NCBI RefSeq assembly: GCF_014204915.1
Contig: NZ_JACHMH010000001.1
Coordinates: forward strand, 4,365,501-4,429,500
Direction of reading: 5' to 3'
Length of the DNA: 64,000 bases
Source of the DNA: Crossiella cryophila
GTDB lineage: Bacteria > Actinomycetota > Actinomycetes > Mycobacteriales > Pseudonocardiaceae
Part shown: positions 1 to 64,000 of the stretch, one piece after another
Numbering within the stretch: position 1 is the first letter of the stretch
Layout: each line of letters begins with the position of its first letter
Notes under the pieces: model-generated
What the model was told of the DNA's origin: nothing
The model's input: the letters and a program-made list of their open reading frames with translations, nothing else
Databases searched by the model: none
Position numbers and translations under genes: made by a program

Positions 1-246
1 CTCGGTCAGTTCGGCGGCCAGGCCCGCCTCGGCCAGTTCGGCGCGGATGGCCTGGCCGGTGGCGCCGCCGACGAAACCAGTGACCACGGTGTCGTGCCCC
101 AGCGCGTTGAGCACCCGGGAGACGTTCACGCCCTTGCCGCCCGCCCTGGTCCGTACGGTGCGCACGCGGTGGGTGGTGTGCGGGCGCAGGTCGTCCACGC
201 CGTAGGTGACGTCCAGGGCCGCGTTCAGCGTGACGGTCAGGATCAC
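1..246 (-). CDS. PfkB-family sugar-phosphate kinase, N-terminal part (runs off the window)
   Basis: The reverse strand from a GTG at 246 reads ILTVTLNAALDVTYGVDDL and then GGKGVNVSRVLNALG. This is the N-terminal signature of PfkB hexose-phosphate kinases (1-phosphofructokinase, tagatose-6-phosphate kinase): the LNPALD-type opening followed by the GGKGxNVA motif. Only 82 residues are inside the window; the catalytic GAGD motif would lie beyond base 1. Its GTG overlaps the TGA of the aldolase gene upstream by four bases, so the two are probably translationally coupled. Making a ketose bisphosphate for the neighbouring aldolase is inferred from that pairing. The exact sugar cannot be told from this fragment. 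Confidence 0.85.
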   Translation of the reverse strand, partial: MILTVTLNAALDVTYGVDDLRPHTTHRVRTVRTRAGGKGVNVSRVLNALGHDTVVTGFVGGATGQAIRAELAEAGLAAELTE

Positions 247-1082
247 GGGGCGGCCCGCAGCACGCCGAGCAGGCGTTCGGCCTCGACCGCGACGGCTTCC
301 CGGCCCGCGGCGAAGTACTTTCGGGTGTCCACAGTGGACGGGTTGGCGGCCAGGAAGTCGCGCACCGCCTTGGTGAAGGTCTTGTTCAGGTGGGTGGCGA
401 TGTTGATTTTGGTCATGCCGGACCTGACCGCGGTGGTCAGATCGGCGTCGGGCACACCGGAGGATCCGTGCAGCACCAACGGAACCGGCACCCGCGCGCG
501 TAGCCGGGTGATCAGCTCGAAGTCCAGGCTGGCGTCCCTGGTGAGCATCGCGTGCGAGCTGCCGACCGCGACCGCCAGGGCGTCCACCCCGGTGGCGGCG
601 ACGAAGGCCGCGGCCTCCTCGGGATCGGTGCGCACGCCGGGGGCGTGCACGCCGTCCTTGCCGCCGACCTCGCCCAGTTCGGCCTCCACGTACACCCCGT
701 GCGCGTGGCAGTGCGCGGTGATCTCCTTGGTGGCGGCCACATTGTCCGCGTAGTCCAAAGTGGACGCGTCGAACATGACGCTGGTGAAGCCCAGCGTCAC
801 CGCCTCGCGCACCAGGTCCGGGTCCTCGGCGTGGTCCAGGTGCACCGCGACCGGGACCGCCGCGGCCCTGGCCACCGCCAGGGTGGCCAGGCCGATGGGG
901 GCCAGCGCGCCGTGGTACTTCACGCAGTTCTGGCTGATCTGCAGCACCACCGGCGCGCCGGCCCGTTCGGCCCCGGTGACCAGGGCCTCGGCGTGTTCGA
1001 GCTGGATGACGTTGAAGGCGGCCACGCCGCGGCCCGCCGCGACGGCCGCGGCGACGATCTCTCCGGTGGGACGCAACGGCAC
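243..1082 (-). CDS. class II ketose-bisphosphate aldolase (GatY/KbaY/Fba type)
   Basis: A 279-residue TIM-barrel aldolase of normal length. Visible class II signatures are AFNV near residue 22, the zinc-ligand segment HLDH near residue 81, VEAELGEVGGKDG near 130 and the phosphate-binding KINIAT near 227. It would cleave fructose- or tagatose-1,6-bisphosphate to dihydroxyacetone phosphate and glyceraldehyde-3-phosphate in the cytoplasm. It sits between a SIS isomerase gene (16 bases upstream) and a PfkB kinase (four-base overlap). This is the gene set of amino-sugar/tagatose pathways such as aga/kba, and that supports a tagatose-bisphosphate role by context only. Fructose-bisphosphate remains possible. 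Confidence 0.88.
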   Translation of the reverse strand: MPLRPTGEIVAAAVAAGRGVAAFNVIQLEHAEALVTGAERAGAPVVLQISQNCVKYHGALAPIGLATLAVARAAAVPVAVHLDHAEDPDLVREAVTLGFTSVMFDASTLDYADNVAATKEITAHCHAHGVYVEAELGEVGGKDGVHAPGVRTDPEEAAAFVAATGVDALAVAVGSSHAMLTRDASLDFELITRLRARVPVPLVLHGSSGVPDADLTTAVRSGMTKINIATHLNKTFTKAVRDFLAANPSTVDTRKYFAAGREAVAVEAERLLGVLRAAP

Positions 1083-1098
1083 GGCGTGGAACCTTTCG

Positions 1099-1986
1099 TC
1101 AGGAGTGGTCGAGGATGACGGAGCGGGTCAGGTGCCGTGGCTGGTCCGGGTCCAGGCCCTTGGCCGCGGCGATGGCCACCGCCAGGCGCTGCACCACGAT
1201 CAGCTCGGCCATCGCGTCCCGCACGTGCTGCCGGAAGGCGCCGCCGGTGGCGGCCACGTCCTCGGCCAGGCCGTCGGGCGCGGCGCCGAACATCCAGGCC
1301 ACCCGGTTCGGGCCGGTGATGCTGATCGGCCCGTGCCGGTACTCCATCGCCGGGTAGGACTCGGTCCAGGCGCAGGCGGCCTCGCGCATCTTCAGCCCGG
1401 CCTCCTGGGCGATGCCGTAGGTCCAGCCCCGGCCCAGGAAGGTGAACTGCTCGGCGGCCAGGAGTTCCGGCGTCAGCGGTTCGGCCAGCGCGGCCTGCGC
1501 GTCGGCGATGGCGGCGTCCAGTGACTCGCCGAGGCTGGCCCGCAGCAGGGCCAGCGCGGAGGTGGCGAAGCGGGTCTGCACCACCGAGCGCTCGTCGGCG
1601 AAATCGAGGAGCACCAGCGCGTCCGCGGCGGTGCGGATCGGCGTGTCCGCGTCCCCGGTGATGGCCAGGGTCGGATCGTCGACCCGGCCTGCCAGGTCGA
1701 GCACCTCGGTGGTGGTGCCGGAGCGGGTGATCAGCACGATCCGGTCGTAGCGGCGGCCCGCCGGGTACTCCGAGGCGGCGAAGGCGTCGGTGTGCCCGCG
1801 CCCCGCCGACTCGCGCAACGCCGCGTATGCCTGTGCGATGAACCAGGACGTGCCGCAGCCCACCACCGCGACCCGTTCACCGTCTCTAGGCAAGACCTCG
1901 GCGTACGTTCCCGCCAGCGCCGCGGCCCTGCGCCAGCACTCCGGCTGGCTGCCCAGTTCGGTCACCACGAACGGCTGCTCCGTCAT
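1099..1986 (-). CDS. SIS-domain sugar isomerase/deaminase (AgaS/GlmS-C-like)
   Basis: The product has 295 residues with two sugar-isomerase folds: VAVVGCGTSWFIAQA near residue 40, LITRSGTTTEVLDL near 85, and a second SIS half with FLGRGWTYGIAQEAGLKMREA near 190. Proteins of this type isomerise or deaminate amino-sugar phosphates, and the product would feed the adjoining kinase and aldolase. The ATG at 1986 is chosen because AGGAGG lies just before it and MTEQPFVV begins the conserved part. The open frame continues another 44 codons upstream but would run through the divergent promoter region. First gene of the leftward operon. Confidence 0.82.
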   Translation of the reverse strand: MTEQPFVVTELGSQPECWRRAAALAGTYAEVLPRDGERVAVVGCGTSWFIAQAYAALRESAGRGHTDAFAASEYPAGRRYDRIVLITRSGTTTEVLDLAGRVDDPTLAITGDADTPIRTAADALVLLDFADERSVVQTRFATSALALLRASLGESLDAAIADAQAALAEPLTPELLAAEQFTFLGRGWTYGIAQEAGLKMREAACAWTESYPAMEYRHGPISITGPNRVAWMFGAAPDGLAEDVAATGGAFRQHVRDAMAELIVVQRLAVAIAAAKGLDPDQPRHLTRSVILDHS

Positions 1987-2038
1987 GGCGCGCCTCCTTG
2001 TGTCCCCTGTGGTCCCCAGATTGCGCCAACTGTGCGCG

Positions 2039-2071
2039 TTGCTGCGTGTAAGTGCGCACAATACGCAACAA
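2039..2071. promoter_or_regulatory. probable operator between the sugar operon and deoR
   Basis: TTGCTGCGT (2039-2047) and ACGCAACAA (2063-2071) form an inverted repeat with one mismatch and a 15-base spacer. It is centred in the 149-base gap between two divergent units. DeoR-family regulators next to their target operons usually bind such repeats and are released by a sugar phosphate. That the DeoR protein encoded next door binds here is inference. Confidence 0.5.
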
Positions 2072-2135
2072 TAGTGCACGATCGACCATTCACAGTCGAG
2101 GGCGGCATGAGCGATCATGGTCGCGGAGGTGCTTG

Positions 2136-2921
2136 GTGAACCGGTACGAGCGACTGAACACCCTGTTGGAGATCCTGGCCGAGCGTGGACGGGTGGAGGT
2201 CGACGAGATCGCCGCCGAGCTGGACGCCTCGGCCGCGACCATCCGAAGGGACCTTGACCACCTGGCCGGTCAGCAACTGCTGACCAGGACCAGGGGCGGC
2301 GCGGTGGCGCACGCGGTCTCCTACGACCTGCCGTTGCGCTACAAGTCCGTGCGGCACGCCGATGAGAAACAACGCATCGGCAAGGAGGCCGCGGCGCTGG
2401 TCGCGCGCGGCTCGGTGGTGGGCCTCAACGGCGGCACCACCACCACCGAGGTGGCCCGCGCGCTGGCCACCCGCGGCGACCTGCCGCACGTGGAGGGCGA
2501 GACCGCGATCACCGTGGTCACCAACGCGCTCAACATCGGCAACGAACTCGCGGTCCGCCCGCAGGTGAAACTGGTGCTCACCGGTGGGGTGGCCCGGCCG
2601 CAGTCCTACGAGCTGATCGGCCCACTTGGCACCAAGATCCTGGACGAGCTGACCCTGGACATCACCTTCCTCGGCGTGGACGCCATCGACCCGGTCAGCG
2701 GCGCCGCCGCCCACCACGAGGGCGAGGCCAGCATCAACCGGCTGCTCGCCGCCCGTGCCCGCAAGGTGGTCGTGGTCGCGGATTCCTCGAAGATCGGCGG
2801 TAGTGCCTTCGCCCGGATCTGCGGTATCGAGGACGTGGACGTGTTGGTCACCGACGTCGACGCGAGCGAAGAGGACGTTCGCCGCTTCACCGAACGCGGG
2901 GTGGATGTAGTTCGGGTGTAG
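2136..2921 (+). CDS. DeoR-family transcriptional repressor of the sugar locus
   Basis: The product has 261 residues with an N-terminal DeoR helix-turn-helix (NRYERLNTLLEILAERG, then SAATIRRDLDHL) and a C-terminal ISOCOT-fold effector domain (GLNGGTTTTEVA near residue 90; VVVADSSKIG near 215). These proteins sense phosphorylated sugars and repress neighbouring catabolic genes. The GTG at 2136 has GGAGGT six bases upstream; an ATG further up lacks a ribosome site and would add a non-conserved tail. It is divergent from the isomerase-aldolase-kinase operon and 139 bases ahead of the ABC transporter genes, so it probably controls both sides. Confidence 0.88.
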   Translation: MNRYERLNTLLEILAERGRVEVDEIAAELDASAATIRRDLDHLAGQQLLTRTRGGAVAHAVSYDLPLRYKSVRHADEKQRIGKEAAALVARGSVVGLNGGTTTTEVARALATRGDLPHVEGETAITVVTNALNIGNELAVRPQVKLVLTGGVARPQSYELIGPLGTKILDELTLDITFLGVDAIDPVSGAAAHHEGEASINRLLAARARKVVVVADSSKIGGSAFARICGIEDVDVLVTDVDASEEDVRRFTERGVDVVRV

Positions 2922-3060
2922 GTCGTATGTCACGCACAGCAGGCATGCGGTTACGGTTCGCGCCGTAGTGTTGACTACTGCGCATTTCATCGCGAGCATG
3001 AGCGAAATCACGCAAGTCGTGACCATCCTTCGCTCACTGGCGAGAATCAGGGGAGAAGTC

Positions 3061-4356
3061 ATGATCCTGTCCAAGAAGGCCAGGCGCGGACTGTCCGTGC
3101 TGCTGGCCGCCGGCCTCGGCCTGACGGCGGCGGCGTGCGGCTCGGGGGGAGCGGGCGGCGACGACAAAGCGCTGACCTACTGGTCGATGTGGAAGGAGAA
3201 CGAGCCGCAGGCCCAGGTCCTCAAGGAGGCCGCGGCGGCGTTCAAGGCGAGCACCGGCATCGAGGTCAAGATCGACTGGCAGGGCCGCGAGGTGCTCAAG
3301 AAGGTGGTGCCCGCGCTGCGCAGCGGTGATCTGCCCGACCTGGTTGACCAGGACGAGAACCAGATCAGGGCCACCCTGGTGACCAGCGACGCGCACCGCG
3401 ACCTGAGCGGGCTCTACGGCGGCACGGTCTCCAGCGGCGGCAAGCTGTCCGAGGTGGTGCCGGATCGCTATCTGGCCAACGCCAAGAAGGACGGCAAGCC
3501 GTTCATGCTGCCCTACACCGTGGTGGCCTACGGCCTGTTCTACAACGGCGCGACGCTGCCCGAGGTGGCCAGCAAGCCGGTGACGCAGTGGAACGACTTC
3601 ACCCAGTTGCTGGCCAAGCGCAAGAGCGAGGGCAAGGCGCCGCTCGCGCTGGACGGCGACATCGCCGACTACAACGCCTACTGGACCATCGCGGTGCTGC
3701 AGGGGGCACTCGGCCCCGGCAAGGTCTCCCAGCTGGCCAGGGACGAGGCAGGCACCGCCTGGAACATCCCCGCGGTGAAGAGCGCGCTGGGCGAGGTGCG
3801 CAAGCTCGTGCAGTCCGGCTACTTCATCCCGGGCTATGACGGCAGCAAGTTCCCCGCGGTGCAGGAGAAGTGGGCGCAGGGCCAGGCCGACTTCGTCAAC
3901 GTCGGCAGCTGGGTGCCCAGCGAGGTCGGCAAGAAGGCGGCGCCAGGGTTCCAGTTCAAGTTCCTGCCCACGCCGGCGATCAGCGGCAAGGTGAACGTGC
4001 CCACCTCCACCATCGGCTTCGCCATCCCGCAGCGGGCCAAGCAGCCGGGCAACGCGGAGAAGTTCATCGCCTTCTTCCTCGGTGACGAGCACCTGGGCAA
4101 GATCTCCTCGGTGGCCAAGAACCTCACCCCGAACGCGAAGCTGACCGCGCCGCCGGAGCTGACCGACGTGGGCAAGGCGCTGGCCGAGGCCGAACTGGCC
4201 AGGCCGCTGGACGGGGTGGACGCGGACTACCCCGGCTACAACACCGAGGTGTTCAACCCGGTCAACGACAGGCTGATCAAGGGCAAGATCGACATTGACG
4301 AGTTCCTGACCGACCTGGCCGCCGCACAGGCCAACTACTGGAAGAAGAAGCGCTGA
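3061..4356 (+). CDS. sugar ABC transporter substrate-binding lipoprotein (family 1)
   Basis: The product has 431 residues. A signal peptide with hydrophobic core LSVLLAAGLGLTAAAC ends in a lipobox, with Cys26 as the likely lipid-modified residue. The mature part is a type 1 extracellular solute-binding protein (LTYWSMWKENEPQAQVLKEA; DLPDLVDQDENQ; a long C-terminal lobe). It would deliver an oligosaccharide or amino sugar to the two permeases encoded directly downstream. The ATG at 3061 is preceded by GGGGAGAAG; an upstream in-frame ATG would place 31 charged residues before the signal peptide. Its stop codon shares one base with the start of the next gene. Confidence 0.9.
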   Translation: MILSKKARRGLSVLLAAGLGLTAAACGSGGAGGDDKALTYWSMWKENEPQAQVLKEAAAAFKASTGIEVKIDWQGREVLKKVVPALRSGDLPDLVDQDENQIRATLVTSDAHRDLSGLYGGTVSSGGKLSEVVPDRYLANAKKDGKPFMLPYTVVAYGLFYNGATLPEVASKPVTQWNDFTQLLAKRKSEGKAPLALDGDIADYNAYWTIAVLQGALGPGKVSQLARDEAGTAWNIPAVKSALGEVRKLVQSGYFIPGYDGSKFPAVQEKWAQGQADFVNVGSWVPSEVGKKAAPGFQFKFLPTPAISGKVNVPTSTIGFAIPQRAKQPGNAEKFIAFFLGDEHLGKISSVAKNLTPNAKLTAPPELTDVGKALAEAELARPLDGVDADYPGYNTEVFNPVNDRLIKGKIDIDEFLTDLAAAQANYWKKKR

Positions 4357-5315
4357 TGGCCGCCCCCGCCGTGCCGGTGGCCGTTGCGCGGCCGGCACGG
4401 CGGGCCGGGGCCGGCGCGGCCGCCTCCGGACCGCTGGCCCGCCGCCGCAGGCAGATCTTCTGGCCGTTCCTGCTGCCGGCTCTGGTGCTGTACCTGGTCT
4501 TCTTCATCGGACCGACGCTGGCCTCGGTGTGGATCTCCTTCCACCGCTGGAACGGCATCAGCGCGATGGAGCCGCGTGGCTTCCAGAACTACCTGCTGCT
4601 GCTGGACGACTCGATCTTCCTGACCTCCTTCGCCAACACCATGATCATCCTGTTCGGGGTCGGCGCGACCACCTTCGCGGTCAGCTTCGCCTTCACCATG
4701 GTGTTGCGCGAGATGCGCGGCAAGAAGATCGTGCGCTCGGTGCTGTTCTTCCCCTACATCGTCGCGCCGCTGGTGCTGTCCATCCTGTGGGGCTTCCTGT
4801 TCTCCAGCGACGGCCTGGTGAACAAGGCGTGGGCGGCGATCGCGGGCGGCACCGGGCCGAACTGGCTTTCCGACCACCTGTTCCTGATCGTGGCGATCGG
4901 GCTGGTGTGGATCAACACCGGCTTCTATACCACGGTGATCATGGCCGGGGTGGACCGGATCCCGCCCGAGCTGTACGAGGACTGCTCGCTGGCCGGGGCC
5001 ACCGCCTGGCAGCGCTTCCGCTATGTGACGCTGCCGCTGTCCTGGGACGTGGTGGCCACCGCGGCGGTGATCTGGACGATCTCCTCGCTGAAGATCTTCG
5101 AGTTCATCTACGCCTTCGGCGGCACACCCAACGACATGCCAACCCCGGAGATCTGGAACAGCGCGTTGTTCGTCTACGGCAACACCTTCGGCAACCGGGT
5201 GCCGCAGTTCCAGTTCGGCTACGCCTCCGCGGCCGCGGTGGCCACGCTGGCGGTGATCATCGTGCTGGTCGTGCTGCTGCGCCGGTTGATGCGGCGCGAG
5301 GCCGTGCAGTTCTGA
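4356..5315 (+). CDS. sugar ABC transporter permease (MalF/UgpA type)
   Basis: The product has 319 residues with about six transmembrane helices: FLLPALVLYLVFFIGPTLAS, then MIILFGVGATTFAVSFAFTM, and others. The binding-protein-dependent permease (EAA) loop is visible as YEDCSLAGATAWQRFRYVTLP around residues 210-230. It forms half of the membrane channel with the next gene product. Translation is coupled to the binding protein by a TGATG-type one-base overlap. No ATPase gene is present in the cluster. Actinobacteria commonly use a shared MsiK-type ATPase for such importers, which is the likely explanation here. Confidence 0.9.
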   Translation: MAAPAVPVAVARPARRAGAGAAASGPLARRRRQIFWPFLLPALVLYLVFFIGPTLASVWISFHRWNGISAMEPRGFQNYLLLLDDSIFLTSFANTMIILFGVGATTFAVSFAFTMVLREMRGKKIVRSVLFFPYIVAPLVLSILWGFLFSSDGLVNKAWAAIAGGTGPNWLSDHLFLIVAIGLVWINTGFYTTVIMAGVDRIPPELYEDCSLAGATAWQRFRYVTLPLSWDVVATAAVIWTISSLKIFEFIYAFGGTPNDMPTPEIWNSALFVYGNTFGNRVPQFQFGYASAAAVATLAVIIVLVVLLRRLMRREAVQF

Positions 5316-5328
5316 ACGGGAAGGGTCT

Positions 5329-6207
5329 GTGATGACGACGACCACGCAGGTCGTGGAGGCCGCGCCGAAGGCCCGCCGGGAACGGCAGCCGATGCGCGCG
5401 GCCGGGCTCGCCCTGGTGTGGCTGCTGGTGGCCTTCAACGTGGGCGTGCTGCTGTGGATGCTGCTGGCCGCGTTGCGCGAGCACACCGCGATCTTCCGCG
5501 AGCCGTGGGGACTGAGCGGCTTCGGCGAGTTCGGCAACTTCGTGCGCGCCTGGGTGGACAGCAACTTCGGGCAGGCCGTGCTCAACACGATCATCCTGGT
5601 GGCCGGGGCCTCCGTGGTGGTGGTGCTGGTGTGCGCGCCCGCCTCCTACGTGCTGTCCAAGACCCGCACCCGGCTCTCCGGCGCGACCGCGGTCTTCTTC
5701 GCCATGGGCATCGGGATCCCGGTGCAGGTCATCGTGATCCCGCTGTACTCGCTCATGCAGGAGCTGGGGCTGATCAACAACCTGTTCGGGTTGTTCCTGC
5801 TCTACGTGGCGTTGTCGGTGCCGTTCACCGTGTTCCTGCTGACCGGTTTCTTCGGCTCGCTGCCGGATGAGATCGAGGAGGCGGCGGCCATCGACGGCGC
5901 GGGCTCGGTGCGCACCTTCGTGCAGATCGTGCTGCCGCTGGCCCGCAACGGGCTGCTGACCGCGTTGATGCTCAACGTGATCGGGCTGTGGAACGAGACG
6001 TTCATCGCGCTGGTGTTCATCCAGAAGCCCGAGCTGAACACGTTGTCGTTGTCGCTGCTGGGTTTCCTGCAGACCCAGCAGTACGCCGGGCTGGACTACG
6101 GCACGCTCTTCGCCGGGGTGAGCATCCTGGTGCTGCCGATGGTGGCGGTGTACGTGTGGCTGGGCAGGCGGATCATCGAGGGCCTCACCGTGGGGGCGGT
6201 CAAATGA
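5329..6207 (+). CDS. sugar ABC transporter permease (MalG/UgpE type)
   Basis: The product has 292 residues and six predicted helices, beginning with AGLALVWLLVAFNVGVLLWM. The EAA loop EIEEAAAIDGAGSVRTFVQIVLP lies near residues 184-206. It pairs with the preceding permease. GTG at 5329 and ATG at 5332 are adjacent start candidates after GGGAAGGG; the ATG is equally likely. The end overlaps the next gene by four bases (ATGA), which places the DUF5107 protein in the same operon. Confidence 0.88.
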   Translation: MMTTTTQVVEAAPKARRERQPMRAAGLALVWLLVAFNVGVLLWMLLAALREHTAIFREPWGLSGFGEFGNFVRAWVDSNFGQAVLNTIILVAGASVVVVLVCAPASYVLSKTRTRLSGATAVFFAMGIGIPVQVIVIPLYSLMQELGLINNLFGLFLLYVALSVPFTVFLLTGFFGSLPDEIEEAAAIDGAGSVRTFVQIVLPLARNGLLTALMLNVIGLWNETFIALVFIQKPELNTLSLSLLGFLQTQQYAGLDYGTLFAGVSILVLPMVAVYVWLGRRIIEGLTVGAVK

Positions 6208-8147
6208 CATCCATCCAGCGGGGCAGCCTGACGCTGCCGATCTCGGCGGTCGGACCGGAGAACCCGTTGCCGCCACTGGCCGGGCTGCCCGACGGCGCCG
6301 GTGCGGTGGACCTGTCCGAGGTGCCTGCCGACCTGGCGGCCGGGGCCCGGTACGGGCACGTCCGCAGCATGCTGCCCTACCTGACCCAGGACGACTACCG
6401 GCGCGCGCCGCAGGAGTCCACTGTGGACACGGTGGTGCTGGACAACGGGTTGCTGCGCGCGGTGTTCGTGCCCGCGCTGGGCGGCCGGTTGTGGTCGCTG
6501 ACCGACCTGGTCGCCGATCGCGAGCTGCTGCACGTGCCGAACCTGTTGCAACCGGCGAACCTGGCCCTGCGCAACGCCTGGTTCGCCGGTGGCGTGGAGT
6601 GGAACATCGGCACCCGCGGGCACAGCCCGTTCACCTGCGCGCCACTGCACGCCGCCCAGGTGCGCGGTCCCGGCGGGGTGCCCGCGTTGCGGCTGTGGGA
6701 GTGGGAACGGTTGCGCGGCCTGGTGTTCCAGGTGGACGCCTGGCTGGCCGAGGACTCCCCGGTGCTGCACGTGGGGGTGCGGGTGCACAACCCGCAGCCG
6801 CACGAGGTGCCGATGTACTGGTGGTCAAACACCGCGGTGGCCGAGACCGCCCGCACCCGGGTGCTGGCCCCCTCCACCAGCGCCTTCCGCACGCACTACA
6901 GCGGCAAACTGTCCAGAGTGGACGTTCCGGTGCACGGCGAGCTGGAAACCACCTACCCGGCCGGGATCCCGGACGCCGCCGACTTCTTCCACGACCTGCC
7001 CGACGATCTGGACGGCCGCCCGTGGATCGCCGCCCTTGACGAGACCGGCTACGGCCTGGCCCAGGCGTCGACGGGGCGGTTGCGTGGGCGAAAACTGTTC
7101 TGCTGGGGAGAATCCGTCGGCGGTCGGCACTGGCAGGAATGGCTGGGCGGTCCGGACACCGCGCCGTACTGCGAGATCCAGGCCGGACTGGCCCGCACCC
7201 AGTACGAGCACCTGCCGATGCCCGCCGGGGCGGACTGGACCTGGGTGGAGACCTACGGTCCACTGCGGACCGATCCGGCGCTGGTGCACGGCGACTGGCC
7301 GGTCGCGGTGGCCGAGGTGAACCGGGCGCTGGACGAGACCAGTCCCGCCGCCTGCCTGCACGCGGCGCTGCACGAGTACGCCGAGGTGACCGCCAAACTG
7401 CCCCCGGTCGCGTCACTGTCGGCCGGAAGTGGCTGGGGCGCGGTGGAACGCCATCGCCGGGCGCTGGCCAAGGAGAACCCGCTGCCGCCGGAGTCGACCC
7501 CGTTCGCCGAGGACACCCTCGGTACGGACCAGGTCCCCTGGCTGCACCTGCTGCGCACCGGCGAACTACCCGAACCCGACCCCGCCGTCCCGCCATCGTC
7601 CTATGTGGACGGTGCGGACTGGGCAGTGCGACTGGCCGCCGCGCCGGAGCACTGGGCCACCGCCTACCACCGCGGGGTGCTGGCGCACGGCGCGGGCGCG
7701 CTGGACGAGGCCGCCGACCACTACCGCCGCTCCCTCGCACTCGGTTCCTCGCCGTGGGCCTTGCGCGCCTTGGCCTTGGTGGCCGCCGAGCAGGAGGACC
7801 AGGCCACCGCCTGCACCCTGTTCCGGCAGGCACTGGCGGCCGCGCCGGAGGTGTGGCAGCTCGCGGTGGAGACCGTGTCCACGCTGCTCCAGGCCGGTGA
7901 TCCGGCGGTGGCCCTGGAGGTACTGGCCGGACTGCCGTCCTCGGTCGCCGCGCACGGGCGGGTGCAGTTGCTGCGGGTGCAGGCCCATCTGGCGGCCGGT
8001 CAGCCGGAGCGGGCGGCCGAGCTGCTGCGGGCCGGGATCGAGGTGCCGGACCTGCGTGAGGGCGAGATCAGCCTGGACCACCTGTGGGCCCAGGCCTGCC
8101 CGGACACCCCGTTGCCCGCGCACTACGACTTCCGCATGCACGTCTAG
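6204..8147 (+). CDS. DUF5107 protein with C-terminal TPR-like repeats
   Basis: The product has 647 residues. The first ~330 look like DUF5107, a beta-sandwich related to galactose mutarotases (VVLDNGLLRAVFVPALGGRLWSL near 75; NAWFAGGVEWNIGTRGHSPF near 120). The rest is helical, with TPR-like units (AYHRGVLAHGAGALDEAADHYRRS near 490). No enzyme activity is established for this family to my knowledge. Its operon position behind a sugar importer suggests handling or sensing of the imported sugar, and mutarotase-like sugar binding is a plausible inference. It overlaps the permease by four bases and its stop overlaps the stop of the convergent VOC gene. Confidence 0.78.
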   Translation: MTSIQRGSLTLPISAVGPENPLPPLAGLPDGAGAVDLSEVPADLAAGARYGHVRSMLPYLTQDDYRRAPQESTVDTVVLDNGLLRAVFVPALGGRLWSLTDLVADRELLHVPNLLQPANLALRNAWFAGGVEWNIGTRGHSPFTCAPLHAAQVRGPGGVPALRLWEWERLRGLVFQVDAWLAEDSPVLHVGVRVHNPQPHEVPMYWWSNTAVAETARTRVLAPSTSAFRTHYSGKLSRVDVPVHGELETTYPAGIPDAADFFHDLPDDLDGRPWIAALDETGYGLAQASTGRLRGRKLFCWGESVGGRHWQEWLGGPDTAPYCEIQAGLARTQYEHLPMPAGADWTWVETYGPLRTDPALVHGDWPVAVAEVNRALDETSPAACLHAALHEYAEVTAKLPPVASLSAGSGWGAVERHRRALAKENPLPPESTPFAEDTLGTDQVPWLHLLRTGELPEPDPAVPPSSYVDGADWAVRLAAAPEHWATAYHRGVLAHGAGALDEAADHYRRSLALGSSPWALRALALVAAEQEDQATACTLFRQALAAAPEVWQLAVETVSTLLQAGDPAVALEVLAGLPSSVAAHGRVQLLRVQAHLAAGQPERAAELLRAGIEVPDLREGEISLDHLWAQACPDTPLPAHYDFRMHV

Positions 8148-8539
8148 GCGGCGGTCGCGATCTTCCACAGGTGGCCGTCGGGGTCGGCGAAGTAGCCGGA
8201 GTAGCCGCCCCAGCCGGCGGCCACCGCCGGGCTGACCACGGTGCCGCCCGAGGCCGCCGCGGCCGACATGATCTCGTCCACCACCTCCCGGGAGTCGGTG
8301 AGGAAGTGCAACGAGGTACCCCGGAACCCGGAGCCCTCGGCGGAGACCCCGGCGTCCTGCGCGGCCGCGTCCCACTCATACAGCGCCAGCGCCGGGGAGC
8401 CGGGTCCCAGGGCGATCTTGACGAAGCCACCGAAGTCCTGCTCGATCTCCCCGCCCAGTCCCCCGGCGTAGAACTTCTTCGCCCGGTCCATCTCCCGCAC
8501 ACCCAGCATGATGGCGCTCACCTGCAACTTCGTCGTCAT
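8144..8539 (-). CDS. VOC-family (glyoxalase/bleomycin-resistance fold) protein
   Basis: The product has 131 residues, one VOC domain made of two beta-alpha-beta-beta-beta modules (SAIMLGVREMDRAKKFYAGG at the start, GGYSGYFADPDGHLWKIA at the end). The C-terminal DPDGHLWKI is the family hallmark. Metal ligands cannot be assigned with certainty. Members range from glyoxalases to drug-binding proteins, so substrate is unknown. The ATG at 8539 begins the conserved fold; a longer open frame upstream has no family similarity. Convergent with the DUF5107 gene. Confidence 0.8.
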   Translation of the reverse strand: MTTKLQVSAIMLGVREMDRAKKFYAGGLGGEIEQDFGGFVKIALGPGSPALALYEWDAAAQDAGVSAEGSGFRGTSLHFLTDSREVVDEIMSAAAASGGTVVSPAVAAGWGGYSGYFADPDGHLWKIATAA

Positions 8540-8592
8540 GCGAGCAACGATAGGACCGGGCGGACGAGGTTCGCTTCTCGATTCCTGACCGG

Positions 8593-9357
8593 CTAGATCC
8601 GCAGCCTTTCCAGCACCGGCAGCAGCGACTCCGGGGCCTCCACGTGCGCGTTGTGACCGCGGCCGGGCAGGACCAGCGGCTCGATCACCAGGGCCCGCAG
8701 GTGCTCGGCCGGGCTCATCGGATCGTGTTCGCCCGCGGCCAGCACGGTCGGGCACTTGGCCGCGGCGAGCAGTCCGGGCAGGTCGGGCGCGCCCACGCCG
8801 AAGGCACGCTGGTCCAGGGCCAGCCGCCAGCCGCCGTCGGACTCGATCAGGCCGGTGCTGACCGCGGGGGAGTCCTCGCCGACCAGGCCGAGCAGGCCGG
8901 AGACCTTGAGATGCCGGTCGGCGGCCTCGGCCCTGGTGGCGAACTCGCGGGCGGGTTTCCCGGCCAGTGCGGCGGCCTTGGCCAGCTCCTCCTCGCTCCA
9001 GCGCACCTTGATGCCCAGCCCGGCCGCCGCGGTCACCCGGACGCCGAACCAGCCCGAGGCCAGGGTCAGCGCGAGCACGCCGCCCAGGGAATGGCCGAGC
9101 ACGGCTACCGGACGGTCGGTAGGCAGGTGGGCGGCGATCCGGGCGGCCAGGCCGCCGAAGGAGTACCGCGACAGTGGTGGGGCCGCCCCGTGTCCTCGCA
9201 GGTCAGGGGCGAGCCAGCCGCCCGGCCAGTGCGCGGGCAGCAGCTCGATCAGGCCGTCCCAGACCGCGCCGGTCGCGCCGAGGCCGTGCAGCAGGACAAG
9301 CAGCGGACCGTCCTCGGGACCGCCCTGCCGGAAACCCGGCGCCGAAGTGTCTCCCAT
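8593..9357 (-). CDS. alpha/beta hydrolase
   Basis: The product has 254 residues with an alpha/beta-hydrolase fold. Visible are the oxyanion segment LLVLLHGLGATGAVWDG, the nucleophile elbow GHSLGG (Ser in VAVLGHSLGGVLAL near residue 88), the acid region LAAGEHDP near 207 and the catalytic His in GRGHNAHVEAP near 233. It is probably an esterase or lactonase; the substrate is unknown. The ATG at 9357 is preceded by an AGGA, while the ATG 15 codons earlier has none. It is transcribed divergently from the P450 gene only 47 bases away, so the two may share control. Confidence 0.85.
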   Translation of the reverse strand: MGDTSAPGFRQGGPEDGPLLVLLHGLGATGAVWDGLIELLPAHWPGGWLAPDLRGHGAAPPLSRYSFGGLAARIAAHLPTDRPVAVLGHSLGGVLALTLASGWFGVRVTAAAGLGIKVRWSEEELAKAAALAGKPAREFATRAEAADRHLKVSGLLGLVGEDSPAVSTGLIESDGGWRLALDQRAFGVGAPDLPGLLAAAKCPTVLAAGEHDPMSPAEHLRALVIEPLVLPGRGHNAHVEAPESLLPVLERLRI

Positions 9358-9404
9358 GACGATGATCCTGCCGCAGCGGGCCGGGACGGGGTAAGAATCC
9401 ATCC

Positions 9405-10718
9405 GTGGCTGATGCGACCGAGGTGATCTTCAACCCGGACACCTACCTGACCGGGGTGCCGCACGCCGAACTGGCCGAGCTGCGCGAGCGGGCGGCCGTG
9501 GTGTGGGTGCCCGAACCGGCGGTGGACTGCTGGAGCGCGGGGCCCGGGTTCTGGGCGGTGCTGCGGCATGCCGAGGTCAAGGAGGTGCTGCGCACCCCGA
9601 AGGTCTACTCCTCGCAACTGGGCGCCACCCAGATCCGCGACCCCGCCACCCCCGCCGACCTGGCCTACGTGCGCCGGATGATGCTCAACCTCGACCCACC
9701 CGAACACGCCAGGCTGCGCACGCTGCTCGCGAAGGCGTTCACCCCGCGCACCATCGCCCGCCTGGAAGACCGCATCCAGGGGTGGGCGCACGACCTGGTC
9801 GCCGCGGTGGCCGGGCGCGGCGAGTGCGATTTCGCCAAGGAGGTCGCCGCCGACCTGCCGCTGCTCACCCTGGCCGAGGTGTTCGGGGTGCCGCGCGAGG
9901 ACCGCTGGCTGATGTTCGACTGGAGCAACCGGGCCATCGGCTACCAGGACCCGGAGTACGCGGTGAGCAGCCAGGTCGACGGCAGCGGATCCAGCCCGAT
10001 GGCGCGGGCCGCGCTGGCGTTGCGCCCGGCGCCGGACGAACACGGCCGGGTGCCGGATCCGCGGACCAGGGCCGGGATGCCGGACCTCTACGCCTACGCG
10101 CGCGCCCTCGGCGAGCACAAGCGGGCGCACCCCGGCGAGGACGTGATGAGCAACCTGATGCGGCAAGGCGAGACCGTCAGCATCGAGGAGTTCGAGAACC
10201 TGTTCTGGCTGTTCTCGGTGGCAGGCAACGAAACCCTGCGCAACGGCATCCCAGGCGGACTCATCGCACTGATGTCCAATGTGGACGCATACCGCCGGGT
10301 GCTGGCCGACCGGTCGCTGCTGCCCGGACTGGTGGAGGAGATGCTGCGCTGGTGGACACCGGTGATGCACTTCCGCCGAACGGCCACAGTGGACACCCGG
10401 CTCGGCGGCGTGGACATCGCCGCCGGGGACAAGGTGGTGGTGTGGTTCAGCTCGGCCAACCGGGACGAGCGCGCCTTCCCCGACCCGGACCGCTTCGACC
10501 CGGCCCGCACCCCCAACGACCACCTCGGCTTCGGCCACGGCCCGCACTTCTGCCTCGGCGCGCACCTGGCGCGGGTGCAGTTGCGGGCCATGTTCACCGC
10601 GGTCCTCGACCAGCTCGGCGAGGTCGAACCCAATGGTCCGGTGACCCGGCTGCGGTCCAACTTCCAGAACGGGGTGAAGCGGCTGCCGATCCGCTGGTCT
10701 AGTCGACCCGCTGGCTGA
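9405..10718 (+). CDS. cytochrome P450 (CYP124/125/142-like)
   Basis: The product has 437 residues, a full-length soluble bacterial P450. The I helix carries AGNETLRNG, the K helix EEMLRWW gives the ExxR pair, and the haem loop FGHGPHFCLGAHLAR contains the proximal Cys. The AGNET sequence and the C-terminal NFQNGVKRLPI resemble the CYP124/125/142 group, which oxidises steroid or branched-chain lipid tails. No steroid catabolic genes are nearby, so the substrate is open. The GTG start gives MADATEVIFNPDTY. The 3' end overlaps the convergent membrane-protein gene by 20 bases. Confidence 0.9.
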   Translation: MADATEVIFNPDTYLTGVPHAELAELRERAAVVWVPEPAVDCWSAGPGFWAVLRHAEVKEVLRTPKVYSSQLGATQIRDPATPADLAYVRRMMLNLDPPEHARLRTLLAKAFTPRTIARLEDRIQGWAHDLVAAVAGRGECDFAKEVAADLPLLTLAEVFGVPREDRWLMFDWSNRAIGYQDPEYAVSSQVDGSGSSPMARAALALRPAPDEHGRVPDPRTRAGMPDLYAYARALGEHKRAHPGEDVMSNLMRQGETVSIEEFENLFWLFSVAGNETLRNGIPGGLIALMSNVDAYRRVLADRSLLPGLVEEMLRWWTPVMHFRRTATVDTRLGGVDIAAGDKVVVWFSSANRDERAFPDPDRFDPARTPNDHLGFGHGPHFCLGAHLARVQLRAMFTAVLDQLGEVEPNGPVTRLRSNFQNGVKRLPIRWSSRPAG

Positions 10719-11094
10719 CCGTGTTCGCCGCGCAGCTGTTCACCGAGACCCGCGGCGTGTCCTTGGCCCCGGCCTGCACACCGAGCTTGCAGCGCAACGC
10801 GCCGTCACCGGCCGGCAACAGCTTGGCGTCGACCTGCAGCACGGTGCCGCTGGGCACCACCTGGGCCTGCTGGGCCTCGCCGACCCGCAGCGTCTCGGTC
10901 AGCCGGATCTCCACCTTGCTCTCCGTGCGCTGACCAGTGCGTTCGGCGCTGGCCTCGCCCTGGCGGATCGGCGCGCCGCTCAGCCCGGTCATGATGCCGT
11001 GGATGTAGAGGCCCCCGGCGCCGATGGCGGTGACACAGCAGGTCAGTAGCAGGATGTCCCGAGTTCGTTTCCCCACCTCTCCACCATGCGGCAC
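10699..11094 (-). CDS. small membrane-anchored hypothetical protein
   Basis: The product has 131 residues with a single N-terminal membrane segment (DILLLTCCVTAIGAGGLYIHG) and an extracytoplasmic part with two cysteines near the end (LRCKLG and VNSCAAN). It most likely stays anchored by that helix. I do not recognise the family. A GTG at 11076 (GKRTRDILL) is an alternative start. It converges on the P450 gene with a short overlap, and the divergent GH29-like gene begins well away. Confidence 0.6.
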   Translation of the reverse strand: MPHGGEVGKRTRDILLLTCCVTAIGAGGLYIHGIMTGLSGAPIRQGEASAERTGQRTESKVEIRLTETLRVGEAQQAQVVPSGTVLQVDAKLLPAGDGALRCKLGVQAGAKDTPRVSVNSCAANTVSQRVD

Positions 11095-11186
11095 CGGCGG
11101 CGCGGTTGGCTCGGACTTTCGGCCAGGAGATCCAGCCGAGTGGCCAAAACCACGCGCACCGCCGGTGCCCGGGTGATCGCGGAGGG

Positions 11187-12968
11187 TCAGGACACGAACG
11201 CCGAACCCAGCCAGGCCTCGTCCACCCGCAGCCGCTTGTGCCGGGTGCCGTCACTGGCGGCGGCCCAGGTGTTGACCACCTCCAGCCGGACGTGCCTCGC
11301 CGTGGTCTGCGGGATGTCCACAAAGGACACGCCGCGGTGGCTGGCCAGCTGACCGGAGGCCACCGGCGAACCCCAGTTGCTGCCGTCGTTGCTGACGTAG
11401 ACCCGGTAGTCCTTGATCCGCGCGGACTGCTCGGTGCCGGAGCGGGCGTAACTCACCGAGTCCTCCCGCTGGTTCACCGCCAGGTAGCGCACCGGCTTGG
11501 CCGAGCCGAGGTCGAAACGCAACGAGACCGGGGTGGACTTGTTGCTGTCCCAGTAGGTCGCGTGGTTGCCGTCGTTGACCGCGGCCGGGGCGTGCCCGGA
11601 GGCCGAGGCGGAGGCGGACACGGTGAAGGCGGAGGACGGGTAGACCCCGGCCCGGCCGTCGGTGTCCACCCGGAACACGGTGTCGTACTCGTTCCAGCTG
11701 GTGACCCCGGTCAGCGTGAGCGAACCGTTGGCCTGGCTGAAGGACACCGGGTTTCCGGTGCGCAGGTTGGTCACCTTCGTCACCTGGTACCCGTTGTCCC
11801 GCAGGCGAAGCGTGCTGCCGGAGGGGCGGTTGACCACGTGGATGTAGTGCCGGTTCGGATCGGCCTTGGCCACCGTGGTGACCCCGTGCGCGCCGTCGTT
11901 CCAGAAGCCCGGCTTGAGCCCGCCGTGCCCGTAGCCGCCGCCGTGCACGCCGTAGATCGACTCCCGGATCTCGCCGAAGAAGTCCGCGGCGAAGTTGTTG
12001 AACGCCACCTGCTTGGACGGGAACTTCCCGTTCACCATCGCGGTCTCGGCCATCAACGCCTTGACATCGGAGCCCAGGTTGGTCAGATAGCGGCCGATGG
12101 TGAGCTTGTAGTCCACGGTCGAGTCCGAGCCGGAGTACCACCAGGCGCCCGCGGAGGGCAGCTTGAAGCAGGCCTCGATCAGGCGCGGCGCGGCGGTGTA
12201 GACGGCCTGCGGGTAGTCGTAGTTGGGCGACATGCCGGTCTTCTGCTCGTTGCTGATCGTGTCCATGATCGGCGTGTCTTCGTTGTTGTTGCTCAGCAGG
12301 AAGTGCGGGCGCTCCTTGCGGATGCGCTCGTAGAGGCCGGAGCGTTCCCAGTAGGCGTTGTCGTTGTCGATCCAGAATCCGGACAGGTCCGGATACCGTT
12401 GCGCCACCTCGATGATGCTGTCCGAGCTGAACTCGCCGAACCCGTCCCGGTTGGTGATGTCGACGTTCCGGCCCTTGTACTTGGAGTACGCCGCCGAGTC
12501 CAGCCAGCTGCCACTCGGTCGACCTTCCTGGTGCCACTGCGGGTCGTCGGTCATGTACATGATGACCTTCATGTCCCGCTTGTTCGCCGCGTCCAGGAGT
12601 TCCCGGACGAAGTCCCGCTTGGTGGAACAGCTGCCGGGCACCTTGGACGGCCAGGCCTTGCCGTAACCCAGCCGGCTGTGGAAGGAGGCCAGCACCAGGT
12701 ACTGCGAGTGCAGTTTCTGCGCCTCGGTGATCCAGTAGTCCGGGCTCCAGCCACCGGAGGTGATCGCGTTCTCCCAGGCGGAGCAGCTGGTGTAACCGGG
12801 CGAGGTGCGCATGCCCCAGTGCAGGAACAGCCCGGCGGTGGAGGCCCGCAGCCAGTCCTGGCGGGGGTGCTGTACCTCCGCACTGGCGGGGGTCACGCCC
12901 AGCCCGAGCAGAGCGAGAACGGAAATCAGGACGACGATGGCGGAACGTCGCCGACCAGGTGCGGACAT
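11187..12968 (-). CDS. secreted GH29-like (alpha-L-fucosidase family) protein with F5/8C carbohydrate-binding domain
   Basis: The product has 593 residues. A signal peptide ends at ASA-E around residue 30. A TIM-barrel resembling GH29 follows (FLHWGM near 50, YLVLASFHS near 90, DLSGFWIDND with candidate nucleophile Asp201). About residues 460-593 form a discoidin-type (F5/8 C) module with VNDGNHATYWDS and a terminal RLRVDEAWLG strand. The usual KHHDGF segment of fucosidases is replaced by SFHSRLGYG, so fucosidase activity is uncertain. ATG 12968 has GAGGAGG upstream. The reading frame stays open far upstream only because of base composition. Likely an exported plant- or glycan-degrading enzyme. 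Confidence 0.75.
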   Translation of the reverse strand: MSAPGRRRSAIVVLISVLALLGLGVTPASAEVQHPRQDWLRASTAGLFLHWGMRTSPGYTSCSAWENAITSGGWSPDYWITEAQKLHSQYLVLASFHSRLGYGKAWPSKVPGSCSTKRDFVRELLDAANKRDMKVIMYMTDDPQWHQEGRPSGSWLDSAAYSKYKGRNVDITNRDGFGEFSSDSIIEVAQRYPDLSGFWIDNDNAYWERSGLYERIRKERPHFLLSNNNEDTPIMDTISNEQKTGMSPNYDYPQAVYTAAPRLIEACFKLPSAGAWWYSGSDSTVDYKLTIGRYLTNLGSDVKALMAETAMVNGKFPSKQVAFNNFAADFFGEIRESIYGVHGGGYGHGGLKPGFWNDGAHGVTTVAKADPNRHYIHVVNRPSGSTLRLRDNGYQVTKVTNLRTGNPVSFSQANGSLTLTGVTSWNEYDTVFRVDTDGRAGVYPSSAFTVSASASASGHAPAAVNDGNHATYWDSNKSTPVSLRFDLGSAKPVRYLAVNQREDSVSYARSGTEQSARIKDYRVYVSNDGSNWGSPVASGQLASHRGVSFVDIPQTTARHVRLEVVNTWAAASDGTRHKRLRVDEAWLGSAFVS

Positions 12969-13143
12969 CAGGGTGCCTCCTCGACGCGGCGGGTGCGCCC
13001 CAGGATCTACCCCCACTCCCACACCCCGACAAGAGGACATCCGACCTATCCCCCCAATACCCCGCAACTTGTATCGATCCAGTCCATTCGGCCGCCCCCA
13101 CCCAGCCGACCTCTCCCCACCCCCCACCGCCCCCCCACCCGCC

Positions 13144-13231
13144 GTGTTGGCCGTTCTCGTACGCCGTGTTGGCCGTTCTTGTACGCCTCGTTGGCTGTTC
13201 TTGTACGCCGTGTTGGCTGTTGTGGGACGCG
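13144..13231 (+). repeat. 22-bp tandem repeat array A (four units)
   Basis: Four head-to-tail units of exactly 22 bases. The unit begins GTGTTGGCCGTT and ends with a ten-base tail. The tails are CTCGTACGCC, CTTGTACGCC, CTTGTACGCC (this unit has TCGTTGGCTGTT at the front) and GTGGGACGCG. No spacers separate the units. The period is not a multiple of three, so the array is not protein-driven. It lies 176 bases upstream of the GH29-like gene start, in otherwise gene-free DNA, and the same unit recurs in three other arrays of the window. Confidence 0.9.
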
Positions 13232-13261
13232 GGGTTGGCTGGGGGCGGGTGGGGGCGGGGC

Positions 13262-13530
13262 CGTGCTTGGCATGAGTAGCCGCCCTGCCTGGCCTGCCTG
13301 GCTCGCCTGGCTCGCCTGGCCTGCTCGGTCCGCCCGCGCCGCTCGGTCCGCCCGCCCAGTCCGCCTGGCCCGCCTCGCCCGCCCGGTCCGCCCCGCCTGC
13401 CTGCCCGCGCAGCCCTGCCCTGCCCAGCCCGCTCTCGGTCGGCACGCCATCCCCGCTCCCCAACCTGCCCGCGGCCCCCTGCCCGCCCGGCCTGCCTGGT
13501 CCGCCCGAGCCCCCAGTCCGCCGCCCATTC
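13262..13530. repeat. strand-asymmetric C/T-rich low-complexity tract with ~9-base period
   Basis: The top strand is dominated by variants of CGCCTGGCT, TCGGTCCGC and CGCCCGGCC, giving an approximate nine-base period from 13280 to about 13400. Read on the bottom strand it spells collagen-like Gly-Pro-rich triplets (GEPGEPGRPGRA), but there is no start site or ribosome site. It separates array A from the opposed arrays B and C. I see no gene in it. Confidence 0.6.
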
Positions 13531-13533
13531 CAG

Positions 13534-13621
13534 CCAACACGCCGTCCCACTTCGGCCAACACACCGTCCAACAACGGCCAACACACCGTCCCACTTCGGC
13601 CAACACGCCGGTGGGTTCGGG
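13534..13621 (-). repeat. 22-bp tandem repeat array B (four units, opposite orientation)
   Basis: Four contiguous 22-base units, each starting CCAACAC on the top strand, which is the complement of the GTGTTGG head of array A. Inner sequences are GCCGTCCCACTTCGG, ACCGTCCAACAACGG, ACCGTCCCACTTCGG and GCCGGTGGGTTCGGG. They match the GTGGGACG tail variant of array A and array D. Orientation is inverted relative to array A. Confidence 0.9.
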
Positions 13622-13712
13622 CAGCACCCGGGTTCCGGCCGCCTCCCGGCCAGCGCACCGGGCGTTCCGGCCGGCACGGAGCCTGGGCGTCGGTCGTGGC
13701 GTCCCAGATCGG

Positions 13713-13769
13713 CCAACATGGCGTACAAGAACGGCCAACATGGCGTACGAGAACGGCCAACACGCCGGG
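13713..13769 (-). repeat. 22-bp tandem repeat array C (two full units plus a partial one)
   Basis: Two contiguous 22-base units, CCAACATGGCGTACAAGAACGG-like and its GTACGAG variant, followed by the first 13 bases of a third. They correspond to the CTTGTACGCC tail type of array A, in inverted orientation. The array ends 64 bases before the ArfB gene. An open frame across it would read AYKNGQHGVQERP, but that is an accident of the repeat. Confidence 0.85.
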
Positions 13770-13833
13770 TGGGGGTTGGGTGGCGGGGGGAATGTGGTTG
13801 GTGTGGGTGGGGGTGGTGGGGCATTCTTGGGGT

Positions 13834-14259
13834 ATGGCCGAGGACCTGCGGGTTAACGCCGCGTTGGTGATCCCCGGCGCGGAGCTGAGTGAACGGTTCT
13901 CCAGGTCCTCCGGGCCTGGGGGGCAGGGGGTCAACACGGCGGACAGCCGGGTGGAGTTGTCCTTTGACGTCGCCGGGTCGCGGGTGTTGGCCGAGCATGT
14001 GCGGCGGCGGGCGCTGGCGCGGTTGGCGGCTCGGTTGGTCGACGGGGTTGTGACTATCGCGGCTTCGGAGTATCGGACGCAGTTGGCCAATCGGAAGGCC
14101 GCTCGGGAGCGGCTGGCGAGCTTGTTGCGGGATGCGGTGTTGCCGCCTGCGCCGCCGCGGCGGGCGACCAAGCCGAGCCGGGGGGCTCGGGAGCGGCGGT
14201 TGACCGCCAAGCATCAGCGTGGGGCGTTGAAGAAGGATCGGCGTAGCACCGGCGACTAG
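13834..14259 (+). CDS. arfB: ArfB/YaeJ-type alternative ribosome-rescue peptidyl-tRNA hydrolase
   Basis: The product has 141 residues. An RF-1-type catalytic domain contains the GGQ motif in [21 protein letters not shown] near residues 24-44, with no codon-recognition domain. The C-terminal tail is basic and unstructured ([24 protein letters not shown]). This is the layout of ArfB, which puts its tail in the empty mRNA channel of a stalled ribosome and hydrolyses the peptidyl-tRNA. Length matches the family. The ATG at 13834 begins MAEDLRV; an upstream frame runs through the repeats. Followed closely by moaA but probably separately controlled. Confidence 0.88.
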
Positions 14260-14273
14260 GGTCGCGCTTTTTG

Positions 14274-14286
14274 GCATACAATATGC
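14274..14286. promoter_or_regulatory. GntR-type palindrome S1 at the moaA start
   Basis: GCATACAATATGC is an exact 5-base inverted repeat around CAA. It matches the palindromes before panE-like, oxc, gntR, the OFA transporter and sucC. It contains TACAAT (14277-14282), a good actinobacterial -10 element seven bases before the ATG at 14289, so a bound repressor would block the promoter. Confidence 0.55.
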
Positions 14287-14288
14287 AG

Positions 14289-15287
14289 ATGGCCGGTCTT
14301 GGGCTGTTGGACTCGTTCGGGCGGGTGGCGACGGACCTGCGGGTCTCGCTGCTCGACCGGTGCAATCTGCGCTGCACCTACTGCATGCCCGAGCAGGGCC
14401 TGGACTGGCTGGCGAAGCCCGATCTGTTGACCGGCGCGGAGTTCGTCCGGCTCATCGGTATCGCGGTGCGGGAGCTGGGTGTCCGGGATGTGCGGTTCAC
14501 CGGTGGGGAACCGCTGTTGCGGCGGGATCTGGCCGACATCGTGCGTGGGGTGGCCGCACTGGCACCCCGGCCGCGGATCGCGTTGACCACCAATGGGATT
14601 GGACTCGTCCGCGCCGCCGAGGACCTGGCCGCGGCGGGGTTGGATCGGGTGAACGTCTCCCTGGACACGTTGCGGGCGCCGCGATTCCTGCGGATCACCC
14701 GGCGGGATCGGCTTGATCAGGTCCTGGCCGGGTTGCGGGCGGCGCGGCGGGCGGGGCTGGGGCCGGTCAAGGTGAACGCGGTGCTGTTGCGCGGGATCAA
14801 TGAGGATGAGGCGGTGCCGTTGCTGCGGTTCTGCCTGGCGGCCGGTTACCAGTTGCGGTTCATCGAGCAGATGCCACTGGACCCGCAGCACGGGTGGGAT
14901 CGGGACGCGATGGTGACGGCGGCGGAGATCCTGGCGATGTTGCGGCGGGAGTTCGACCTGACGCCGGAGCCGGGGGAGCGGGGCGCCGCGCCCGCCGAGC
15001 GGTGGCTGGTGGACGGGGGACCGGCGACCGTGGGGGTGATCGGCTCGGTCACCCGGCCGTTCTGCGCGGACTGCGCGCGGACCCGGCTCACCGCGGACGG
15101 GCAGGTGCGGTCCTGTCTGTTCGCGCACACCGAGACCGACCTGCGGGCCGCGCTGCGCGGTGGCGCGAGTGACGCCGAACTGGCGCGGCTGTGGCGGGAA
15201 GCCATGTGGGCCAAGCCTTCCGGGCACGGTATCGACCGGCCCGAGTTCGCCCAGCCGGACCGGCCGATGAGCGCCATCGGCGGCTGA
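14289..15287 (+). CDS. moaA: GTP 3',8-cyclase MoaA (molybdenum cofactor biosynthesis)
   Basis: The product has 332 residues and is a radical-SAM enzyme that turns GTP into 3',8-cyclo-7,8-dihydro-GTP, the first step to molybdopterin. The N-terminal cluster motif CNLRCTYC lies near residue 23-30, GGEPLLR near 74, the second cluster CADCARTR with a later Cys near 260-280, and the essential C-terminal Gly-Gly is present (MSAIGG). I prefer the ATG at 14289, possibly leaderless because TACAAT lies seven bases upstream; ATG 14283 and TTG 14271 are alternatives. Its link to the oxalate/formate set suggests a paralogue supplying cofactor to formate dehydrogenase. Confidence 0.9.
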
Positions 15288-15296
15288 CCCGCCCGA

Positions 15297-16742
15297 TCAG
15301 CGGTCCCGTTCCTCATCCAGCAGCACCACCGAACCCGGACCGGCCGCGGGCAGCGGGCGATCCAGGTGCAGTGGACGGGTGAGGGTGCCGTTGATCAGTG
15401 CGGCGCGTGGGGTGCGGCCGGTCACCGCGCCGCCCGCCACCGCGAGCAGCCGGCCCAGGGTGGTGCCACGGGGCAGTTCGTACACGCCGGGGCGGCGGAA
15501 GATGCCGGTGGCGCAGTACAGGCGGGTACCCGTTGGCAGGCCGGTGAGCAGCGGCGGGATGGCGATCAGGGTTTCCACCGAGTGCGTGATCGCCGGTTTG
15601 CCCAGCAGCACCGGCTCGGCCGGGAACGGCGGCATACCGCGGGACTCGCCACGGCGACCGGGGTAGGCGCCGCCGCCGCGGCGGATCTCCAGGTCGAAGC
15701 TGTGGCCGGAGCCGAGAATGTTGCGGCCCAGCAAGCCTTTCTCCCGGGCCTGGGCAACGGCTTCGGTGATCGTCTGGTAGGCGCGCGGGTACTCCCCGCG
15801 CAGATGCAGGTAGCCGTGGCGGCTGCCGGTGGCGATCGCGGCGATGGTCATCGCCTCCACCACCGCGAACGGATCGCCCTCCAGGAGCACCCGGTCGGCG
15901 AAGGCGGCCGGGTGGGTCTCGTCGGCGTCGCACACCAGGTAGTGCGGGGTTTCCGGTTGACTGGCGAGGACTTCCCAGCTTCGCGCGACCGGCGCGCCCG
16001 CGCCATCGCGGCTGGGCAGGCCGGATTCCCTTACCAGGCGCAGGATCTCGGCCTGGCCCAGGCGCAGCGCGTGGTGCAGGGCGGTGTAGCCGCCGGTGTT
16101 GAGGTAGTCGGACAGGCTGGCCGGGTCGACCTGGCCGATCCGGCGCAGCAGCACCAGGTTCTCCCCGCCGGAGCGCGGCACGGCGGCCGCGGCCGGGGGT
16201 TCCGGCCGGGCCCGGCGCAGATCCAGCGCGACGGAGATCGTTGCGTCCACAGTGGACGGTGCGGAGACGGCGGTGCGCTGCGGCTCGCCCGCCTCCAGTA
16301 CCAGGGCGGCCGGGGCGCGTTCGCACAGGCCGAGGCAGGGCGAGCGCTGCCAGATCACCCCGCCCGCCGGGCGGTCGGCCGGACCCAGGCGACGTTCCAG
16401 GGTCCGGCACAGGGTGGTGGATCCCGTCGCACGGCAGGCGGGTCCGGCGCACACGTGCAGCACCCGGCGCGGCCGGGGCCGCAGCGAGAACAGGGCGCAC
16501 GAGGAAGCGACGCCGAAGACCTCGGCGGCCGAGAGGGTCAGGCGGCGGGACAGGTAGTCCAGTGCCGCCTCGCTGATCCAGCCCACGCGGTCGTTGAGCG
16601 CGTGCAGGGCGGGCAACAGCAGGTCGTGTTGGCTTCTGGTGAACCCGCCGTCACTCCGACCGGAGGACGACGGGGCCAGCACGACATCGATCGCCGCACG
16701 TTCCTCTGTGGACAGTGCGGTGTCACGAGAACGGGAATCCAT
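15297..16742 (-). CDS. NuoE-NuoF-like formate dehydrogenase beta-subunit homologue, shortened and divergent
   Basis: The product has 481 residues. The NuoE half keeps all four [2Fe-2S] cysteines (Cys98, Cys103, Cys136, Cys140). The NuoF half (about 195-481) is recognisable by DADETHPAAFADRVLLEGDP and MPPFPAEPVLLGKP. But the FMN loop is GLPSRDGAGAP instead of GLRGRGGAGFP, the ICGEETALL segment after GGGAY is missing, and the protein ends before the C-terminal CxxCxxC 4Fe-4S domain. NAD/FMN chemistry is therefore doubtful. It lies 56 bases behind the ketopantoate-reductase-like gene on the same strand and probably forms an operon with it under palindrome S2. No catalytic formate dehydrogenase subunit is in the window. 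Confidence 0.75.
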   Translation of the reverse strand: MDSRSRDTALSTEERAAIDVVLAPSSSGRSDGGFTRSQHDLLLPALHALNDRVGWISEAALDYLSRRLTLSAAEVFGVASSCALFSLRPRPRRVLHVCAGPACRATGSTTLCRTLERRLGPADRPAGGVIWQRSPCLGLCERAPAALVLEAGEPQRTAVSAPSTVDATISVALDLRRARPEPPAAAAVPRSGGENLVLLRRIGQVDPASLSDYLNTGGYTALHHALRLGQAEILRLVRESGLPSRDGAGAPVARSWEVLASQPETPHYLVCDADETHPAAFADRVLLEGDPFAVVEAMTIAAIATGSRHGYLHLRGEYPRAYQTITEAVAQAREKGLLGRNILGSGHSFDLEIRRGGGAYPGRRGESRGMPPFPAEPVLLGKPAITHSVETLIAIPPLLTGLPTGTRLYCATGIFRRPGVYELPRGTTLGRLLAVAGGAVTGRTPRAALINGTLTRPLHLDRPLPAAGPGSVVLLDEERDR

Positions 16743-16798
16743 GAGCTGCCCCCGGGAGGTCAGGCAGGAGGGAGGGAGAGGGCCTGGCGGAGCAGGCG

Positions 16799-17791
16799 TT
16801 AAGAAGCGACCGCGGTGGGCAGCCGGGTGACCGAGTCGTTGAGCAGATCGGCCACCGCGTGGATCGCCTTGAGCGTGGGCACCTCGGCGCCGGTCAGCGC
16901 GGCCAGTTCGACCACCGCCGCCAGGATCACGTCCAGTTCGAGCGGTTTGCCCTTCTCCAGGTCCTGGAGCGTGGACGTCTTGTGCTCACCGGCACGTTCG
17001 GCCCCGGCCAGCCGTCGTTCGATGGAGATCTCGGGGTGGGACCCCAGCCGTCGCGCGACCTCCAGGGTCTCCCGCATCATCGACACCACCAGTTCCCTGG
17101 TACTGCGGTGTTTGCAGATGGCGGCCATGGTGGAACGGGTCAGCGCGGAGATCGGGTTGAACGCGATGTTGCCCATCAGCTTGAGCCAGATGTCCTTGCG
17201 GAGATCGGCCTCCACCGGGCACTTGAGGCCACCTTCGATCATGGCGGTGGAGAAGTCCAGGCAGCGGGCGGAGATCGTCTGGTCCGGCTCGCCGATGGAG
17301 AAGCGGGTGCCCTCCAGGTGGCGGATGACGCCGGGAGCCTCGATCTCGGTGGCCGCGTAGACCACGCAGCCGATGGCCCGCTGGACTGGGAGTGCGGCGC
17401 TGACCGCGCCGTCGGGGTCCACGCTGTTGATCCGGTGGTTGTGGAAGGGGCCGGGCAGACCGTGGAAGTACCACCACGGAATCCCGTTCTGCGCAGCGAT
17501 GATGGTGGTGCGCTCGTGTAACAGCGGCTCGATCATCCGGCCCGCGGCGGCGTACGAGTTCGCCTTGAGGCCAAGGAAGATGTGGTCCACCGGGCCGACC
17601 TCGGCCGGGTCATCGGTTGCGTGTGGTCGGGCATGGAAGTCGCCGCGGTCGGAGAGCACCCGGACCCCGGCTTCGCGGATGGCCGATAGATGCGCACCGC
17701 GGGCGATGAGATGAACCTGCGCTCCGGCACGGTGTAGGGCTGCACCCACGTACGCGCCGATGGCGCCGGCACCAAGAACAGCGATTCGCAC
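16799..17791 (-). CDS. ketopantoate reductase (PanE/ApbA) family NADP-dependent oxidoreductase
   Basis: The product has 330 residues with an N-terminal Rossmann nucleotide loop (IAVLGAGAIGAYVGAALHRAG) and the C-terminal helical domain of PanE-type enzymes (LRKDIWLKLMGNIAFNPISALT near 200, where the Lys and Asn are the usual catalytic/substrate residues). PanE proper makes pantoate for CoA synthesis. In this context the enzyme may instead reduce another 2-keto acid of the oxalate/glyoxylate pathway; that is inference. The GTG at 17791 follows AGGAGA by five bases. Palindrome S2 lies 34 bases upstream. NuoEF-like gene follows. Confidence 0.78.
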   Translation of the reverse strand: MRIAVLGAGAIGAYVGAALHRAGAQVHLIARGAHLSAIREAGVRVLSDRGDFHARPHATDDPAEVGPVDHIFLGLKANSYAAAGRMIEPLLHERTTIIAAQNGIPWWYFHGLPGPFHNHRINSVDPDGAVSAALPVQRAIGCVVYAATEIEAPGVIRHLEGTRFSIGEPDQTISARCLDFSTAMIEGGLKCPVEADLRKDIWLKLMGNIAFNPISALTRSTMAAICKHRSTRELVVSMMRETLEVARRLGSHPEISIERRLAGAERAGEHKTSTLQDLEKGKPLELDVILAAVVELAALTGAEVPTLKAIHAVADLLNDSVTRLPTAVAS

Positions 17792-17824
17792 ATCACTCTC
17801 CTGTTCTTGTGTCGACAACTCATT

Positions 17825-17839
17825 CAGCATACAGTATGG
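17825..17839. promoter_or_regulatory. GntR-type palindrome S2 between panE-like and selB-like
   Basis: CAGCATACAGTATGG, with core CATACAGTATG, sits in the 106-base gap between the leftward panE-like gene and the rightward selB-like gene. The included TACAGT (17830-17835) could be the -10 of the rightward promoter. One operator could control both units. Part of the set of six related sites in this window. Confidence 0.65.
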
Positions 17840-17897
17840 AGTAGCCCGGTCAACGGGCCGCACGCGGCAGCGACCGCGTGGGTGAGGAGGCGTTGCG

Positions 17898-19646
17898 GTG
17901 CCTGAAGGGTTCGGGTTCCAGTCGCTCCCGCCGATGCGTGTGGTCGCCACTGCTGGAGGCGCCGGAGCCGGCAAATCCACCCTGGTGCGGGCGCTCACCG
18001 GACGGGATCCGTGGGCACGTCTGCCCTCGGGGCGGGTACTGGCATTGGTCGATCGCGCACCCGGCGCGGTCCAGGCGAGCGTGGCCACCGCCGAGGCGGT
18101 GGTGGTCGTGGTCGCGGCCGACCAGGAGTTCTCAGCCGAGCTGGCGACGCAACTGGATGTGTTGCACGCCTTGGACATCCGGCACGGGTTGCTGGTGGTG
18201 ACCCGGGCCGACCTGGCCGACCCCGGCCCGGTGCTGCGGCGGACCCGGCGGGCACTGGCCACCGGCGCGCTCGGCCGGATCGAGTGCGCGGTGGTGAGCG
18301 CGCGCACCGGCGCTGGCATCGACCGGTTCCGGTCAATGCTGGACCGGCTGGCCGCCGCGCTGCCCCCGCCGCCGGCAGCTCCGGTGCGGTTGTGGCTGGA
18401 TGGCGTAGCCGAGGCGGCGGAGGAGAAGGGGGTGCTGGTCACCGGGACCCTGATCACCGGATCGATCGAGAACGGCGCCGAACTCGCCCTCGGGCCGGAG
18501 GATCGGCGGGTGCGGGTCGGCGGGCTGGAGTCGTTGCGGCGTCAGGTGTCCGTGTTGTCCGGTCCGGCCAGGGTCACGGTGCACCTGCCCGAGGAACAAC
18601 CGGACGAACTGCCCGTGGGGACCGCGCTGGTGACCCCCGGCCGGTGGCGGCACGTCGGCGTGCTGGACGTGCGGCTGCGCCCGCTGCCCGGCCGCAAGCT
18701 GGACGGGGTCGCGGGTGATCTGGAGCTGGGCTGCGGATCGGCTCGGCAACCGGTGTTCGTCCGGGTGCTGGACGGCGATATCGCGCGACTGCGGCTGAGT
18801 GAGCCGCTGCCGCTGCGCATCGGCGACCGCGGCCTGCTGCGCGGCGGCGAGGAGGTCCTGGCCGGGTTCACCGTGCTGGACATCCTGCCGCCGGAGTTGG
18901 GCGGCGAGGCGGAGCAGATCGCGCGTGGAAACGAACTGATGAGTCGGTCAGGGATTCCCAACGGGCACGACGAATTGCGCCGACGTGGTCTGGTCCGGGC
19001 CGGTGACCTGCTCGCCATGGGCGCGGGTCTGCCGCTGGCGCCCAGGGCGGGGGAGTGGCTGATCGACCCGGCCAAACTGGACGAACTGTGCGGACAGCTC
19101 GCCGACCTGGTGCGCACCCGTGCGCGCGAACAACCCTATGACCCCGGCGTGCCCAAGGCGGAAGCGGTGGCACTGCTGGCTTTGCCACACCGAAGGCTGC
19201 TCGAACCGGTGGCCAGGGCGGCTCGTGACCTCGGTGTGCGGATCAACCAGGGCCGGCTGGTGCTGGCCGAACGCGGCGGCGAACTCGCGTTGCCGGTGCG
19301 GCAGGCGATCGAGGCACTGTGCGCCGAACTGGCGCGAAATCCTTTTCTCGCACCGGAGGCCGACCAGCTCACCGCACTGCGACTGACCCCCAAGTCGCTC
19401 GCGGCGGCCGTGCGCACCGGATTGCTGGTGCGCCTGGCCGATGGCGTCTACCTGGGACCGGACGCGGTGGAGCAGGCGGTGGCGGTGCTGTGCGCGCTGC
19501 CGCAACCCTTCACCGTGGCCGCGGCCCGAACCGCGCTCGGCACCTCCCGCCGGGTCGCGGTGCCCCTGCTGGAACTGCTCGACACCCGGCGGATCACGAT
19601 CCGGCTGCCCGACAGCCGACGTCGGATTCGCCCGGAACACGACTGA
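17898..19646 (+). CDS. SelB-like translation factor with eroded GTPase domain
   Basis: The product has 582 residues, overall SelB layout: G domain, EF-Tu-like beta barrels (GVLVTGTLITGSI near 180; VGVLDVRLRPLPG near 255) and C-terminal winged helices (ALTRLTPKSL-type segments near 490-580). The G domain is reduced to about 150 residues. A P-loop remains (GGAGAGKS, 20-27) but the AGHVDHGK form is lost, the switch I EKRRGxTID segment is absent, DVPGHE is replaced by VDRAPG, and G4 reads TRAD. GTP-driven selenocysteine insertion is therefore doubtful. GTG 17898 has GAGGAGG seven bases upstream. No selA, selD or tRNA-Sec is visible nearby. Confidence 0.75.
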   Translation: MPEGFGFQSLPPMRVVATAGGAGAGKSTLVRALTGRDPWARLPSGRVLALVDRAPGAVQASVATAEAVVVVVAADQEFSAELATQLDVLHALDIRHGLLVVTRADLADPGPVLRRTRRALATGALGRIECAVVSARTGAGIDRFRSMLDRLAAALPPPPAAPVRLWLDGVAEAAEEKGVLVTGTLITGSIENGAELALGPEDRRVRVGGLESLRRQVSVLSGPARVTVHLPEEQPDELPVGTALVTPGRWRHVGVLDVRLRPLPGRKLDGVAGDLELGCGSARQPVFVRVLDGDIARLRLSEPLPLRIGDRGLLRGGEEVLAGFTVLDILPPELGGEAEQIARGNELMSRSGIPNGHDELRRRGLVRAGDLLAMGAGLPLAPRAGEWLIDPAKLDELCGQLADLVRTRAREQPYDPGVPKAEAVALLALPHRRLLEPVARAARDLGVRINQGRLVLAERGGELALPVRQAIEALCAELARNPFLAPEADQLTALRLTPKSLAAAVRTGLLVRLADGVYLGPDAVEQAVAVLCALPQPFTVAAARTALGTSRRVAVPLLELLDTRRITIRLPDSRRRIRPEHD

Positions 19647-19733
19647 TGAAGGGCCCTCGATGGGTGGAAATCCGTCGAGCGGCTGACCTGTGGACCCTGG
19701 ACAACGTTTGCTCGACGGAGTATCACTAAACCA

Positions 19734-19751
19734 CCATACGGTATGCAGTAT
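19734..19751. promoter_or_regulatory. GntR-type double palindrome S3 upstream of the oxalate operon
   Basis: Two overlapping half-site pairs: ATACGGTAT (19736-19744) and ATGCAGTAT (19743-19751). The reverse complement reads ATACTGCATACCGTATGG, matching site S5 before the oxalate transporter. It lies 115 bases before the TPP-enzyme gene, the first of a six-gene run. The 87 bases between the selB-like stop and this site show nothing else. Confidence 0.7.
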
Positions 19752-19865
19752 GGGGATCGAGTGGTGTGCGGTCCGCGCAACGTCGGCCTTCACCAGTCAC
19801 CACCAAACCAGCCCGGCTCGCCCAGAGCAGACGAGCGGGCAGCGACGTGAGGAGATGACGCACCT

Positions 19866-21593
19866 ATGGCGCAGACTGCCGAGGCACCCCCCAGCGCCAG
19901 TCAGGTCGAGGTGAAGGAGACCGGCGAAGGTCTCATCTCGGGCGGCCACCTGGTGGCGAAGGCACTCAAGGCCGAAGGCGTCGACGTGGTGTTCACTCTG
20001 TGTGGCGGCCACATCATCGACATCTACGACGGCTGTGTTGACGAAGGCATCGAGGTCATCGACGTCCGGCACGAGCAGGTCGCCGCGCACGCGGCCGACG
20101 GCTACGCCCGGATCACCGGCAAACCGGGCTGCGCGGTAGTCACCGCGGGACCCGGCACCACCGACGCGGTCACCGGGGTCGCCAACGCGCTGCGCGCGGA
20201 GAGCCCGATGCTGCTCATCGGCGGCCAGGGTGCGCTGAGCCAGCACAAGATGGGCTCACTGCAGGACCTGCCGCACGTGGACATGATGGCCCCGATCACC
20301 AAGTTCTCCGCCACCGTGCCGGACACCGCGCGGGCGGCCGACATGGTCTCGATGGCCTTCCGCGAGTGCTACCACGGCGCACCCGGCCCGTCCTTCCTGG
20401 AAATCCCCAGGGACGTGCTGGACGCCTCCGTGCCGCTCGAGAAGGCCAGGATCCCCAAGGCGGGCGCCTACCGGGCCTCCACCCGCTCGGCCGGTGACCC
20501 CGAGGCCATCGAGAAGCTGGCCGACCTGCTCACCCAGGCCGAGAAGCCGTGCATCCTGCTCGGCAGCCAGGTCTGGACCACCCGGGGCAGCGACGCGGCG
20601 ATCGACCTGGTCCGCGGCCTCAACATCCCCGCCTACATGAACGGCGCCGCCCGCGGCACCCTGCCGCCCGGCGACCCGCACCACTACCAGCTCTCCCGCC
20701 GCTACGCCTTCACCAACGCCGACCTGATCATCATCGTCGGCACCCCGTTCGACTTCCGGATGGGTTACGGCAAGCGGCTTTCCGCCGAGGCCACCGTGGT
20801 CCAGATCGACCTGGACTACCGCACCGTCGGCAAGAACCGGGACATCGACCTGGGCATCGTCGGCGATGCCGGACTGGTGCTCTCCCAGGTGTTCGCGGCC
20901 ACCACCGGCCGGGTCAGCAACGGCGCCACCGGCCGCAAGGCCTGGCTGGAGGAGTTGCGCGCGGTCGAGGAGCAGTCGCTGGGCAAGCGGATGGCGCGGC
21001 AGCTGTCCAATGCCAACCCGATCGACCCGTACCGCCTGGTGCACGAGATCAACGAGTTCCTCACCGAGGACTCCATCTACATCGGCGACGGCGGCGACAT
21101 CGTCACCTTCTCCGGCCAGGTGGTCCAGCCCAAATCGCCCGGCCACTGGATGGACCCGGGACCCCTTGGCACCCTTGGTGTCGGCATCCCGTTCGTGCTG
21201 GCGGCCAAGTACGCCCGACCGGACAAGGAGGTCGTCGCGCTCTTCGGCGACGGCGCGTTCTCCCTGACCGGGTGGGACTTCGAGACCCTGGTCCGGTACA
21301 ACCTGCCGTTCGTGGGCATCGTGGGCAACAACTCCTCGATGAACCAGATCCGCTACGGCCAGGCCGTCAAGTACGGCGAGGACCGCGGCCGGATCGGCAA
21401 CACCCTCGGCGATGTGCCCTACGACCAGTTCGCCAAGATCCTCGGCGGCTACGGCGAGGAAGTCCGCGACCCCGCCGACATCGCACCCGCCCTGCAGCGC
21501 GCCCGCGAGTCAGGGCTGCCCTCGCTGATCAACGTGTGGGTCGACCCCGACGTGTACGCGCCGGGCACCATGAACCAGACCATGTACAAGTAG
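19866..21593 (+). CDS. oxc: thiamine-diphosphate enzyme, probable oxalyl-CoA decarboxylase
   Basis: The product has 575 residues with the three-domain fold of ThDP decarboxylases/lyases. The catalytic Glu is in DVRHEQVAAHAADGYAR near residue 62, and the Mg/ThDP motif is GDGAFSLTGWDFET with NLPFVGIVGNN near 460-485. Oxalyl-CoA decarboxylase converts oxalyl-CoA to formyl-CoA and CO2. The role is assigned mainly from the formyl-CoA transferase gene 21 bases downstream. The sequence is not especially close to Oxalobacter Oxc as I remember it, and a 2-hydroxyacyl-CoA lyase or acetolactate-synthase-like role is possible. The ATG 19866 follows GAGGAG. Confidence 0.68.
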   Translation: MAQTAEAPPSASQVEVKETGEGLISGGHLVAKALKAEGVDVVFTLCGGHIIDIYDGCVDEGIEVIDVRHEQVAAHAADGYARITGKPGCAVVTAGPGTTDAVTGVANALRAESPMLLIGGQGALSQHKMGSLQDLPHVDMMAPITKFSATVPDTARAADMVSMAFRECYHGAPGPSFLEIPRDVLDASVPLEKARIPKAGAYRASTRSAGDPEAIEKLADLLTQAEKPCILLGSQVWTTRGSDAAIDLVRGLNIPAYMNGAARGTLPPGDPHHYQLSRRYAFTNADLIIIVGTPFDFRMGYGKRLSAEATVVQIDLDYRTVGKNRDIDLGIVGDAGLVLSQVFAATTGRVSNGATGRKAWLEELRAVEEQSLGKRMARQLSNANPIDPYRLVHEINEFLTEDSIYIGDGGDIVTFSGQVVQPKSPGHWMDPGPLGTLGVGIPFVLAAKYARPDKEVVALFGDGAFSLTGWDFETLVRYNLPFVGIVGNNSSMNQIRYGQAVKYGEDRGRIGNTLGDVPYDQFAKILGGYGEEVRDPADIAPALQRARESGLPSLINVWVDPDVYAPGTMNQTMYK

Positions 21594-21614
21594 GTCCGGA
21601 GGGGGAAAGCCGTT

Positions 21615-22844
21615 ATGGGACAAGCACTCGAAGGTGTTCGCGTCCTGGACATGACGCACGTCCAGTCCGGACCGTCGGCCACCCAGATCCTGGCCTGGCT
21701 GGGTGCGGACGTGGTCAAGCTGGAGGCGCCCAGCGGGGACATCACCCGCAAGCAGCTGCGCGACATCCCCGATGTCGACAGCCTCTACTTCACCATGCTC
21801 AACTGCAACAAGCGCAGCATCACGCTGAACATGAAGAGCGACAAGGGCAAGGAGCTGTTCACCAAGCTCGTGTCCGATGTGGACATCCTGGTGGAGAACT
21901 TCGGTCCAGGCGCGGTGGACCGAATGGGCTTCACCTGGGAGAAGCTCCAGGAGATCAACCCCAGGCTGATCTACGCCTCCATCAAGGGTTTCGGCGACGG
22001 CCCCTACACCCACTACAAGGCCTATGAGGTCGTGGCCCAGGCCATGGGCGGCTCGATGACCAGCACCGGCTTCGAGGACGGCCCGCCGCTGGCCACCGGG
22101 GCGCAGATCGGCGACTCCGGCACCGGCATCCACACCGTGGCAGGCATCCTGGCCGCGCTGTACCAGCGGGAGACCACCGACCGCGGGCAGCGGGTCACCG
22201 TGGCCATGCAGCACGCGGTGCTCAACCTGTGCCGGGTCAAACTGCGCGACCAGCAGCGCCTGGCCCACGGACCCCTCGCCGAGTACCCCAACGAGGAGTT
22301 CACCGACGAGGTGCCGCGCTCGGGCAACGCCTCCGGCGGTGGACAGCCCGGCTGGGCGGTCAAGTGCAGTCCCGGCGGGCCCAACGACTACGTCTACGTG
22401 ATCGTGCAACCCGTCGGCTGGCAGCCCATCGCCGAACTGATCGGGCGGCCGGAACTCGTCGAGGACCCCGAGTGGGCCACCCCGGAGGCCCGGCTGCCCA
22501 AGCTGGACAAGATGTTCCAGCTCATCGAGGAGTGGACGGTCCACCACACCAAGCGCGAAGTCCTGGCGATGCTCAATGCCAAGAACGTCCCCTGTGGACC
22601 GATCCTGTCCACAAAGGAACTGATCGAGGACGAATCGCTGGTGGCCAACGAGATGGTGGTCACGGTGGACCATCCCGAACGCGGCGCGTTCAAGACCGTG
22701 GGCATGCCGCTCAAGCTCTCGGACTCCCCGGCCAAGGTCGAGCGCTCCCCACTGCTCGGCGAGCACAACGAGGACGTGTACGTGAAGGAGCTGGGCGTCT
22801 CCGTCCCGGAACTGGCCCAGCTCAAGGCGAACGGAGTGATCTGA
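21615..22844 (+). CDS. frc: formyl-CoA:oxalate CoA-transferase
   Basis: The product has 409 residues, class III CoA-transferase. Stretches agree closely with the Oxalobacter enzyme: [49 protein letters not shown] and LGEHNEDV. The catalytic Asp (Asp169 in the known enzyme) is Asp167 in [10 protein letters not shown], and the mobile glycine loop is [11 protein letters not shown]. It moves CoA from formyl-CoA to oxalate, giving oxalyl-CoA for the decarboxylase and free formate. The strong GGAGGGGGAAAG ribosome site precedes the ATG. This gene anchors the assignment of the whole region to oxalate use. Confidence 0.92.
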
Positions 22845-22847
22845 GCC

Positions 22848-24986
22848 ATGGTGGCTTACGACAAGGCCGCGGTGCGCGAAGTCCTGGACAAAGCGCGCGC
22901 CGAGGGCCGCGAGTCGCTCAGCGCCCCCGAGGGCAAACGACTCTGCGACGCCTACGGCATCCCGACGCCCGGCGAGGGACTCGCGGCCACCGCCGACGAG
23001 GCGGTGACCCTGGCCGGTGAGATCGGCTTCCCGGTGGTGATGAAGATCGTCTCACCGGACATCCTGCACAAGACCGAGGCCGGCGGCGTCATCGTCGGCG
23101 TCACCGACGAAGCCGGCGCCCGCGCCTCCTACGAGAAGATCATCGCCAACGCCAAGGCGTACAAGGCCGACGCGGACATCACCGGCGTCCAGGTGCAGAA
23201 GCTGCTCTCCGAAGGGCAGGAGGTGATCATCGGCGCCACCACCGACGACACCTTCGGCAAGATCGTGGTCTTCGGCCTCGGCGGCGTGCTGGTGGAGGTC
23301 CTCAAGGACGTCACCTTCCGGCTGGCCCCCCTCGAACAGGCCGAGGCCCGCGCGATGGTGGAGGACATCAAGGCGGTGGAGATCCTGCGCGGGGTGCGTG
23401 GGGCCGACCCGGTGGACCTCGACGCGCTGGCCGAGGTGGTCAAACGGCTCTCCGACCTGGTCACCGACTTCCCGGAGATCCGCGAACTCGACCTCAACCC
23501 GGTCTTCGCGGCCAAGGACTCCGCGATCGCCGCGGACGTCCGGGTGCTGGTGGAGACCGGCGAGATCACCGAGAAGCACGTGTACTCCGACGAGGACATC
23601 ATCATCGCGATGAACCGGCTGATGAAGCCGAGGAACATCGCGGTGATCGGCGCCTCCGCCGAGGACGGCAAGATCGGCAACTCGGTGATGAAGAACCTGG
23701 TCAACGGCGGCTACCAGGGCGGCATCTACCCGATCAACCCCAAGGCCGACGAGATCCTGGGCCGCAAGGCGTACAAGGCGGTCGGCGACGTGCCCGCCGA
23801 CGTCGACGTGGCGGTGTTCGCCATCCCGGCCAAGTTCGTCGCCGGGGCACTGGAGGAATGCGGGAAGAAGGGCATCCCGGCCGCGGTGCTCATCCCGTCC
23901 GGGTTCGCCGAGACCGGCAACCAGGAACTCCAGGACGAGGTCGTGGAGATCGCCCGCAGGCACGGCATCCGGTTGCTGGGCCCCAACATCTACGGCTACT
24001 ACTACACGCCGGAGAACCTCTGCGCGACCTTCTGCACGCCCTATGACGTCAAGGGCGGGGTGGCGCTGACCTCCCAGTCCGGCGGCATCGGAATGGCCAT
24101 CCTCGGCTTCTCCCGCACCACCAAGATGGGTGTCTCGGCCATCGTCGGCCTCGGCAACAAGTCCGATGTGGACGAAGACGACCTGCTCACCTTCTTCGAG
24201 CAGGACGAGAACACCCAGTGCGTGGCCATGCACCTGGAGGACCTCAAGGACGGCAGGGCCTTCGTGCACGCCGCCCAGCGGATCACCAAGAAGAAGCCGG
24301 TGGTGGTGCTCAAGGCCGGGCGCACCTCCGCCGGGGCCAAGGCAGCCAGCTCGCACACGGGCGCGCTGGCCGGTGACGACAAGGTCTACGACGACATCCT
24401 GCGCCAGGCCGGGGTCGTGCGCGCCCCCGGCCTGAACGAGATGCTGGAATATGCCCGAGGGCTGCCGTTGCTGCCCACGCCCAAGGGCGAGAACGTCGTG
24501 ATCATCACCGGCGCCGGTGGCTCCGGCGTGCTGCTGTCGGACGCCTGTGTCGACAATGGACTGTCCATGATGGAGATCCCACCCGACCTGGACGAGGCGT
24601 TCCGCAAGTTCATCCCGCCCTTCGGCGCGGCGGGCAACCCGATCGACATCACCGGCGGCGAACCGCCCTCCACCTACGAGGCCACCATCCGGCTCGGGCT
24701 GGAGGACCCGCGGATCCACGCGCTCATCCTCGGTTACTGGCACACCATCGTCACCCCGCCGATGGTCTTCGCCGAGGTGACCGCGCGAGTGGTCAACGAG
24801 GCGCGCGCGAAGGGCATCGACAAGCCGGTCGTGGCCTCGCTGGCCGGTGACACCGAGGTCGAGCGGGCTAGTGAATACCTGTTCGACCATCGTATTGTCG
24901 CCTATCCCTACACCACGGAGCTGCCGGTCGCGGTGCTGGGAGCCAAGTACCGCTGGGCACGATCAGCGGGACTGATCGAACAGTAA
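22848..24986 (+). CDS. fused ADP-forming acyl-CoA synthetase (acetate--CoA ligase family)
   Basis: The product has 712 residues in beta-alpha order: an ATP-grasp domain first (residues ~1-240, with FPVVMKIVSPDILHKTEAGGV), then the CoA-binding and ligase domains (NIAVIGASAEDGKIGNSV near 264). The phosphorylated His is His503 in AASSHTGALAG. These enzymes form acyl-CoA from acid, ATP and CoA with ADP release, or run in reverse. It starts three bases after frc. Priming the pathway with formyl-CoA or oxalyl-CoA, or recovering ATP from formyl-CoA, are context-based options. Substrate is not determinable by eye. Confidence 0.85.
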   Translation: MVAYDKAAVREVLDKARAEGRESLSAPEGKRLCDAYGIPTPGEGLAATADEAVTLAGEIGFPVVMKIVSPDILHKTEAGGVIVGVTDEAGARASYEKIIANAKAYKADADITGVQVQKLLSEGQEVIIGATTDDTFGKIVVFGLGGVLVEVLKDVTFRLAPLEQAEARAMVEDIKAVEILRGVRGADPVDLDALAEVVKRLSDLVTDFPEIRELDLNPVFAAKDSAIAADVRVLVETGEITEKHVYSDEDIIIAMNRLMKPRNIAVIGASAEDGKIGNSVMKNLVNGGYQGGIYPINPKADEILGRKAYKAVGDVPADVDVAVFAIPAKFVAGALEECGKKGIPAAVLIPSGFAETGNQELQDEVVEIARRHGIRLLGPNIYGYYYTPENLCATFCTPYDVKGGVALTSQSGGIGMAILGFSRTTKMGVSAIVGLGNKSDVDEDDLLTFFEQDENTQCVAMHLEDLKDGRAFVHAAQRITKKKPVVVLKAGRTSAGAKAASSHTGALAGDDKVYDDILRQAGVVRAPGLNEMLEYARGLPLLPTPKGENVVIITGAGGSGVLLSDACVDNGLSMMEIPPDLDEAFRKFIPPFGAAGNPIDITGGEPPSTYEATIRLGLEDPRIHALILGYWHTIVTPPMVFAEVTARVVNEARAKGIDKPVVASLAGDTEVERASEYLFDHRIVAYPYTTELPVAVLGAKYRWARSAGLIEQ

Positions 24987-25101
24987 GGCGACGGCCGACC
25001 AGCGTGGTGGGGTCCCGTCGGCCAGCCGGGACCCCCACCACGCCAGGCCAGGGAGGTCAACGGGCGGAGTCCGAGAGTTCTCGTGAAAGAGGTTTCTCAT
25101 C

Positions 25102-26619
25102 ATGGATCCTTCGAACACCCCGAGCGCGGGGCCGACCACCAGCGGGGGCAACGACCTCGCAGGCGGCGGCTCGGAACGCGTGTGGCGGGCCGGTCGGCTC
25201 GATCCGATGCCCATCCGGAAGTTGCCCGACGCGCCACCGTCGGTGCACCTGATCGGCCCCACGGTGTTCCTGGTGGCACTCGGGGTCGGCATGGGCGAGT
25301 CGTACATGTGGCCCCGCCTGGTCCTGGTCTTCGGACCGGAGATCCGGTGGTTGTTCCTCATCGGCGTCACCCTGCAGGCCGTGGTGATGCTGGAAATGGC
25401 CCGTTACGCCATGGCCACCGGCGAGAGCATCTTCGCCGGCGCGGCCAGGGTCTTCAAACCGATCATGTGGTTCTTCTTCATAGTCGCGATCGCGGTCTAC
25501 ATCTGGCCCGGACACCTCTCCGCTGGCATGTCCGCGCTGGAGAAGATCACCGGCATACCCTGGCAGGTAAGCGCGATCGTCGGCCTGGTACTGGTCGGCG
25601 TGTTGTTCAGCCTGGCCAAGGTGATCTACAACCTGCTGGAGAACGTGCTGGCCATCCTCATCGGACTCCTGGTGGTCAGTACCGCGGTGGTGGCGGCACT
25701 GGTCGGCACGTGGGCCGATCTGGCGAGCACGATCAGCGGCATGTTCCAGTTCGGCTATCTACCCAGCGAGATGTTCTCCCAGGCGTGGTTCCCGATCGTC
25801 GTGGGCTCCATCGCGTTCGCCGGACCCTCTGGCATGCAACAGATGTGGTACACGCTGCACCTGCGTGACTCCGGCGCCGGCATGGGCGCGCACATCCCGC
25901 AGATCAAGGGACTGCGCGCCTCCGAATCCGGCGAGGCCGAGCAGATGCCCGCCCGCGGGTTCATGTTCGACACCGCCGACCCGGATGAGATGGCCAAGTG
26001 GAAGGGCTGGCGGCGCTGGGTCACCTTCGACGCGCTGCTGCTGTTCTGGGGGGTGACCATGCTGGTCACCGTCTCCTTCACGGTGCTGGCCCAGACCGCG
26101 GCCAGACAGAACCCCAACGTGAAGGACCTCATCGCCGGCGGTGACCGCACCGCGGCGCTGGACGCGATGGCCGACGCCTTCTCCTCACTCGGCGGACCCG
26201 CGCTGGGCACGGTGTTCTTCGGGTTCATCGCGCTGATCGGGTTGAACGCCACCCTGGGCCTGTTCGACTCCTTCTCCCGCGGCCAGGCCGACATGACCTA
26301 CTTCTTCGTGCCCGGCGCCAAGAAGATCGGCATGTCCCGGCTCTACGCGGGCTTCCTGTGGGGCCTGATCCTCTTCGGCATCATCATCCTGCTGTGGGGC
26401 CCGGCCAAGGGCCCGGCGGCGATCCTGGACGTGCTGGCGTTCCTCTCCGCCTTCGCCATGGGCGCCTACTGCGTGGTGCTGTTGCTGGTCAACAACAAGA
26501 TGCTGCCCAAACCGATCCGGCCGAAGTGGTGGACCAACGCCATCATCGGCTTCGGCGCGGTGTTCTACCTGGGCATGCTGTTCTACTCCCTGATCGCCTA
26601 CGGCGTGGTATTGGACTGA
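25102..26619 (+). CDS. Nramp-superfamily carrier without metal-binding motifs
   Basis: The product has 505 residues with about eleven transmembrane helices. The fold is Nramp-like: helix 1 is GPTVFLVALGVGMGESYMWPRL and helix 6 lies around FAGPSGMQQMWYTLHL. Metal transport in Nramp needs DPGN in helix 1 and MPH in helix 6; here those positions read MGES (64-67) and a GPSGMQQ segment (241-247). Metal coordination as in MntH is therefore unlikely. Inside the oxalate operon it could carry oxalate, formate or another organic anion; this is inference. A 110-base gap separates it from the synthetase gene, and the next gene starts five bases after its stop. Confidence 0.72.
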   Translation: MDPSNTPSAGPTTSGGNDLAGGGSERVWRAGRLDPMPIRKLPDAPPSVHLIGPTVFLVALGVGMGESYMWPRLVLVFGPEIRWLFLIGVTLQAVVMLEMARYAMATGESIFAGAARVFKPIMWFFFIVAIAVYIWPGHLSAGMSALEKITGIPWQVSAIVGLVLVGVLFSLAKVIYNLLENVLAILIGLLVVSTAVVAALVGTWADLASTISGMFQFGYLPSEMFSQAWFPIVVGSIAFAGPSGMQQMWYTLHLRDSGAGMGAHIPQIKGLRASESGEAEQMPARGFMFDTADPDEMAKWKGWRRWVTFDALLLFWGVTMLVTVSFTVLAQTAARQNPNVKDLIAGGDRTAALDAMADAFSSLGGPALGTVFFGFIALIGLNATLGLFDSFSRGQADMTYFFVPGAKKIGMSRLYAGFLWGLILFGIIILLWGPAKGPAAILDVLAFLSAFAMGAYCVVLLLVNNKMLPKPIRPKWWTNAIIGFGAVFYLGMLFYSLIAYGVVLD

Positions 26620-26624
26620 TCATC

Positions 26625-27179
26625 ATGAGTGAACCGCTGCAACCGCCACGAATCAGCGCCTTCGCTCAACTGGCCGCCCCCGGCGCGCTGGTGGGGGTGC
26701 TGGCAGGCTCGGTCGCCGGACTGCTGGCCCTGCTGGTCGGTCAGCCGCTGGGCTGGGCACTGACCACCGCGCTCGGACTCGGGGTGCCACTGGCCCTGCT
26801 GGGCGGGCTGTACGGGATCGGCGCGGCCACCGGTCACATCCGGCTCGGCGTGTTCGCGCCCGCCGCGGTGTTCTGGATCATCGGCTTCCCGTTGAGCAGG
26901 CTGATCCAGGAGGTCGTGGTCCACCTGGTGATCGCGGGCAACCTGCGGGTGCCCGCGGATCTGCTCGGATTCCTGGCCTACCAGGGAATCGTGAGCGCCG
27001 GCTTCGCGATCGGCTTCATCTGGCTGCACGAACGCCTTGCCCCGCAGTTGTTCCGGCGGTTCGCGCCACGCAACCCGTTGGCCGCCCAGGCATTCACCCG
27101 CTACGCCTCCCACGCGGAGACGGTGTGGGCGGCCAAGTCCCGTGCCCGAGCCGCGCGAGCGGCTGCCCGAGGAGCCTGA
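26625..27179 (+). CDS. four-helix membrane protein of the oxalate operon, unknown function
   Basis: The product has 184 residues with four hydrophobic helices (LVGVLAGSVAGLLALLVG, ALTTALGLGVPLALLGGLYG, LGVFAPAAVFWIIGFPLSR and GFLAYQGIVSAGFAIGFIWL) and a basic, alanine-rich C-terminus. I do not recognise the family. Five bases separate it from the Nramp-like gene and one base overlaps terC, so it is cotranscribed with both. A helper of the carrier is a reasonable guess only. Confidence 0.75.
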   Translation: MSEPLQPPRISAFAQLAAPGALVGVLAGSVAGLLALLVGQPLGWALTTALGLGVPLALLGGLYGIGAATGHIRLGVFAPAAVFWIIGFPLSRLIQEVVVHLVIAGNLRVPADLLGFLAYQGIVSAGFAIGFIWLHERLAPQLFRRFAPRNPLAAQAFTRYASHAETVWAAKSRARAARAAARGA

Positions 27180-28213
27180 TGACCTTCTCCATGTGGGTCT
27201 GGATCGCCACCGTGGGTGGTCTGGGCGCGATCGTCGCGTTCGACTTCTACCTGGCGGCCCGCAACCCTAGGGATCCCTCGTTCAAGGAAAGTGTGGGCTG
27301 GACCGTCGCCTACGTCACCCTGGCCGTCCTTTTCGGACTCGGGGTGCTGTGGCTGGCCGGTCCGCGCTACGGCGGGGAGTTCTTCGCCGGCTGGATCACC
27401 GAGTACTCGCTGTCGGTGGACAACCTGTTCGTGTTCATGCTGATCATGAGCAGGTTCGCGGTGCCCAAGCTGTACCGGCAGAAGGTGTTGCTGGTGGGCA
27501 TCGTGATCGCGTTGCTGATGCGCGCGGTGTTCATCGCGGTGGGCGCGGAAGCGGTGTCCCGGTTCAACTGGCTGTTCTACGTCTTCGGCGCCTTCCTGAT
27601 CTTCACGGCGTGGAAGCTGCTCCGGCAGGACCCGAACGCGGAGGAGGAGTTCTCCGAGAACGTCGTCCTGCGCACGGTGAAGAAGTTCGCCCCCACCACC
27701 GACGACTACGTCGGCGCGAAGATGGTGACCCGGATCAACGGGCGGCGGATGGTGACGCCGATGCTCATCGTGATGGTCGCGATCGGCACCACCGACCTGT
27801 TGTTCGCACTGGACTCGATCCCGGCGATCTTCGGGCTGACCAGGGAGCCATACCTGGTCTTCACCGCCAACGCGTTCGCGCTGATGGGGTTGCGCCAGTT
27901 GTTCTTCCTGATCGGCGGCCTGCTCGACCGGCTGGTCTACCTCTCGGTCGGGCTGGCCGTGATCCTGGCGTTCATCGGGGTGAAACTGGTGCTGGAGGCC
28001 ATGCACGGCTCCGGCGTCCCGTGGGCGCCGACCATCTCCATCCAGCTGTCGCTGTCCTTCATTGTGGGGACACTGGCGGTGACCATCATTGCTAGTGTGA
28101 TCAAATCCAGGCGGACCGAACGAGCCGCTGCCGCCGCTGCGGCACCGGAACCCGTGCGGACCGCTCAGGCCTCGTCCAGCACAGCGGCGCTGGACGAGAC
28201 CGGGACCGGATGA
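27179..28213 (+). CDS. TerC-family membrane protein (Alx/TerC, manganese-export group)
   Basis: The product has 344 residues with about eight to nine helices. TerC signatures are EYSLSVDNLFVFMLIMSRF near residue 80, with the conserved Asp and Asn, and the second half TTDLLFALDSIPAIFGLT near 205. Known relatives (Alx, MeeY) export Mn2+ and metallate exported proteins. Being last in the oxalate operon, it may relieve metal taken up with, or released from, metal oxalates; this is inference. The start ATG shares its A with the previous stop codon. The C-terminal tail is Ala/Glu-rich and disordered. Confidence 0.85.
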   Translation: MTFSMWVWIATVGGLGAIVAFDFYLAARNPRDPSFKESVGWTVAYVTLAVLFGLGVLWLAGPRYGGEFFAGWITEYSLSVDNLFVFMLIMSRFAVPKLYRQKVLLVGIVIALLMRAVFIAVGAEAVSRFNWLFYVFGAFLIFTAWKLLRQDPNAEEEFSENVVLRTVKKFAPTTDDYVGAKMVTRINGRRMVTPMLIVMVAIGTTDLLFALDSIPAIFGLTREPYLVFTANAFALMGLRQLFFLIGGLLDRLVYLSVGLAVILAFIGVKLVLEAMHGSGVPWAPTISIQLSLSFIVGTLAVTIIASVIKSRRTERAAAAAAAPEPVRTAQASSSTAALDETGTG

Positions 28214-28288
28214 GCCCGGCGCACTGGAGCTATCCCTGGACCCAGTGACCGGTAGTGCGGTACTCGGCGAACCAAGAGGTGGCCGGGG

Positions 28289-28486
28289 TCAGGAGGAGGC
28301 AACCTCCTGGCCCTGGCCATGCCGCGTGCCGGCCTGGCCCCGCAGGTAGTTCTCCACCCCCGCGGTGGGGTTTTTCTTCGCCTCGGCCATGGCCAGGGCC
28401 AGACCCAGTCCCTGCGGCCGGTCACCGCGGTAGCCCAGGGGCTGCTCGGTCAGCGAACGCAGTAGCTGCTTGAACTTGCGCATCAT
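28289..28486 (-). CDS. small protein, 65 residues, unknown
   Basis: The reading frame starts at an ATG seven bases behind a very good AGGAGG and runs MMRKFKQLLRSLTEQPLGYRG, then a helical middle (LGLALAMAEAKKNP) and a polar tail. The ribosome site makes it a likely real gene although it is short. No family is recognised. It lies in the gap between terC and gntR, on the gntR strand and downstream of that gene by about 100 bases, so it could belong to the same transcript. Confidence 0.5.
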   Translation of the reverse strand: MMRKFKQLLRSLTEQPLGYRGDRPQGLGLALAMAEAKKNPTAGVENYLRGQAGTRHGQGQEVASS

Positions 28487-28586
28487 CAATACACCTCCTC
28501 ACATCAGGGATATACCCGGATGGCGACGGCGCCATTCGGGAGTGTGTCGCAGCGAACTCCGGGAAATCCCAGAGCTTGGCGATGCG

Positions 28587-29342
28587 CTAGGGCTTGACGG
28601 GCGCGGTGCGGGCCACCGTGCGACGGCGGCGCCGCAACGGCACCTCCGGCGCGGGCGTCTCCGCTGGCGCGCTCTGCCTGGCCTCCAGATAGGACTGCCG
28701 GGTGCGGTCGGTGTGCTCGCGCATGATCTCCGCGGCCCGCTCGGCGTCGCCGGTGGAGATCGCGCTGATCAGCTTGCGGTGCTCCCGCCAGGACTGCTTG
28801 CCGCGCTGGCGGGCGACCGGGGTGTAGAACCAGCGGACCCGGCGGTCGACCTGCGCGGCCAGTTCGAGCAGCACCTTGTTGCCGGAGAGTTCGGTGACAT
28901 AGCGGTGCAGGGCCGCGTTGGCGGCCACCGCCCCGTCCACGTCGTCGGCCAGCACCGCGGCCTCGCCCTGCTGGCAGATCTCGCGCAGCCGGGCCACCCC
29001 GTCCTTGTCCGCGTTCAGTGCGGCCAGCCGGGCCGATTCGGTCTCCAGCAGGGTGCGTACGGCGAGCAGCTGGTCCGCCTCCTGCTCGGTGGGCACGTGC
29101 ACGAACGCGCCGTACCCGGGCACCAGATCGACCCAGCCCTCGTTGTTGAGCCACTGGAGCGCCTCGCGCACCGGCTGCCGGGAGACACCCAGCATCTCCG
29201 CCAGCTCGCCCTCGACCAGGTGCTGACCCGGGGCGAGGCTGCCGGTGATGATGAGGTCGAGCAGGGCCTCGAAGACCCGCTCCCGCAAGGGGACCGGCCG
29301 ATCGATCCGGCGTGCGGCCGTACCCTGCGACAGCTCCGACAT
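28587..29342 (-). CDS. GntR-family (FadR/FCD subfamily) regulator, probable regulator of the oxalate genes
   Basis: The product has 251 residues. N-terminal winged helix (VFEALLDLIITGSLAPGQHLVEGELAEMLGVSRQPVREAL) followed by an all-helical FCD effector domain (residues ~85-220, with the metal-ligand-type residues in AALHRYVTELSGN and MREHTDRTRQ) and a basic tail. FCD regulators bind short palindromes and sense organic acids. ATG 29342 is chosen because GGAG stands six bases before it; the ATG four codons upstream has no ribosome site. A matching palindrome (S4) lies about 80 bases upstream, which suggests autoregulation. Confidence 0.88.
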   Translation of the reverse strand: MSELSQGTAARRIDRPVPLRERVFEALLDLIITGSLAPGQHLVEGELAEMLGVSRQPVREALQWLNNEGWVDLVPGYGAFVHVPTEQEADQLLAVRTLLETESARLAALNADKDGVARLREICQQGEAAVLADDVDGAVAANAALHRYVTELSGNKVLLELAAQVDRRVRWFYTPVARQRGKQSWREHRKLISAISTGDAERAAEIMREHTDRTRQSYLEARQSAPAETPAPEVPLRRRRRTVARTAPVKP

Positions 29343-29422
29343 CGTGTGCTCCATGAGGTGAGGTGGGCGCTTTCGCCCGGTGTGCCGATCTTGACTCTAT
29401 TGTGCCTGGTCGACTGCCTACA

Positions 29423-29435
29423 GCATACAGTGTTC
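29423..29435. promoter_or_regulatory. GntR-type palindrome S4 upstream of gntR
   Basis: GCATACAGTGTTC keeps the left half and centre of the shared motif (CAGCATACAGT) but has a degenerate right half. It is the weakest of the six sites, as often seen for autoregulated repressors. It stands 81 bases before the GntR start codon. Confidence 0.5.
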
Positions 29436-29583
29436 CAAATGCCTGAATTGCGTGACCACGGCCACAAGGGACAGACCACCCATACCGCGTACACGTTTTG
29501 GAAAGAAACACACCGATTGCGAGCAGTGCATCACCTTCCGCCACCAATCCGCATCTCATGATGCCCCAAACGGACGCTCGATC

Positions 29584-30927
29584 TCATCGGACACGCTGGG
29601 TTGTCCAGAGCAATGGGATTCGGCCCGGTTGCCGCAGCAACCTGCACAACAGCGCCGAACCCAGTGCCAGGGCTCCTGCCAGCAGGAACAGTGCCGGGTA
29701 CCCCATTGTGGGGACAGCGGCGGCGGTGAGTCCGACCCCGGCGATACCGCCGAATGCCTTGGCGCTGTAGACCACCGCGTGTATCTCGCCGTGTCGCCGG
29801 TCACCGAAGTACTCCCGGACCAGACTGGCCACCAGCGGATAACACGCCCCGCCCGCGCCCGCGAGTACCGCCGCGGCCAGCAACAACGGCAGCGATTGAT
29901 CCCTGGCACTGGCCGCCAGCGCGGCCTGGGACAGTGCCAGCACGGTCAGGGTGGCGGCCAGGGTGCGGGCCCGGCCGATCCGGTCGGAGACCCGCAGCAC
30001 CACCGCCCGCGCCACCCCGTTGCCGGCCACCAGCAGCGCGGTGGCCGCGCCGATCACCGGCGGGCTCAGATCGAGGGTGGCGGCGAAGCCGGCGAAGGCG
30101 GCCACGGTGAACAGGGTGACCGCGCTGGCACAGAACAGGATCACCGCGAGCGCGGGCAACGCGCCGATGCGCACCGCCTCTCCCGGTGAGTAGTCGCGGA
30201 CCGCCGGGAGGTTGGCCGAGCCGGGACCGCGGCGGCGGGACAGCGCCCACGCCCGCGGATCCACCTGCGGCGGCCACCAGTTTGACGGCGGGTCCCGGAA
30301 GAACACCCCGGCCACGGCGATCACCAGGCCCAGTACCAGGCCGGTGCGGTCCAGGGTGGGCACCAGGTTCGTGGCGGAGACGGTCGGCAGCACGAGCAGC
30401 AGGAACGGGATGGCGCCCATGGCGAACGCGCCGGTGACCAGGCTGACCCGCACGGCCGAGCGATCCGGGAACCACTTGGCCACCGTGGACGCGCTCACCG
30501 CGTAGACCAGCCCGGCCCCCGCACCGCCGAGGAGCGAGAAGCCCAGCAGGGCGCCGGAAAAGCCGGGTGCACGGCCGAGGGCCACTGGACCCAGCAGACA
30601 CATCGCCGCGCCCAGCCACAGTAACGCCCGAGGACCGAGGACACCCCGCTCACGCAGGTAAGCAACAGGTAAACCCACCCCGGCCTGGGCGGTGATCCAC
30701 AGTGCCAGCAACCAGAAGGTCTGGCTGACCGGCCAGCCGTGCAGTGCGGACAGCGCGGGCGCCAGCGCGCCGAAGGAGTACTGGAGCACACCGGCCGCGG
30801 CCATCGCGGCCAGCGGCGGCGCCAGTTGCCAGGAGCGGGACCGGCCGGTCAGCAGCTCCGCGCTGGGGCCGACCCGGTAGTCGCGGCCGAAGCAGTCACG
30901 CAGCTCGGCGGGTGGGGGAGTGGTCAT
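29584..30927 (-). CDS. OFA-family MFS transporter (oxalate/formate antiporter type)
   Basis: The product has 447 residues with twelve predicted helices. OFA-type features are GVLQYSFGALAPALSALHGW at helix 1, AGLVYAVSASTVAKWFPDR between helices 4 and 5, and the long central loop before GEAVRIGALPALAVILF. Family members exchange oxalate for formate (OxlT) or import monocarboxylates. The ATG 30927 has GGGAGGA before it, and palindrome S5 lies 19 bases upstream. With frc on the other side of gntR, this is the best candidate for oxalate uptake and formate release. Confidence 0.85.
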   Translation of the reverse strand: MTTPPPAELRDCFGRDYRVGPSAELLTGRSRSWQLAPPLAAMAAAGVLQYSFGALAPALSALHGWPVSQTFWLLALWITAQAGVGLPVAYLRERGVLGPRALLWLGAAMCLLGPVALGRAPGFSGALLGFSLLGGAGAGLVYAVSASTVAKWFPDRSAVRVSLVTGAFAMGAIPFLLLVLPTVSATNLVPTLDRTGLVLGLVIAVAGVFFRDPPSNWWPPQVDPRAWALSRRRGPGSANLPAVRDYSPGEAVRIGALPALAVILFCASAVTLFTVAAFAGFAATLDLSPPVIGAATALLVAGNGVARAVVLRVSDRIGRARTLAATLTVLALSQAALAASARDQSLPLLLAAAVLAGAGGACYPLVASLVREYFGDRRHGEIHAVVYSAKAFGGIAGVGLTAAAVPTMGYPALFLLAGALALGSALLCRLLRQPGRIPLLWTTQRVR

Positions 30928-30945
30928 CGGTCCTCCCTCTACTAG

Positions 30946-30961
30946 ATACTGTATGCAGTAT
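30946..30961. promoter_or_regulatory. GntR-type double palindrome S5 before the OFA transporter
   Basis: ATACTGTATGCAGTAT. The outer ATACTG/CAGTAT arms form a perfect inverted repeat; on the coding strand it reads ATACTGCATACAGTAT. It sits directly upstream of the transporter ribosome site, 19 bases from the ATG, and 66 bases from site S6 of the divergent sucC gene. Confidence 0.7.
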
Positions 30962-31026
30962 ACATCGCGAAGCAATGCTGGGGACCTGCTGAAATCATGC
31001 GCCCGGACTCTGGTGCTCAGTCTCAC

Positions 31027-31041
31027 ATACTGTATACAGTA
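31027..31041. promoter_or_regulatory. GntR-type palindrome S6 immediately before sucC
   Basis: ATACTGTATACAGTA contains a perfect 14-base palindrome (TACTGTATACAGTA). Its TACAGT (31036-31041) would be a -10 element seven bases before the GTG, which implies a leaderless message and direct blocking by the repressor. Confidence 0.7.
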
Positions 31042-31047
31042 GGCGGC

Positions 31048-32220
31048 GTGGATCTGTACGAGTACCAGGCGAAGGATCTCTTCGCACAGCACGGGGTCCC
31101 GGTGGGTCCGCCGCAGCGGGTCGTCGAGGATCCGGCCGACGCCCGCGCGGCGGCGGCCGAGTGGGGCAGCCGGGTGGTGGTCAAGGCGCAGGTGAAAACC
31201 GGCGGCCGTGGCAAGGCGGGCGGAGTGAAGCTCGCCGTCGACCCGGAGGACGCGGAAGTGAAGGCCGGAGCCATTCTGGGGCTGGACATCAAGGGGCACG
31301 TGGTGCGCCGGGTGCTGGTGACCCCCGCTTCGGAGATCGCCGAGGAGTACTACGTCTCCTTCTTGCTCGACCGGACCCGGCGCACGTTCCTGGCGATGGC
31401 CTCGGTCGAGGGCGGGATGGACATCGAGGAGGTCGCTGCCACCAATCCGGCGGCCCTCGCCAAGGTGCCCGTTGACGCCCTTGCCGGCGTCGACCTGGCC
31501 AAGGCCAGGGAGATCGTCGCGGCCGCGACGTTCCCCGCCGAGGTGGCCGAGGAGGTGGCCGCGGTGCTGGTGAAGCTGTGGAACACCTTTGTAGCCGAGG
31601 ACGCCACCCTGGTGGAGGTCAACCCACTGGTCCGTGACCCGCGGGGCAACATTCTCGCCCTCGACGGCAAGGTGACGCTGGACGGGAACGCCGATTTCCG
31701 GCATCCCGGGCACGGCGACCTGGTGGACAAGGCCGCGGAGAACGAGCTGGAGCAGCGGGCCAAGGACAAGGGCCTCAACTACGTCAAGTTGGACGGCCAG
31801 GTCGGTGTGATCGGCAACGGCGCGGGCTTGGTGATGTCCACATTGGACGTGGTGGCCTACGCGGGCGAACGGCACCAGGGCGTGAAACCGGCCAACTTCC
31901 TCGACATCGGCGGCGGCGCCTCCGCCCAGGTGATGACCGACGGCCTGGAGATCATCCTGGGCGACCCGGACGTGCGCTCGGTCTTCGTCAACGTCTTCGG
32001 TGGCATCACCGCCTGCGACGCGGTGGCCAACGGCATCGTGGCCGCACTGGAGATCCTGGGCGCGGAGGCGGCGAAACCGTTGGTGGTGCGCCTGGACGGC
32101 AACAACGTCGAGGAAGGCCGCCGGATCCTGGCCGAGGCGGACCACCCGCTGGTGACCGTGGTGGACACGATGGACAACGCGGCCGACAAGGCCGCCGAAC
32201 TGGCAGCCGCGGGGGTATGA
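31048..32220 (+). CDS. SucC-type ADP-forming acyl-CoA synthetase beta subunit
   Basis: The product has 390 residues, full length for Suc[13 protein letters not shown] start, ATP-grasp ([21 protein letters not shown]), LVEVNPLV near 185 and NIFGG-like [11 protein letters not shown] near 320. It pairs with the SucD-like subunit encoded four bases downstream. Housekeeping SucCD makes succinate from succinyl-CoA. Here the pair is under an oxalate-type operator and heads the glyoxylate-to-glycerate genes, so a paralogue acting on malate, oxalate or another acid is possible. The GTG start with the operator at -7 replaces a normal leader. Confidence 0.85.
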
Positions 32221-32224
32221 GTCG

Positions 32225-33118
32225 ATGGCGATCTTCCTGACCGAGCACAGCCGGGTCATCGTGCAGGGCATGACCGGCGCCGAGGGCGGAAAGCACACCA
32301 GGCGGATGCTGGCCGCGGGCACGAACGTGGTCGGCGGCGTCACCCCTGGCAAGGGCGGCCAGTCCGTGGACTTCGACGGTGTCACCGTGCCGGTGTTCGG
32401 CTCGGTGGCCGAGGCGATGGCCGGGACCGGCGCGGACGTGACGGTGGTCTTCGTGCCGCCGCGCTTCGCCAAGGCCGCGGTGATCGAGGCCGTCGACGCG
32501 GGCATCGGCCTGGCGGTGGTGATCACCGAGGGCGTGCCCGTGCACGACACGGCCGTGTTCTGGGCCCATGCCTGCGCCGCGGGCAACAAGACCCGGATCA
32601 TCGGCCCCAACTGCCCGGGGATCATCTCACCGGGCAAGTCCAACGCTGGCATCATCCCGGCCGACATCTCCGGCCCCGGCAAGATCGGTCTGGTGTCGAA
32701 GTCGGGCACCCTGACCTACCAGATGATGTACGAGCTGCGGGACTTCGGTTTCTCCACCGCGGTCGGCATCGGTGGCGACCCGATCATCGGCACCACCCAC
32801 ATCGACGCGCTGCAGGCCTTCCAGGACGACCCGGAGACCGCGGCGATCGTGATGATCGGTGAGATCGGCGGCGACGCCGAGGAGCGCGCGGCGGCCTACA
32901 TCGCCGAGCACATCACCAAGCCGGTCGTGGGCTACGTGGCCGGGTTCACCGCGCCGGAGGGCAAGACGATGGGCCACGCGGGCGCCATCGTGTCGGGTTC
33001 GTCGGGCACCGCCGCGGCGAAGCAGGAGGCCCTGGAAGCGGCCGGGGTCAAGGTCGGCAAGACGCCGAGCGAGGCGGCCCGCCTGATGCGGGAGTGCCTC
33101 GACCCGATCACCGTGTGA
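32225..33118 (+). CDS. SucD-type acyl-CoA synthetase alpha subunit
   Basis: The product has 297 residues with the CoA-binding domain ([28 protein letters not shown]) and the ligase domain. The phosphorylated His is in [17 protein letters not shown] near residue 247. [18 protein letters not shown] is typical of SucD. It forms the catalytic heterodimer with the preceding product. Substrate is uncertain for the same reason as for SucC. Confidence 0.87.
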
Positions 33119-33140
33119 CGACAGCCTGAATGGAGCCGTC

Positions 33141-33989
33141 TTGACCAGTCCACACCTGCGTTTCGACGTCAACCTCTCCATCCTGTTCACCGAGCTGCCG
33201 CTGCTCGAACGCTTCGCCGCGGCCAGGTCCGCCGGTTTCGACGCGGTGGAGCTGTGGTGGCCGTTGCCCGAAGCCGTGCCGCTGCAAGGGGAACTGGACG
33301 CGGTGCGGCGTGCGATCGAGGACGCGGGCGTGCGCCTGCTCGGACTCAACTTCGCCGCCGGGGACATGGCGGCTGGGGAGCGCGGACTGCTCTCCCGCCC
33401 CGCCGACGTGCACCTGTTCCGGGAGAACGTGCACGTGGCCGTCGAGTTCGCCGGCCAGCTGGGCTGCAAGACGCTCAACGCCCTCTACGGCAACCGGGAA
33501 CCCGGGTTGTGGCCGCAGGAGCAGGACGAGCTGGCCGTGGCCAACCTGACCTACGCCGCCCAGGCCGCGGGGCGGATCGGCGCGACCGTGGTGGTCGAGG
33601 CGCTGAACTCGCACGAGAACCCGGTCTACCCCATCATCTCGCTCGCCTCCGCCTACCACGTGCTGGATCTGGTGCGCGCGAACGGGTCGACCAACGTGGC
33701 CTTCCTGGCCGACCTGTACCACCTGAGCCGGATGGGTGAGGACCTGGACACCCAGATCGACCGGCGGGGTGCGGAGTTCGGTCATGTGCAGATCGCCGAC
33801 GCCCCTGGCCGCGGCCAGCCGGGCACCGGCGGCATCGACTACGAGAAGGTGCTCGCCCGCCTGCTGCTCGCGGGTTATGACGGCCACATCGGCCTGGAGT
33901 ACCGCCCCGTCGGCCCCAGTGCGGACAGCTTCGGCTGGCTGCCCAGACTCAGGGCCGCGGTGGAGTCCACTGTGGAGGGATCGGCATGA
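33141..33989 (+). CDS. hyi: hydroxypyruvate isomerase
   Basis: The product has 282 residues, a TIM-barrel xylose-isomerase-like protein of the Hyi family: FDVNLSILFTELPLLERFAAARSAGFDAVELWWP at the start, LNALYGN near 115, VEALNSHENPVYPI near 150 and GHVQIADAPGRGQPGTGGIDY near 215. It interconverts hydroxypyruvate and tartronate semialdehyde, products of glyoxylate carboligation. The start is a TTG with GGAG six bases upstream. The stop overlaps the next start (ATGA). Confidence 0.87.
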   Translation: MTSPHLRFDVNLSILFTELPLLERFAAARSAGFDAVELWWPLPEAVPLQGELDAVRRAIEDAGVRLLGLNFAAGDMAAGERGLLSRPADVHLFRENVHVAVEFAGQLGCKTLNALYGNREPGLWPQEQDELAVANLTYAAQAAGRIGATVVVEALNSHENPVYPIISLASAYHVLDLVRANGSTNVAFLADLYHLSRMGEDLDTQIDRRGAEFGHVQIADAPGRGQPGTGGIDYEKVLARLLLAGYDGHIGLEYRPVGPSADSFGWLPRLRAAVESTVEGSA

Positions 33990-34876
33990 CCGCTGTCGGA
34001 TTCATCGGCCTGGGCATCATGGGCGCCCCGATGGCCGTCAACCTGGTGCGCGCGGGCCACCGGGTGATCGGCCACGACGTGTTCGGCACCGGACCGGCCC
34101 GGCTGGCCGAGGCCGGCGGGGAGACTGCGGACAGCATCGCCGAGGTGCTGGCCACCGCCGAGGTGCTGATCACCATGCTGCCGGACTCCCCGCAGGTGGA
34201 GCAGGTGGTCCTGGGTGCGGGCGGGGTGTTCGAGCATGCCAAGCCCGGACTGCTCTACGCCGACATGAGTTCCATCCGCCCCGAGACCTCCCGCCGGGTC
34301 GCCGAACTCGGTGCCACCGCGGGGATCCGGGTGCTCGACGCCCCGGTCAGCGGCGGCGAGAAGGGTGCGGTGGACGGCACGCTGTCCATCATGGCCGGCG
34401 GCGCGGCCGAGGACTTCGCCGCGGCCCGGCCGCTGTTCGAGGTCCTCGGCGGCACCATCGTCCACGTTGGACAGTCCGGCGCCGGGCAGACGGTGAAGGC
34501 GGCCAACCAGCTGGTGGTCGGCGGCACCTACGCGCTCATCGCCGAGGCCATCGTGCTGCTGGAAGCCGCGGGCGTGGACGCGGACCTCGGTCTGGACGTG
34601 CTCGCGGGCGGACTGGCCGGCAGCCGGATCCTGGAGATCAAACGCAAGTCCATGGTGGCCCGCGAGTTCGCCCCCGGCTTCCGGATCGACCTGCACCACA
34701 AGGACATGGGCATCGTGCTCGCCGAAGCGCGCGCCGCCGAGGTGGCCCTGCCGGTCACCGGGGTCACCGCGGCGCTGATCGCGGCGGCCCGAGGCCAGGG
34801 CTACGGCGCCCTGGACCACTCGGCTCTGTTGAAGGTGATCGAGAACCTCTCCGGACGAGGGAGCACCACGAGATGA
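33986..34876 (+). CDS. glxR: 2-hydroxy-3-oxopropionate (tartronate semialdehyde) reductase
   Basis: The product has 296 residues, beta-hydroxyacid dehydrogenase family. NAD(P) loop GFIGLGIMGAPMAVNLVRAG, substrate loop DAPVSGGEKGA near residue 117, and the catalytic Lys in GQTVKAANQL near 170. It reduces tartronate semialdehyde to glycerate. It overlaps hyi and gcl by four bases on each side, giving a tightly coupled three-gene glycerate pathway. Confidence 0.9.
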   Translation: MTAVGFIGLGIMGAPMAVNLVRAGHRVIGHDVFGTGPARLAEAGGETADSIAEVLATAEVLITMLPDSPQVEQVVLGAGGVFEHAKPGLLYADMSSIRPETSRRVAELGATAGIRVLDAPVSGGEKGAVDGTLSIMAGGAAEDFAAARPLFEVLGGTIVHVGQSGAGQTVKAANQLVVGGTYALIAEAIVLLEAAGVDADLGLDVLAGGLAGSRILEIKRKSMVAREFAPGFRIDLHHKDMGIVLAEARAAEVALPVTGVTAALIAAARGQGYGALDHSALLKVIENLSGRGSTTR

Positions 34877-36588
34877 AGAGCATTCCCTGCATGGAGGCCG
34901 TGGTCCGGGTGCTGGAGTCCGAGGGCGTGGACACCGTCTTCGGCATCCCCGGCGCCGCGATCCTCCCCCTCTACGCCGCGTTGCAGCACAGCACGATCCG
35001 GCACATCACCGTGCGGCACGAGGAAGGCGGCACGCACTCCGCCGACGGCTGGGCCAGGGTCACCGGCAACGTCGGGGTGTGCATCGGCACCTCCGGCCCT
35101 GCCGGCACCAACATGATCACCGGGTTGTACACCGCGCTCGCCGACTCCATCCCGATCATCTGCATCACCGGCCAGGCCGCGAAGTCCAAGCTGCACCAGG
35201 AATCCTTCCAGGCCGTGGACATCGTGGAGATCGCCAAACCGGTCACCAAGTGGGCGGTGCAGCTCAAGGAACCCGCCCAGGCGGCCTGGGTGTTCCGGGA
35301 GGCGTTCCGGATCGCCCGGTCCGGACGGCCGGGGCCGGTGCTGATCGACCTGCCCATCGATGTCCAAAGAGGACTGTGCAACTACGACCCCGCGCTGGAC
35401 GCGCCGCTGCCGGTGGAGGTGCCGCAGCCGAGGGCCGAACCGGTGCGCGCGGCCATCGAGATGCTCCTGGCAGCGCAGCGCCCGCTGATCCTGGCCGGTG
35501 GCGGGGTGATCGTGGGCGAGGCGGCCGACGAGCTGCGCGGGCTGGCCGAGCACCTGGGCATCCCGGTGCAGGTCACCCTGATGGGCAAGGGCGCCTTCCC
35601 GGAGGACCACGACCTGTTCGCCGGCATGGCCGGGTTGCAGACGCAGACCCGGTGGGGCAACGCGGCCTTCCTGGAAAGCGACTGCGTGCTGGCGATCGGC
35701 GCCCGCTTCGGCGACCGGCACACCGGCGACCTGGAGACCTACCGGCGCGGCCGCAAGTTCATCCACGTCGACATCGAGCCCACCCAGCTCGGCAAGGTCT
35801 TCGAACCCGACCTCGGCATCGTCGGCCACGCCCGCCCCACCCTGGCCGCGCTGGCCTACCACGCCAAGGAACGCACCCGGCCGCGCACACCGGGCGAGTG
35901 GCCCAAGCGGATCGCCGAACTCCGGGAGACCCTGCCCCGGCGGGACGACTTCGACGACGTGCCGATCAAACCGCCGAGGGTGTACCGGGAACTCAACGAG
36001 TTCTACCCGCCGGACACCACCTTCGTCACCGCGATCGGGCTCTACCAGATCTGGTCCGGCCAGTTCCAGCGCACCTACCTGCCGCGCCGCTACCTGGTCT
36101 GCGGCCAGGCCGGGCCGCTGGGCTGGGAGATCCCGGCCGCCATCGGCGTCAAGTGCGCGCACCCGGAGCGCACCGTGGTCGCGGTCTGCGGCGACTACTC
36201 CTTCCAGTTCCTGATGGAGGAGGTCGCGGTCGCCGCCCAGTACGAGATCCCGTTCGTCATCGTCATGATCAACAACGAGTACCTCGGCCTGATCCGCCAG
36301 GCCGAGATCCCCTACGACATGAACTTCGCCGTCGACCTGCACTACGGCAGCAACGGCATCGACCACGTCAAGGTGATGGACGCCTTCGGCTGCCCCGCGG
36401 TCCGGGTGGAGGAACCCGGCAAGATCCGGGAGGCCCTGGCCTGGGCCACCGAGGAGGCCGAGCGGGTGCGCAAGCCGGTGCTGGTGGAGGTCATGGTCGA
36501 ACGCGAGGCCAACGCGGCCATGGGCGCCTCTCTGGACGCGATCAAGGAGTTCGAGCCCGCGCCCGAACTGGCCCCGGCGGCCGACTGA
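34873..36588 (+). CDS. gcl: glyoxylate carboligase-like ThDP enzyme, with Glu at the usual Val position
   Basis: The product has 571 residues and is very like Gcl: VFGIPGAAILPLYAALQ, GVCIGTSGPAGTNMITGLY, DSIPIICITGQAAKSKLHQE and the ThDP motif GDYSFQFLMEE with VMINNEYLGL. Gcl joins two glyoxylates to tartronate semialdehyde and CO2, and it is known for having Val51 where other ThDP enzymes have the catalytic Glu. Here the stretch is VRHEEGGTH, so Glu50 takes that place. The operon with hyi and glxR still argues for glyoxylate carboligase. Confidence 0.85.
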   Translation: MKSIPCMEAVVRVLESEGVDTVFGIPGAAILPLYAALQHSTIRHITVRHEEGGTHSADGWARVTGNVGVCIGTSGPAGTNMITGLYTALADSIPIICITGQAAKSKLHQESFQAVDIVEIAKPVTKWAVQLKEPAQAAWVFREAFRIARSGRPGPVLIDLPIDVQRGLCNYDPALDAPLPVEVPQPRAEPVRAAIEMLLAAQRPLILAGGGVIVGEAADELRGLAEHLGIPVQVTLMGKGAFPEDHDLFAGMAGLQTQTRWGNAAFLESDCVLAIGARFGDRHTGDLETYRRGRKFIHVDIEPTQLGKVFEPDLGIVGHARPTLAALAYHAKERTRPRTPGEWPKRIAELRETLPRRDDFDDVPIKPPRVYRELNEFYPPDTTFVTAIGLYQIWSGQFQRTYLPRRYLVCGQAGPLGWEIPAAIGVKCAHPERTVVAVCGDYSFQFLMEEVAVAAQYEIPFVIVMINNEYLGLIRQAEIPYDMNFAVDLHYGSNGIDHVKVMDAFGCPAVRVEEPGKIREALAWATEEAERVRKPVLVEVMVEREANAAMGASLDAIKEFEPAPELAPAAD

Positions 36589-36598
36589 GGCAGCACCC

Positions 36599-37060
36599 TC
36601 AGCGCGGCGGTGTGCCCGCCGCGCCCCGCCCGGCCCCCGTCGCACCGAAGCCCGCTTCGGCCGCGGCGGGGGCCGGGCCGTCGCCCGCGGCGATCCGGGC
36701 GTCGTAACGCCGGTGCTCCGCCATGATCCGCGGCATCCGCCGCTCCACCCAGTCGACCAGGCCGCTGAGCAGCTCCGCCGCCTCCCGCCCCGAGGCGGTG
36801 AGGCGGTACTCCACCCGCGGCGGCACCTCCGGGTAGGCCGTGCGCAGCACCAGCCCGTCGCGTTCCAGCGTCTGCAGCGTCTGGGCGAGGACCTTCTCGC
36901 TGACCCCGTTCACCCGCCGCCGCAGTTCGCTGAAGCGGTAGGTCCGCTCGCGCAGCGCGGCCAGCGCGAGCACGCCCCAGCGACTGGTGAGGTGTTCCAG
37001 GACCAGGCGGGCCGGGCAGGCCGGATCGTAGGCGTCGAACCCCGTCGGCATGGTCACCAT
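36599..37060 (-). CDS. HxlR-family transcriptional regulator
   Basis: The product has 153 residues with the HxlR winged helix: CPARLVLEHLTSRWGVLALAALRE, YRFSELRRRVNGVSEKVLAQTLQTLERDGLV and the wing PPRVEYRLTASG. The C-terminal 30 residues are Ala/Gly-rich and disordered. HxlR regulators often control a divergent enzyme gene and respond to aldehydes or redox stress. The target is probably the SnoaL-like gene across a 110-base promoter region with a palindrome. Confidence 0.86.
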   Translation of the reverse strand: MVTMPTGFDAYDPACPARLVLEHLTSRWGVLALAALRERTYRFSELRRRVNGVSEKVLAQTLQTLERDGLVLRTAYPEVPPRVEYRLTASGREAAELLSGLVDWVERRMPRIMAEHRRYDARIAAGDGPAPAAAEAGFGATGAGRGAAGTPPR

Positions 37061-37079
37061 CGCGCCCCTTACTGACCTT

Positions 37080-37093
37080 GAAGTGCGTACTTC
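37080..37093. promoter_or_regulatory. probable HxlR operator
   Basis: GAAGTGCGTACTTC has perfect GAAGT/ACTTC arms around GCGT. It lies 20 bases from the hxlR-type start codon, in the divergent gap. HxlR-family proteins typically recognise such GTACTT-type palindromes; binding here is inferred. Confidence 0.45.
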
Positions 37094-37170
37094 TGCCCGG
37101 GAAAGGCCCTGCCTAGGTTAGGTCTCCTCCGGCCGCGAACCGTGCCGCCGCGTACCGACGGGAACGAAGA

Positions 37171-37551
37171 GTGTCCATTCAGGAGCGCAACAAGAAGATC
37201 GTGCTGGACTACTACCGGACCGCCTTCGGCGGCGATCCGGAGCGGGCGGTCGCCGAGCACTTCGGTCCGCACTACATCCAGCACAACCCGCAAGCCCAGG
37301 ACGGCCCTGAGGCGTTCATCGGCTTCGTCCGGCACCTGCGCGCCCAGTACCCGGAGCTGAGCCTGGACATCAAACGGGTGATCGCCGAGGGCGACCTGGT
37401 GGTCACCCACTCCCACCTGGTCCTGGCACCGGGCGCCCCCGGCCAGGCGCTGGCCGACTTCTTCCGGCTGGCCGAGGGCAAGGTCGTCGAGCACTGGGAC
37501 GTCATCCAGGACGTCCCGGTCACCTCGGCCAACCCCAACGGCATGTTCTGA
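37171..37551 (+). CDS. SnoaL-like (NTF2-fold) protein
   Basis: The product has 126 residues, one SnoaL/NTF2-like cone fold: NKKIVLDYYRTAFGGDPERAVAEHFGPHYIQHNPQAQDG at the start and ADFFRLAEGKVVEHWDVIQDVP near the end. Proteins with this exact pattern are common as small predicted ester cyclases or isomerase-like enzymes; the reaction is unknown. The start is a GTG. Divergent from the HxlR regulator. Confidence 0.8.
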   Translation: MSIQERNKKIVLDYYRTAFGGDPERAVAEHFGPHYIQHNPQAQDGPEAFIGFVRHLRAQYPELSLDIKRVIAEGDLVVTHSHLVLAPGAPGQALADFFRLAEGKVVEHWDVIQDVPVTSANPNGMF

Positions 37552-37557
37552 GTGCGG

Positions 37558-37605
37558 CCTCAGGCCCCCTTACCCCCGATTCCGGGCGGGTAAGGGGGCC
37601 TGAGG
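37558..37605 (+). terminator. long perfect hairpin after the SnoaL-like gene
   Basis: CCTCAGGCCCCCTTACCC (37558-37575) and its exact complement (37588-37605) form an 18-base stem with a 12-base loop, starting six bases after the stop codon. There is no strong T run, as is usual for actinobacterial terminators. Confidence 0.8.
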
Positions 37606-37720
37606 GGTCTTGGGTAAGGCATTCGGCGCCCAGATCGGGGGTGATCTTCCGACGCGGGCCGCCAGCCCTCAGCAGCAGTCTTCACCTCACAACGACACGA
37701 GTCGAACCGAGGAGAAGACG

Positions 37721-37918
37721 ATGATCACCTGGACTGACCAGGCACTGCGGGCCGAGATCGACTACCGGGCCGACCGCGCCCAGGCCGCGATGGGGCACGG
37801 CGACCGTAAGGAGCGGGTTGCCCGCCGCTGGCTCGGGCTGGTCCGCAAGGACGAGGCCGACACCCAGCCCGAAAAGGACCCCGAAGAGCCCTCAGAGGAG
37901 TACCGGACCGCAGCCTGA
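37721..37918 (+). CDS. small acidic/basic hypothetical protein (65 residues)
   Basis: The product reads MITWTDQALRAEIDYRADRAQ, then a basic middle (RKERVARRWLGLVRKD) and an acidic, Pro-rich tail. A GAGGAGAAG ribosome site precedes the ATG. No family is recognised. It ends 20 bases before the large LuxR regulator and may share its transcript. Such short proteins are frequent next to LAL regulators in actinomycetes, but no role is known to me. Confidence 0.6.
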   Translation: MITWTDQALRAEIDYRADRAQAAMGHGDRKERVARRWLGLVRKDEADTQPEKDPEEPSEEYRTAA

Positions 37919-37938
37919 ACAGGGAATTCGAGCCGAGA

Positions 37939-40914
37939 ATGTCGGACGGGTATGCCACGATTCAGGACGTGGCACGGTTGGGGTCAGGAATTCCGCTCGT
38001 CGCGCGGGGCGCGCAGTTGCGCCAGCTCCGCGCGGCGTTGCGGCAGGCGTCCAAGGGCGCGGCGAGCGCGGTGCTGGTGGCCGGGGACGCCGGGGTCGGC
38101 AAGTCCAGGCTGCTCGCCGAGCTGAGTGAGCTGGCCGCGGCCGAGGGCGCGCTGGTGCTCACCGGCCGCTGCCTGGACGTCGGCGAGGGCGGTCTGCCCT
38201 ACCTGCCGTTCGTGGAGGCCCTCGGCCTGCTCCGGGAGGGCCACCTGGACGCGCTGCGCGCGCACCCGGCGCTGGCCAAGCTGCTGCCCGAGGTGCTGCC
38301 CGAGCACGTGGTGCCCTTCGACCCGCGGCGCACCGAACTGGACATGAGCCAGCTGCAGATGTTCGACGCGGTGCACGCGCTGCTGGCCGAACTCGCCGCC
38401 GACCGCACCCTGGTGCTGGCCCTGGAGGACCTGCACTGGGCCGACGGCTCCACCCGGCACCTGCTCTCCTTCCTGCTCTCCCGGCTGCGCGCCGGGCGGC
38501 TGCTGGTGGTGGCCACCTACCGCAGCGACGACCTGCACCGCCGCCACCCGCTGCGCCCGCTGCTGGCCGAACTGGTCCGGCTGCCCGCGGTGGAACGCCT
38601 CGAACTGAGCCCGTTCACCAGCACCGACGCCCGCACCTTCGTCCGCCGCCTCTCCGACGGCACCATCGCCGAGGACAAGATCGCCCAGATCGCCGAGCGA
38701 TCCGAGGGCAACGCCTTCTTCGCCGAGGAGCTGATCGCCGCCTGCGCGGACCGGGACGACCGGGTGCCGATCGGCCTGGCCGATGTGCTGCTGGCCCGGA
38801 TCGAACGGCTCGCCCAGGCCACCCAGCAGATCATCCGGGTCGCCTCGGTCTCCGGCCGCCGGGTCACCGACGCCCGGCTGCGCACCGTCAGCGGCCTGCC
38901 CGACGCCGAGATCGAGGCCGCGCTGCGCGAGGCGGTCACCCACCACGTGCTGCTGTACAAGGACGACAACCACGCCTACGTCTTCCGGCACGCCCTGCTG
39001 CGCGAGGCCGTCTACGCCGACCTGCTGCCCGGCGAACGGGTCCGGCTGCACGCCGGGTACGCCCGGTTCCTGGCGGCCAAGGACGGCAAGCGCGGGGTGG
39101 CCGCCGAACTGGCCCACCACAGCCTGGAGAGCCACGCGCTGCCCCAGGCGCTGGCGGCCTCGGTCGCCGCCGCCAGGGAGGCCATGGAGGCCCGCGCGCC
39201 GGCCAAGGCGTTGCGGCACCTGGAACAGGCCATGAAGCTGTGGGGCGCGGTGCCCGATCCGGAGCAGGTCAGCGGCGGCGACGAGCTGCGGCTGGTGCAC
39301 AAGGCCATGTACACCGCCAGCCTGGCCGGGGAGGACGACCGGGCGCTGGCCTACGGGCGGACCGCGGTGCAGATGGCCGAGGAGATCGGCAACCCGGTGC
39401 GCTCGGCCGAGGTGCAGCGCAAGTACGTGCAGACCCTCCTGGCCCTGGAAGGCAAGCGGGACAAGGCGGTGCAGGTGATCGAACGCGCCTGGCAGCTGGT
39501 CGCCGACCAGCCCGCCAGCCCCACCAGGGCCTGGGTGCAGGCCATGCGGGCCAGGGTGGCGATGAGCGCGGACGAGCAGAGCTACGGACTGGCCCGCGAG
39601 TACGCCGATGGCGCCCTGGCCGACGCCAAGGCCAGCGGGTCGATCGGGGCCGAGATGGACGCGCTGACCTCGCTGTCGGTGATCCTGGAACGCGGCGGCC
39701 ACCCCGAGGAGGCGGTGCGCCGGCTGGGTGAGGCGGTGGACCGGGCCGCGGCCGCCGGCGCGCACAGCGTGGAGCTGCGGGCCTGGTTCAACCTGGCCGT
39801 CACCCACTACGAACGCGGCCTGCTCACCCAGGCCCTGGACGCCGCGGCCAGCGGCCGTCGCCGGGCCGGGGCCACCGGACTGGAGTGGAGCCCGTACGGC
39901 ACCGAACTGCGGGTGCTCAACATCCTGCTGCACTACGTGGCCGGGGACTGGGACGCCGCCACCGAGGCCGCCGACCAGGGCGTCTGCTCGGTGCCCGACA
40001 TCGCCAGCGCCCGGCTCACCGCGATCTCGCTGTTCACCCTGGTCGGCCGCGGCCAGTACGACACGGTCGCCGAACTGGTCGCCCGGCTGCGCCCGGAATG
40101 GCACAAGGACTGGGACATCGCGGTGATGGCCGCGGCCTGCGCCGCCGACGCCCAGCTGTGGCAGGGCCGCCCGGACAAGGCACTGGAATGGATCGACGAG
40201 GCGCTCTCGGTGGCCGAACGGCACCGCGAGCTGGCGGTGATCCGGATCGGCGCGCTCGGCCTGGCCGCGCACGCCGAACTGGCCGCCAAGGCCAGGCACA
40301 AGAAGGACGCCACCGCCGAGACCCGCCACCTGGACGCGGGGGAGCGGCTGCTCGCCCAGGTCCGCCGGGCCACCACCAGCGCCCGCCCGCGCAGCGGCGA
40401 ACTCGGCCCCGAGGGCCTGGCCTGGCTGGCCCGCGCCGAGGCCGAGGCGGCCAGGGTGCGCGCCGAGGACACCCCGGGGCACTGGCACCGGGTGGTCGAG
40501 GCCTTCGGCTACGGCCACACCTACGAACAGACCCTGGCCCGGCACCGCCTGGCCGCCGCCCAGCTCACCGCGGGCGACAAGCCAGCCGCCGAGGCCACCC
40601 TGACCCAGGCCGCCGAGGCCGCCGCGGCCATGGGCGCCACCCCACTCCAGGACGCCCTGGCCGCCCTGGCCCGCCGCGCCCGCCTCAACCTGGCCGCCCC
40701 GGCCACCGCCCGCGACACCATCGACCCGTTCACCCCACGTGAGCGCGCGGTGCTGTCGCTGGTCGCCAGGGGGCACACCAACCGGCAGGTGGGGGCGGAG
40801 CTGTACATCAGCGAGAAGACGGTCAGCGTGCACCTGAGCCGGGTGATGGCCAAACTCGGCGCGGCCAGCCGGACCGAGGCGGTCACCAAGGCCCACGAAC
40901 GCGCCCTGCTCTGA
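37939..40914 (+). CDS. large ATP-binding LuxR (LAL) regulator
   Basis: The product has 991 residues. N-terminal AAA-type ATPase with Walker A GDAGVGKS (49-56) and Walker B in LVLALEDLHWAD near 155. A long helical TPR-like middle follows (about 380-900). A C-terminal LuxR helix-turn-helix is at TPRERAVLSLVARGHTNRQV and ISEKTVSVHLSRVMAKL (about 930-980). LAL proteins such as MalT are large signal-integrating activators. No secondary-metabolite cluster adjoins it, and the genes that follow are unrelated, so its regulon is unknown. Confidence 0.9.
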   Translation: MSDGYATIQDVARLGSGIPLVARGAQLRQLRAALRQASKGAASAVLVAGDAGVGKSRLLAELSELAAAEGALVLTGRCLDVGEGGLPYLPFVEALGLLREGHLDALRAHPALAKLLPEVLPEHVVPFDPRRTELDMSQLQMFDAVHALLAELAADRTLVLALEDLHWADGSTRHLLSFLLSRLRAGRLLVVATYRSDDLHRRHPLRPLLAELVRLPAVERLELSPFTSTDARTFVRRLSDGTIAEDKIAQIAERSEGNAFFAEELIAACADRDDRVPIGLADVLLARIERLAQATQQIIRVASVSGRRVTDARLRTVSGLPDAEIEAALREAVTHHVLLYKDDNHAYVFRHALLREAVYADLLPGERVRLHAGYARFLAAKDGKRGVAAELAHHSLESHALPQALAASVAAAREAMEARAPAKALRHLEQAMKLWGAVPDPEQVSGGDELRLVHKAMYTASLAGEDDRALAYGRTAVQMAEEIGNPVRSAEVQRKYVQTLLALEGKRDKAVQVIERAWQLVADQPASPTRAWVQAMRARVAMSADEQSYGLAREYADGALADAKASGSIGAEMDALTSLSVILERGGHPEEAVRRLGEAVDRAAAAGAHSVELRAWFNLAVTHYERGLLTQALDAAASGRRRAGATGLEWSPYGTELRVLNILLHYVAGDWDAATEAADQGVCSVPDIASARLTAISLFTLVGRGQYDTVAELVARLRPEWHKDWDIAVMAAACAADAQLWQGRPDKALEWIDEALSVAERHRELAVIRIGALGLAAHAELAAKARHKKDATAETRHLDAGERLLAQVRRATTSARPRSGELGPEGLAWLARAEAEAARVRAEDTPGHWHRVVEAFGYGHTYEQTLARHRLAAAQLTAGDKPAAEATLTQAAEAAAAMGATPLQDALAALARRARLNLAAPATARDTIDPFTPRERAVLSLVARGHTNRQVGAELYISEKTVSVHLSRVMAKLGAASRTEAVTKAHERALL

Positions 40915-40948
40915 CCACCGGCCGCCGCCGATCATTACCATCGCAAGC

Positions 40949-41359
40949 ATGCGCGCCGTCTTCCCCGGCTCCTTCGACCCGGCCACGCAGGGACACCTCG
41001 ACGTGGCGCGCCGGGCCGCGGCCCTGTTCGACGAGGTCGTCCTGTGCGTGCTGACCAACCCGAAGAAGACCGGCAGGCTCCCCCTGGCCGGCCGGCTGGC
41101 CCTGCTGACCGAAATGACCGGCGACCTGGCCAACGTCACGGTGGACTCCAGCGCCGGCCGGTTGCTGGTCGACTACTGCCGCGACGCGGGCATCGGCGTG
41201 ATCGTGCGCGGCCTGCGCACCCAGGACGACCTGGCGCACGAGCTGCCGATGGCGCGGATGAACCGGCAGCTGAGCGGCATCGAGACCTTCTTCATCCCGG
41301 CCAGTCCCGAGCAGGCGTACATCTCCTCCACCCTCGTCTCGGCCATGGCCCAGCGGTAG
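40949..41359 (+). CDS. CoaD-like (phosphopantetheine adenylyltransferase family) protein, short C-terminus
   Basis: The product has 136 residues with the nucleotidyltransferase signatures of CoaD: AVFPGSFDPATQGHLDVARR at the N-terminus (with the T/HxGH-type motif), RLLVDYCRDAGIGVIVRGLR near 70 and AYISSTLVSAMAQR at the end. CoaD normally continues about 20 residues past the SSxxV segment. This protein stops there, so it is a shortened paralogue or a related adenylyltransferase with another substrate. A full-length coaD is expected elsewhere next to rpmF/rsmD. Confidence 0.78.
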   Translation: MRAVFPGSFDPATQGHLDVARRAAALFDEVVLCVLTNPKKTGRLPLAGRLALLTEMTGDLANVTVDSSAGRLLVDYCRDAGIGVIVRGLRTQDDLAHELPMARMNRQLSGIETFFIPASPEQAYISSTLVSAMAQR

Positions 41360-41365
41360 CGCCGG

Positions 41366-41764
41366 TCAGCGCAGCGAACCGGCCGCGTGCAACTCGTCGA
41401 AGATGATCTTGTCGACCGGTGCCACCCGCTCCCGGTCGGCATAACCCAGCCACACCACCTCGGCGATCTCGTTGCTGGCCACCGGGGTGCCCGCGTACTC
41501 CGCCGAGTAGCAGGTCATCCGCACCAGCACCCCCTCGGCCTGGCCGTGCGCCTGGGCTTCGAAGGTGCCCACGTGCACCGCGGTGTCCGCCGCGACCGCC
41601 ACGCCCAGCTCCTCGGCGATCTCCCTGACCAGGGTCTGCACGTCGGTCTCGCCGGGTTCGCGTTTGCCGCCGGGCAGGTAGTAGGCGTCCTTGCCGTGCG
41701 AGCGGGTGCTCAGGATGCGGCCGTCGGCCAGGTCGATCAGGGCGATCTTGTCGATGACGGTCAT
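41366..41764 (-). CDS. Nudix hydrolase
   Basis: The product has 132 residues with a complete Nudix box, GGKREPGETDVQTLVREIAEELGV (about 33-56), providing the metal-binding REIAEE. The substrate is a nucleoside diphosphate derivative that cannot be identified. It converges on the CoaD-like gene with a six-base gap. The ATG at 41764 agrees with the family N-terminus (MTVIDKIALIDL). Confidence 0.88.
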   Translation of the reverse strand: MTVIDKIALIDLADGRILSTRSHGKDAYYLPGGKREPGETDVQTLVREIAEELGVAVAADTAVHVGTFEAQAHGQAEGVLVRMTCYSAEYAGTPVASNEIAEVVWLGYADRERVAPVDKIIFDELHAAGSLR

Positions 41765-41829
41765 GCGGACATTCTCCGCCGCCCCAAATGCGCCCCGCGC
41801 GACCGGTCACCCCCTACCATGTCCGCGTG

Positions 41830-42375
41830 ATGCCGGAACTGGTGCGGAAGCTCGAACACTCCTTCGCCGCCTTCGACGAGGACAACGACGGCTACATCCA
41901 GCTCACCGACCTGGAGGAGCGCAGCAAGCGGTTCTGCGTGCGGTTCAACGAGACCGACTCGCCCAAGGGCATCGCCGCGCTGGACGGGATGCGGGAGCAC
42001 TGGCGGGCGCTGGTCGAGCTGACCGACACCGACAACGACGGCCAGATCAGCAAGGCCGAGTTCGTCGCCGCGGTGGGCGCCGCGCTGGCCGAGTCCGACT
42101 CCGGCTTCGACCGGGTGTTCCGCCCGGCGCTGGCCGCCGGGTTCGCGCTGGCCGACACCAACGACGACGGGCACATCGGGGTGGAGGAGTTCGTCGCCTT
42201 CATGTACCTGGCCGGGTTCTCCCTGGCCAAGGCGCCGCGGTTGTTCGCGCTGCTGGACGCCAACGGCGACGGCAAGGTCAGCGTGGACGAGTGGCTCACC
42301 GCGTTCAAGACCCACTACACCGAGGCCACCGCGGATCTCGACCTCCCGGCCAACGCCTTCTTCGGCAGCACCTGA
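41830..42375 (+). CDS. four-EF-hand calcium-binding protein (calerythrin-like)
   Basis: The product has 181 residues with four EF-hand loops: DEDNDGYIQLTD (16-27), DTDNDGQISKAEF, DTNDDGHIGVEEF and DANGDGKVSVDEW. All four keep Asp at positions 1, 3 and 5 (or Asn) and Gly at 6, so all could bind Ca2+. Length and spacing match calerythrin-type sarcoplasmic calcium-binding proteins of actinomycetes, thought to buffer Ca2+. No signal peptide. GTG three bases before the ATG is an alternative start. Confidence 0.9.
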   Translation: MPELVRKLEHSFAAFDEDNDGYIQLTDLEERSKRFCVRFNETDSPKGIAALDGMREHWRALVELTDTDNDGQISKAEFVAAVGAALAESDSGFDRVFRPALAAGFALADTNDDGHIGVEEFVAFMYLAGFSLAKAPRLFALLDANGDGKVSVDEWLTAFKTHYTEATADLDLPANAFFGST

Positions 42376-42427
42376 GAGATCGGTCGCATACACACCGTCC
42401 ACACGCGACCCTCATTACGATCGACCG

Positions 42428-43162
42428 GTGATTTCCGGGCCAGCCAGCACCCTCCAGGGCCACGACGGCGATGCCGTCCTGCACCAGGACGCCGTCGAGT
42501 TGCGTTTCCCGACGCGGCTGAGCACGCGAGCGGTCAAGAGCGCGCGCAGTCCGCGGCGGGTGCCGGTGGCCGCGATCACCGACGTCGAGTACGTGGCCGG
42601 TGGCCGTCGGCCGTACCTGCGGTTGCGGCTGGCCGGGGAACTGCCGGGGCACGAGCCGCGGCTGCCCGAACTGGACGTGGACGCGCTGGTGCTGCGGCCG
42701 GACCGGCGGGCGGACAACGACGCGTTCGTGGCGCAGTTGCGTTCCCGCCTGGCCGCCGAGCCGGTGCCGGACCCGCGACTGCTCGCCCCGGACGCGCACG
42801 CGCCCGGCCTGGCCCCGGTCACCGGGCCGGTGCGACTGCGAGTGTCCACTTTGGACGGTGTGGTCAGCATGGACGAGCGGCGCCTGGTGATCGAGTTCAG
42901 CTCCGGCATGCGCAAGCCCCGGCGGCACGAACTCGCCCTCGCCGAGCTGCAGGGCGTGGAGTTCATCCCGGCCAAGCCGCATCGGTCCGGGCTGGTGCGG
43001 TTCCTGGTGCCGGGTGCGGAACTGCGGCCGGATCCGCGGCGTGATCCGCACACGGTCCGGTTCATGGCCGGTGTCGAGGAGGGCCGGATGGCCGACCTGG
43101 CCGCGGAACTGGCCGCCCGGCTGATCCCGGCGGCCGAACCCGCGCTGGTGTCCCAGAACTAG
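42428..43162 (+). CDS. DUF4429 protein (two PH-like domains)
   Basis: The product has 244 residues and two similar halves (VLHQDAVELRFP...RRVPVAAITDVEYV; VSMDERRLVIEFSSG...LALAELQGVEF). Each resembles the DUF4429/PH-like fold of small actinobacterial proteins. Function is unknown. No membrane segment or signal. The start is GTG. It overlaps the convergent LysR gene by four bases. Confidence 0.72.
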   Translation: MISGPASTLQGHDGDAVLHQDAVELRFPTRLSTRAVKSARSPRRVPVAAITDVEYVAGGRRPYLRLRLAGELPGHEPRLPELDVDALVLRPDRRADNDAFVAQLRSRLAAEPVPDPRLLAPDAHAPGLAPVTGPVRLRVSTLDGVVSMDERRLVIEFSSGMRKPRRHELALAELQGVEFIPAKPHRSGLVRFLVPGAELRPDPRRDPHTVRFMAGVEEGRMADLAAELAARLIPAAEPALVSQN

Positions 43163-44157
43163 ACCGCGAGGGGCGGGCAGACCAGCATGGCCGCGTCGAG
43201 TTCGGCGTGCGCCTCCGGATGGTCGGCCCACCAGCGGGCGAAGGTCGGGTTTCTGTCCACAATGGAGCGATAGGCGTAGGCGGCGCTGGCGAACACCTCG
43301 TGTGCCCGTCCGGCGAGGGCGCCGTCGGTGCGCACCCCCACCATGATCGGCACCTGCAGCGGGTCGCCGAGCAGTGGCCGGACCGCTATTCCGTTGCCAC
43401 TGCGCGAAGCGGGGGCGGCCAGGGACACCGCGCCGTTCTCCACCAGCACCCTGGCCATGCCGGCTTCCCAGGTGTGGTGCCGGATCCGCGGGGTGAAACC
43501 GGCGGTGGCGCAGGCGGTGTGCAGCTGCATGCGCAGGCTGTTGGCCTCCGGCGGCGGCACCACCCAGTCGCAGTCGGCCAGCTCCGCCAGTGAGATCACC
43601 TCGCGCACGGCCAGGGGATGGTCCTCGGCGACGGCGACGAACTGCGGTTCCAGTACCAGGGTGCGGATCTCCACGCCGCTGAGCCTGCGGCGTTCCAGGC
43701 CGTCGAAGCGCTCGAACACGGCCAGGTGCAGCCGCGCGGAGTTGAGCATCTCGACCAGGGTGTGCCCGACCGGTTCGATCTCGGTGCGCACCTCCGAGCA
43801 GGGCAACCGGTTGCTCAGCTCGGCGACCAGGCGGGCCAGGAACAGCATCGGCATGCACCCGGCCAGCAGTGGCTGCGGGGTGAAGGTGCGGGCCCGATCC
43901 TGTGCCGAGGCCAGCAAATGATCTAAGTCGTCCAGCACCAGGCGCGCGGTGTTGACCACGTAGCGGCCCAGTTCGGTCGGGGTGCTGCCGGTGGGGCTGC
44001 GGTCGAACAACCGCCCGCCCACCAGGCGTTCCACCCGCTGCAACTGCGCGGTGAGCGCGGGCTGGGTGAGGCCGAGCCGGACGGCCGCCTTGCTCATGCT
44101 GCCGGTCTCGACGATGGCGCAGACCGCACGGAGGTGACGTAGCTCCAGGTCAGCCAT
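43159..44157 (-). CDS. LysR-family transcriptional regulator
   Basis: The product has 332 residues. N-terminal helix-turn-helix (LRHLRAVCAIVETGSMSKAAVRLGLTQPALTAQLQRVERLVGG) and a periplasmic-binding-fold effector domain (PLLAGCMPMLFLARLVAELSNRLP; CDWVVPPPEANSLRM). It lies divergent to the secreted serine protease gene across 116 bases, so control of that gene is possible. A self-regulated target cannot be named. Confidence 0.86.
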   Translation of the reverse strand: MADLELRHLRAVCAIVETGSMSKAAVRLGLTQPALTAQLQRVERLVGGRLFDRSPTGSTPTELGRYVVNTARLVLDDLDHLLASAQDRARTFTPQPLLAGCMPMLFLARLVAELSNRLPCSEVRTEIEPVGHTLVEMLNSARLHLAVFERFDGLERRRLSGVEIRTLVLEPQFVAVAEDHPLAVREVISLAELADCDWVVPPPEANSLRMQLHTACATAGFTPRIRHHTWEAGMARVLVENGAVSLAAPASRSGNGIAVRPLLGDPLQVPIMVGVRTDGALAGRAHEVFASAAYAYRSIVDRNPTFARWWADHPEAHAELDAAMLVCPPLAV

Positions 44158-44273
44158 AAATCGAAGTTATCGCCAATTCCGATGACCGGGCACCCGACGT
44201 TCGGACGATATTTCAGTGCATCCGCCGGAGTCCCTGTCCTGCTTTTCCGGCGGCCCTGCGGAAAGGACAAGCC

Positions 44274-45206
44274 ATGTGGTCAAGCTGGCGGGGATGGGGT
44301 GCGGCGCTGGTCGCCGCGCTGGCCCTGACGACGGGGTTCGCCTCGTCGGTAAATGCTGCGACAACCAACAATGACGATGTTCAACCGTTGATCGTCGGTG
44401 GCCGTCCGGCCAGCGAGGTGTATTCGTTCATGGCCTCGCTGCAAGGCGGTCAGGGCCATTTCTGCGGTGGCTCGCTGATCACCCCGACCTGGGTGGTGAC
44501 CGCGAAACACTGCGTGCAGGGCCAGAGTCCCGGCGGGTTCCGGATCCGGGTCGGCAGCACTACCTGGAACTCCGGCGGCACCCTGGCCCAGACCGCGCAG
44601 ATCGTGCTGGGACAGGGTGACATCGCGCTGGTCCGGCTCAGCGCCGCGGTGCCGCAGGCGCCGATCGCACTGGCCGCCGACGGTGGCGCGGCGGGCACCG
44701 AGACCCGGCTGATCGGCTGGGGCCAGACCTGTCCGACCCGCGGCTGTGGTGGCGCGCCGGTGCAGCTCCAGGAGATCGACGTGCGGGTGCAGGCCAGTGG
44801 CTGCACCGACAACTTCAACCCGCAGACCGAACTGTGTTTGGGCGGCCTGCCCAGCGCGGGCGCCTGCTACGGCGACTCGGGTGGTCCCGCGGTCCGTCAG
44901 GGCAACGGGCGCTGGGAGCTGACCGGCGCGACCAGCCGGGCCGGCCGCGGTCAGCCGACCTGCGGGCAGGCCCCGGCGATCTACATGAACGTGCCGGCGC
45001 ACAAGCAGTGGATCGACCAGGTCACCGGCGGCGACCCCGGCACCGGCTGCGGCAGCACCGCGGCCTGGAGTGCCGAGCAGCTCTACCCGCCGGAGACCCA
45101 GGTCGCGCACAACGGACGCCGCTGGCGCTCGATCTGGTGGAACCGGGCCCAGGAACCCGGCGCCGGACCCTGGTACTGGCAGGACCTGGGGGCCTGCAAC
45201 TCCTGA
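44274..45206 (+). CDS. secreted trypsin-like serine protease with C-terminal chitin-binding (CBM5/12) domain
   Basis: The product has 310 residues. Signal peptide to about residue 28 (SVNA-AT). S1A fold with VGGRPASEV activation segment, catalytic His79 (VVTAKHC, where Ala is replaced by Lys), Asp116 (GDIALVRL) and Ser202 (YGDSGGP). Residues ~265-310 (WSAEQLYPPETQVAHNGRRWRSIWW, then WYWQDLGAC) are a CBM5/12-type chitin/cellulose module. It may act on chitin-associated protein. Seven bases separate its stop from the lipoxygenase start. Confidence 0.88.
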   Translation: MWSSWRGWGAALVAALALTTGFASSVNAATTNNDDVQPLIVGGRPASEVYSFMASLQGGQGHFCGGSLITPTWVVTAKHCVQGQSPGGFRIRVGSTTWNSGGTLAQTAQIVLGQGDIALVRLSAAVPQAPIALAADGGAAGTETRLIGWGQTCPTRGCGGAPVQLQEIDVRVQASGCTDNFNPQTELCLGGLPSAGACYGDSGGPAVRQGNGRWELTGATSRAGRGQPTCGQAPAIYMNVPAHKQWIDQVTGGDPGTGCGSTAAWSAEQLYPPETQVAHNGRRWRSIWWNRAQEPGAGPWYWQDLGACNS

Positions 45207-45213
45207 CCGGACC

Positions 45214-47028
45214 ATGTTTCCTGCACTATTTGCCACGGGCCCGCGGATCACCGCCGAAGGCTCGCGGGCCCGTGGCAGCCTCGCGAAGGTGGCCGACTAT
45301 TTGATCTCCAACCGCGACCAGCGCGCGGACCGGGCCGCCCAGGTGGCCGCCGTCCGCGCCGCCTACCGGTACAACCTGGAACTCGGTTTCCCGGTGGCCG
45401 CCGGGGGCGGTGAGGAGGACGCGCCGTCCTCCCGGTGGCGGTTGCGGGCCCTGGAGCAGCAGGAACGCCTGCGGCTGAACCTGCGGATGCTGCGTCGGCA
45501 GGGCAAGTGGAACTTCGTCAACGACCTGCAGCCGCTCGCCCCGCTGAAGCTGGCCGCGATGGTGCGGGAAGACGACATGGCCGGGATCGTGGACTACTTC
45601 ATGCCGCTGCCCGGCGGTGTCACCGGCGATGTCCGGGAGAAGAGCCTGCAGGATTTCCGCGACGTTTTCGCGCTCTCGCAACCACCCTCGGTGATGGAGC
45701 GCTTCCGGAGTGACGACTACTTCGCCGAGTGTTTCGTGGCCGGACCGGACCCGACCCGGCTCACCCGGATGACGCACATCCCGGAGAAGTTCCCGATCAC
45801 CGACGAACACCTCAACCAGGTGCCCCAGCTCGGCACCGACGATCTGGCCACCGCGATCGCCGCCGGCCGGGTCTACTGGGTGGACTACGAGGCCATGTCC
45901 GAACTGGACAACGGCACCCACCCGCAGGCGCCCAAGTACATGTACGCGCCGATGGTCGCCTTCTGCGTGCCCAGGAACAGCGATCAGCTGCGGCCCTTCG
46001 CCATCCAGTGCGGTCAGGACCCGGCCGGGCGGGAGATCTACACCCCGGCCGACGGGCACTCCTGGAACCTGGCCAAGAACTGCGTGCTGGCCGCGCACAA
46101 CACCTACCACGAGGTGTTGACCCACCTCGGTTTCACCCACTTGATGAGTGAACCGGTGCTGCTGGCCGGGGTGCGCAACTTCGCCGCGAATCACCCGGTG
46201 TGGGTACTGCTGCGCAGGCACTTCGAGGGCACCTTCTCCATCAACAAGCTCGCGGTGGAACTGCTCATCCAGCCGGGCAAGGCGGTGGAGTACCTGATCG
46301 GCTCCGACCTGAAGAGCACCTACCCGTGGCTGGCCAAGCACCGCGCCAACCACTCCTTCCGGGACAACTACCTGCCCACCCGGCTGGCCGGGCACGGCAC
46401 CGGCAGCCGCTCGCTGCCGCACTACCCCTACCGCGACGACGGCCTGCTGGTCTGGCAGGCCATCCAGGACTGGGTCAACGAGTTCGTCGCGCTGTACTAC
46501 CGCGACGACGCCGACGTGCGCGCCGACCACGAACTCCAGTCCTGGGCGGCCGAGGTCGCCACCGACGGCCAGGTCCGTGATTTTGGCGCCACGCCAGGGA
46601 AAATCGCCGACCAGGCCGATCTCGCCGAGATCCTCACCATGGTCATCTGGACCGCGGGCCCGCAGCACGCCGCGGTGAACTTCGCGCAAAAGGACCACCT
46701 GGCCTTCCTGCCGGCCAACCCCCTGGCCGGGTACACGCCGGAGCCCACGGGCAAGGGGCACAGCGAGGCGGACTGGCTGGCCAACCTGCCCCCGCTGGAC
46801 GTGGCGGTGCAGCAGTTCTGCGTGATGACCTTCCTCGGCTCGGTCCGCTACACCACGCTCGGCGACTACGGCCGCGACTTCGCCACCGGCCCGGCCGCCG
46901 CCGCGCACCAGCGGTTCCAGGCCCAACTCGGCGGGGTGGAGGACGCGATCACCGCCCGCAACCAGCGGCGCGCGGTGCCGTATGAGTACCTGCAGCCCTC
47001 GCTGATCCCCAACAGCACCAACATCTAA
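45214..47028 (+). CDS. bacterial lipoxygenase
   Basis: The product has 604 residues with the lipoxygenase iron site: His299 and His304 in YHEVLTHLGFTHLMSEP, His485 in GPQHAAVNFAQ and the C-terminal Ile604 (NSTNI). It would oxygenate polyunsaturated fatty acids. The N-terminal PLAT barrel of plant enzymes is absent, as in other bacterial forms. No signal peptide is seen after MFPALFATGP. The ATG is poorly served by a ribosome site and lies seven bases behind the protease stop, so translational coupling is likely. The stop overlaps the convergent TetR gene by four bases. Confidence 0.88.
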   Translation: MFPALFATGPRITAEGSRARGSLAKVADYLISNRDQRADRAAQVAAVRAAYRYNLELGFPVAAGGGEEDAPSSRWRLRALEQQERLRLNLRMLRRQGKWNFVNDLQPLAPLKLAAMVREDDMAGIVDYFMPLPGGVTGDVREKSLQDFRDVFALSQPPSVMERFRSDDYFAECFVAGPDPTRLTRMTHIPEKFPITDEHLNQVPQLGTDDLATAIAAGRVYWVDYEAMSELDNGTHPQAPKYMYAPMVAFCVPRNSDQLRPFAIQCGQDPAGREIYTPADGHSWNLAKNCVLAAHNTYHEVLTHLGFTHLMSEPVLLAGVRNFAANHPVWVLLRRHFEGTFSINKLAVELLIQPGKAVEYLIGSDLKSTYPWLAKHRANHSFRDNYLPTRLAGHGTGSRSLPHYPYRDDGLLVWQAIQDWVNEFVALYYRDDADVRADHELQSWAAEVATDGQVRDFGATPGKIADQADLAEILTMVIWTAGPQHAAVNFAQKDHLAFLPANPLAGYTPEPTGKGHSEADWLANLPPLDVAVQQFCVMTFLGSVRYTTLGDYGRDFATGPAAAAHQRFQAQLGGVEDAITARNQRRAVPYEYLQPSLIPNSTNI

Positions 47029-47588
47029 AGGCCGCTGACCAGGATCGCGGTGATCACCCGCGCCGCTGCCTCCGGATCGGTGCCGACCTCCGGGGGCAGC
47101 GCGCCGGTGAGCCACAGCGTGGCGAACCCGTGCACCAGGGACCAGGCCGCGATCTCACCCAGCTCCGGCCCGGCCCGGCGCACCGAGGCCACCCCCCTGG
47201 ACAGTGGCGCGTTCGCCCGCTCGCGCGCGGCCCGCACCGCCGGATCATCGGCGCGGTACAGCTCAGGGCGGAACATCACCTCGAAATGCGCCCGGTGCCC
47301 GACCGCGAAGCGCACATAGGCCACGCCCACCTCGGCGAAGCTGCCGGTCCGCTCGGCCACCTCGGCCAGGGTGTCGGCGAGCAGCTCGAACCCCTCGGCG
47401 GCCAGCGCGGTGAACACCCCCGCCTTGTCCCCGAAGTGGTGCACCGGCGCGGCGTGCGAGACCCCGGCCCGGCGGGCCAGTTCACGCAGGCTGAACCCGG
47501 CCGGGCCCTGCTCGGTGATCGCGGTGACCGCCGCGGCCAGCAGCGCCCGCCGCAGATCGCCGTGGTGGTAGGAGCCCCTGGTCGCCAT
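47025..47588 (-). CDS. TetR-family regulator (WHG-domain type)
   Basis: The product has 187 residues. TetR helix-turn-helix at YHHGDLRRALLAAAVTAITEQGPAGFSLRELARRAGVSHAAPVHHFGDKAGVF, and a C-terminal domain with LVHGFATLWLTGALP of the WHG group. It is divergent from the DoxX-VOC-AlkD genes with two inverted repeats between, so it very likely represses them and itself. Confidence 0.88.
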   Translation of the reverse strand: MATRGSYHHGDLRRALLAAAVTAITEQGPAGFSLRELARRAGVSHAAPVHHFGDKAGVFTALAAEGFELLADTLAEVAERTGSFAEVGVAYVRFAVGHRAHFEVMFRPELYRADDPAVRAARERANAPLSRGVASVRRAGPELGEIAAWSLVHGFATLWLTGALPPEVGTDPEAAARVITAILVSGL

Positions 47589-47616
47589 GTGACCACCCTA
47601 ACCCGAATCTAGCCGT

Positions 47617-47657
47617 TGACAAGATAGCTGCTCGCAGCGCATCTTGTCACCGACAAG
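47617..47657. promoter_or_regulatory. TetR operator region
   Basis: Two elements: TGACAAGAT (47617-47625) with exact complement ATCTTGTCA (47641-47649), and the palindrome CTTGTC-ACC-GACAAG (47643-47657). All share the half-site CTTGTC. They lie between the tetR and doxX start codons. Binding by the adjacent TetR is inferred. Confidence 0.65.
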
Positions 47658-47683
47658 TTCGAGGTTCTGGGGAAGGTGTCGAG

Positions 47684-48172
47684 ATGGCTCCGTTGGTTGT
47701 GCTGATCGTGGTCACGCTGGTGTTGTGGCTGGCCGGACGCCTGGGTGTGCGCTGGCTGCGGCCGTGGACGGCGCCGTTGCGCGGTGGGCTGGCGGCGATG
47801 TTCACCGTGACTGGCCTCGCGCACTTCATCGGCCTGCGGGCCGAGCTGATCGCGATGGTCCCGCCAGCGCTGCCCGCGCCCGGACTGCTGGTCACGGTCA
47901 CCGGTGTGCTGGAACTCGTCGGTGCCGCGGCCCTGCTGTGGACGCCGACCGCGCGCTGGGCCGCCGGTGCGCTGAGCCTGCTGCTGGTGCTGATGTTCCC
48001 GGCCAACGTCTACGCCGCGCTCAACGGCCTGTCCCCAGGGGTGATCGACCAGGTCTGGCCGCGCACCGCGCTGCAGATCCTCTTCCTGGCTGCCACCATC
48101 GCGGTGTTCCGCGGCCCGCGCTGTCGGGGCGTCGTGCTGTACTCCCGTGTCAGCGAAGGAGGATCACCGTGA
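47684..48172 (+). CDS. DoxX-family membrane protein
   Basis: The product has 162 residues with four helices (APLVVLIVVTLVLWLAGRLG, a DoxX-type GLAHFIGLRAELIAMVPP, LLVTVTGVLELVGAAALL and the C-terminal ALQILFLAATIAVF). DoxX proteins are quinone-linked or redox-associated membrane proteins, and the small MauE/DoxX relatives are usually of unknown role. First gene of a likely TetR-controlled operon; it overlaps the VOC gene by four bases. Confidence 0.8.
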   Translation: MAPLVVLIVVTLVLWLAGRLGVRWLRPWTAPLRGGLAAMFTVTGLAHFIGLRAELIAMVPPALPAPGLLVTVTGVLELVGAAALLWTPTARWAAGALSLLLVLMFPANVYAALNGLSPGVIDQVWPRTALQILFLAATIAVFRGPRCRGVVLYSRVSEGGSP

Positions 48173-48588
48173 AGTGGACCCTGGAAGTCATCGTCGTCCC
48201 GGTCACCGACCTGGCCCGCGCCCGCGAGTTCTACGCGGAGAAGCTGGGCTTCGCCGTCGACCACGACACCAGGATCAGCGAGGACGTGCACATCGTCCAG
48301 CTCACCCCGCCCGGCTCCGGCTGTTCGATCGTGATCAGCAAGGGCATGTCCCAGATGGCGCCCGGCTCGCTCAAGGGCGTGCAGCTCGTGGTCGGCGACC
48401 TGCGGGCCGCGCACGCCCAGCTCATCGAACGCGGGGTGCCGGTCTCCGAGGTGCAGGTGGCCGGGGCCGAGGGCTTCCGGCAGGCCACCGCCGAGGACGA
48501 CCTCAACAACCAGGGCTTCGTCTTCTTCGACGATCCGGACGGCAACAGCTGGGCGGTGCAGCAGATCACCAGCCGGGGCCTGGACTGA
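48169..48588 (+). CDS. VOC-family protein
   Basis: The product has 139 residues with glyoxalase-fold signatures: VIVVPVTDLARAREFYAEKLGF and the C-terminal GFVFFDDPDGNSWAVQQI. SGCSIVISKG lies in the middle. Substrate unknown. The GTG overlaps the doxX stop and its own stop shares one base with the next start, so the three genes are translationally linked. Confidence 0.83.
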   Translation: MKWTLEVIVVPVTDLARAREFYAEKLGFAVDHDTRISEDVHIVQLTPPGSGCSIVISKGMSQMAPGSLKGVQLVVGDLRAAHAQLIERGVPVSEVQVAGAEGFRQATAEDDLNNQGFVFFDDPDGNSWAVQQITSRGLD

Positions 48589-49316
48589 TGACCGAGCTGA
48601 CCGCCGCCGCGTTCACCGCCCGGCTCACCGCGCTGGCCGACCCGGTGGAGCGGGAGAAGATGCAGCGCTACTTCAAGACCGGGTTCGGCGAGTACGGCGA
48701 GGGCGATGTGTTCCTCGGGGTGCGGATGGGCGCGTTGTTCGAGCTGGCCAAGGAATTCCTCGAACTGCCCGTCGCCGAACTGGAACTGCTGCTGGACAGT
48801 CCGCTGCACGAGATCCGGGCCGGTGCACTGTCCATCATGGACAAACACGCCCGCCGCAAACGCACCCCCGGCGAACGCCGGAAAGAACTCTACGAGCTGT
48901 ACCTGCGCCGCCTGGACCGGATCAACAACTGGGACCTGGTCGACCTGGCCGCCCCGCACGTGGTCGGCGGCTACCTCTACCCCCGCGACCGCGCCCCGCT
49001 GTACCGGCTGGCCCGCTCCACCAACCTGTGGGCCCGGCGCACCTCGATCTACGCCACCGCCTACTTCCTGCGCAAGGGCGAGGTGGAGGACACCCTGGCC
49101 ATCGCGGAGATCCTGTTGGGCGACAAGGAGGATCTCATCCACAAGGCGGTCGGCGGCTGGCTGCGCGAGGTCGGCAACCGGGCCCCCGAGCGGCACCGCG
49201 AGTTCCTCGACGAGCACACGCCCGCCATGGCCAGGGTGACCCTGCGCTACGCCATCGAACGCCTGCCCGAGGAGCGCCGCCGCCACTACCGGAAACTCAA
49301 GGCCGCTACAGAGTGA
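48588..49316 (+). CDS. DNA alkylation repair (AlkD-like HEAT-repeat) protein
   Basis: The product has 242 residues made of HEAT-like helical pairs: FKTGFGEYGEGDVFLGVRMGALFELAKEF, HEIRAGALSIMDKHARR, NNWDLVDLAAPHVVGGYL and LIHKAVGGWLREVGNR. This matches the AlkC/AlkD family of alkylpurine glycosylases. The catalytic Asp of AlkD probably corresponds to the NNWDLVD motif. Third gene of the TetR-divergent unit. Its 3' end overlaps the metallo-hydrolase gene by 11 bases. Confidence 0.87.
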   Translation: MTELTAAAFTARLTALADPVEREKMQRYFKTGFGEYGEGDVFLGVRMGALFELAKEFLELPVAELELLLDSPLHEIRAGALSIMDKHARRKRTPGERRKELYELYLRRLDRINNWDLVDLAAPHVVGGYLYPRDRAPLYRLARSTNLWARRTSIYATAYFLRKGEVEDTLAIAEILLGDKEDLIHKAVGGWLREVGNRAPERHREFLDEHTPAMARVTLRYAIERLPEERRRHYRKLKAATE

Positions 49317-50307
49317 ACGTGCCCAGGTGCCCGTCCGGTTCGAGCACGGTGCTGCGTGGGCTGATCCGGGCCACCACCGCCCGGAAGTCCCGCAGCAGCT
49401 GCGGATCGATGCCCGGGGTGCCCAGTGGGGTGTCCATCCGGTCGTGGTGGCTGGGCACCACGAACCGGGGTCGGCCGAGGGTGACGAGCGCTCGCTCCAC
49501 GAACTGGTAGGTGGTGCCGCCGGTCAGGCTCAGCACCGCGACATCGGGGTGCTGCCCGGCGAGTTCGTTCTCGATGAACGCCGCGGTGCCGATGAACACC
49601 GCCGACAACCGGTCCCCGACGTCCAGGCGGTAGGCCAGGGTCCCACCCTCGACCAGTTCGCCGATGGTGGTCGGCGCCGGTGGGGGAGTGCGGTGGGTGC
49701 CGGGCGCGAAGTACTGGTAGGTCGCGCCGGTGCCGTGCAGGCTGCGGAACCCGCGCACGGTGAAACCCTTGAAGTCCAGGTACTCCCCACCCCGGACGTC
49801 GATCATCCGCCCCGGATCCACGCCCAGCGCGGTGAGCAGGCAGCGGTGGGTCTCGGTGCCGGTGACCCGGGGCGTGTTCTTGTCCTTGCGGTGCAAGGCT
49901 TTCATCAGGTGCGGCACATCGGCCATATGGTCCCAGTGCCCGTGCGTGAGCAGGATCAGCTCCACCGGTGCCGGATCGTCGATCACCGGGGCGAGCTGCT
50001 GGAGGTTGGTGGTCAGCGGGGCCGACGGGTCCAGCGCGCCCGCCGCGGTGGTGTAGCGGAACCGGCTGAGGTACGGGTCGATCAGCACCCGCCGCCCGTC
50101 GAAACTCAGCTCCCAGCCCGCCACGCCCAGCCACCGGAACCGGACCCCGGCGCTGCTCCGGCGCGGCCACCCGGCCTCGGCCGGGGCCGCCTGGGCCGCC
50201 GCACCGAGACCGGTGGCGGCCAGGGTCGCGCCCGCGGTGCCCGCGAGCAGGCCACGCAACAGGTTCCGGCGGCCCGGGTCCGGTGTCCCGGCGCACTCGT
50301 CGCACAT
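49306..50307 (-). CDS. Tat-exported metallo-beta-lactamase-fold hydrolase
   Basis: The product has 333 residues. Twin-arginine signal RRNLLRGLLAGTAGATLAATGLGAAAQAA at residues 13-41. MBL fold with WLGVAGWELSFDG, HGHWDH (about 121-126) and a later conserved SHHDRMD near 287. The UlaG/lactonase-like group is suggested by the IDPYLSR segment. It is probably folded with metal before export and acts outside the membrane; substrate unknown. Divergent to the LysR gene by 116 bases. Confidence 0.85.
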   Translation of the reverse strand: MCDECAGTPDPGRRNLLRGLLAGTAGATLAATGLGAAAQAAPAEAGWPRRSSAGVRFRWLGVAGWELSFDGRRVLIDPYLSRFRYTTAAGALDPSAPLTTNLQQLAPVIDDPAPVELILLTHGHWDHMADVPHLMKALHRKDKNTPRVTGTETHRCLLTALGVDPGRMIDVRGGEYLDFKGFTVRGFRSLHGTGATYQYFAPGTHRTPPPAPTTIGELVEGGTLAYRLDVGDRLSAVFIGTAAFIENELAGQHPDVAVLSLTGGTTYQFVERALVTLGRPRFVVPSHHDRMDTPLGTPGIDPQLLRDFRAVVARISPRSTVLEPDGHLGTFTL

Positions 50308-50378
50308 CGAAGATCCCCTCTCGTCCTCGGCTCGAACGGCGCGAGTCGATCAGAGCCCCGGCCTGCGTGTCCAACATC

Positions 50379-50413
50379 GATATCGGCACCGCTGCGATAC
50401 CTGATCCGATATC
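50379..50413. promoter_or_regulatory. pair of GATATC elements in the LysR/metallo-hydrolase promoter
   Basis: ATCGATATCGG (GATATC at 50379-50384) and CCGATATCATCG (GATATC at 50408-50413) have matching CCGATATC cores in opposite orientation. The second is 10 bases before the LysR start. They could be LysR binding sites; this is a guess from position and symmetry. Confidence 0.35.
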
Positions 50414-50423
50414 ATCGCTGCTC

Positions 50424-51380
50424 GTGGACCTGGTCCGGCATCTCCGCTACTTCCTCGCGGTCGCCGAGGAACTGCATTTCGGCCGGGCCGCGCACCGCCT
50501 CGGCATGGCCCAGCCCCCGCTGTCCCAGCGCATCCAGCGCCTGGAACGCGAACTGGGCGTGCGGCTGTTCGACCGGTCCGCGCGTGCCGTCGCGCTCACC
50601 GACGGCGGCCGGTTGCTGCTCACCGAGGCCCGCGACCTGGTCGAGCGGGCCGAACGACTGCGGGCGCTGGCCGGGCAGGTCGCGCGCGGCGAGGTCGGCA
50701 CGCTGCGGGCCGGGATCCTGCCGGACCTCGGCGGCGGCGCGATCGGCGCCCTGGTGCGCGCGTTCGGGCGGCGATGCGCCGGGGTGGACCTGGAACTGCA
50801 CGAGATCACCACCGCCGAACAGCAACGCGGACTGGCCGAACGCCGCCTCGACGTCGGCATCCTGCGCCACCCCTTCGATGTCCACAGTGGACTGTCCATG
50901 GGCGCGGTGCTGGTGCGGGAGCTGGCAGTGGTGCTGCCGGTGGGGCACCGGCTGGCCGAGCGGGCCGAGATCGGACTGGCCGAACTGAGCGGGGGACTGG
51001 TGCTGTTCCCCCGCGAGGACGCGCCCGCCTGGTACGACGAGCTGCTCACCGGCTGCGCCCGGCACGGCTTCACCCCCACCGAGATCCACCAGGCAGGCAA
51101 CCCGGACTTCGCCGCCGGTCTGGTGCTGGCCGGGCACGCGGTCGCCCTGGCCGACGGTGCACTGGCCACCCGGCACCCCGGCCTGCTGGCCCGGCCGGTG
51201 CGCGGCGCACCACTGCGCCAGCGCACCTCCCCGGTCTGGCCAGCCGACCGGCGTACCGCGGCCACCGACGCCTTCGCCGCCGCGGTCGCCGAGGTGCTCG
51301 GCGCGGCCGGCCTGCCTCAGGCCACCAGCCCGGCGGGCAGCGCCCTGCATCCACGACCGGTTTCGGAGTTCTGGGTATGA
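50424..51380 (+). CDS. LysR-family transcriptional regulator
   Basis: The product has 318 residues with helix-turn-helix HLRYFLAVAEELHFGRAAHRLGMAQPPLSQRIQRLERELGV and an effector domain (GTLRAGILPDLGGGAIGALV; LAVVLPVGHRLAE). The GTG start gives VDLVRHLRY; the open frame upstream crosses the promoter. It overlaps the serine-hydrolase gene by four bases, unusual for a regulator and its target, and faces the Tat-exported hydrolase on the other side. Confidence 0.87.
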   Translation: MDLVRHLRYFLAVAEELHFGRAAHRLGMAQPPLSQRIQRLERELGVRLFDRSARAVALTDGGRLLLTEARDLVERAERLRALAGQVARGEVGTLRAGILPDLGGGAIGALVRAFGRRCAGVDLELHEITTAEQQRGLAERRLDVGILRHPFDVHSGLSMGAVLVRELAVVLPVGHRLAERAEIGLAELSGGLVLFPREDAPAWYDELLTGCARHGFTPTEIHQAGNPDFAAGLVLAGHAVALADGALATRHPGLLARPVRGAPLRQRTSPVWPADRRTAATDAFAAAVAEVLGAAGLPQATSPAGSALHPRPVSEFWV

Positions 51381-52231
51381 GCGGCATTCGCGGCCGGATC
51401 GAGGCCGCCTTCACCCAGGCCGGGGTCACCGGCCACCTGCACGCCGCCGACCTCGACGGTCCAGGCCAGCTCGCCGTGCGGGCCGACGCCCCGGTCTGCC
51501 TGGCCAGCGTGTTCAAGGTGCCGCTGCTGGTGGCCTGGCACCGCGCCGAGCCGGACCCCACCGAGCAGATCACCCTGCACCCGGAGCAGCGCACCGGCGG
51601 CGCCACCGGGATCGGCGCCATGCACGACCCGATCACGCTGTCCCTGCGCGACCTGGCCTACCTGGCCATCGCGGTCAGCGACAACGCCGCCGCGGACGCC
51701 CTGCTCGACCGGATCGGCCTGCCCGCGCTCAACCAGGCCCTCGCCGACCTCGGCCTGACCGCCACCACCATCCGGCACACCGGGCGGGACCTGCAGACCA
51801 CCATGGCGCAGGACGCCGGCGGTCCCGATCCGGCGCTGCTGGCCGACCCTGCGGTGCTGTCCCGGTTGCGAGTGCTTGATCCGGCCCGCACGAATTCCTC
51901 CACCGCCAGGGAGATGACCCGGCTGCTCGGGATCATCTGGCGGGAGGAGACCCCGGGCGCGGCGCTGCTGCGGCGGGCGATGGGCCTGCAGGTGTGGCCG
52001 CACCGGCTGTCCTCGGGCTTCCCCTTCGACGACGTGCGGGTCTCCGGCAAGACCGGCACGCTGCCCACGGTGCGCAACGAGATCGGCGTCATCGAGTACC
52101 CCGACGGCGGCCGCTACGCCGTCGCGGTCTTCACCCGCAGCGCGAGCACCGCCTTCGCGCTGCCGGCCGCGGACGCGGTCATCGGCACCGCCGCGCGCCT
52201 GGCCGTCGACCACCTCCGGCAGACCCGCTGA
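51377..52231 (+). CDS. class A beta-lactamase-fold serine hydrolase without signal peptide
   Basis: The product has 284 residues. Penicillin-recognising motifs are Ser44-x-x-Lys47 (SVFK), SDN at 101-103 and KTG at 225-227. The Glu166-bearing ExxLN loop of true class A enzymes is not seen in the expected stretch (HTGRDLQTTMAQD), and no signal sequence precedes the fold. So it is more likely a cytoplasmic esterase or amidase-type serine hydrolase than a secreted beta-lactamase. Coupled to the LysR regulator by ATGA overlap. Confidence 0.8.
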   Translation: MSGIRGRIEAAFTQAGVTGHLHAADLDGPGQLAVRADAPVCLASVFKVPLLVAWHRAEPDPTEQITLHPEQRTGGATGIGAMHDPITLSLRDLAYLAIAVSDNAAADALLDRIGLPALNQALADLGLTATTIRHTGRDLQTTMAQDAGGPDPALLADPAVLSRLRVLDPARTNSSTAREMTRLLGIIWREETPGAALLRRAMGLQVWPHRLSSGFPFDDVRVSGKTGTLPTVRNEIGVIEYPDGGRYAVAVFTRSASTAFALPAADAVIGTAARLAVDHLRQTR

Positions 52232-52244
52232 CCCCGGGCGGAGG

Positions 52245-53246
52245 TCAGCGGGCCTGCCGGAGCTGGGTGCGGGAGGAGTCCAGCAGGGCCGAACCACCCG
52301 CGCTGAGCCGGTGATAGGCCGCGCCCGCCCGGCGTTCGGTGGTGATCAGGCCCGCGTTGCGCAGCACGCTGGCGTGCTGGCTCGCCCCGGCCAGGGAGAT
52401 GTGCATCAGCTTGGCCAGTTCGGTGGTGGTCAGGCTCGGCGTGCTCGCGATGGTGTCCAGCAGCTGCGCGCGGGTCCGGCCCAGCAGGGTGCCCAGCGCG
52501 GCGCTGCCGGTGGGCCGCTCGCCAAGCGACCAGGACCAGTCGCCGGTCTTGGCCACCGGGTAGACCAGCACCGGCGGCTGCTCCGGGTCCTCCAGGGTGA
52601 TCGGGCGGCCCCAGCAGAAGAAGGACGGGAGCAGCAGCAGGCCGCGGCCGTCCAGGTGCAGGTCCTGCTCGACCGGGTAGTCCACCTCCAGCACCGGGGC
52701 CTGCCAGCGGATCGCCGGATGCAAGGTGCTGAACAGCCGGTCCAGGCCCCCCGACAGCAGTGCCTGGCTCCTGCTCTGGCGGTCGGACTGGATCGCGGCG
52801 GTGACCGCGGGCCAGTAGGGCGCCAGCGCCACCCGGTGGTACTGGTGCAGCGCGACGCCCAGCCTGCGCAGCATCGGCGCCTCGCCCCTGGCCAGCTCAC
52901 CGGCCCAGTCCGGCAGCCTGCGTTCGGCGGCCAGCCGGGTCAGATCGCGGTGCAGCACCGGCTTGGCCGTGCCGCAGAGCTGCTCGACGCCTTCCAGGAG
53001 GGTCTGGCCGGACACGGGCGGGGTCAGGAAGTCCACCGAGTAGCCGGTGGGTGGGGCGAGCATGGTGAGCAGGCCGGCCGAGGCGGTCAGCTCGGCGCGG
53101 GCCAGTTTGCGCCAGTGCCCGAAGGTCTGGGACCCGATGGTGGACTGCACCAGGTGCAGGCTGAGCAGGATCTCCCACAGCGGGTCGGCGCCGTCGTTGA
53201 GCCTGACTCTGGCCAGGTCGGCCGGTGTGAAGTGGATGCGAAGCAC
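52245..53246 (-). CDS. ArsR-type winged-helix regulator with long N-terminal domain
   Basis: The product has 333 residues. The C-terminal ~80 are an ArsR-like winged helix (ALGTLLGRTRAQLLDTIASTPSLTTTELAKLMHISLAGASQHASVLRNAGLI). The N-terminal ~250 residues (LRIHFTPADLARVRL; PVLEVDYPVEQDLHLDGRGLLLLPSFFCW) match the actinobacterial group of long ArsR-like regulators of unknown ligand. Converges on the serine-hydrolase gene with 13 bases between. Confidence 0.83.
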   Translation of the reverse strand: MLRIHFTPADLARVRLNDGADPLWEILLSLHLVQSTIGSQTFGHWRKLARAELTASAGLLTMLAPPTGYSVDFLTPPVSGQTLLEGVEQLCGTAKPVLHRDLTRLAAERRLPDWAGELARGEAPMLRRLGVALHQYHRVALAPYWPAVTAAIQSDRQSRSQALLSGGLDRLFSTLHPAIRWQAPVLEVDYPVEQDLHLDGRGLLLLPSFFCWGRPITLEDPEQPPVLVYPVAKTGDWSWSLGERPTGSAALGTLLGRTRAQLLDTIASTPSLTTTELAKLMHISLAGASQHASVLRNAGLITTERRAGAAYHRLSAGGSALLDSSRTQLRQAR

Positions 53247-53671
53247 GGGGACTTCCAGCGGCGAGTGGGCGGACGGGTACGCGGCTGGCGGGGCCGCGGT
53301 GGCTATATGTTACAAGCTGAAACAGTTAGGTGTGCCGTTAAACTTTGAACGTCCCAGGATTCAGCGAGGAGTGAAACCGCTAGCTCACCGGGTCGCGGGG
53401 CTGCACCCTGGCGCACGTGAGGTCCGGTTGGGACAGCAGCGCTCCCTGACTCGCTGCCCGGGTGCCGCCATCGAGTGGCCGCACCCAGTGACGTCCGTCT
53501 CGTTTCGGGTGCCCGCGCGCCCGGGTATCCGCTTTGACCTGCGCCGATATCCGTCCGCAGTGGACAGACCGGGGGTCTGACCGGATCGGAGTATGGATCA
53601 CCCGTCGTGGTGGCCTAGAGTTGCAGGCTGCGCTGCGTGTACTGCGTAGCGGGACGGAGGTATTTAGCGGA
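53247..53671. other. 425-base intergenic region before the spermidine operon
   Basis: No gene is supported here. A locally A/T-rich patch near 53300-53350 (GGCTATATGTTACAAG, CCGTTAAACTTTGAAC) probably holds the promoter of the leftward ArsR-type gene. A GGACGGAGG ribosome-site-like sequence at 53652-53660 precedes the decarboxylase ATG. No riboswitch structure was recognised. Confidence 0.4.
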
Positions 53672-54889
53672 ATGGTCGAGCGCCTCGCCGTTGCCGGAGT
53701 GCACACGGATTCACGCACCCGCCCCACGGTCGCATCGACTTTTCCGCCGACAGCCGCCGATACCGGCCGAGTCCAGCGTTTTCTGGACACCCAACGGCCG
53801 GCCACCCCCTGCCTGGTGCTCGACCTGGACATCGTCCGGCAGCGCTTCCTTGACCTGCGCGCGGCCCTGCCGGCCGCGGAGATCTTCTACGCGGTGAAGG
53901 CCTGCCCGGCGCCCGAGGTGGTGGCGCTGCTGGTGGAGCTGGGCGCCTGCTTCGACGTGGCCAGCCCGGCCGAGATCGAGCTGTGCCTGGCCAAGGGTGC
54001 CCGCCCGGAGACCATCTCCTACGGCAACACCATCAAGAAGGCCGCCGACATCGCCCGCGCCTACGCGGCCGGGGTCCGGCTCTACGTCACCGACAGCGCC
54101 GAGGACCTGGCCAAGCTCGCCGAGCACGCGCCGGGCTCCGAGGTCTTCTGCCGGGTGCTGGTGGTCAACGAGAGCGCGGGCACGCCCTTCGGCAAGAAGT
54201 TCGGCTGCGCCGAGGACATGGCCCTGGACCTGCTCGCCGAGGCAGGCAGGCTGGGCCTGCGCCCGGCCGGGATCTCCTTCCACGTCGGCTCCCAGCAGGT
54301 CGACCCGCACGCCTGGCACGACGGCATCGCCCAGGCAGGCCGGATCACCCGGACCCTGCGTGCGCGCGGCATCGAGCCCACGCTGGTCAACCTGGGTGGC
54401 GGTTTCCCCGCGCGCTACACCGAGAGCACGCCGCCGCTGGCCGAGTACGCGCAGGCCATCGAGGGCGCGCTGGGCGAGCACTTCGGCGCGCACCGGCCAC
54501 GGGTGCTGATCGAACCCGGCCGCGCGATCGCCGCGGACGCCGGGATCATCCGCACCGAGGTGGTGCTGGTCGCCCGCAAGTCCTATGTGGACGATCGGCG
54601 CTGGGTGTACCTGGACATCGGGCGCTACAACGGATTGGCCGAGACCGAGGGTGAGATGATCACCTACCGGCTGGCCGCGGGCACGCCGGAAGGCGAGCGC
54701 GGACCGGTGGTGCTCGCCGGGCCGACCTGCGACGGCGACGACGTCCTCTATCAGCGCACGGTGTACGAGTTGCCTTTGGCGCTACGCGCCGGAGACCACG
54801 TGGACATCCTCAGCGCGGGGGCCTACACCGCCAGCTACGCCTCGGTGGAGTTCAACGGCTTCGCGCCGCTGCCCACGCACTGCATCTGA
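53672..54889 (+). CDS. ornithine/lysine decarboxylase (fold III, group IV PLP enzyme)
   Basis: The product has 405 residues, alanine-racemase-fold PLP decarboxylase. PLP-binding Lys in IFYAVKACPAPEVV near residue 76, HVGSQQ near 210, the phosphate-binding GGGFPARYTE near 247, and the active-site CDGDD (GPTCDGDDVLY) near 353. It would decarboxylate ornithine to putrescine (or lysine to cadaverine). It is followed by SpeD- and SpeE-type genes, so putrescine for spermidine synthesis is the most coherent role. ATG 53672 follows GGAGG by 11 bases. Confidence 0.9.
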   Translation: MVERLAVAGVHTDSRTRPTVASTFPPTAADTGRVQRFLDTQRPATPCLVLDLDIVRQRFLDLRAALPAAEIFYAVKACPAPEVVALLVELGACFDVASPAEIELCLAKGARPETISYGNTIKKAADIARAYAAGVRLYVTDSAEDLAKLAEHAPGSEVFCRVLVVNESAGTPFGKKFGCAEDMALDLLAEAGRLGLRPAGISFHVGSQQVDPHAWHDGIAQAGRITRTLRARGIEPTLVNLGGGFPARYTESTPPLAEYAQAIEGALGEHFGAHRPRVLIEPGRAIAADAGIIRTEVVLVARKSYVDDRRWVYLDIGRYNGLAETEGEMITYRLAAGTPEGERGPVVLAGPTCDGDDVLYQRTVYELPLALRAGDHVDILSAGAYTASYASVEFNGFAPLPTHCI

Positions 54890-54991
54890 CCCCACACCAG
54901 CACACCCACCCCAACTCCCCATCCCCGTGCGGGATGGGCCTTCCCTGCGCGCGAACCCCGCGCGCTACTTCGACAGTAGGGAGGTTGATAG

Positions 54992-55399
54992 ATGTCCATT
55001 GCTCCTGAAGCGGTGCAGACCGTCGGTTTGTTCAGCGGACAGCACGTCCTCGCGGAGATCGACGGGATCGACGCCGCGTTGCTGGACGACGAGGTGTTCC
55101 TCTGCCAGATCCTCGATGACGCGCTGAAGCGGGCCGGTGCGACCGTGCTGCAAGTCATCTCCAAGCAGTTCGACCCGCAGGGGGTGACCGTGCTCGCCCT
55201 GCTTTCGGAGTCCCACGCCTCCCTGCACACCTATCCGGAGATCGGGTCGGTGTTCGTCGACGTGTTCACCTGTGGCACCAAGGCCCAGCCCGAGATCGCG
55301 GTCGGCCTGCTGGCCGAGGCGATGGGCGCGAGCACCGTGCAGAGCCGGACCATCAGGCGTGGCCTGGAAAACCAGAACGAGATGAAGGTGACCCCATGA
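54992..55399 (+). CDS. speD: S-adenosylmethionine decarboxylase proenzyme
   Basis: The product has 135 residues, SpeH-type small proenzyme. The self-cleavage site and active centre are in LLSESHASLHTYPE (the Ser after Glu becomes the pyruvoyl group), with VDVFTCG (the catalytic Cys) following. It makes decarboxylated AdoMet, the aminopropyl donor. It overlaps speE-like by four bases and lies 102 bases behind the ornithine decarboxylase, with GGGAGG upstream. Confidence 0.93.
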   Translation: MSIAPEAVQTVGLFSGQHVLAEIDGIDAALLDDEVFLCQILDDALKRAGATVLQVISKQFDPQGVTVLALLSESHASLHTYPEIGSVFVDVFTCGTKAQPEIAVGLLAEAMGASTVQSRTIRRGLENQNEMKVTP

Positions 55400-56277
55400 C
55401 CAGTGTCGTCGAGGCCACGCGGGTCATCCGCGAGCCCATGGGACCGGGCCTGACCCGGATCTGGGACGTGCAGGACGTGCTGTGGGAGGGCGACACCGCC
55501 TTCCAGCACGTGGTGATCGGCCGCACCGAGCAGGGCGTGTCCCTGTTCTGCGACAACGACCGGCAGAGCACCGAGTACAGCCAGCTCACCTACCACGAGG
55601 CGCTGCTGGTGCCCGGCCTGCTGCTGGCCGAGAAGGTCAAGCGGGTGCTGGTGGTCGGCTCCAGCGAGGGCGTGGTGTGCCAGATGTCGGTGGCCTTCGG
55701 CGCCGAGATCGTGGACCACGTGGACATCGACGCCGAGTGCGTCAAGGTGTGCGCGGCGAACCTGCCCTACGGCTACACCCCGGCCGAACTCGCCGCGGCC
55801 GAGACGCACCAGGGCCCGGTGCGGGTGCACTACACCGACGGCTGGCAGTACCTGCTCGACGCGGCGGCGGATGAGAACCTGCGCTACGACATCGTGCTGG
55901 TGGACCTGCCGGACGAGCGCGAGGAGGAGGCCCAGCACAACCGGTTGTACGGCGAGGAGTTCCTCGGCATGTGCAAGGCGGTGCTGGCCCCCGGCGGCGT
56001 GGTGATCACCCAGGCCGGCTGCCAGACCATGTGGCGCAACAACACCCTGGTCCGCTCCTGGCAGCGCTTCAACGACACCTTCGGCACCGTCGTCTACTAC
56101 GGCTCCGACGAGCACGAGTGGGCCTACCTGTTCGGCCGTGCCGATGCGGTGGCGGCGCCGGTGGAGAAGATGGTCGAGCGGCTGAAGACCAGCAGCTACG
56201 CGCCCGCGTCCATTGACGCGGAGGCGTTGCGGGGCAACAGCATTCCGCCTTACCTGGTGCGTAAGAGCTACAGCTGA
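55396..56277 (+). CDS. speE: spermidine synthase-like aminopropyltransferase
   Basis: The product has 293 residues with a spermidine-synthase N-terminal beta domain (VLWEGDTAFQHVVIG; LFCDNDRQSTEYSQLTYHEALLVP) and a Rossmann domain. The glycine-rich motif is VLVVGSSEG where the family has GGGDGG, and the DxxDP motif reads DLPDE. The catalytic Asp and the ribose-binding Asp (VDIDAECVKVC) are kept. It should transfer aminopropyl groups to putrescine. Last gene of the three-gene polyamine operon; a strong hairpin follows. Confidence 0.85.
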   Translation: MTSVVEATRVIREPMGPGLTRIWDVQDVLWEGDTAFQHVVIGRTEQGVSLFCDNDRQSTEYSQLTYHEALLVPGLLLAEKVKRVLVVGSSEGVVCQMSVAFGAEIVDHVDIDAECVKVCAANLPYGYTPAELAAAETHQGPVRVHYTDGWQYLLDAAADENLRYDIVLVDLPDEREEEAQHNRLYGEEFLGMCKAVLAPGGVVITQAGCQTMWRNNTLVRSWQRFNDTFGTVVYYGSDEHEWAYLFGRADAVAAPVEKMVERLKTSSYAPASIDAEALRGNSIPPYLVRKSYS

Positions 56278-56329
56278 ACGCGTGCGCGTGCCGGTCCGTG
56301 ATGGCGGACCGGCACGCGTGGTTCAGCTG
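56271..56329. terminator. bidirectional hairpin spanning both converging stop codons
   Basis: CGCGTGCCGGTCCG (56285-56298) pairs exactly with 56305-56318 around a six-base loop. Outer arms CAGCTGAAC (56271-56279) and GTTCAGCTG (56321-56329) pair as well. The arms contain the TGA of the spermidine synthase and the stop of the leftward lipoprotein gene. Confidence 0.8.
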
Positions 56330-56925
56330 CCCGCGCGCAGGTTCTGGATCACGAAGGTCGCCATCCGGTCGGAAACCTTGCACGGGGTCTTGTAGTCCGG
56401 ATTGTCCAGCGCGAGGTTTACCGCCACCTCCATCATGAGGTCCTTGTTCAGGCCCAGGTGGGTGGTGCAACCGCCACGTTCGGCCTTCTTCTCGTCGTGG
56501 GTGTGCACGGCCGGGGTGCCCGCCAGCTCACCTGCCGGCTCGAAGAACGGGTTCTGGTCCTTCAGCTCGAAGAAGCGTTCCCACCTGACGGCTTCGGGCT
56601 TGGCGTAGAGGGTCGCCGAGACACGGGTGTCCACACTCACGTCGCTGGCGTTCCAGACACAGGACGGCCCGAGGACGGACTCTCGTGGCGCAGGCGCCCG
56701 GGTGGCGCCTACGGTCGCGCGCTGTGCCGGCGTGAGCAGGTCGCACATGCGGTCCTTGTACGCGTCAGCGGAGACCGGGTTGTTGATCGGCGGTGCCAGG
56801 CTCTGCTTGCTGGTACTGGGCGGAGCGCTGGTTGTCCGGGTCGGGTCGGGGGAACCACCGCCGCAGCCGGCCAGCACCAGAGCGCTCAATGAGATGATGA
56901 CGGCGAGCTGGACTCTGCGGGTCAC
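56323..56925 (-). CDS. DUF3558 lipoprotein
   Basis: The product has 200 residues. Lipoprotein signal LAVIISLSALVLAGCGGG with lipobox LAGC, then a Thr/Ser/Pro linker and the DUF3558 domain (MCDLLTPAQRATVGATR; GPSCVWNASD; TPCKVSDRMATFVIQNL). Such lipoproteins are widespread in mycobacteria and pseudonocardia and have no fixed function. The GTG start overlaps the stop of the gene upstream. Cysteines (MCDLL, PSCVW, GCTTH, PCKV) may form disulfides. Confidence 0.85.
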   Translation of the reverse strand: MTRRVQLAVIISLSALVLAGCGGGSPDPTRTTSAPPSTSKQSLAPPINNPVSADAYKDRMCDLLTPAQRATVGATRAPAPRESVLGPSCVWNASDVSVDTRVSATLYAKPEAVRWERFFELKDQNPFFEPAGELAGTPAVHTHDEKKAERGGCTTHLGLNKDLMMEVAVNLALDNPDYKTPCKVSDRMATFVIQNLRAGS

Positions 56926-57353
56926 GAGCCATGTCCTCCGATGCCCTTGTTCTTGCCCTCGGTGTTCTCGTGCTCGCGCACCATAGCCTTGATATTATTG
57001 ATCATGGTTTGGAGTGTGGTCTCCAAGTCCTTGTTGGCCTTGCCGTGGCAGCCCTGCTCATCGCTGGCCCGCTGGACGATCGCCTTGACCGCGGCCTTGC
57101 TGTACGGATCGTTGTACGGCGGGTCGAGCCGTCGAAGCTCGCGGGCGTCCTCGCCGATGGCCCGGACCTCGTCCAGCGCTTCCTGCAGCTTGGCCAGGGC
57201 CTTGCCCGCGTGGGCCGGGTCGATCAGGTAACGACCGGTCTGGCGCAGTGAGCCCTCGATGTCGACCGGTTGTGGGTTCGGGTTCGCTCGTTTCTGCTGT
57301 TCCAGCAGCTTGCGCTGGCTGGGTGTGAGCAGGTGTTCGTCCGGATCCGCCAT
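56922..57353 (-). CDS. hypothetical helical protein paired with the DUF3558 lipoprotein
   Basis: The product has 143 residues, rich in charged helix (LLTPSQRKLLEQQKRANPNP; LAKLQEALDEVRAIGEDARELRR; LETTLQTMINNIKAMVREHE). Small repeat-free coiled coils are likely. No signal peptide. The ATG at 57353 follows GGGGAGGA; a longer frame to 57500 is open but without a ribosome site. Its stop overlaps the lipoprotein start, so the two are coexpressed. I do not recognise the family; a cytoplasmic or type VII-type partner is possible. Confidence 0.65.
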   Translation of the reverse strand: MADPDEHLLTPSQRKLLEQQKRANPNPQPVDIEGSLRQTGRYLIDPAHAGKALAKLQEALDEVRAIGEDARELRRLDPPYNDPYSKAAVKAIVQRASDEQGCHGKANKDLETTLQTMINNIKAMVREHENTEGKNKGIGGHGS

Positions 57354-57505
57354 CTCGCTGTCCTCCCCTGTCAGCGCGGCGATACTCGGCCGCAGCTGGC
57401 CTTTTTCATCCCCCCAGGCATCGTAACCATGGACGAATCGGGAAAGGGAGCGGATCCACTCCACCGCAGGATCGCTCAAAAGGAGTAGTGGCACCCACAA
57501 AAAGA

Positions 57506-57542
57506 TGACGCTCCGCCAATGAATCGCATTGGCGGAGCGTCA
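57506..57542 (-). terminator. intrinsic terminator after the tandem trypsin genes
   Basis: TGACGCTCCGCCAATG (57506-57521) pairs perfectly with 57527-57542 around a five-base loop. On the bottom strand the stem is followed by TCTTTTTGTG, a proper U tract. It ends the leftward protease operon, 16 bases after its last stop. Confidence 0.92.
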
Positions 57543-57558
57543 ATTGCCGAGACTGGAA

Positions 57559-58422
57559 TCAGGAGCGTGCCCTTGGCGAGATGTACTCGCCGATCTCCAC
57601 GTTGGACAGCTTGGCGTACACACCCGGGTAGCCGATGGCCGCGCAGCCCTGGCCGCGGCTGACCACACCGACCTGGATGAAGGTGTTGCGGCTGGGCAGG
57701 GAGACGAACAGCGGGCCGCCCGAGTCGCCCTGGCAGGTGTCCTTGCCGGTGCGGCCCGCGCACAGGTCGCGGTCGGAGGTGTCCGGGTAGGACACCGCGC
57801 ACTCGTCGTTGGACACGATCGGCACGTCCACCTCCTGGAGGCGGTCCGGCCGGTTCACCACGCCACCACCGGGGAAGCCGGGCTGGGCCTCCATGTTGCC
57901 CCAGCCGATGCCGGTGACCAGGCGGCCCGGACGCTCCAGCGCGTCGGTGCCCGGGGTGACCAGCTGGATCGGCTTGATGGTGGTGATCGGGGTGGCCAGG
58001 AACAGCAGCGCCACGTCGTAGCTGCCGTCGGCGGCGTACTTGTCGTGGATCTCGAAGCCCGCGACCGCGCGCTCCTCACCCTGGGTGGCCGAGAGCTGGG
58101 TGCGGCCCACGATCACCGAGACGTTCTTGATGGTCTCGGCGGTGTAGCCCTCCACGCAGTGCGCGGCGGTCAGCACCACGCGCGGGCCCACCAGCGAACC
58201 GCCGCAGCGGTGCCGGTTGTACGCGGTCGGGCCGCGCCGGGCGTCCTGCATGGTGGCCATGAACGGGTACTTGCCATCCGGCACCGGGGTGCCGCCCACG
58301 ACCAGCGCGCCGGGGTCACCGGGCGGCGGGCCGGACGGGGACGCGGCGGAGGTCCCCGTCAGCAGGCCAAGGCCCAGGGCGGCGGTCATCGCCGCGAACA
58401 GAAGTCGCTTGCCACGGTTCAC
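57559..58422 (-). CDS. secreted trypsin-like serine protease, downstream copy
   Basis: The product has 287 residues. Signal peptide to about residue 27 (TSAAS), short propeptide, then S1A fold from VVGGTPVP. Catalytic His88 (LTAAHC), Asp136 (SYDVALL) and Ser234 (CQGDSGGP); an Asp six residues before the Ser (KDTC) predicts cleavage after Arg/Lys. Very like the upstream copy along the whole mature part. The GTG has GGAGG seven bases upstream and overlaps the stop of the upstream copy by four bases. Confidence 0.9.
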   Translation of the reverse strand: MNRGKRLLFAAMTAALGLGLLTGTSAASPSGPPPGDPGALVVGGTPVPDGKYPFMATMQDARRGPTAYNRHRCGGSLVGPRVVLTAAHCVEGYTAETIKNVSVIVGRTQLSATQGEERAVAGFEIHDKYAADGSYDVALLFLATPITTIKPIQLVTPGTDALERPGRLVTGIGWGNMEAQPGFPGGGVVNRPDRLQEVDVPIVSNDECAVSYPDTSDRDLCAGRTGKDTCQGDSGGPLFVSLPSRNTFIQVGVVSRGQGCAAIGYPGVYAKLSNVEIGEYISPRARS

Positions 58423-59297
58423 TGGGCTGCCTCCAACGACGCGAGGGTGGTCGGGTTCTGGATCCAGCCGCCGATTTCCTCGTGCGACAGCTTGGCGTAC
58501 ACGCCGGGGAAGCCCAGCGCCGCGCAGCCACGACCGCGGCTGACCACGCCGATCTGGATGAAGGTGTTGCGGCTGGGCAGGGAGACGAACAGCGGACCGC
58601 CGGAGTCGCCCTGGCAGGTGTCCTTGCCCGACTTGCCGGCACACAGGTCACGGTCGGAGGTGTCCGGGTAGGAGACCGCGCACTCGTCGTTGGAGATCAG
58701 CGGGACGTCGACCTCCTGCAGGCGGTCCGGGTAGTTGACCACGCCGCCGCCGGGGAAACCGGTCTGCGCCTCGGTGTTGCCCCAGCCGATGCCGGTGACG
58801 ATGCGGCCGGGACGCTCCAGCGCGTCGGTGCCGGGGGTGACCAGCTGGACCGGCTTGATCGTGGTGATCGGCAGGTCGAGGGAGAGCAGCGCGATGTCGT
58901 AGCTGCCGTCGGTCTTGTACTTCGGGTGCACCTGGGCGAAGCGCACCTTGCGCTCCTCACCCTGGTTCATCGACAGCTGCGTGCGGCCGACGATCACCGA
59001 GAGGTTCGAGATGGTCTCCGGGGTGTAGAAGGCCACGCAGTGCGCGGCGGTCAGCACCACCCTCGGCCCGACCAGGGTGCCCCCGCAGTTGTGCCGGTCA
59101 TACGGGGTCGGCCCGAACCGGGCGTCCTGCAGCGTGGCCATGAACGGGTACTTGCCATCCGGCACCGGGGTGCCACCGACGACCAGCGCGCCCGGGTCGC
59201 CGGGGTTCTTCGGCGGCGCCGCCGCGGACACGCCGGCGGTGGCCACCACGCCGAGTGTCGCGGCCAACACGGCCATGAGGAGACGTCTACCAAGCAT
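58419..59297 (-). CDS. secreted trypsin-like serine protease, upstream copy
   Basis: The product has 292 residues with signal peptide (MAVLAATLGVVATAGVSAAA), then VVGGTPVPDGKYPF. Catalytic His86, Asp134 and Ser232, with Asp226 in the specificity pocket. It differs from the downstream copy mainly in the propeptide and in its 12-residue C-terminal extension NPTTLASLEAAQ. The pair looks like a tandem duplication. A 471-base region lies upstream with the promoter. Confidence 0.9.
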   Translation of the reverse strand: MLGRRLLMAVLAATLGVVATAGVSAAAPPKNPGDPGALVVGGTPVPDGKYPFMATLQDARFGPTPYDRHNCGGTLVGPRVVLTAAHCVAFYTPETISNLSVIVGRTQLSMNQGEERKVRFAQVHPKYKTDGSYDIALLSLDLPITTIKPVQLVTPGTDALERPGRIVTGIGWGNTEAQTGFPGGGVVNYPDRLQEVDVPLISNDECAVSYPDTSDRDLCAGKSGKDTCQGDSGGPLFVSLPSRNTFIQIGVVSRGRGCAALGFPGVYAKLSHEEIGGWIQNPTTLASLEAAQ

Positions 59298-59768
59298 GAG
59301 TGCCCCTTTTGTCTCTGTGCTGGCAGGAAGGTGTGCAGACCCCCGCCACCCGAAGATCGGCTACGGGGTGCCAGCGACGCTATGCGCAGCGCGGATCGGG
59401 CCACATCAGACGATCGGCCGGAGCTGGGGCTACGATCGGAGTGGGCTGAATGGCCGGTGAGCCAGGTCACTTTCAGTTGGGCCAACCCGGGGCGGGGGTC
59501 GCGCGTCTGAACTGGATGACCACGGCTGTGTCCGGGCAAACGATGGGGGTTGCCCGACCTTCGTCTGCCGTGCGCTCGACGAAAGCTCGCTGCCGAGCCG
59601 TCGAATGACACCATACTGTCTCTTCTGGAACTACCGTGACGCGTCACGCGTTGGTTCAACGTAAGTTTTTCCAAGTACGGGGCAGACCTGAAGCCGAGCT
59701 GAAGCTCGGTTAGGGTCGGTGCCGCGCCGGGGGAGTGTCCCCGGTGGCGAGCAGGGGAGGAAGACCCG
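59298..59768. other. 471-base divergent intergenic region
   Basis: No gene is supported. It separates the tandem trypsin genes from the DHA2 exporter. It includes CATACTGTCTC-like AT-richer DNA near 59610 and the perfect palindrome at 59635-59648. Nothing else was recognised. Confidence 0.4.
59635..59648. promoter_or_regulatory. perfect 14-base palindrome upstream of the DHA2 exporter
   Basis: CGTGACGCGTCACG is its own complement. It lies 120 bases before the exporter start codon. It would suit a dimeric regulator of efflux, but no TetR or MarR gene is adjacent, and only the PucR protein is encoded downstream. Confidence 0.45.
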
Positions 59769-61301
59769 ATGGACACCGCACCCTCGGCGGTCGTCTCGCG
59801 TCGGCGCTGGGCCGTGCTCACCGTGTTGTCGGTGAGCCTGCTGCTGGTCGCGGTGGACGCCACCGTGCTGCACACCGCGGTCCCCTCGCTCGCGGCCGAT
59901 CTGAAACCAGGCCCGGTCGGGCTGCTCTGGATCATCGACATCTACTCGCTGCTGGCCGCGCCGCTGCTGATCGCCTTCGGCACGCTGGGCGATCGGTACG
60001 GGCGCCGCCGCATCCTGATGCTCGGCTACGTGGTCTTCGGTATCGCCTCGATCGCGGCGGCCATGGCCACCACCACCGGCATGCTGATCGCGGCCCGCGC
60101 CGGACTCGGCATCGGCGGCGCGATGATCATGCCAGCCACCCTGTCCGTGCTGCGGCACATCTTCCCCGACCGCAAGGAACGCCAGTTCGCCATCGGCGTG
60201 TGGAGCGCGGTCGCCGCCTCCGGCGCGGCACTGGGTCCGCTGCTGGGCGGGGTGCTGGTGGAGTTCTTCAGCTGGCACGCGGCCTTCCTGATCAACGTGC
60301 CGGTCATGCTGATCACCATCCCGCTGGCGCTGTGGCTGGTGCCCGAGTCGGCCGACCCGGAGAAGGGCCGCTGGGACATCCTCTCCGCGGTGCTCTCCGC
60401 ACTCGGCGTGCTCGGCATCGCCTACGGCATCAAGCAGGCCGCCCACCACGGCGTGCTCGACCCCGTCGCGCTGGCCACCGGCATCGGCGGCGTGCTGATG
60501 CTGGTCTGGTTCGTCCGCCGCCAGCTCAGCCTGGCGAAACCGCTGCTGGACATGCGGATGTTCCGCAACGCCACCTTCAGCACCGCGGTGGCCTGCGTGG
60601 TGCTGGTGATGAGTTCACTGGCCGGTCTCGGCCTCACCTTCTCCCAGTACCTGCAGTACGTGCTGCAACTCGGGCCCCTGGAGGCCGGGGTGCGGCTGAT
60701 GCCCGCCATGGTCGCGGCCATCGCCGGTGGCCTGCTGGCCGCGCCGCTGCTGCAACGCTTCTCCACCAGCGTGGTCACCGCGGGCGGCTTCGCCATCACC
60801 GCGATCGCGCTGGTCCCGGCCGGGTTCTGGCTGGACACCTCCGACCACCCGTGGCTGCTGGTGCCCTGCCTGCTCGGCGTGGGCGTGGGCGTCTCGGCCG
60901 CGTTCACCGCCTCCTCCGACGCGCTGCTGGCCTCCGCGCCCCCGGCCCAGGCTGGTGCCGCCGCCGCGGTGGAGGAGACCGGGTACGAACTGGGCACCGG
61001 ACTGGGCACCGCCATCGTCGGCAGCGTGATGACCGCCGTCTACAGCACGCACCTGGCCGCCGTGCCCGGTGTGCCCGGCGGGGTGCTGGACACGGCGAGG
61101 CAGTCCATGTCCGAGGCCGACCGGGCCGGTCGCGAACTCGGCGGGCCGGCCGGTGAGGCACTGCTCGCCGCCGCCCGGCAGGCCTTCGTGGACGGGCTCA
61201 CGGTGACCCTGGTGATCGCCGCCGTGGTGCTGACCCTGGCCGCCATCGTCGCCTCCCGCCTGCTGCCCCGGCAGGTCATCAAGTCCGTCGGACACGACTG
61301 A
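59769..61301 (+). CDS. DHA2-type (EmrB/QacA) drug exporter of the MFS
   Basis: The product has 510 residues with 14 predicted helices. Motif A is LGDRYGRRRILMLGY near residue 76 and motif C is SGAALGPLLGG near 155. Proton-driven export of drugs or own metabolites is the family role. The methyltransferase gene starts 10 bases after its stop and the PucR gene follows, so a three-gene unit is likely. A perfect palindrome upstream may be its operator. Confidence 0.9.
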   Translation: MDTAPSAVVSRRRWAVLTVLSVSLLLVAVDATVLHTAVPSLAADLKPGPVGLLWIIDIYSLLAAPLLIAFGTLGDRYGRRRILMLGYVVFGIASIAAAMATTTGMLIAARAGLGIGGAMIMPATLSVLRHIFPDRKERQFAIGVWSAVAASGAALGPLLGGVLVEFFSWHAAFLINVPVMLITIPLALWLVPESADPEKGRWDILSAVLSALGVLGIAYGIKQAAHHGVLDPVALATGIGGVLMLVWFVRRQLSLAKPLLDMRMFRNATFSTAVACVVLVMSSLAGLGLTFSQYLQYVLQLGPLEAGVRLMPAMVAAIAGGLLAAPLLQRFSTSVVTAGGFAITAIALVPAGFWLDTSDHPWLLVPCLLGVGVGVSAAFTASSDALLASAPPAQAGAAAAVEETGYELGTGLGTAIVGSVMTAVYSTHLAAVPGVPGGVLDTARQSMSEADRAGRELGGPAGEALLAAARQAFVDGLTVTLVIAAVVLTLAAIVASRLLPRQVIKSVGHD

Positions 61302-61311
61302 GAGAGAAGCT

Positions 61312-61914
61312 GTGACCCCCACTGCCACCGAATCCGACGTCCAGGTCCGCAAGGGCTGGCGCACCCCCGCCGTGCTGTACCGGCTGATCAGCCACCCCGT
61401 GCTGCGGTTCGTGCTGGGCTGGGACCTGCCCAGCCGGGATGTCGGCAAATGGGTGCAGCGCAAGCCGGGCGGCACCACCGTGGAGATCGGCAGCGGCGGC
61501 GGCTTCTTCACCACCGCGCTGCGCGAGCACCTCGGCGCGGACAACCGGCTGATCGGGCTGGACCCGGCCGCGGGCGCGCAGAAGAAGCTGGCCGACAAGC
61601 ACGCCGGTGCGCCCGGCGCGGACCTGGTGCTGGTGGCGGGCGACGGGTGCAAACTGCCCTTCGCCGACAACAGCGTGGACACCATCTTCTTCACCTACAG
61701 CCTGGAAGAGGTGCCCGACCCCCTGGCCGCGGTGCGCGAGGCCGTCCGGGTGCTGCGGCCCGGCGGCCAGTTCGTCGCCTTCGTGTGGCGCCCGGTGATC
61801 CTGCACAAGCGCCGAAAGCCGGTGCAGATCCTCATCGACACCCTGCTGACCAGGGAGAACGCCAGCAAGGGCCCGCAGAACCTGCGCCTGTCCTACCGCA
61901 AGGCCGCCGCGTGA
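61312..61914 (+). CDS. class I SAM-dependent methyltransferase (UbiE/type 11)
   Basis: The product has 200 residues with the SAM-binding motif VEIGSGGGFFTTALREHLG near residue 57, followed by LVAGDGCKLPFADNSVDTIFF (motif for the acidic loop) and VLRPGGQFVAFVWRP. Substrate is unknown. The start is GTG. It sits between the exporter and PucR-like genes; a modification step coupled to export or resistance is a possibility. Confidence 0.86.
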   Translation: MTPTATESDVQVRKGWRTPAVLYRLISHPVLRFVLGWDLPSRDVGKWVQRKPGGTTVEIGSGGGFFTTALREHLGADNRLIGLDPAAGAQKKLADKHAGAPGADLVLVAGDGCKLPFADNSVDTIFFTYSLEEVPDPLAAVREAVRVLRPGGQFVAFVWRPVILHKRRKPVQILIDTLLTRENASKGPQNLRLSYRKAAA

Positions 61915-61928
61915 CATGATCGGCCGTC

Positions 61929-63509
61929 ATGGCCGACCGGGAAATCCGCAACCGCCTGGACCACGTGCTCGCCGACCTGGGCAGCACCGTGCTCACCCCC
62001 GTCCTGCCCGGCAGACCGGAGGCGGTGGCGGACACCCCCGTCATCCACGACCCCGCCGAGCCACTCGAGCTGGCTCCCGGCGCGCTGCTGCTCGGTGTCG
62101 GGCTGCGTGAGCCGGCGCGGGTGGCCGGGTTGCTGACCGAGCTGGGTGTGCTTCGGGCGGCGGCGCTGCTGGTCAAGGCACCGGCCCCGGTCACCGAGGT
62201 GGTGCGGGTGGCCGCCGAGGCCGCCGGCGTCGCGCTGCTGGAGGTCAGCGCGGCCGCGTCCTGGTCGCACGTGCTCGCCCTGCTCCAGTCCCGGCTGGCC
62301 GCCGACGAGACCGCGTTGCCCGACGGGGCGCTGCCGCTGGGCAACGACCTGTTCGCACTGGCCAACGCCATCGCCGCGTTGCTGGACGCGCCGGTGGTGA
62401 TCGAGGACCGGTCGTCCCGGGTGCTGGCCTATTCCGAGGGGCAGGAGACCACCGATCCCGGGCGGGTGGCGACCGTGCTGGGGCGGCAGGTTCCCGAGGA
62501 GCTGCAGCGGGAGCTGCGGGAGCAGGGGGTGTTCCGCGAGCTGTACCGCAGTGCCGGTCCGGTGCACGTCGACCTGGGCGGGGACACGATCCCGCGGGCG
62601 GCGATCGCGGTGCGGGCGGGGGAGGAGATCCTCGGGTCTGTGTGGGCCGCCGTGCGCAGTCCGCTCAGTCCGGCGCGGGTCACCGCGCTGACGGATGCCG
62701 CGAAGATCGTCGCGCTGCATCTGATGCGGCAGCGGGCCGGTGCCGATGTGCAGCGGCGGTTGCGGGCCGATCTGCTGGCCACGGTGCTGGAGGGCGGTCC
62801 GGACGCGGCCGAGGCGGCCAGCCGGCTCGGGGTGGCTCGGGAGTCGTTGTGCGTGCTCGCGGCGCAGGCCCGCGCCGAAGGCGGCCAGGCCGAACAGGAA
62901 GCCGCGACCCAGCGCCTGTGCGACGCGCTGTCCCTGCACCTGCGCACCACGGTCGCCCGGCCCACTGCGGCGGCGCCACAGGGCGGAGTGGTCTACGGCC
63001 TGCTACCCGTGACGGCCGATGCCGCGGCCGCCCGGATAGCCGAGGACTTCCTGGCCAGAACCGGCACCAAAGACGCGGTGCGGATTGGTATAGGGCGGAT
63101 TGTGCCCGAGTGGTCGGAGGTGCCCCGCTCCCGCCGCGACGCCGACGCGGTGCTCCGGGCACTGGGCCACGCCCACCAGTCCGGCCCCGTCGCCCGCCTC
63201 GCCGACGTGCACGTCGAACTGCTCCTCACCCGGCTGGCCGATCAGCTCGCCGCTGATCAGTACCCGGTGCTCGGCCCAGTAGCCACCCTGCTAACCCACG
63301 ACACCGAACACAACACCGACTTCGTGCCGACGCTGGCCGCTTATCTGGACTTGTTTGGGGATGTGTCCGCGGCGGCTCAGCGGATTCATGTGCATCCCAA
63401 TACTTTTCGCTATCGGCTTCGACGCTTGTCCGAAATCAGCGGGCTGGATCTCGGGGATCCGCGGGCTCGGCTCGGCGCCCACCTCCAGCTCCAGTTACGT
63501 GATCTGTAA
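61929..63509 (+). CDS. PucR-family transcriptional regulator
   Basis: The product has 526 residues. N-terminal purine-catabolism-type (PucR) domain (residues ~1-130), a GAF-like middle, and the C-terminal PucR helix-turn-helix (TLAAYLDLFGDVSAAAQRIHVHPNTFRYRLRRLSEI near 470-510). Such activators control nitrogen, purine or other catabolic genes. No purine genes are adjacent. The start ATG is 14 bases after the methyltransferase stop. The 22-bp array D begins 17 bases after its stop. Confidence 0.88.
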   Translation: MADREIRNRLDHVLADLGSTVLTPVLPGRPEAVADTPVIHDPAEPLELAPGALLLGVGLREPARVAGLLTELGVLRAAALLVKAPAPVTEVVRVAAEAAGVALLEVSAAASWSHVLALLQSRLAADETALPDGALPLGNDLFALANAIAALLDAPVVIEDRSSRVLAYSEGQETTDPGRVATVLGRQVPEELQRELREQGVFRELYRSAGPVHVDLGGDTIPRAAIAVRAGEEILGSVWAAVRSPLSPARVTALTDAAKIVALHLMRQRAGADVQRRLRADLLATVLEGGPDAAEAASRLGVARESLCVLAAQARAEGGQAEQEAATQRLCDALSLHLRTTVARPTAAAPQGGVVYGLLPVTADAAAARIAEDFLARTGTKDAVRIGIGRIVPEWSEVPRSRRDADAVLRALGHAHQSGPVARLADVHVELLLTRLADQLAADQYPVLGPVATLLTHDTEHNTDFVPTLAAYLDLFGDVSAAAQRIHVHPNTFRYRLRRLSEISGLDLGDPRARLGAHLQLQLRDL

Positions 63510-63526
63510 ACCCAAGATCATCCCGC

Positions 63527-63592
63527 GTGTTGGCCGTTCTTGTACGCCGTGTTGGCCGTTGTTGTACGGAGTGTTGGCCGTTGTGGGACGGG
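63527..63592 (+). repeat. 22-bp tandem repeat array D (three units)
   Basis: Three contiguous 22-base units starting GTGTTGGCCGTT, with tails CTTGTACGCC, GTTGTACGGA and GTGGGACGGG. They are the same unit and orientation as array A, and the order of tail types (CTTGTACG first, GTGGGACG last) is also the same. Array D is 49 kb away from arrays A-C, and lies directly 3' of a gene. Confidence 0.92.
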
Positions 63593-63626
63593 GCGGGGGT
63601 TGGGGTTGGGGGTGAAAACCCCACGA

Positions 63627-63792
63627 CGAGGGTTCTCGCGTGTTCTCCGTACGGCCTGGAGCTTGCTGACCACACCCCGAGGAGCGGCCCCTGCAACACA
63701 AACCGCCGCCGACCCCGCCCAACGTGACGGGGGCCGCTCCTCGGGGTGTGGTTGGCTTGCGGAAGGCCGTGCGGAGAACACGCGAGCCCTCG
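63627..63792. repeat. long imperfect inverted repeat (arms ~64 bases)
   Basis: Left arm 63627-63691 and right arm 63730-63792 are near-complementary, with a 38-base loop. Shared blocks include CGCGTGTTCTCCG, ACGGCC and the inner 20 bases CACACCCCGAGGAGCGGCCC. No gene lies inside. It could be a MITE-like relic, a structured RNA or an exceptional terminator. Confidence 0.75.
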
Positions 63793-63884
63793 GAGCCACG
63801 CTGGGTCCGGCCCCGGCAGCACAATCCCCGCCCCGCAACCTGCTCATGCCGGTTCTTGATCTGCCCTCCCCCCTCCGGTGGTCT

Positions 63885-63987
63885 GCCCGGCCGGCGAGGC
63901 CATCTTTTCCGCTCTTGATCTTTGCGCTTGTGGCCTCTGTTGCTGAGGTACCCGAACAAAGATCAAGATCGTCCTCGCCGGACGGGC
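63885..63987. repeat. second inverted repeat near the window end
   Basis: Outer arms GCCCGGCCGGCGAGG (63885-63899) and CCTCGCCGGACGGGC (63973-63987) match with one mismatch. Inner arms CTTGATCTTTG (63914-63924) and CAAAGATCAAG (63957-63967) match perfectly. TCTTGATCT also occurs nearby at about 63854. The nested form suggests a hairpin element; no gene is seen. Confidence 0.6.
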
Positions 63988-64000
63988 AGAAATCAAAGGA

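Follow-up and report, generated by a model that had tools for sequence, protein, structure and literature searches.

In soil, oxalate serves as a major source of carbon, and the oxalate-carbonate pathway is driven by its breakdown; Methylobacterium extorquens has a route for assimilating it. In the literature searched we found no described regulator of oxalate breakdown in actinomycetes and no oxalate regulon under an FCD-type GntR protein, in agreement with the earlier note on this DNA, which knew of no such combination. The catabolic regulators LldR, GlcC and DgoR of the FadR subfamily, which have organic-acid effectors (available text of PMC4494728), resemble the Crossiella regulator described here in their GntR and FCD domains, conserved His ligands, GT-AC palindrome and sites at catabolic promoters; DgoR and CitO were further FCD-type GntR regulators compared (PMC7674646 and PMC4746285, available sections). 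The regulon proposed for Crossiella differs from these known systems in its target, oxalate, glyoxylate and formate, and in its dispersed operons, which include formate dehydrogenase (FDH) and molybdenum-cofactor genes.

The enzymes of the locus can be set beside three described systems. The product of panE2 is an oxalyl-CoA reductase according to the accessible part of PMC12686821. In Methylobacterium extorquens, as in Crossiella, a PanE-like reductase occurs together with Frc and formate oxidation; Crossiella differs in having Gcl and the glycerate route in the proposed regulon, a non-canonical oxalyl-CoA decarboxylase (OXC) and an FCD-GntR regulator. In the E. coli frc-oxc-yfdVE cluster, Frc is 56% identical to Crossiella Frc over 417 positions, whereas Oxc has the canonical residues and no GntR gene is annotated in the 9.5 kb examined. 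The OXC 'Group I' of PMC10192776 is likewise an actinobacterial oxalate enzyme lineage; in the alignment given in the available portion of that paper Y120 is present in 96.8% and E121 in 95.5% of sequences, whereas the Crossiella TPP enzyme has L and Q.

As a full explanation of the locus, we consider it likely that the FCD-GntR protein is a local repressor of an oxalate-use regulon, acting through an 18-bp palindrome. We infer that this protein binds the palindrome, that it represses transcription instead of activating it, which kind of effector it senses and what the enzymes catalyse. A GntR dimer (28587-29354) would bind CATACTGTATRCAGTATG and repress, and it would be released when its FCD pocket takes up a product of oxalate metabolism, either an organic acid or an acyl-CoA. 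The controlled units would be panE-nuoEF, the selB-like gene, the TPP-enzyme-frc-acyl-CoA ligase operon, the MFS gene and sucCD-hyi-garR-gcl, joined by gntR itself (probably), an FDH operon 4.26 Mb away and moaA (probably). Oxalate would be taken up and then activated by Frc, with CoA from succinyl-CoA or formyl-CoA. Part of the oxalyl-CoA would yield formyl-CoA and CO2, formate being oxidised by a molybdenum FDH to give NADH, while the remainder would pass to glyoxylate via the PanE-like enzyme and then, through Gcl and GarR, to glycerate.

Table 1. Candidate operators and genes, with mismatches to the 18-mer or model scores
Feature	Position	Strand	Evidence
Candidate operator at moaA start codon	14275-14292	+	6 mismatches, weakest copy
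moaA, GTP 3',8-cyclase (molybdenum cofactor)	14283-15287	+	TIGR02666 366 bits, cut-off 284
NuoE/NuoF-type fusion, probable FDH diaphorase subunit, downstream of panE	15297-16742	-	PF01257, PF01512
panE-like reductase, candidate oxalyl-CoA reductase	16799-17791	-	NF005089 441 bits, cut-off 223
Candidate operator, panE / selB-like gap	17821-17838	.	3 mismatches
Second SelB paralogue, GTPase-degenerate	17898-19646	+	TIGR00475 71.6 bits, cut-off 242
Candidate operator, TPP-enzyme-frc operon (oxc-like)	19735-19752	.	2 mismatches; 18 bases = CATACGGTATGCAGTATG
TPP enzyme in the place of OXC, not canonical OXC	19866-21593	+	TIGR03254 240 bits, cut-off 739
frc, formyl-CoA:oxalate CoA-transferase	21615-22844	+	TIGR03253 663.5 bits, cut-off 504.2
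NDP-forming acyl-CoA ligase	22848-24986	+	PF13549, PF13607, PF19045
Nramp family metal transporter	25102-26619	+	NF037982 447 bits, cut-off 50
TerC/Alx family metal homeostasis membrane protein	27125-28213	+	TIGR03718 371 bits, cut-off 246
gntR, GntR regulator, FCD (FadR) subfamily	28587-29354	-	PF00392, PF07729
Candidate operator, gntR promoter	29417-29434	.	5 mismatches, moderate copy
MFS transporter, oxalate/formate-antiporter-like	29584-30927	-	under family cut-offs
Candidate operator, MFS transporter promoter	30945-30962	.	3 mismatches
Candidate operator, sucCD-hyi-garR-gcl	31026-31043	.	1 mismatch
sucC + sucD, succinate-CoA ligase	31051-33118	+	NF001913 506/370 bits, NF004230 438/336 bits
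Hydroxypyruvate-isomerase-like protein (hyi)	33141-33989	+	TIGR03234 287 bits, under cut-off 353
garR, tartronate semialdehyde reductase	33986-34876	+	TIGR01505 347 bits, cut-off 341
gcl, glyoxylate carboligase	34873-36588	+	NF008431 874.7 bits, cut-off 791

An 18-bp palindrome confined to one region of the genome

A motif search of the window (the whole 64-kb stretch of DNA analysed) found matches to the 18-bp palindrome CATACTGTATRCAGTATG at all six places where the earlier note had seen near-identical copies, this 18-mer being the element in register. With mismatches counted against CATACTGTATACAGTATG, near-identity extends to four of them, the gntR copy being moderate and the moaA copy weak (Table 1). 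The TPP-enzyme-frc operator, CATACGGTATGCAGTATG, is found unchanged in many genera. At well-matched genes the operator centre lies 16-123 bp upstream of the start codon, and a matrix built from 62 distinct sites reaches 19.8 bits. A scan of positions 28500-31200 for sigma-70 promoters and terminators found none.

A 17-mer version gave 8 matches in the window at ≤3 mismatches against 0.57 expected, a number that 0/100 shuffles reached. Searching the whole genome (10,058,141 bases) with the 18-mer at ≤3 mismatches returned 8 rows over the two strands, which correspond to 4 places; each of these lies inside the window, which is 0.64% of the genome; the reversed pattern, used as a control, returned 0. 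Computation thus establishes both the motif and its confinement to the window. The shuffles and the controlled genome-wide search rule out chance likeness as the source of the palindromes, and the location of all 4 places rules out an even scatter over the genome, the pattern that the earlier note had set against its own proposal.

A looser 16-mer gave 18 rows genome-wide, merging into 10 places, 5 of them in the window (gntR included, moaA not); its control gave 4 and 3 rows, so this search by itself is near noise. Its matches outside the window lie at 1019056, 6563417, 8958358 and 9094647, and at 8658899 before the FDH operon.

The regulator and its site in related genomes

The gntR gene, which had been ended at 29342, reaches 29354. 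Its product scores 66.5 bits with PF00392 (cut-off 27) and 97.3 bits with PF07729 (cut-off 24.3), solved GntR-family regulators match it at ≤68 bits, and the closest NCBIfam models are far under their cut-offs (phnR_burk, 108 of 271 bits; NanR, 92 of 260). Residues N146, H150, H192 and H214 are identical across all 102 aligned sequences; we take them to be the metal/carboxylate ligands of the FCD domain, in which Asp would be usual where N146 stands. The recognition helix, SRQPVREALQ, is near-invariant among orthologues. FadR-subfamily operators have the form GTM-N0-1-KAC, most sites with 3 nt between GT and AC (available text of PMC4494728), whereas the Crossiella core CTGTATACAG (GTATAC) matches this form in its N0 variant, with 2 nt between them.

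Co-occurrence was assessed in 150 family genomes, with the motif taken at ≤2 mismatches and frc counted over its cut-off. The motif was present in 50, a gntR orthologue in 60 and frc in 55. Motif and gntR occurred together in 49/50 motif-bearing genomes, the motif being found in 1/90 genomes without gntR; 54/60 gntR genomes had frc, as did 1/90 without gntR (Fisher P-values of 1.5e-27 for motif-gntR and 1.0e-32 for gntR-frc, kinship not corrected for). The motif thus tracks gntR, and it also accompanies frc (46/50), as the earlier note had proposed checking in relatives. Among the 6/60 gntR genomes without frc over the cut-off, two (G049 and G081) have contigs that end inside tppE. For the other four (G039, G110, G112 and G144) no comparable explanation was seen, and the regulator can therefore have other uses; the gntR neighbours in frc-less loci L088-L091 revealed no clear alternative pathway, except for L091 with its FDH and mobA-like gene.

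Footprinting covered 146 stretches at ≤4 and ≤5 mismatches; a site was counted if it lay no more than 350 bp upstream or 30 bp downstream of the estimated start. Identity floors were 60 (tppE, panE, frc, acs, nramp, sucD), 55 (sucC, gntR, fdhG), 50 (terC), 45 (MFS, selB-like) and 70 (gcl). Left out were L125, L126 and L128 (genomes and places identical to L058, L057 and L079), L106, L205 and L206 (overlapping L081, L056 and L057) and L199-L204, whose GntR proteins are distant paralogues (31-35% identity). Some family stretches had been picked partly by motif, frc or FDH matches, so the following rates are not unbiased; another set was picked by the GntR protein alone. At the two levels respectively, a site was found upstream of panE in 73/75 and 74/75 loci, of tppE in 29/44 and 40/44, of sucC in 20/31 and 29/31, of fdhG in 6/15 and 8/15 (7/15 had none at ≤5 mismatches) and of gntR in 24/104 and 37/104. 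At both levels it preceded the MFS gene in 13/13 (relatives of at least 45% identity) and the selB-like gene, whose gap is common to panE, in 7/7. Operon-internal genes gave, again at both levels, 1/45 for frc, 0/43 for acs, 0/28 for nramp, 0/25 for sucD and 0/4 for gcl, and the shuffled-palindrome control at ≤5 mismatches stayed below 1% for each gene. The four tppE loci without a site at ≤5 mismatches are L078, L082, L148 and L158, the genome of L078 having no gntR. Membership of terC is unsupported by a site of its own, present in 1/28 loci at both levels and absent from the other 27.

By these computations the motif occupies the same position at these genes across families: even in Streptomyces, a distant relative, one 18-letter site is found again at genes of this set. 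The proposal of a single regulon is supported by confinement, tracking and promoter positions across genera, and softened at two points, moaA being likely and gntR autoregulation partial. Judged from its operator copy, gntR is probably autoregulated here, with sites at only part of its orthologues; the copy is preserved in 3/4 other Crossiella (L056, L057, L058) and absent in L055.

The absence of an autoregulatory site from 80/104 gntR orthologues (≤4 mismatches) would also be expected if a different regulator at the locus bound the palindrome and the FCD-GntR protein had its target elsewhere, and the 2-nt GT-AC spacing is not the commonest of the subfamily. Against this stand the company that motif and gntR keep in 49/50 genomes, the fit of the core to the subfamily consensus and the nearly invariant recognition helix, and we give such an arrangement very little credence. 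Binding by the FCD-GntR protein is the reading we retain.

Enzymes of the proposed oxalate pathway

The TPP enzyme cannot keep the label oxc that it had been given. It scores 240.0 of 739.4 bits with TIGR03254, the OXC model, below the curated cut-off, and it keeps E56 of OXC and has L, Q and N in place of Y120, E121 and Y483, as do 7/7 other tppE copies aligned. In alignment, E. coli Oxc and three Streptomyces canonical-type enzymes keep all four residues. Canonical OXC over the cut-off was found in 0/55 frc genomes among the 150 family genomes. Since both the canonical score and three of the residues are missing, and the LQ pair is that of the lyase 7pt3, we infer the oxalyl-CoA step from context, namely the position of the gene next to frc.

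The same GntR protein and genes might instead serve a substrate that is not mainly oxalate, with the TPP enzyme acting as a formyl-CoA-yielding 2-hydroxyacyl-CoA lyase, as in 2-hydroxyisobutyrate breakdown in Actinomycetospora. Its lyase scores (NF058623, 354 bits; PDB 7pt3, 269) exceed its OXC scores (240 bits; PDB 2c31, 182), it lacks the three OXC residues while sharing LQ with 7pt3, and a GntR gene adjoins the lyase of A. chiangmaiensis (available text of PMC7176365). However, 354 bits falls short of the curated lyase cut-off of 600. The enzyme also has Ile at a position that varies between the top lyase entries (7pt3, 9qz5, 7pt2), presumably that of the catalytic Glu of the lyase. Moreover, Frc is a clear formyl-CoA:oxalate CoA-transferase, Gcl and GarR fit glyoxylate, which is obtainable from oxalate, and in the four Streptomyces loci tested, which also contain sites, canonical oxc-frc has an orthologue of the regulator close by. 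This last association favours oxalate, and we regard a mainly different substrate as unlikely.

For oxalate use, the other enzymes were assigned with varying closeness. The PanE-like protein belongs to the PanE subfamily via NF005089, and its solved relatives are named ketopantoate reductases; gcl narrowly misses a second model (TIGR01504, 697 of 711). The MFS transporter, previously called an OFA transporter, does not reach the curated OFA cut-offs (TIGR00890, 126 of 374.85 bits; TIGR04259, 112 of 335) and scores 136 of 320 with NF049980. The conserved operator gives access to candidate oxalate genes that escape the family models, namely those for the TPP enzyme, the PanE-like reductase and the MFS transporter, and yields a simple prediction for each. 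A search for canonical oxc would overlook such genomes: frc is over its cut-off in 55/150 and canonical oxc in 0/55. In many loci nramp comes after acs.

Formate dehydrogenase, the selB-like gene and moaA

Relatives of the NuoE/NuoF-type fusion adjoin fdhA and panE in other genera. The motif precedes an FDH operon 4.26 Mb away (the 16-mer match at 8658899; full site 8658898-8658915), a site kept in 5/5 Crossiella with flanks changed in one. This distant operon very probably belongs to the regulon, which would then be larger than first thought.

By alignment, the selB-like protein has switch I deleted and DxPGH lost, and its score places it outside SelB. SelB as a sign of a selenocysteine FDH was rejected: the FDH alpha subunit has Cys, and 0/6 FDH-type matches in this genome have an inner stop. 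A more far-reaching scheme is speculative and, in our judgement, rather improbable: many actinomycetes would use a non-orthologous class of oxalyl-CoA decarboxylase in place of the canonical one, with a single conserved FCD-GntR switch in control, and two genera would have recruited a GTPase-dead SelB whose winged C-terminus serves as an RNA-binding regulator of FDH or selenium use during oxalate growth.

The start of moaA is probably ATG 14283 or 14289, so that its operator copy overlaps the start codon. This overlap, the 6 mismatches and the failure of genome-wide searches to recover the copy at ≤3 mismatches, even with the 16-mer, could mean that the moaA match (perhaps the gntR match too) reflects chance or coding-sequence likeness, leaving a true local regulon with four operators. 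That is a real possibility, though not the one we favour: CATAC[A/G]ATATGCAGATG is kept at moaA in 4/4 Crossiella stretches that contain the gene, the variable base being A in two and G in the other two (the stretch of a fifth, G016 (L055), has no moaA match). There is also a parallel in four relatives (G039, G049, G056, G081), where an operator terminates precisely within the start codon of a gene upstream of fdhA, named mobA-like from its LAGGRSSRMG motif. Membership of moaA in the regulon thus appears likely. The conservation of its operator copy overlaps coding sequence.

Distribution of the palindrome

The 18-bp palindrome CATACTGTATRCAGTATG, which contains the 14-mer first reported, is present at all six promoters where the earlier note had placed a copy, with 1, 2, 3, 3, 5 and 6 mismatches. 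In the single-contig genome of 10,058,141 bases, matches with ≤3 mismatches occur at four places only, all in the window, which is bases 4365501-4429500 of that contig, and the reversed pattern gave no match at this threshold anywhere in the genome. Thus, the even genome-wide scatter named earlier as an argument against a regulon was not seen. Weaker matches at 17828, 29424 and 30938 (5, 6 and 5 mismatches) overlap main sites, 7 bp off; they may be extra half-sites of the type that PMC4494728 reports near GntR sites.

Among 150 family genomes (G numbers), our own included, the 18-mer at ≤2 mismatches was found in 50 and its reversed control in 3. A gntR orthologue (at least 238 bits; the next matches drop to 132) is encoded in 60 and frc, above its cut-off, in 55. 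Motif and gntR occur together in 49 of the 50 motif genomes, the exception being G103, and gntR and frc together in 54. gntR occurs without frc in G039, G049, G081, G110, G112 and G144, and frc without gntR in G010; eight genomes have both genes and no motif at ≤2 mismatches.

Window proteins and motif were mapped in 40 family stretches (L numbers), in 20 further ones, most round formate dehydrogenase (FDH) genes, and in remote-site stretches. We added 80 loci located in named genomes and picked by the GntR protein alone, leaving out six distant paralogues. Among the sources are Actinophytocola, Amycolatopsis, Kutzneria, Sphaerisporangium, Acrocarpospora, a Nocardiopsaceae and many Streptomyces. 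Sites are all but absent before operon-internal genes, and shuffled palindromes gave <1% at ≤5 mismatches. AATATTGTCTACAGTATG is unchanged at the panE-fdhA-nuoEF unit in many Streptomyces loci.

The sites are real and well conserved, and are most likely operators of an FCD-GntR catabolic regulon. Such regulons are already known as a kind; this one would serve a new pathway and include two unusual components. No paper describing it was found in the open-access literature searched.

Features, site positions and site counts in 146 stretches at ≤4 (≤5) mismatches; rates are not unbiased, since many family stretches were picked for their hits
Feature	Coordinates	Site centre before start codon (bp)	Stretches with site
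22-bp repeats	window 13140-13249, 13530-13770		
panE		38.5	73 (74)/75
selB-like (SelB paralogue)	window 17898-19646; L106; L220; L055, about 5240-5690	68.5	
tppE (TPP enzyme)	window 19866-21593	122.5	29 (40)/44
frc, inside operon			1/45 (L176)
acs, inside operon	window 22848-24986		0/43
Nramp and TerC/Alx genes	window 25102-28213		
nramp, inside operon			0/28
terC			1/28 (L087)
gntR	window 28587-29354 (-)	71.5	24 (37)/104
GntR C-terminal tail	window 28590-28640		
MFS		26.5	13 (13)/13
sucC		16.5	20 (29)/31
sucD, inside operon			0/25
fdhG			6 (8)/15
FDH operon (site at 8658899)		20.5	
FDH with Cys	genome 8661682-8663703		
tRNA-Sec, selA, selB (L105)	genome 8954000-8970000		
FDH alpha near L065	G035 contig 20, 24963-26864		

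The TPP enzyme beside frc

MoaA, Frc, SucC, SucD, tartronate semialdehyde reductase and Gcl passed the curated cut-offs of their profile models, and both family domains were found in the GntR protein; the MFS transporter, hydroxypyruvate isomerase and SelB-like protein each fell below their family cut-offs. The label oxc, given earlier to the TPP enzyme gene, is not borne out by the oxalyl-CoA decarboxylase (OXC) model (240 of 739 bits, under cut-off), and the enzyme passed no cut-off among the 25 models listed, the best being NF004516 (496 of 587). None of the 55 frc genomes has an OXC above cut-off. As read from the match list, the best OXC-model match is the TPP enzyme beside frc in 53 of them; G037 has better matches (328 and 309 bits) elsewhere, and G147 has none at the listing threshold.

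In the window enzyme and seven other copies, E56 of OXC is kept and L, Q and N replace Y120, E121 and Y483 (roles of these residues in OXC as given in PMC10192776). The LQ pair is common to the 2-hydroxyacyl-CoA lyase 7pt3, which favours a lyase yielding formyl-CoA from a substrate that is not mainly oxalate; yet the enzyme is below the lyase-model cut-off too (354 of 600 bits). Orthologous gntR genes (66-67% identity) lie near canonical oxc-frc in some Streptomyces, with OXC at 955-961 bits in the four tested. All four carry a site with 4 mismatches immediately 5′ of gntR, which in L152 and L193 falls between gntR and panE; in L181, L184 and L193 a site with 2 mismatches lies some 2.9 kb ahead of oxc. 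Given that gntR and these sites occur near canonical oxc-frc, the TPP enzyme and canonical OXC seem to substitute for each other under a single regulator. Nothing else ties the regulator to oxalate as strongly as this neighbourhood, which makes the TPP enzyme a candidate second class of OXC.

An NDP-forming acyl-CoA ligase gene (acs) follows frc in most mapped loci; possible roles of the ligase are ATP recovery from formyl-CoA or the priming of oxalate activation. In many relatives frc-acs is followed by Nramp and TerC/Alx metal transporter genes, which suggests that metal handling is tied to oxalate.

Formate dehydrogenase, molybdenum cofactor and selenium

A loose genome search returned a 3-mismatch match at 8658899, and an FDH operon (NuoE-like, NuoF-like, FdhA) begins 12 bp past this 18-mer. 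GTATACCGTATGCACGATG is kept there in 5/5 Crossiella, with changed flanks in G016. Outside Crossiella, FDH sites are present in some genera and absent in others. Of the 15 fdhG loci in all, 7 have none at ≤5 mismatches; FDH genes lie within or adjoining the oxalate cluster in other genera. The moaA copy of the site is weak, and the moaA start codon falls inside the palindrome. In G039, G049, G056 and G081, fdhA is preceded by a mobA-like gene, so named from its motif alone, and an operator of 1 to 4 mismatches reaches exactly into the start codon of that gene and ends there, an arrangement that parallels moaA in the window. Upstream of moaA stand two blocks of 22-bp tandem repeats (GGCCAACAYGCCGT-like) in opposite orientation.

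Although tRNA-Sec, selA and selB are all encoded in the genome, its FDH has Cys; none of its six FDH-type matches has an inner stop, and no selenoprotein was found among them. A selenocysteine FDH may exist in one relative, G035, where the FDH alpha gene next to the oxalate cluster contains just one inner TGA. The SelB paralogue, which has lost the GTPase motifs and kept the C-terminal winged domain, is separate from the selA-selB-tRNA-Sec set at 8.96 Mb. This degenerate form was observed in Crossiella and one further genus (g27), and an in-frame shortening in G016 has left a P-loop remnant and the C-terminal wing. SelB-like proteins of archaea are reportedly the subject of one publication, PMC3037878.

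Mode of regulation and possible further members

Repression by the regulator is favoured, since the sites are promoter-proximal. All 102 aligned GntR sequences share the same FCD ligand residues, and two arginines, R172 and R174, are fully or nearly invariant; a carboxylate or CoA ester effector would fit this pattern. Outside the FCD domain, a basic C-terminal tail, RR.RTVART.PVKP, is conserved among aligned orthologues reaching it.

The regulon may extend further, as remote sites in other genomes suggest, to genes named from their sequence alone: an aldehyde-dehydrogenase-like gene (G031, G125, G131, G147) and a divergent transhydrogenase-like/YjbQ-like pair (G053, G084). A transhydrogenase could convert NADH from FDH to NADPH for a PanE-type reductase. 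Remote sites in L207, L214 and L215 have no gene context of comparable sense; the L087 site precedes a terC gene.
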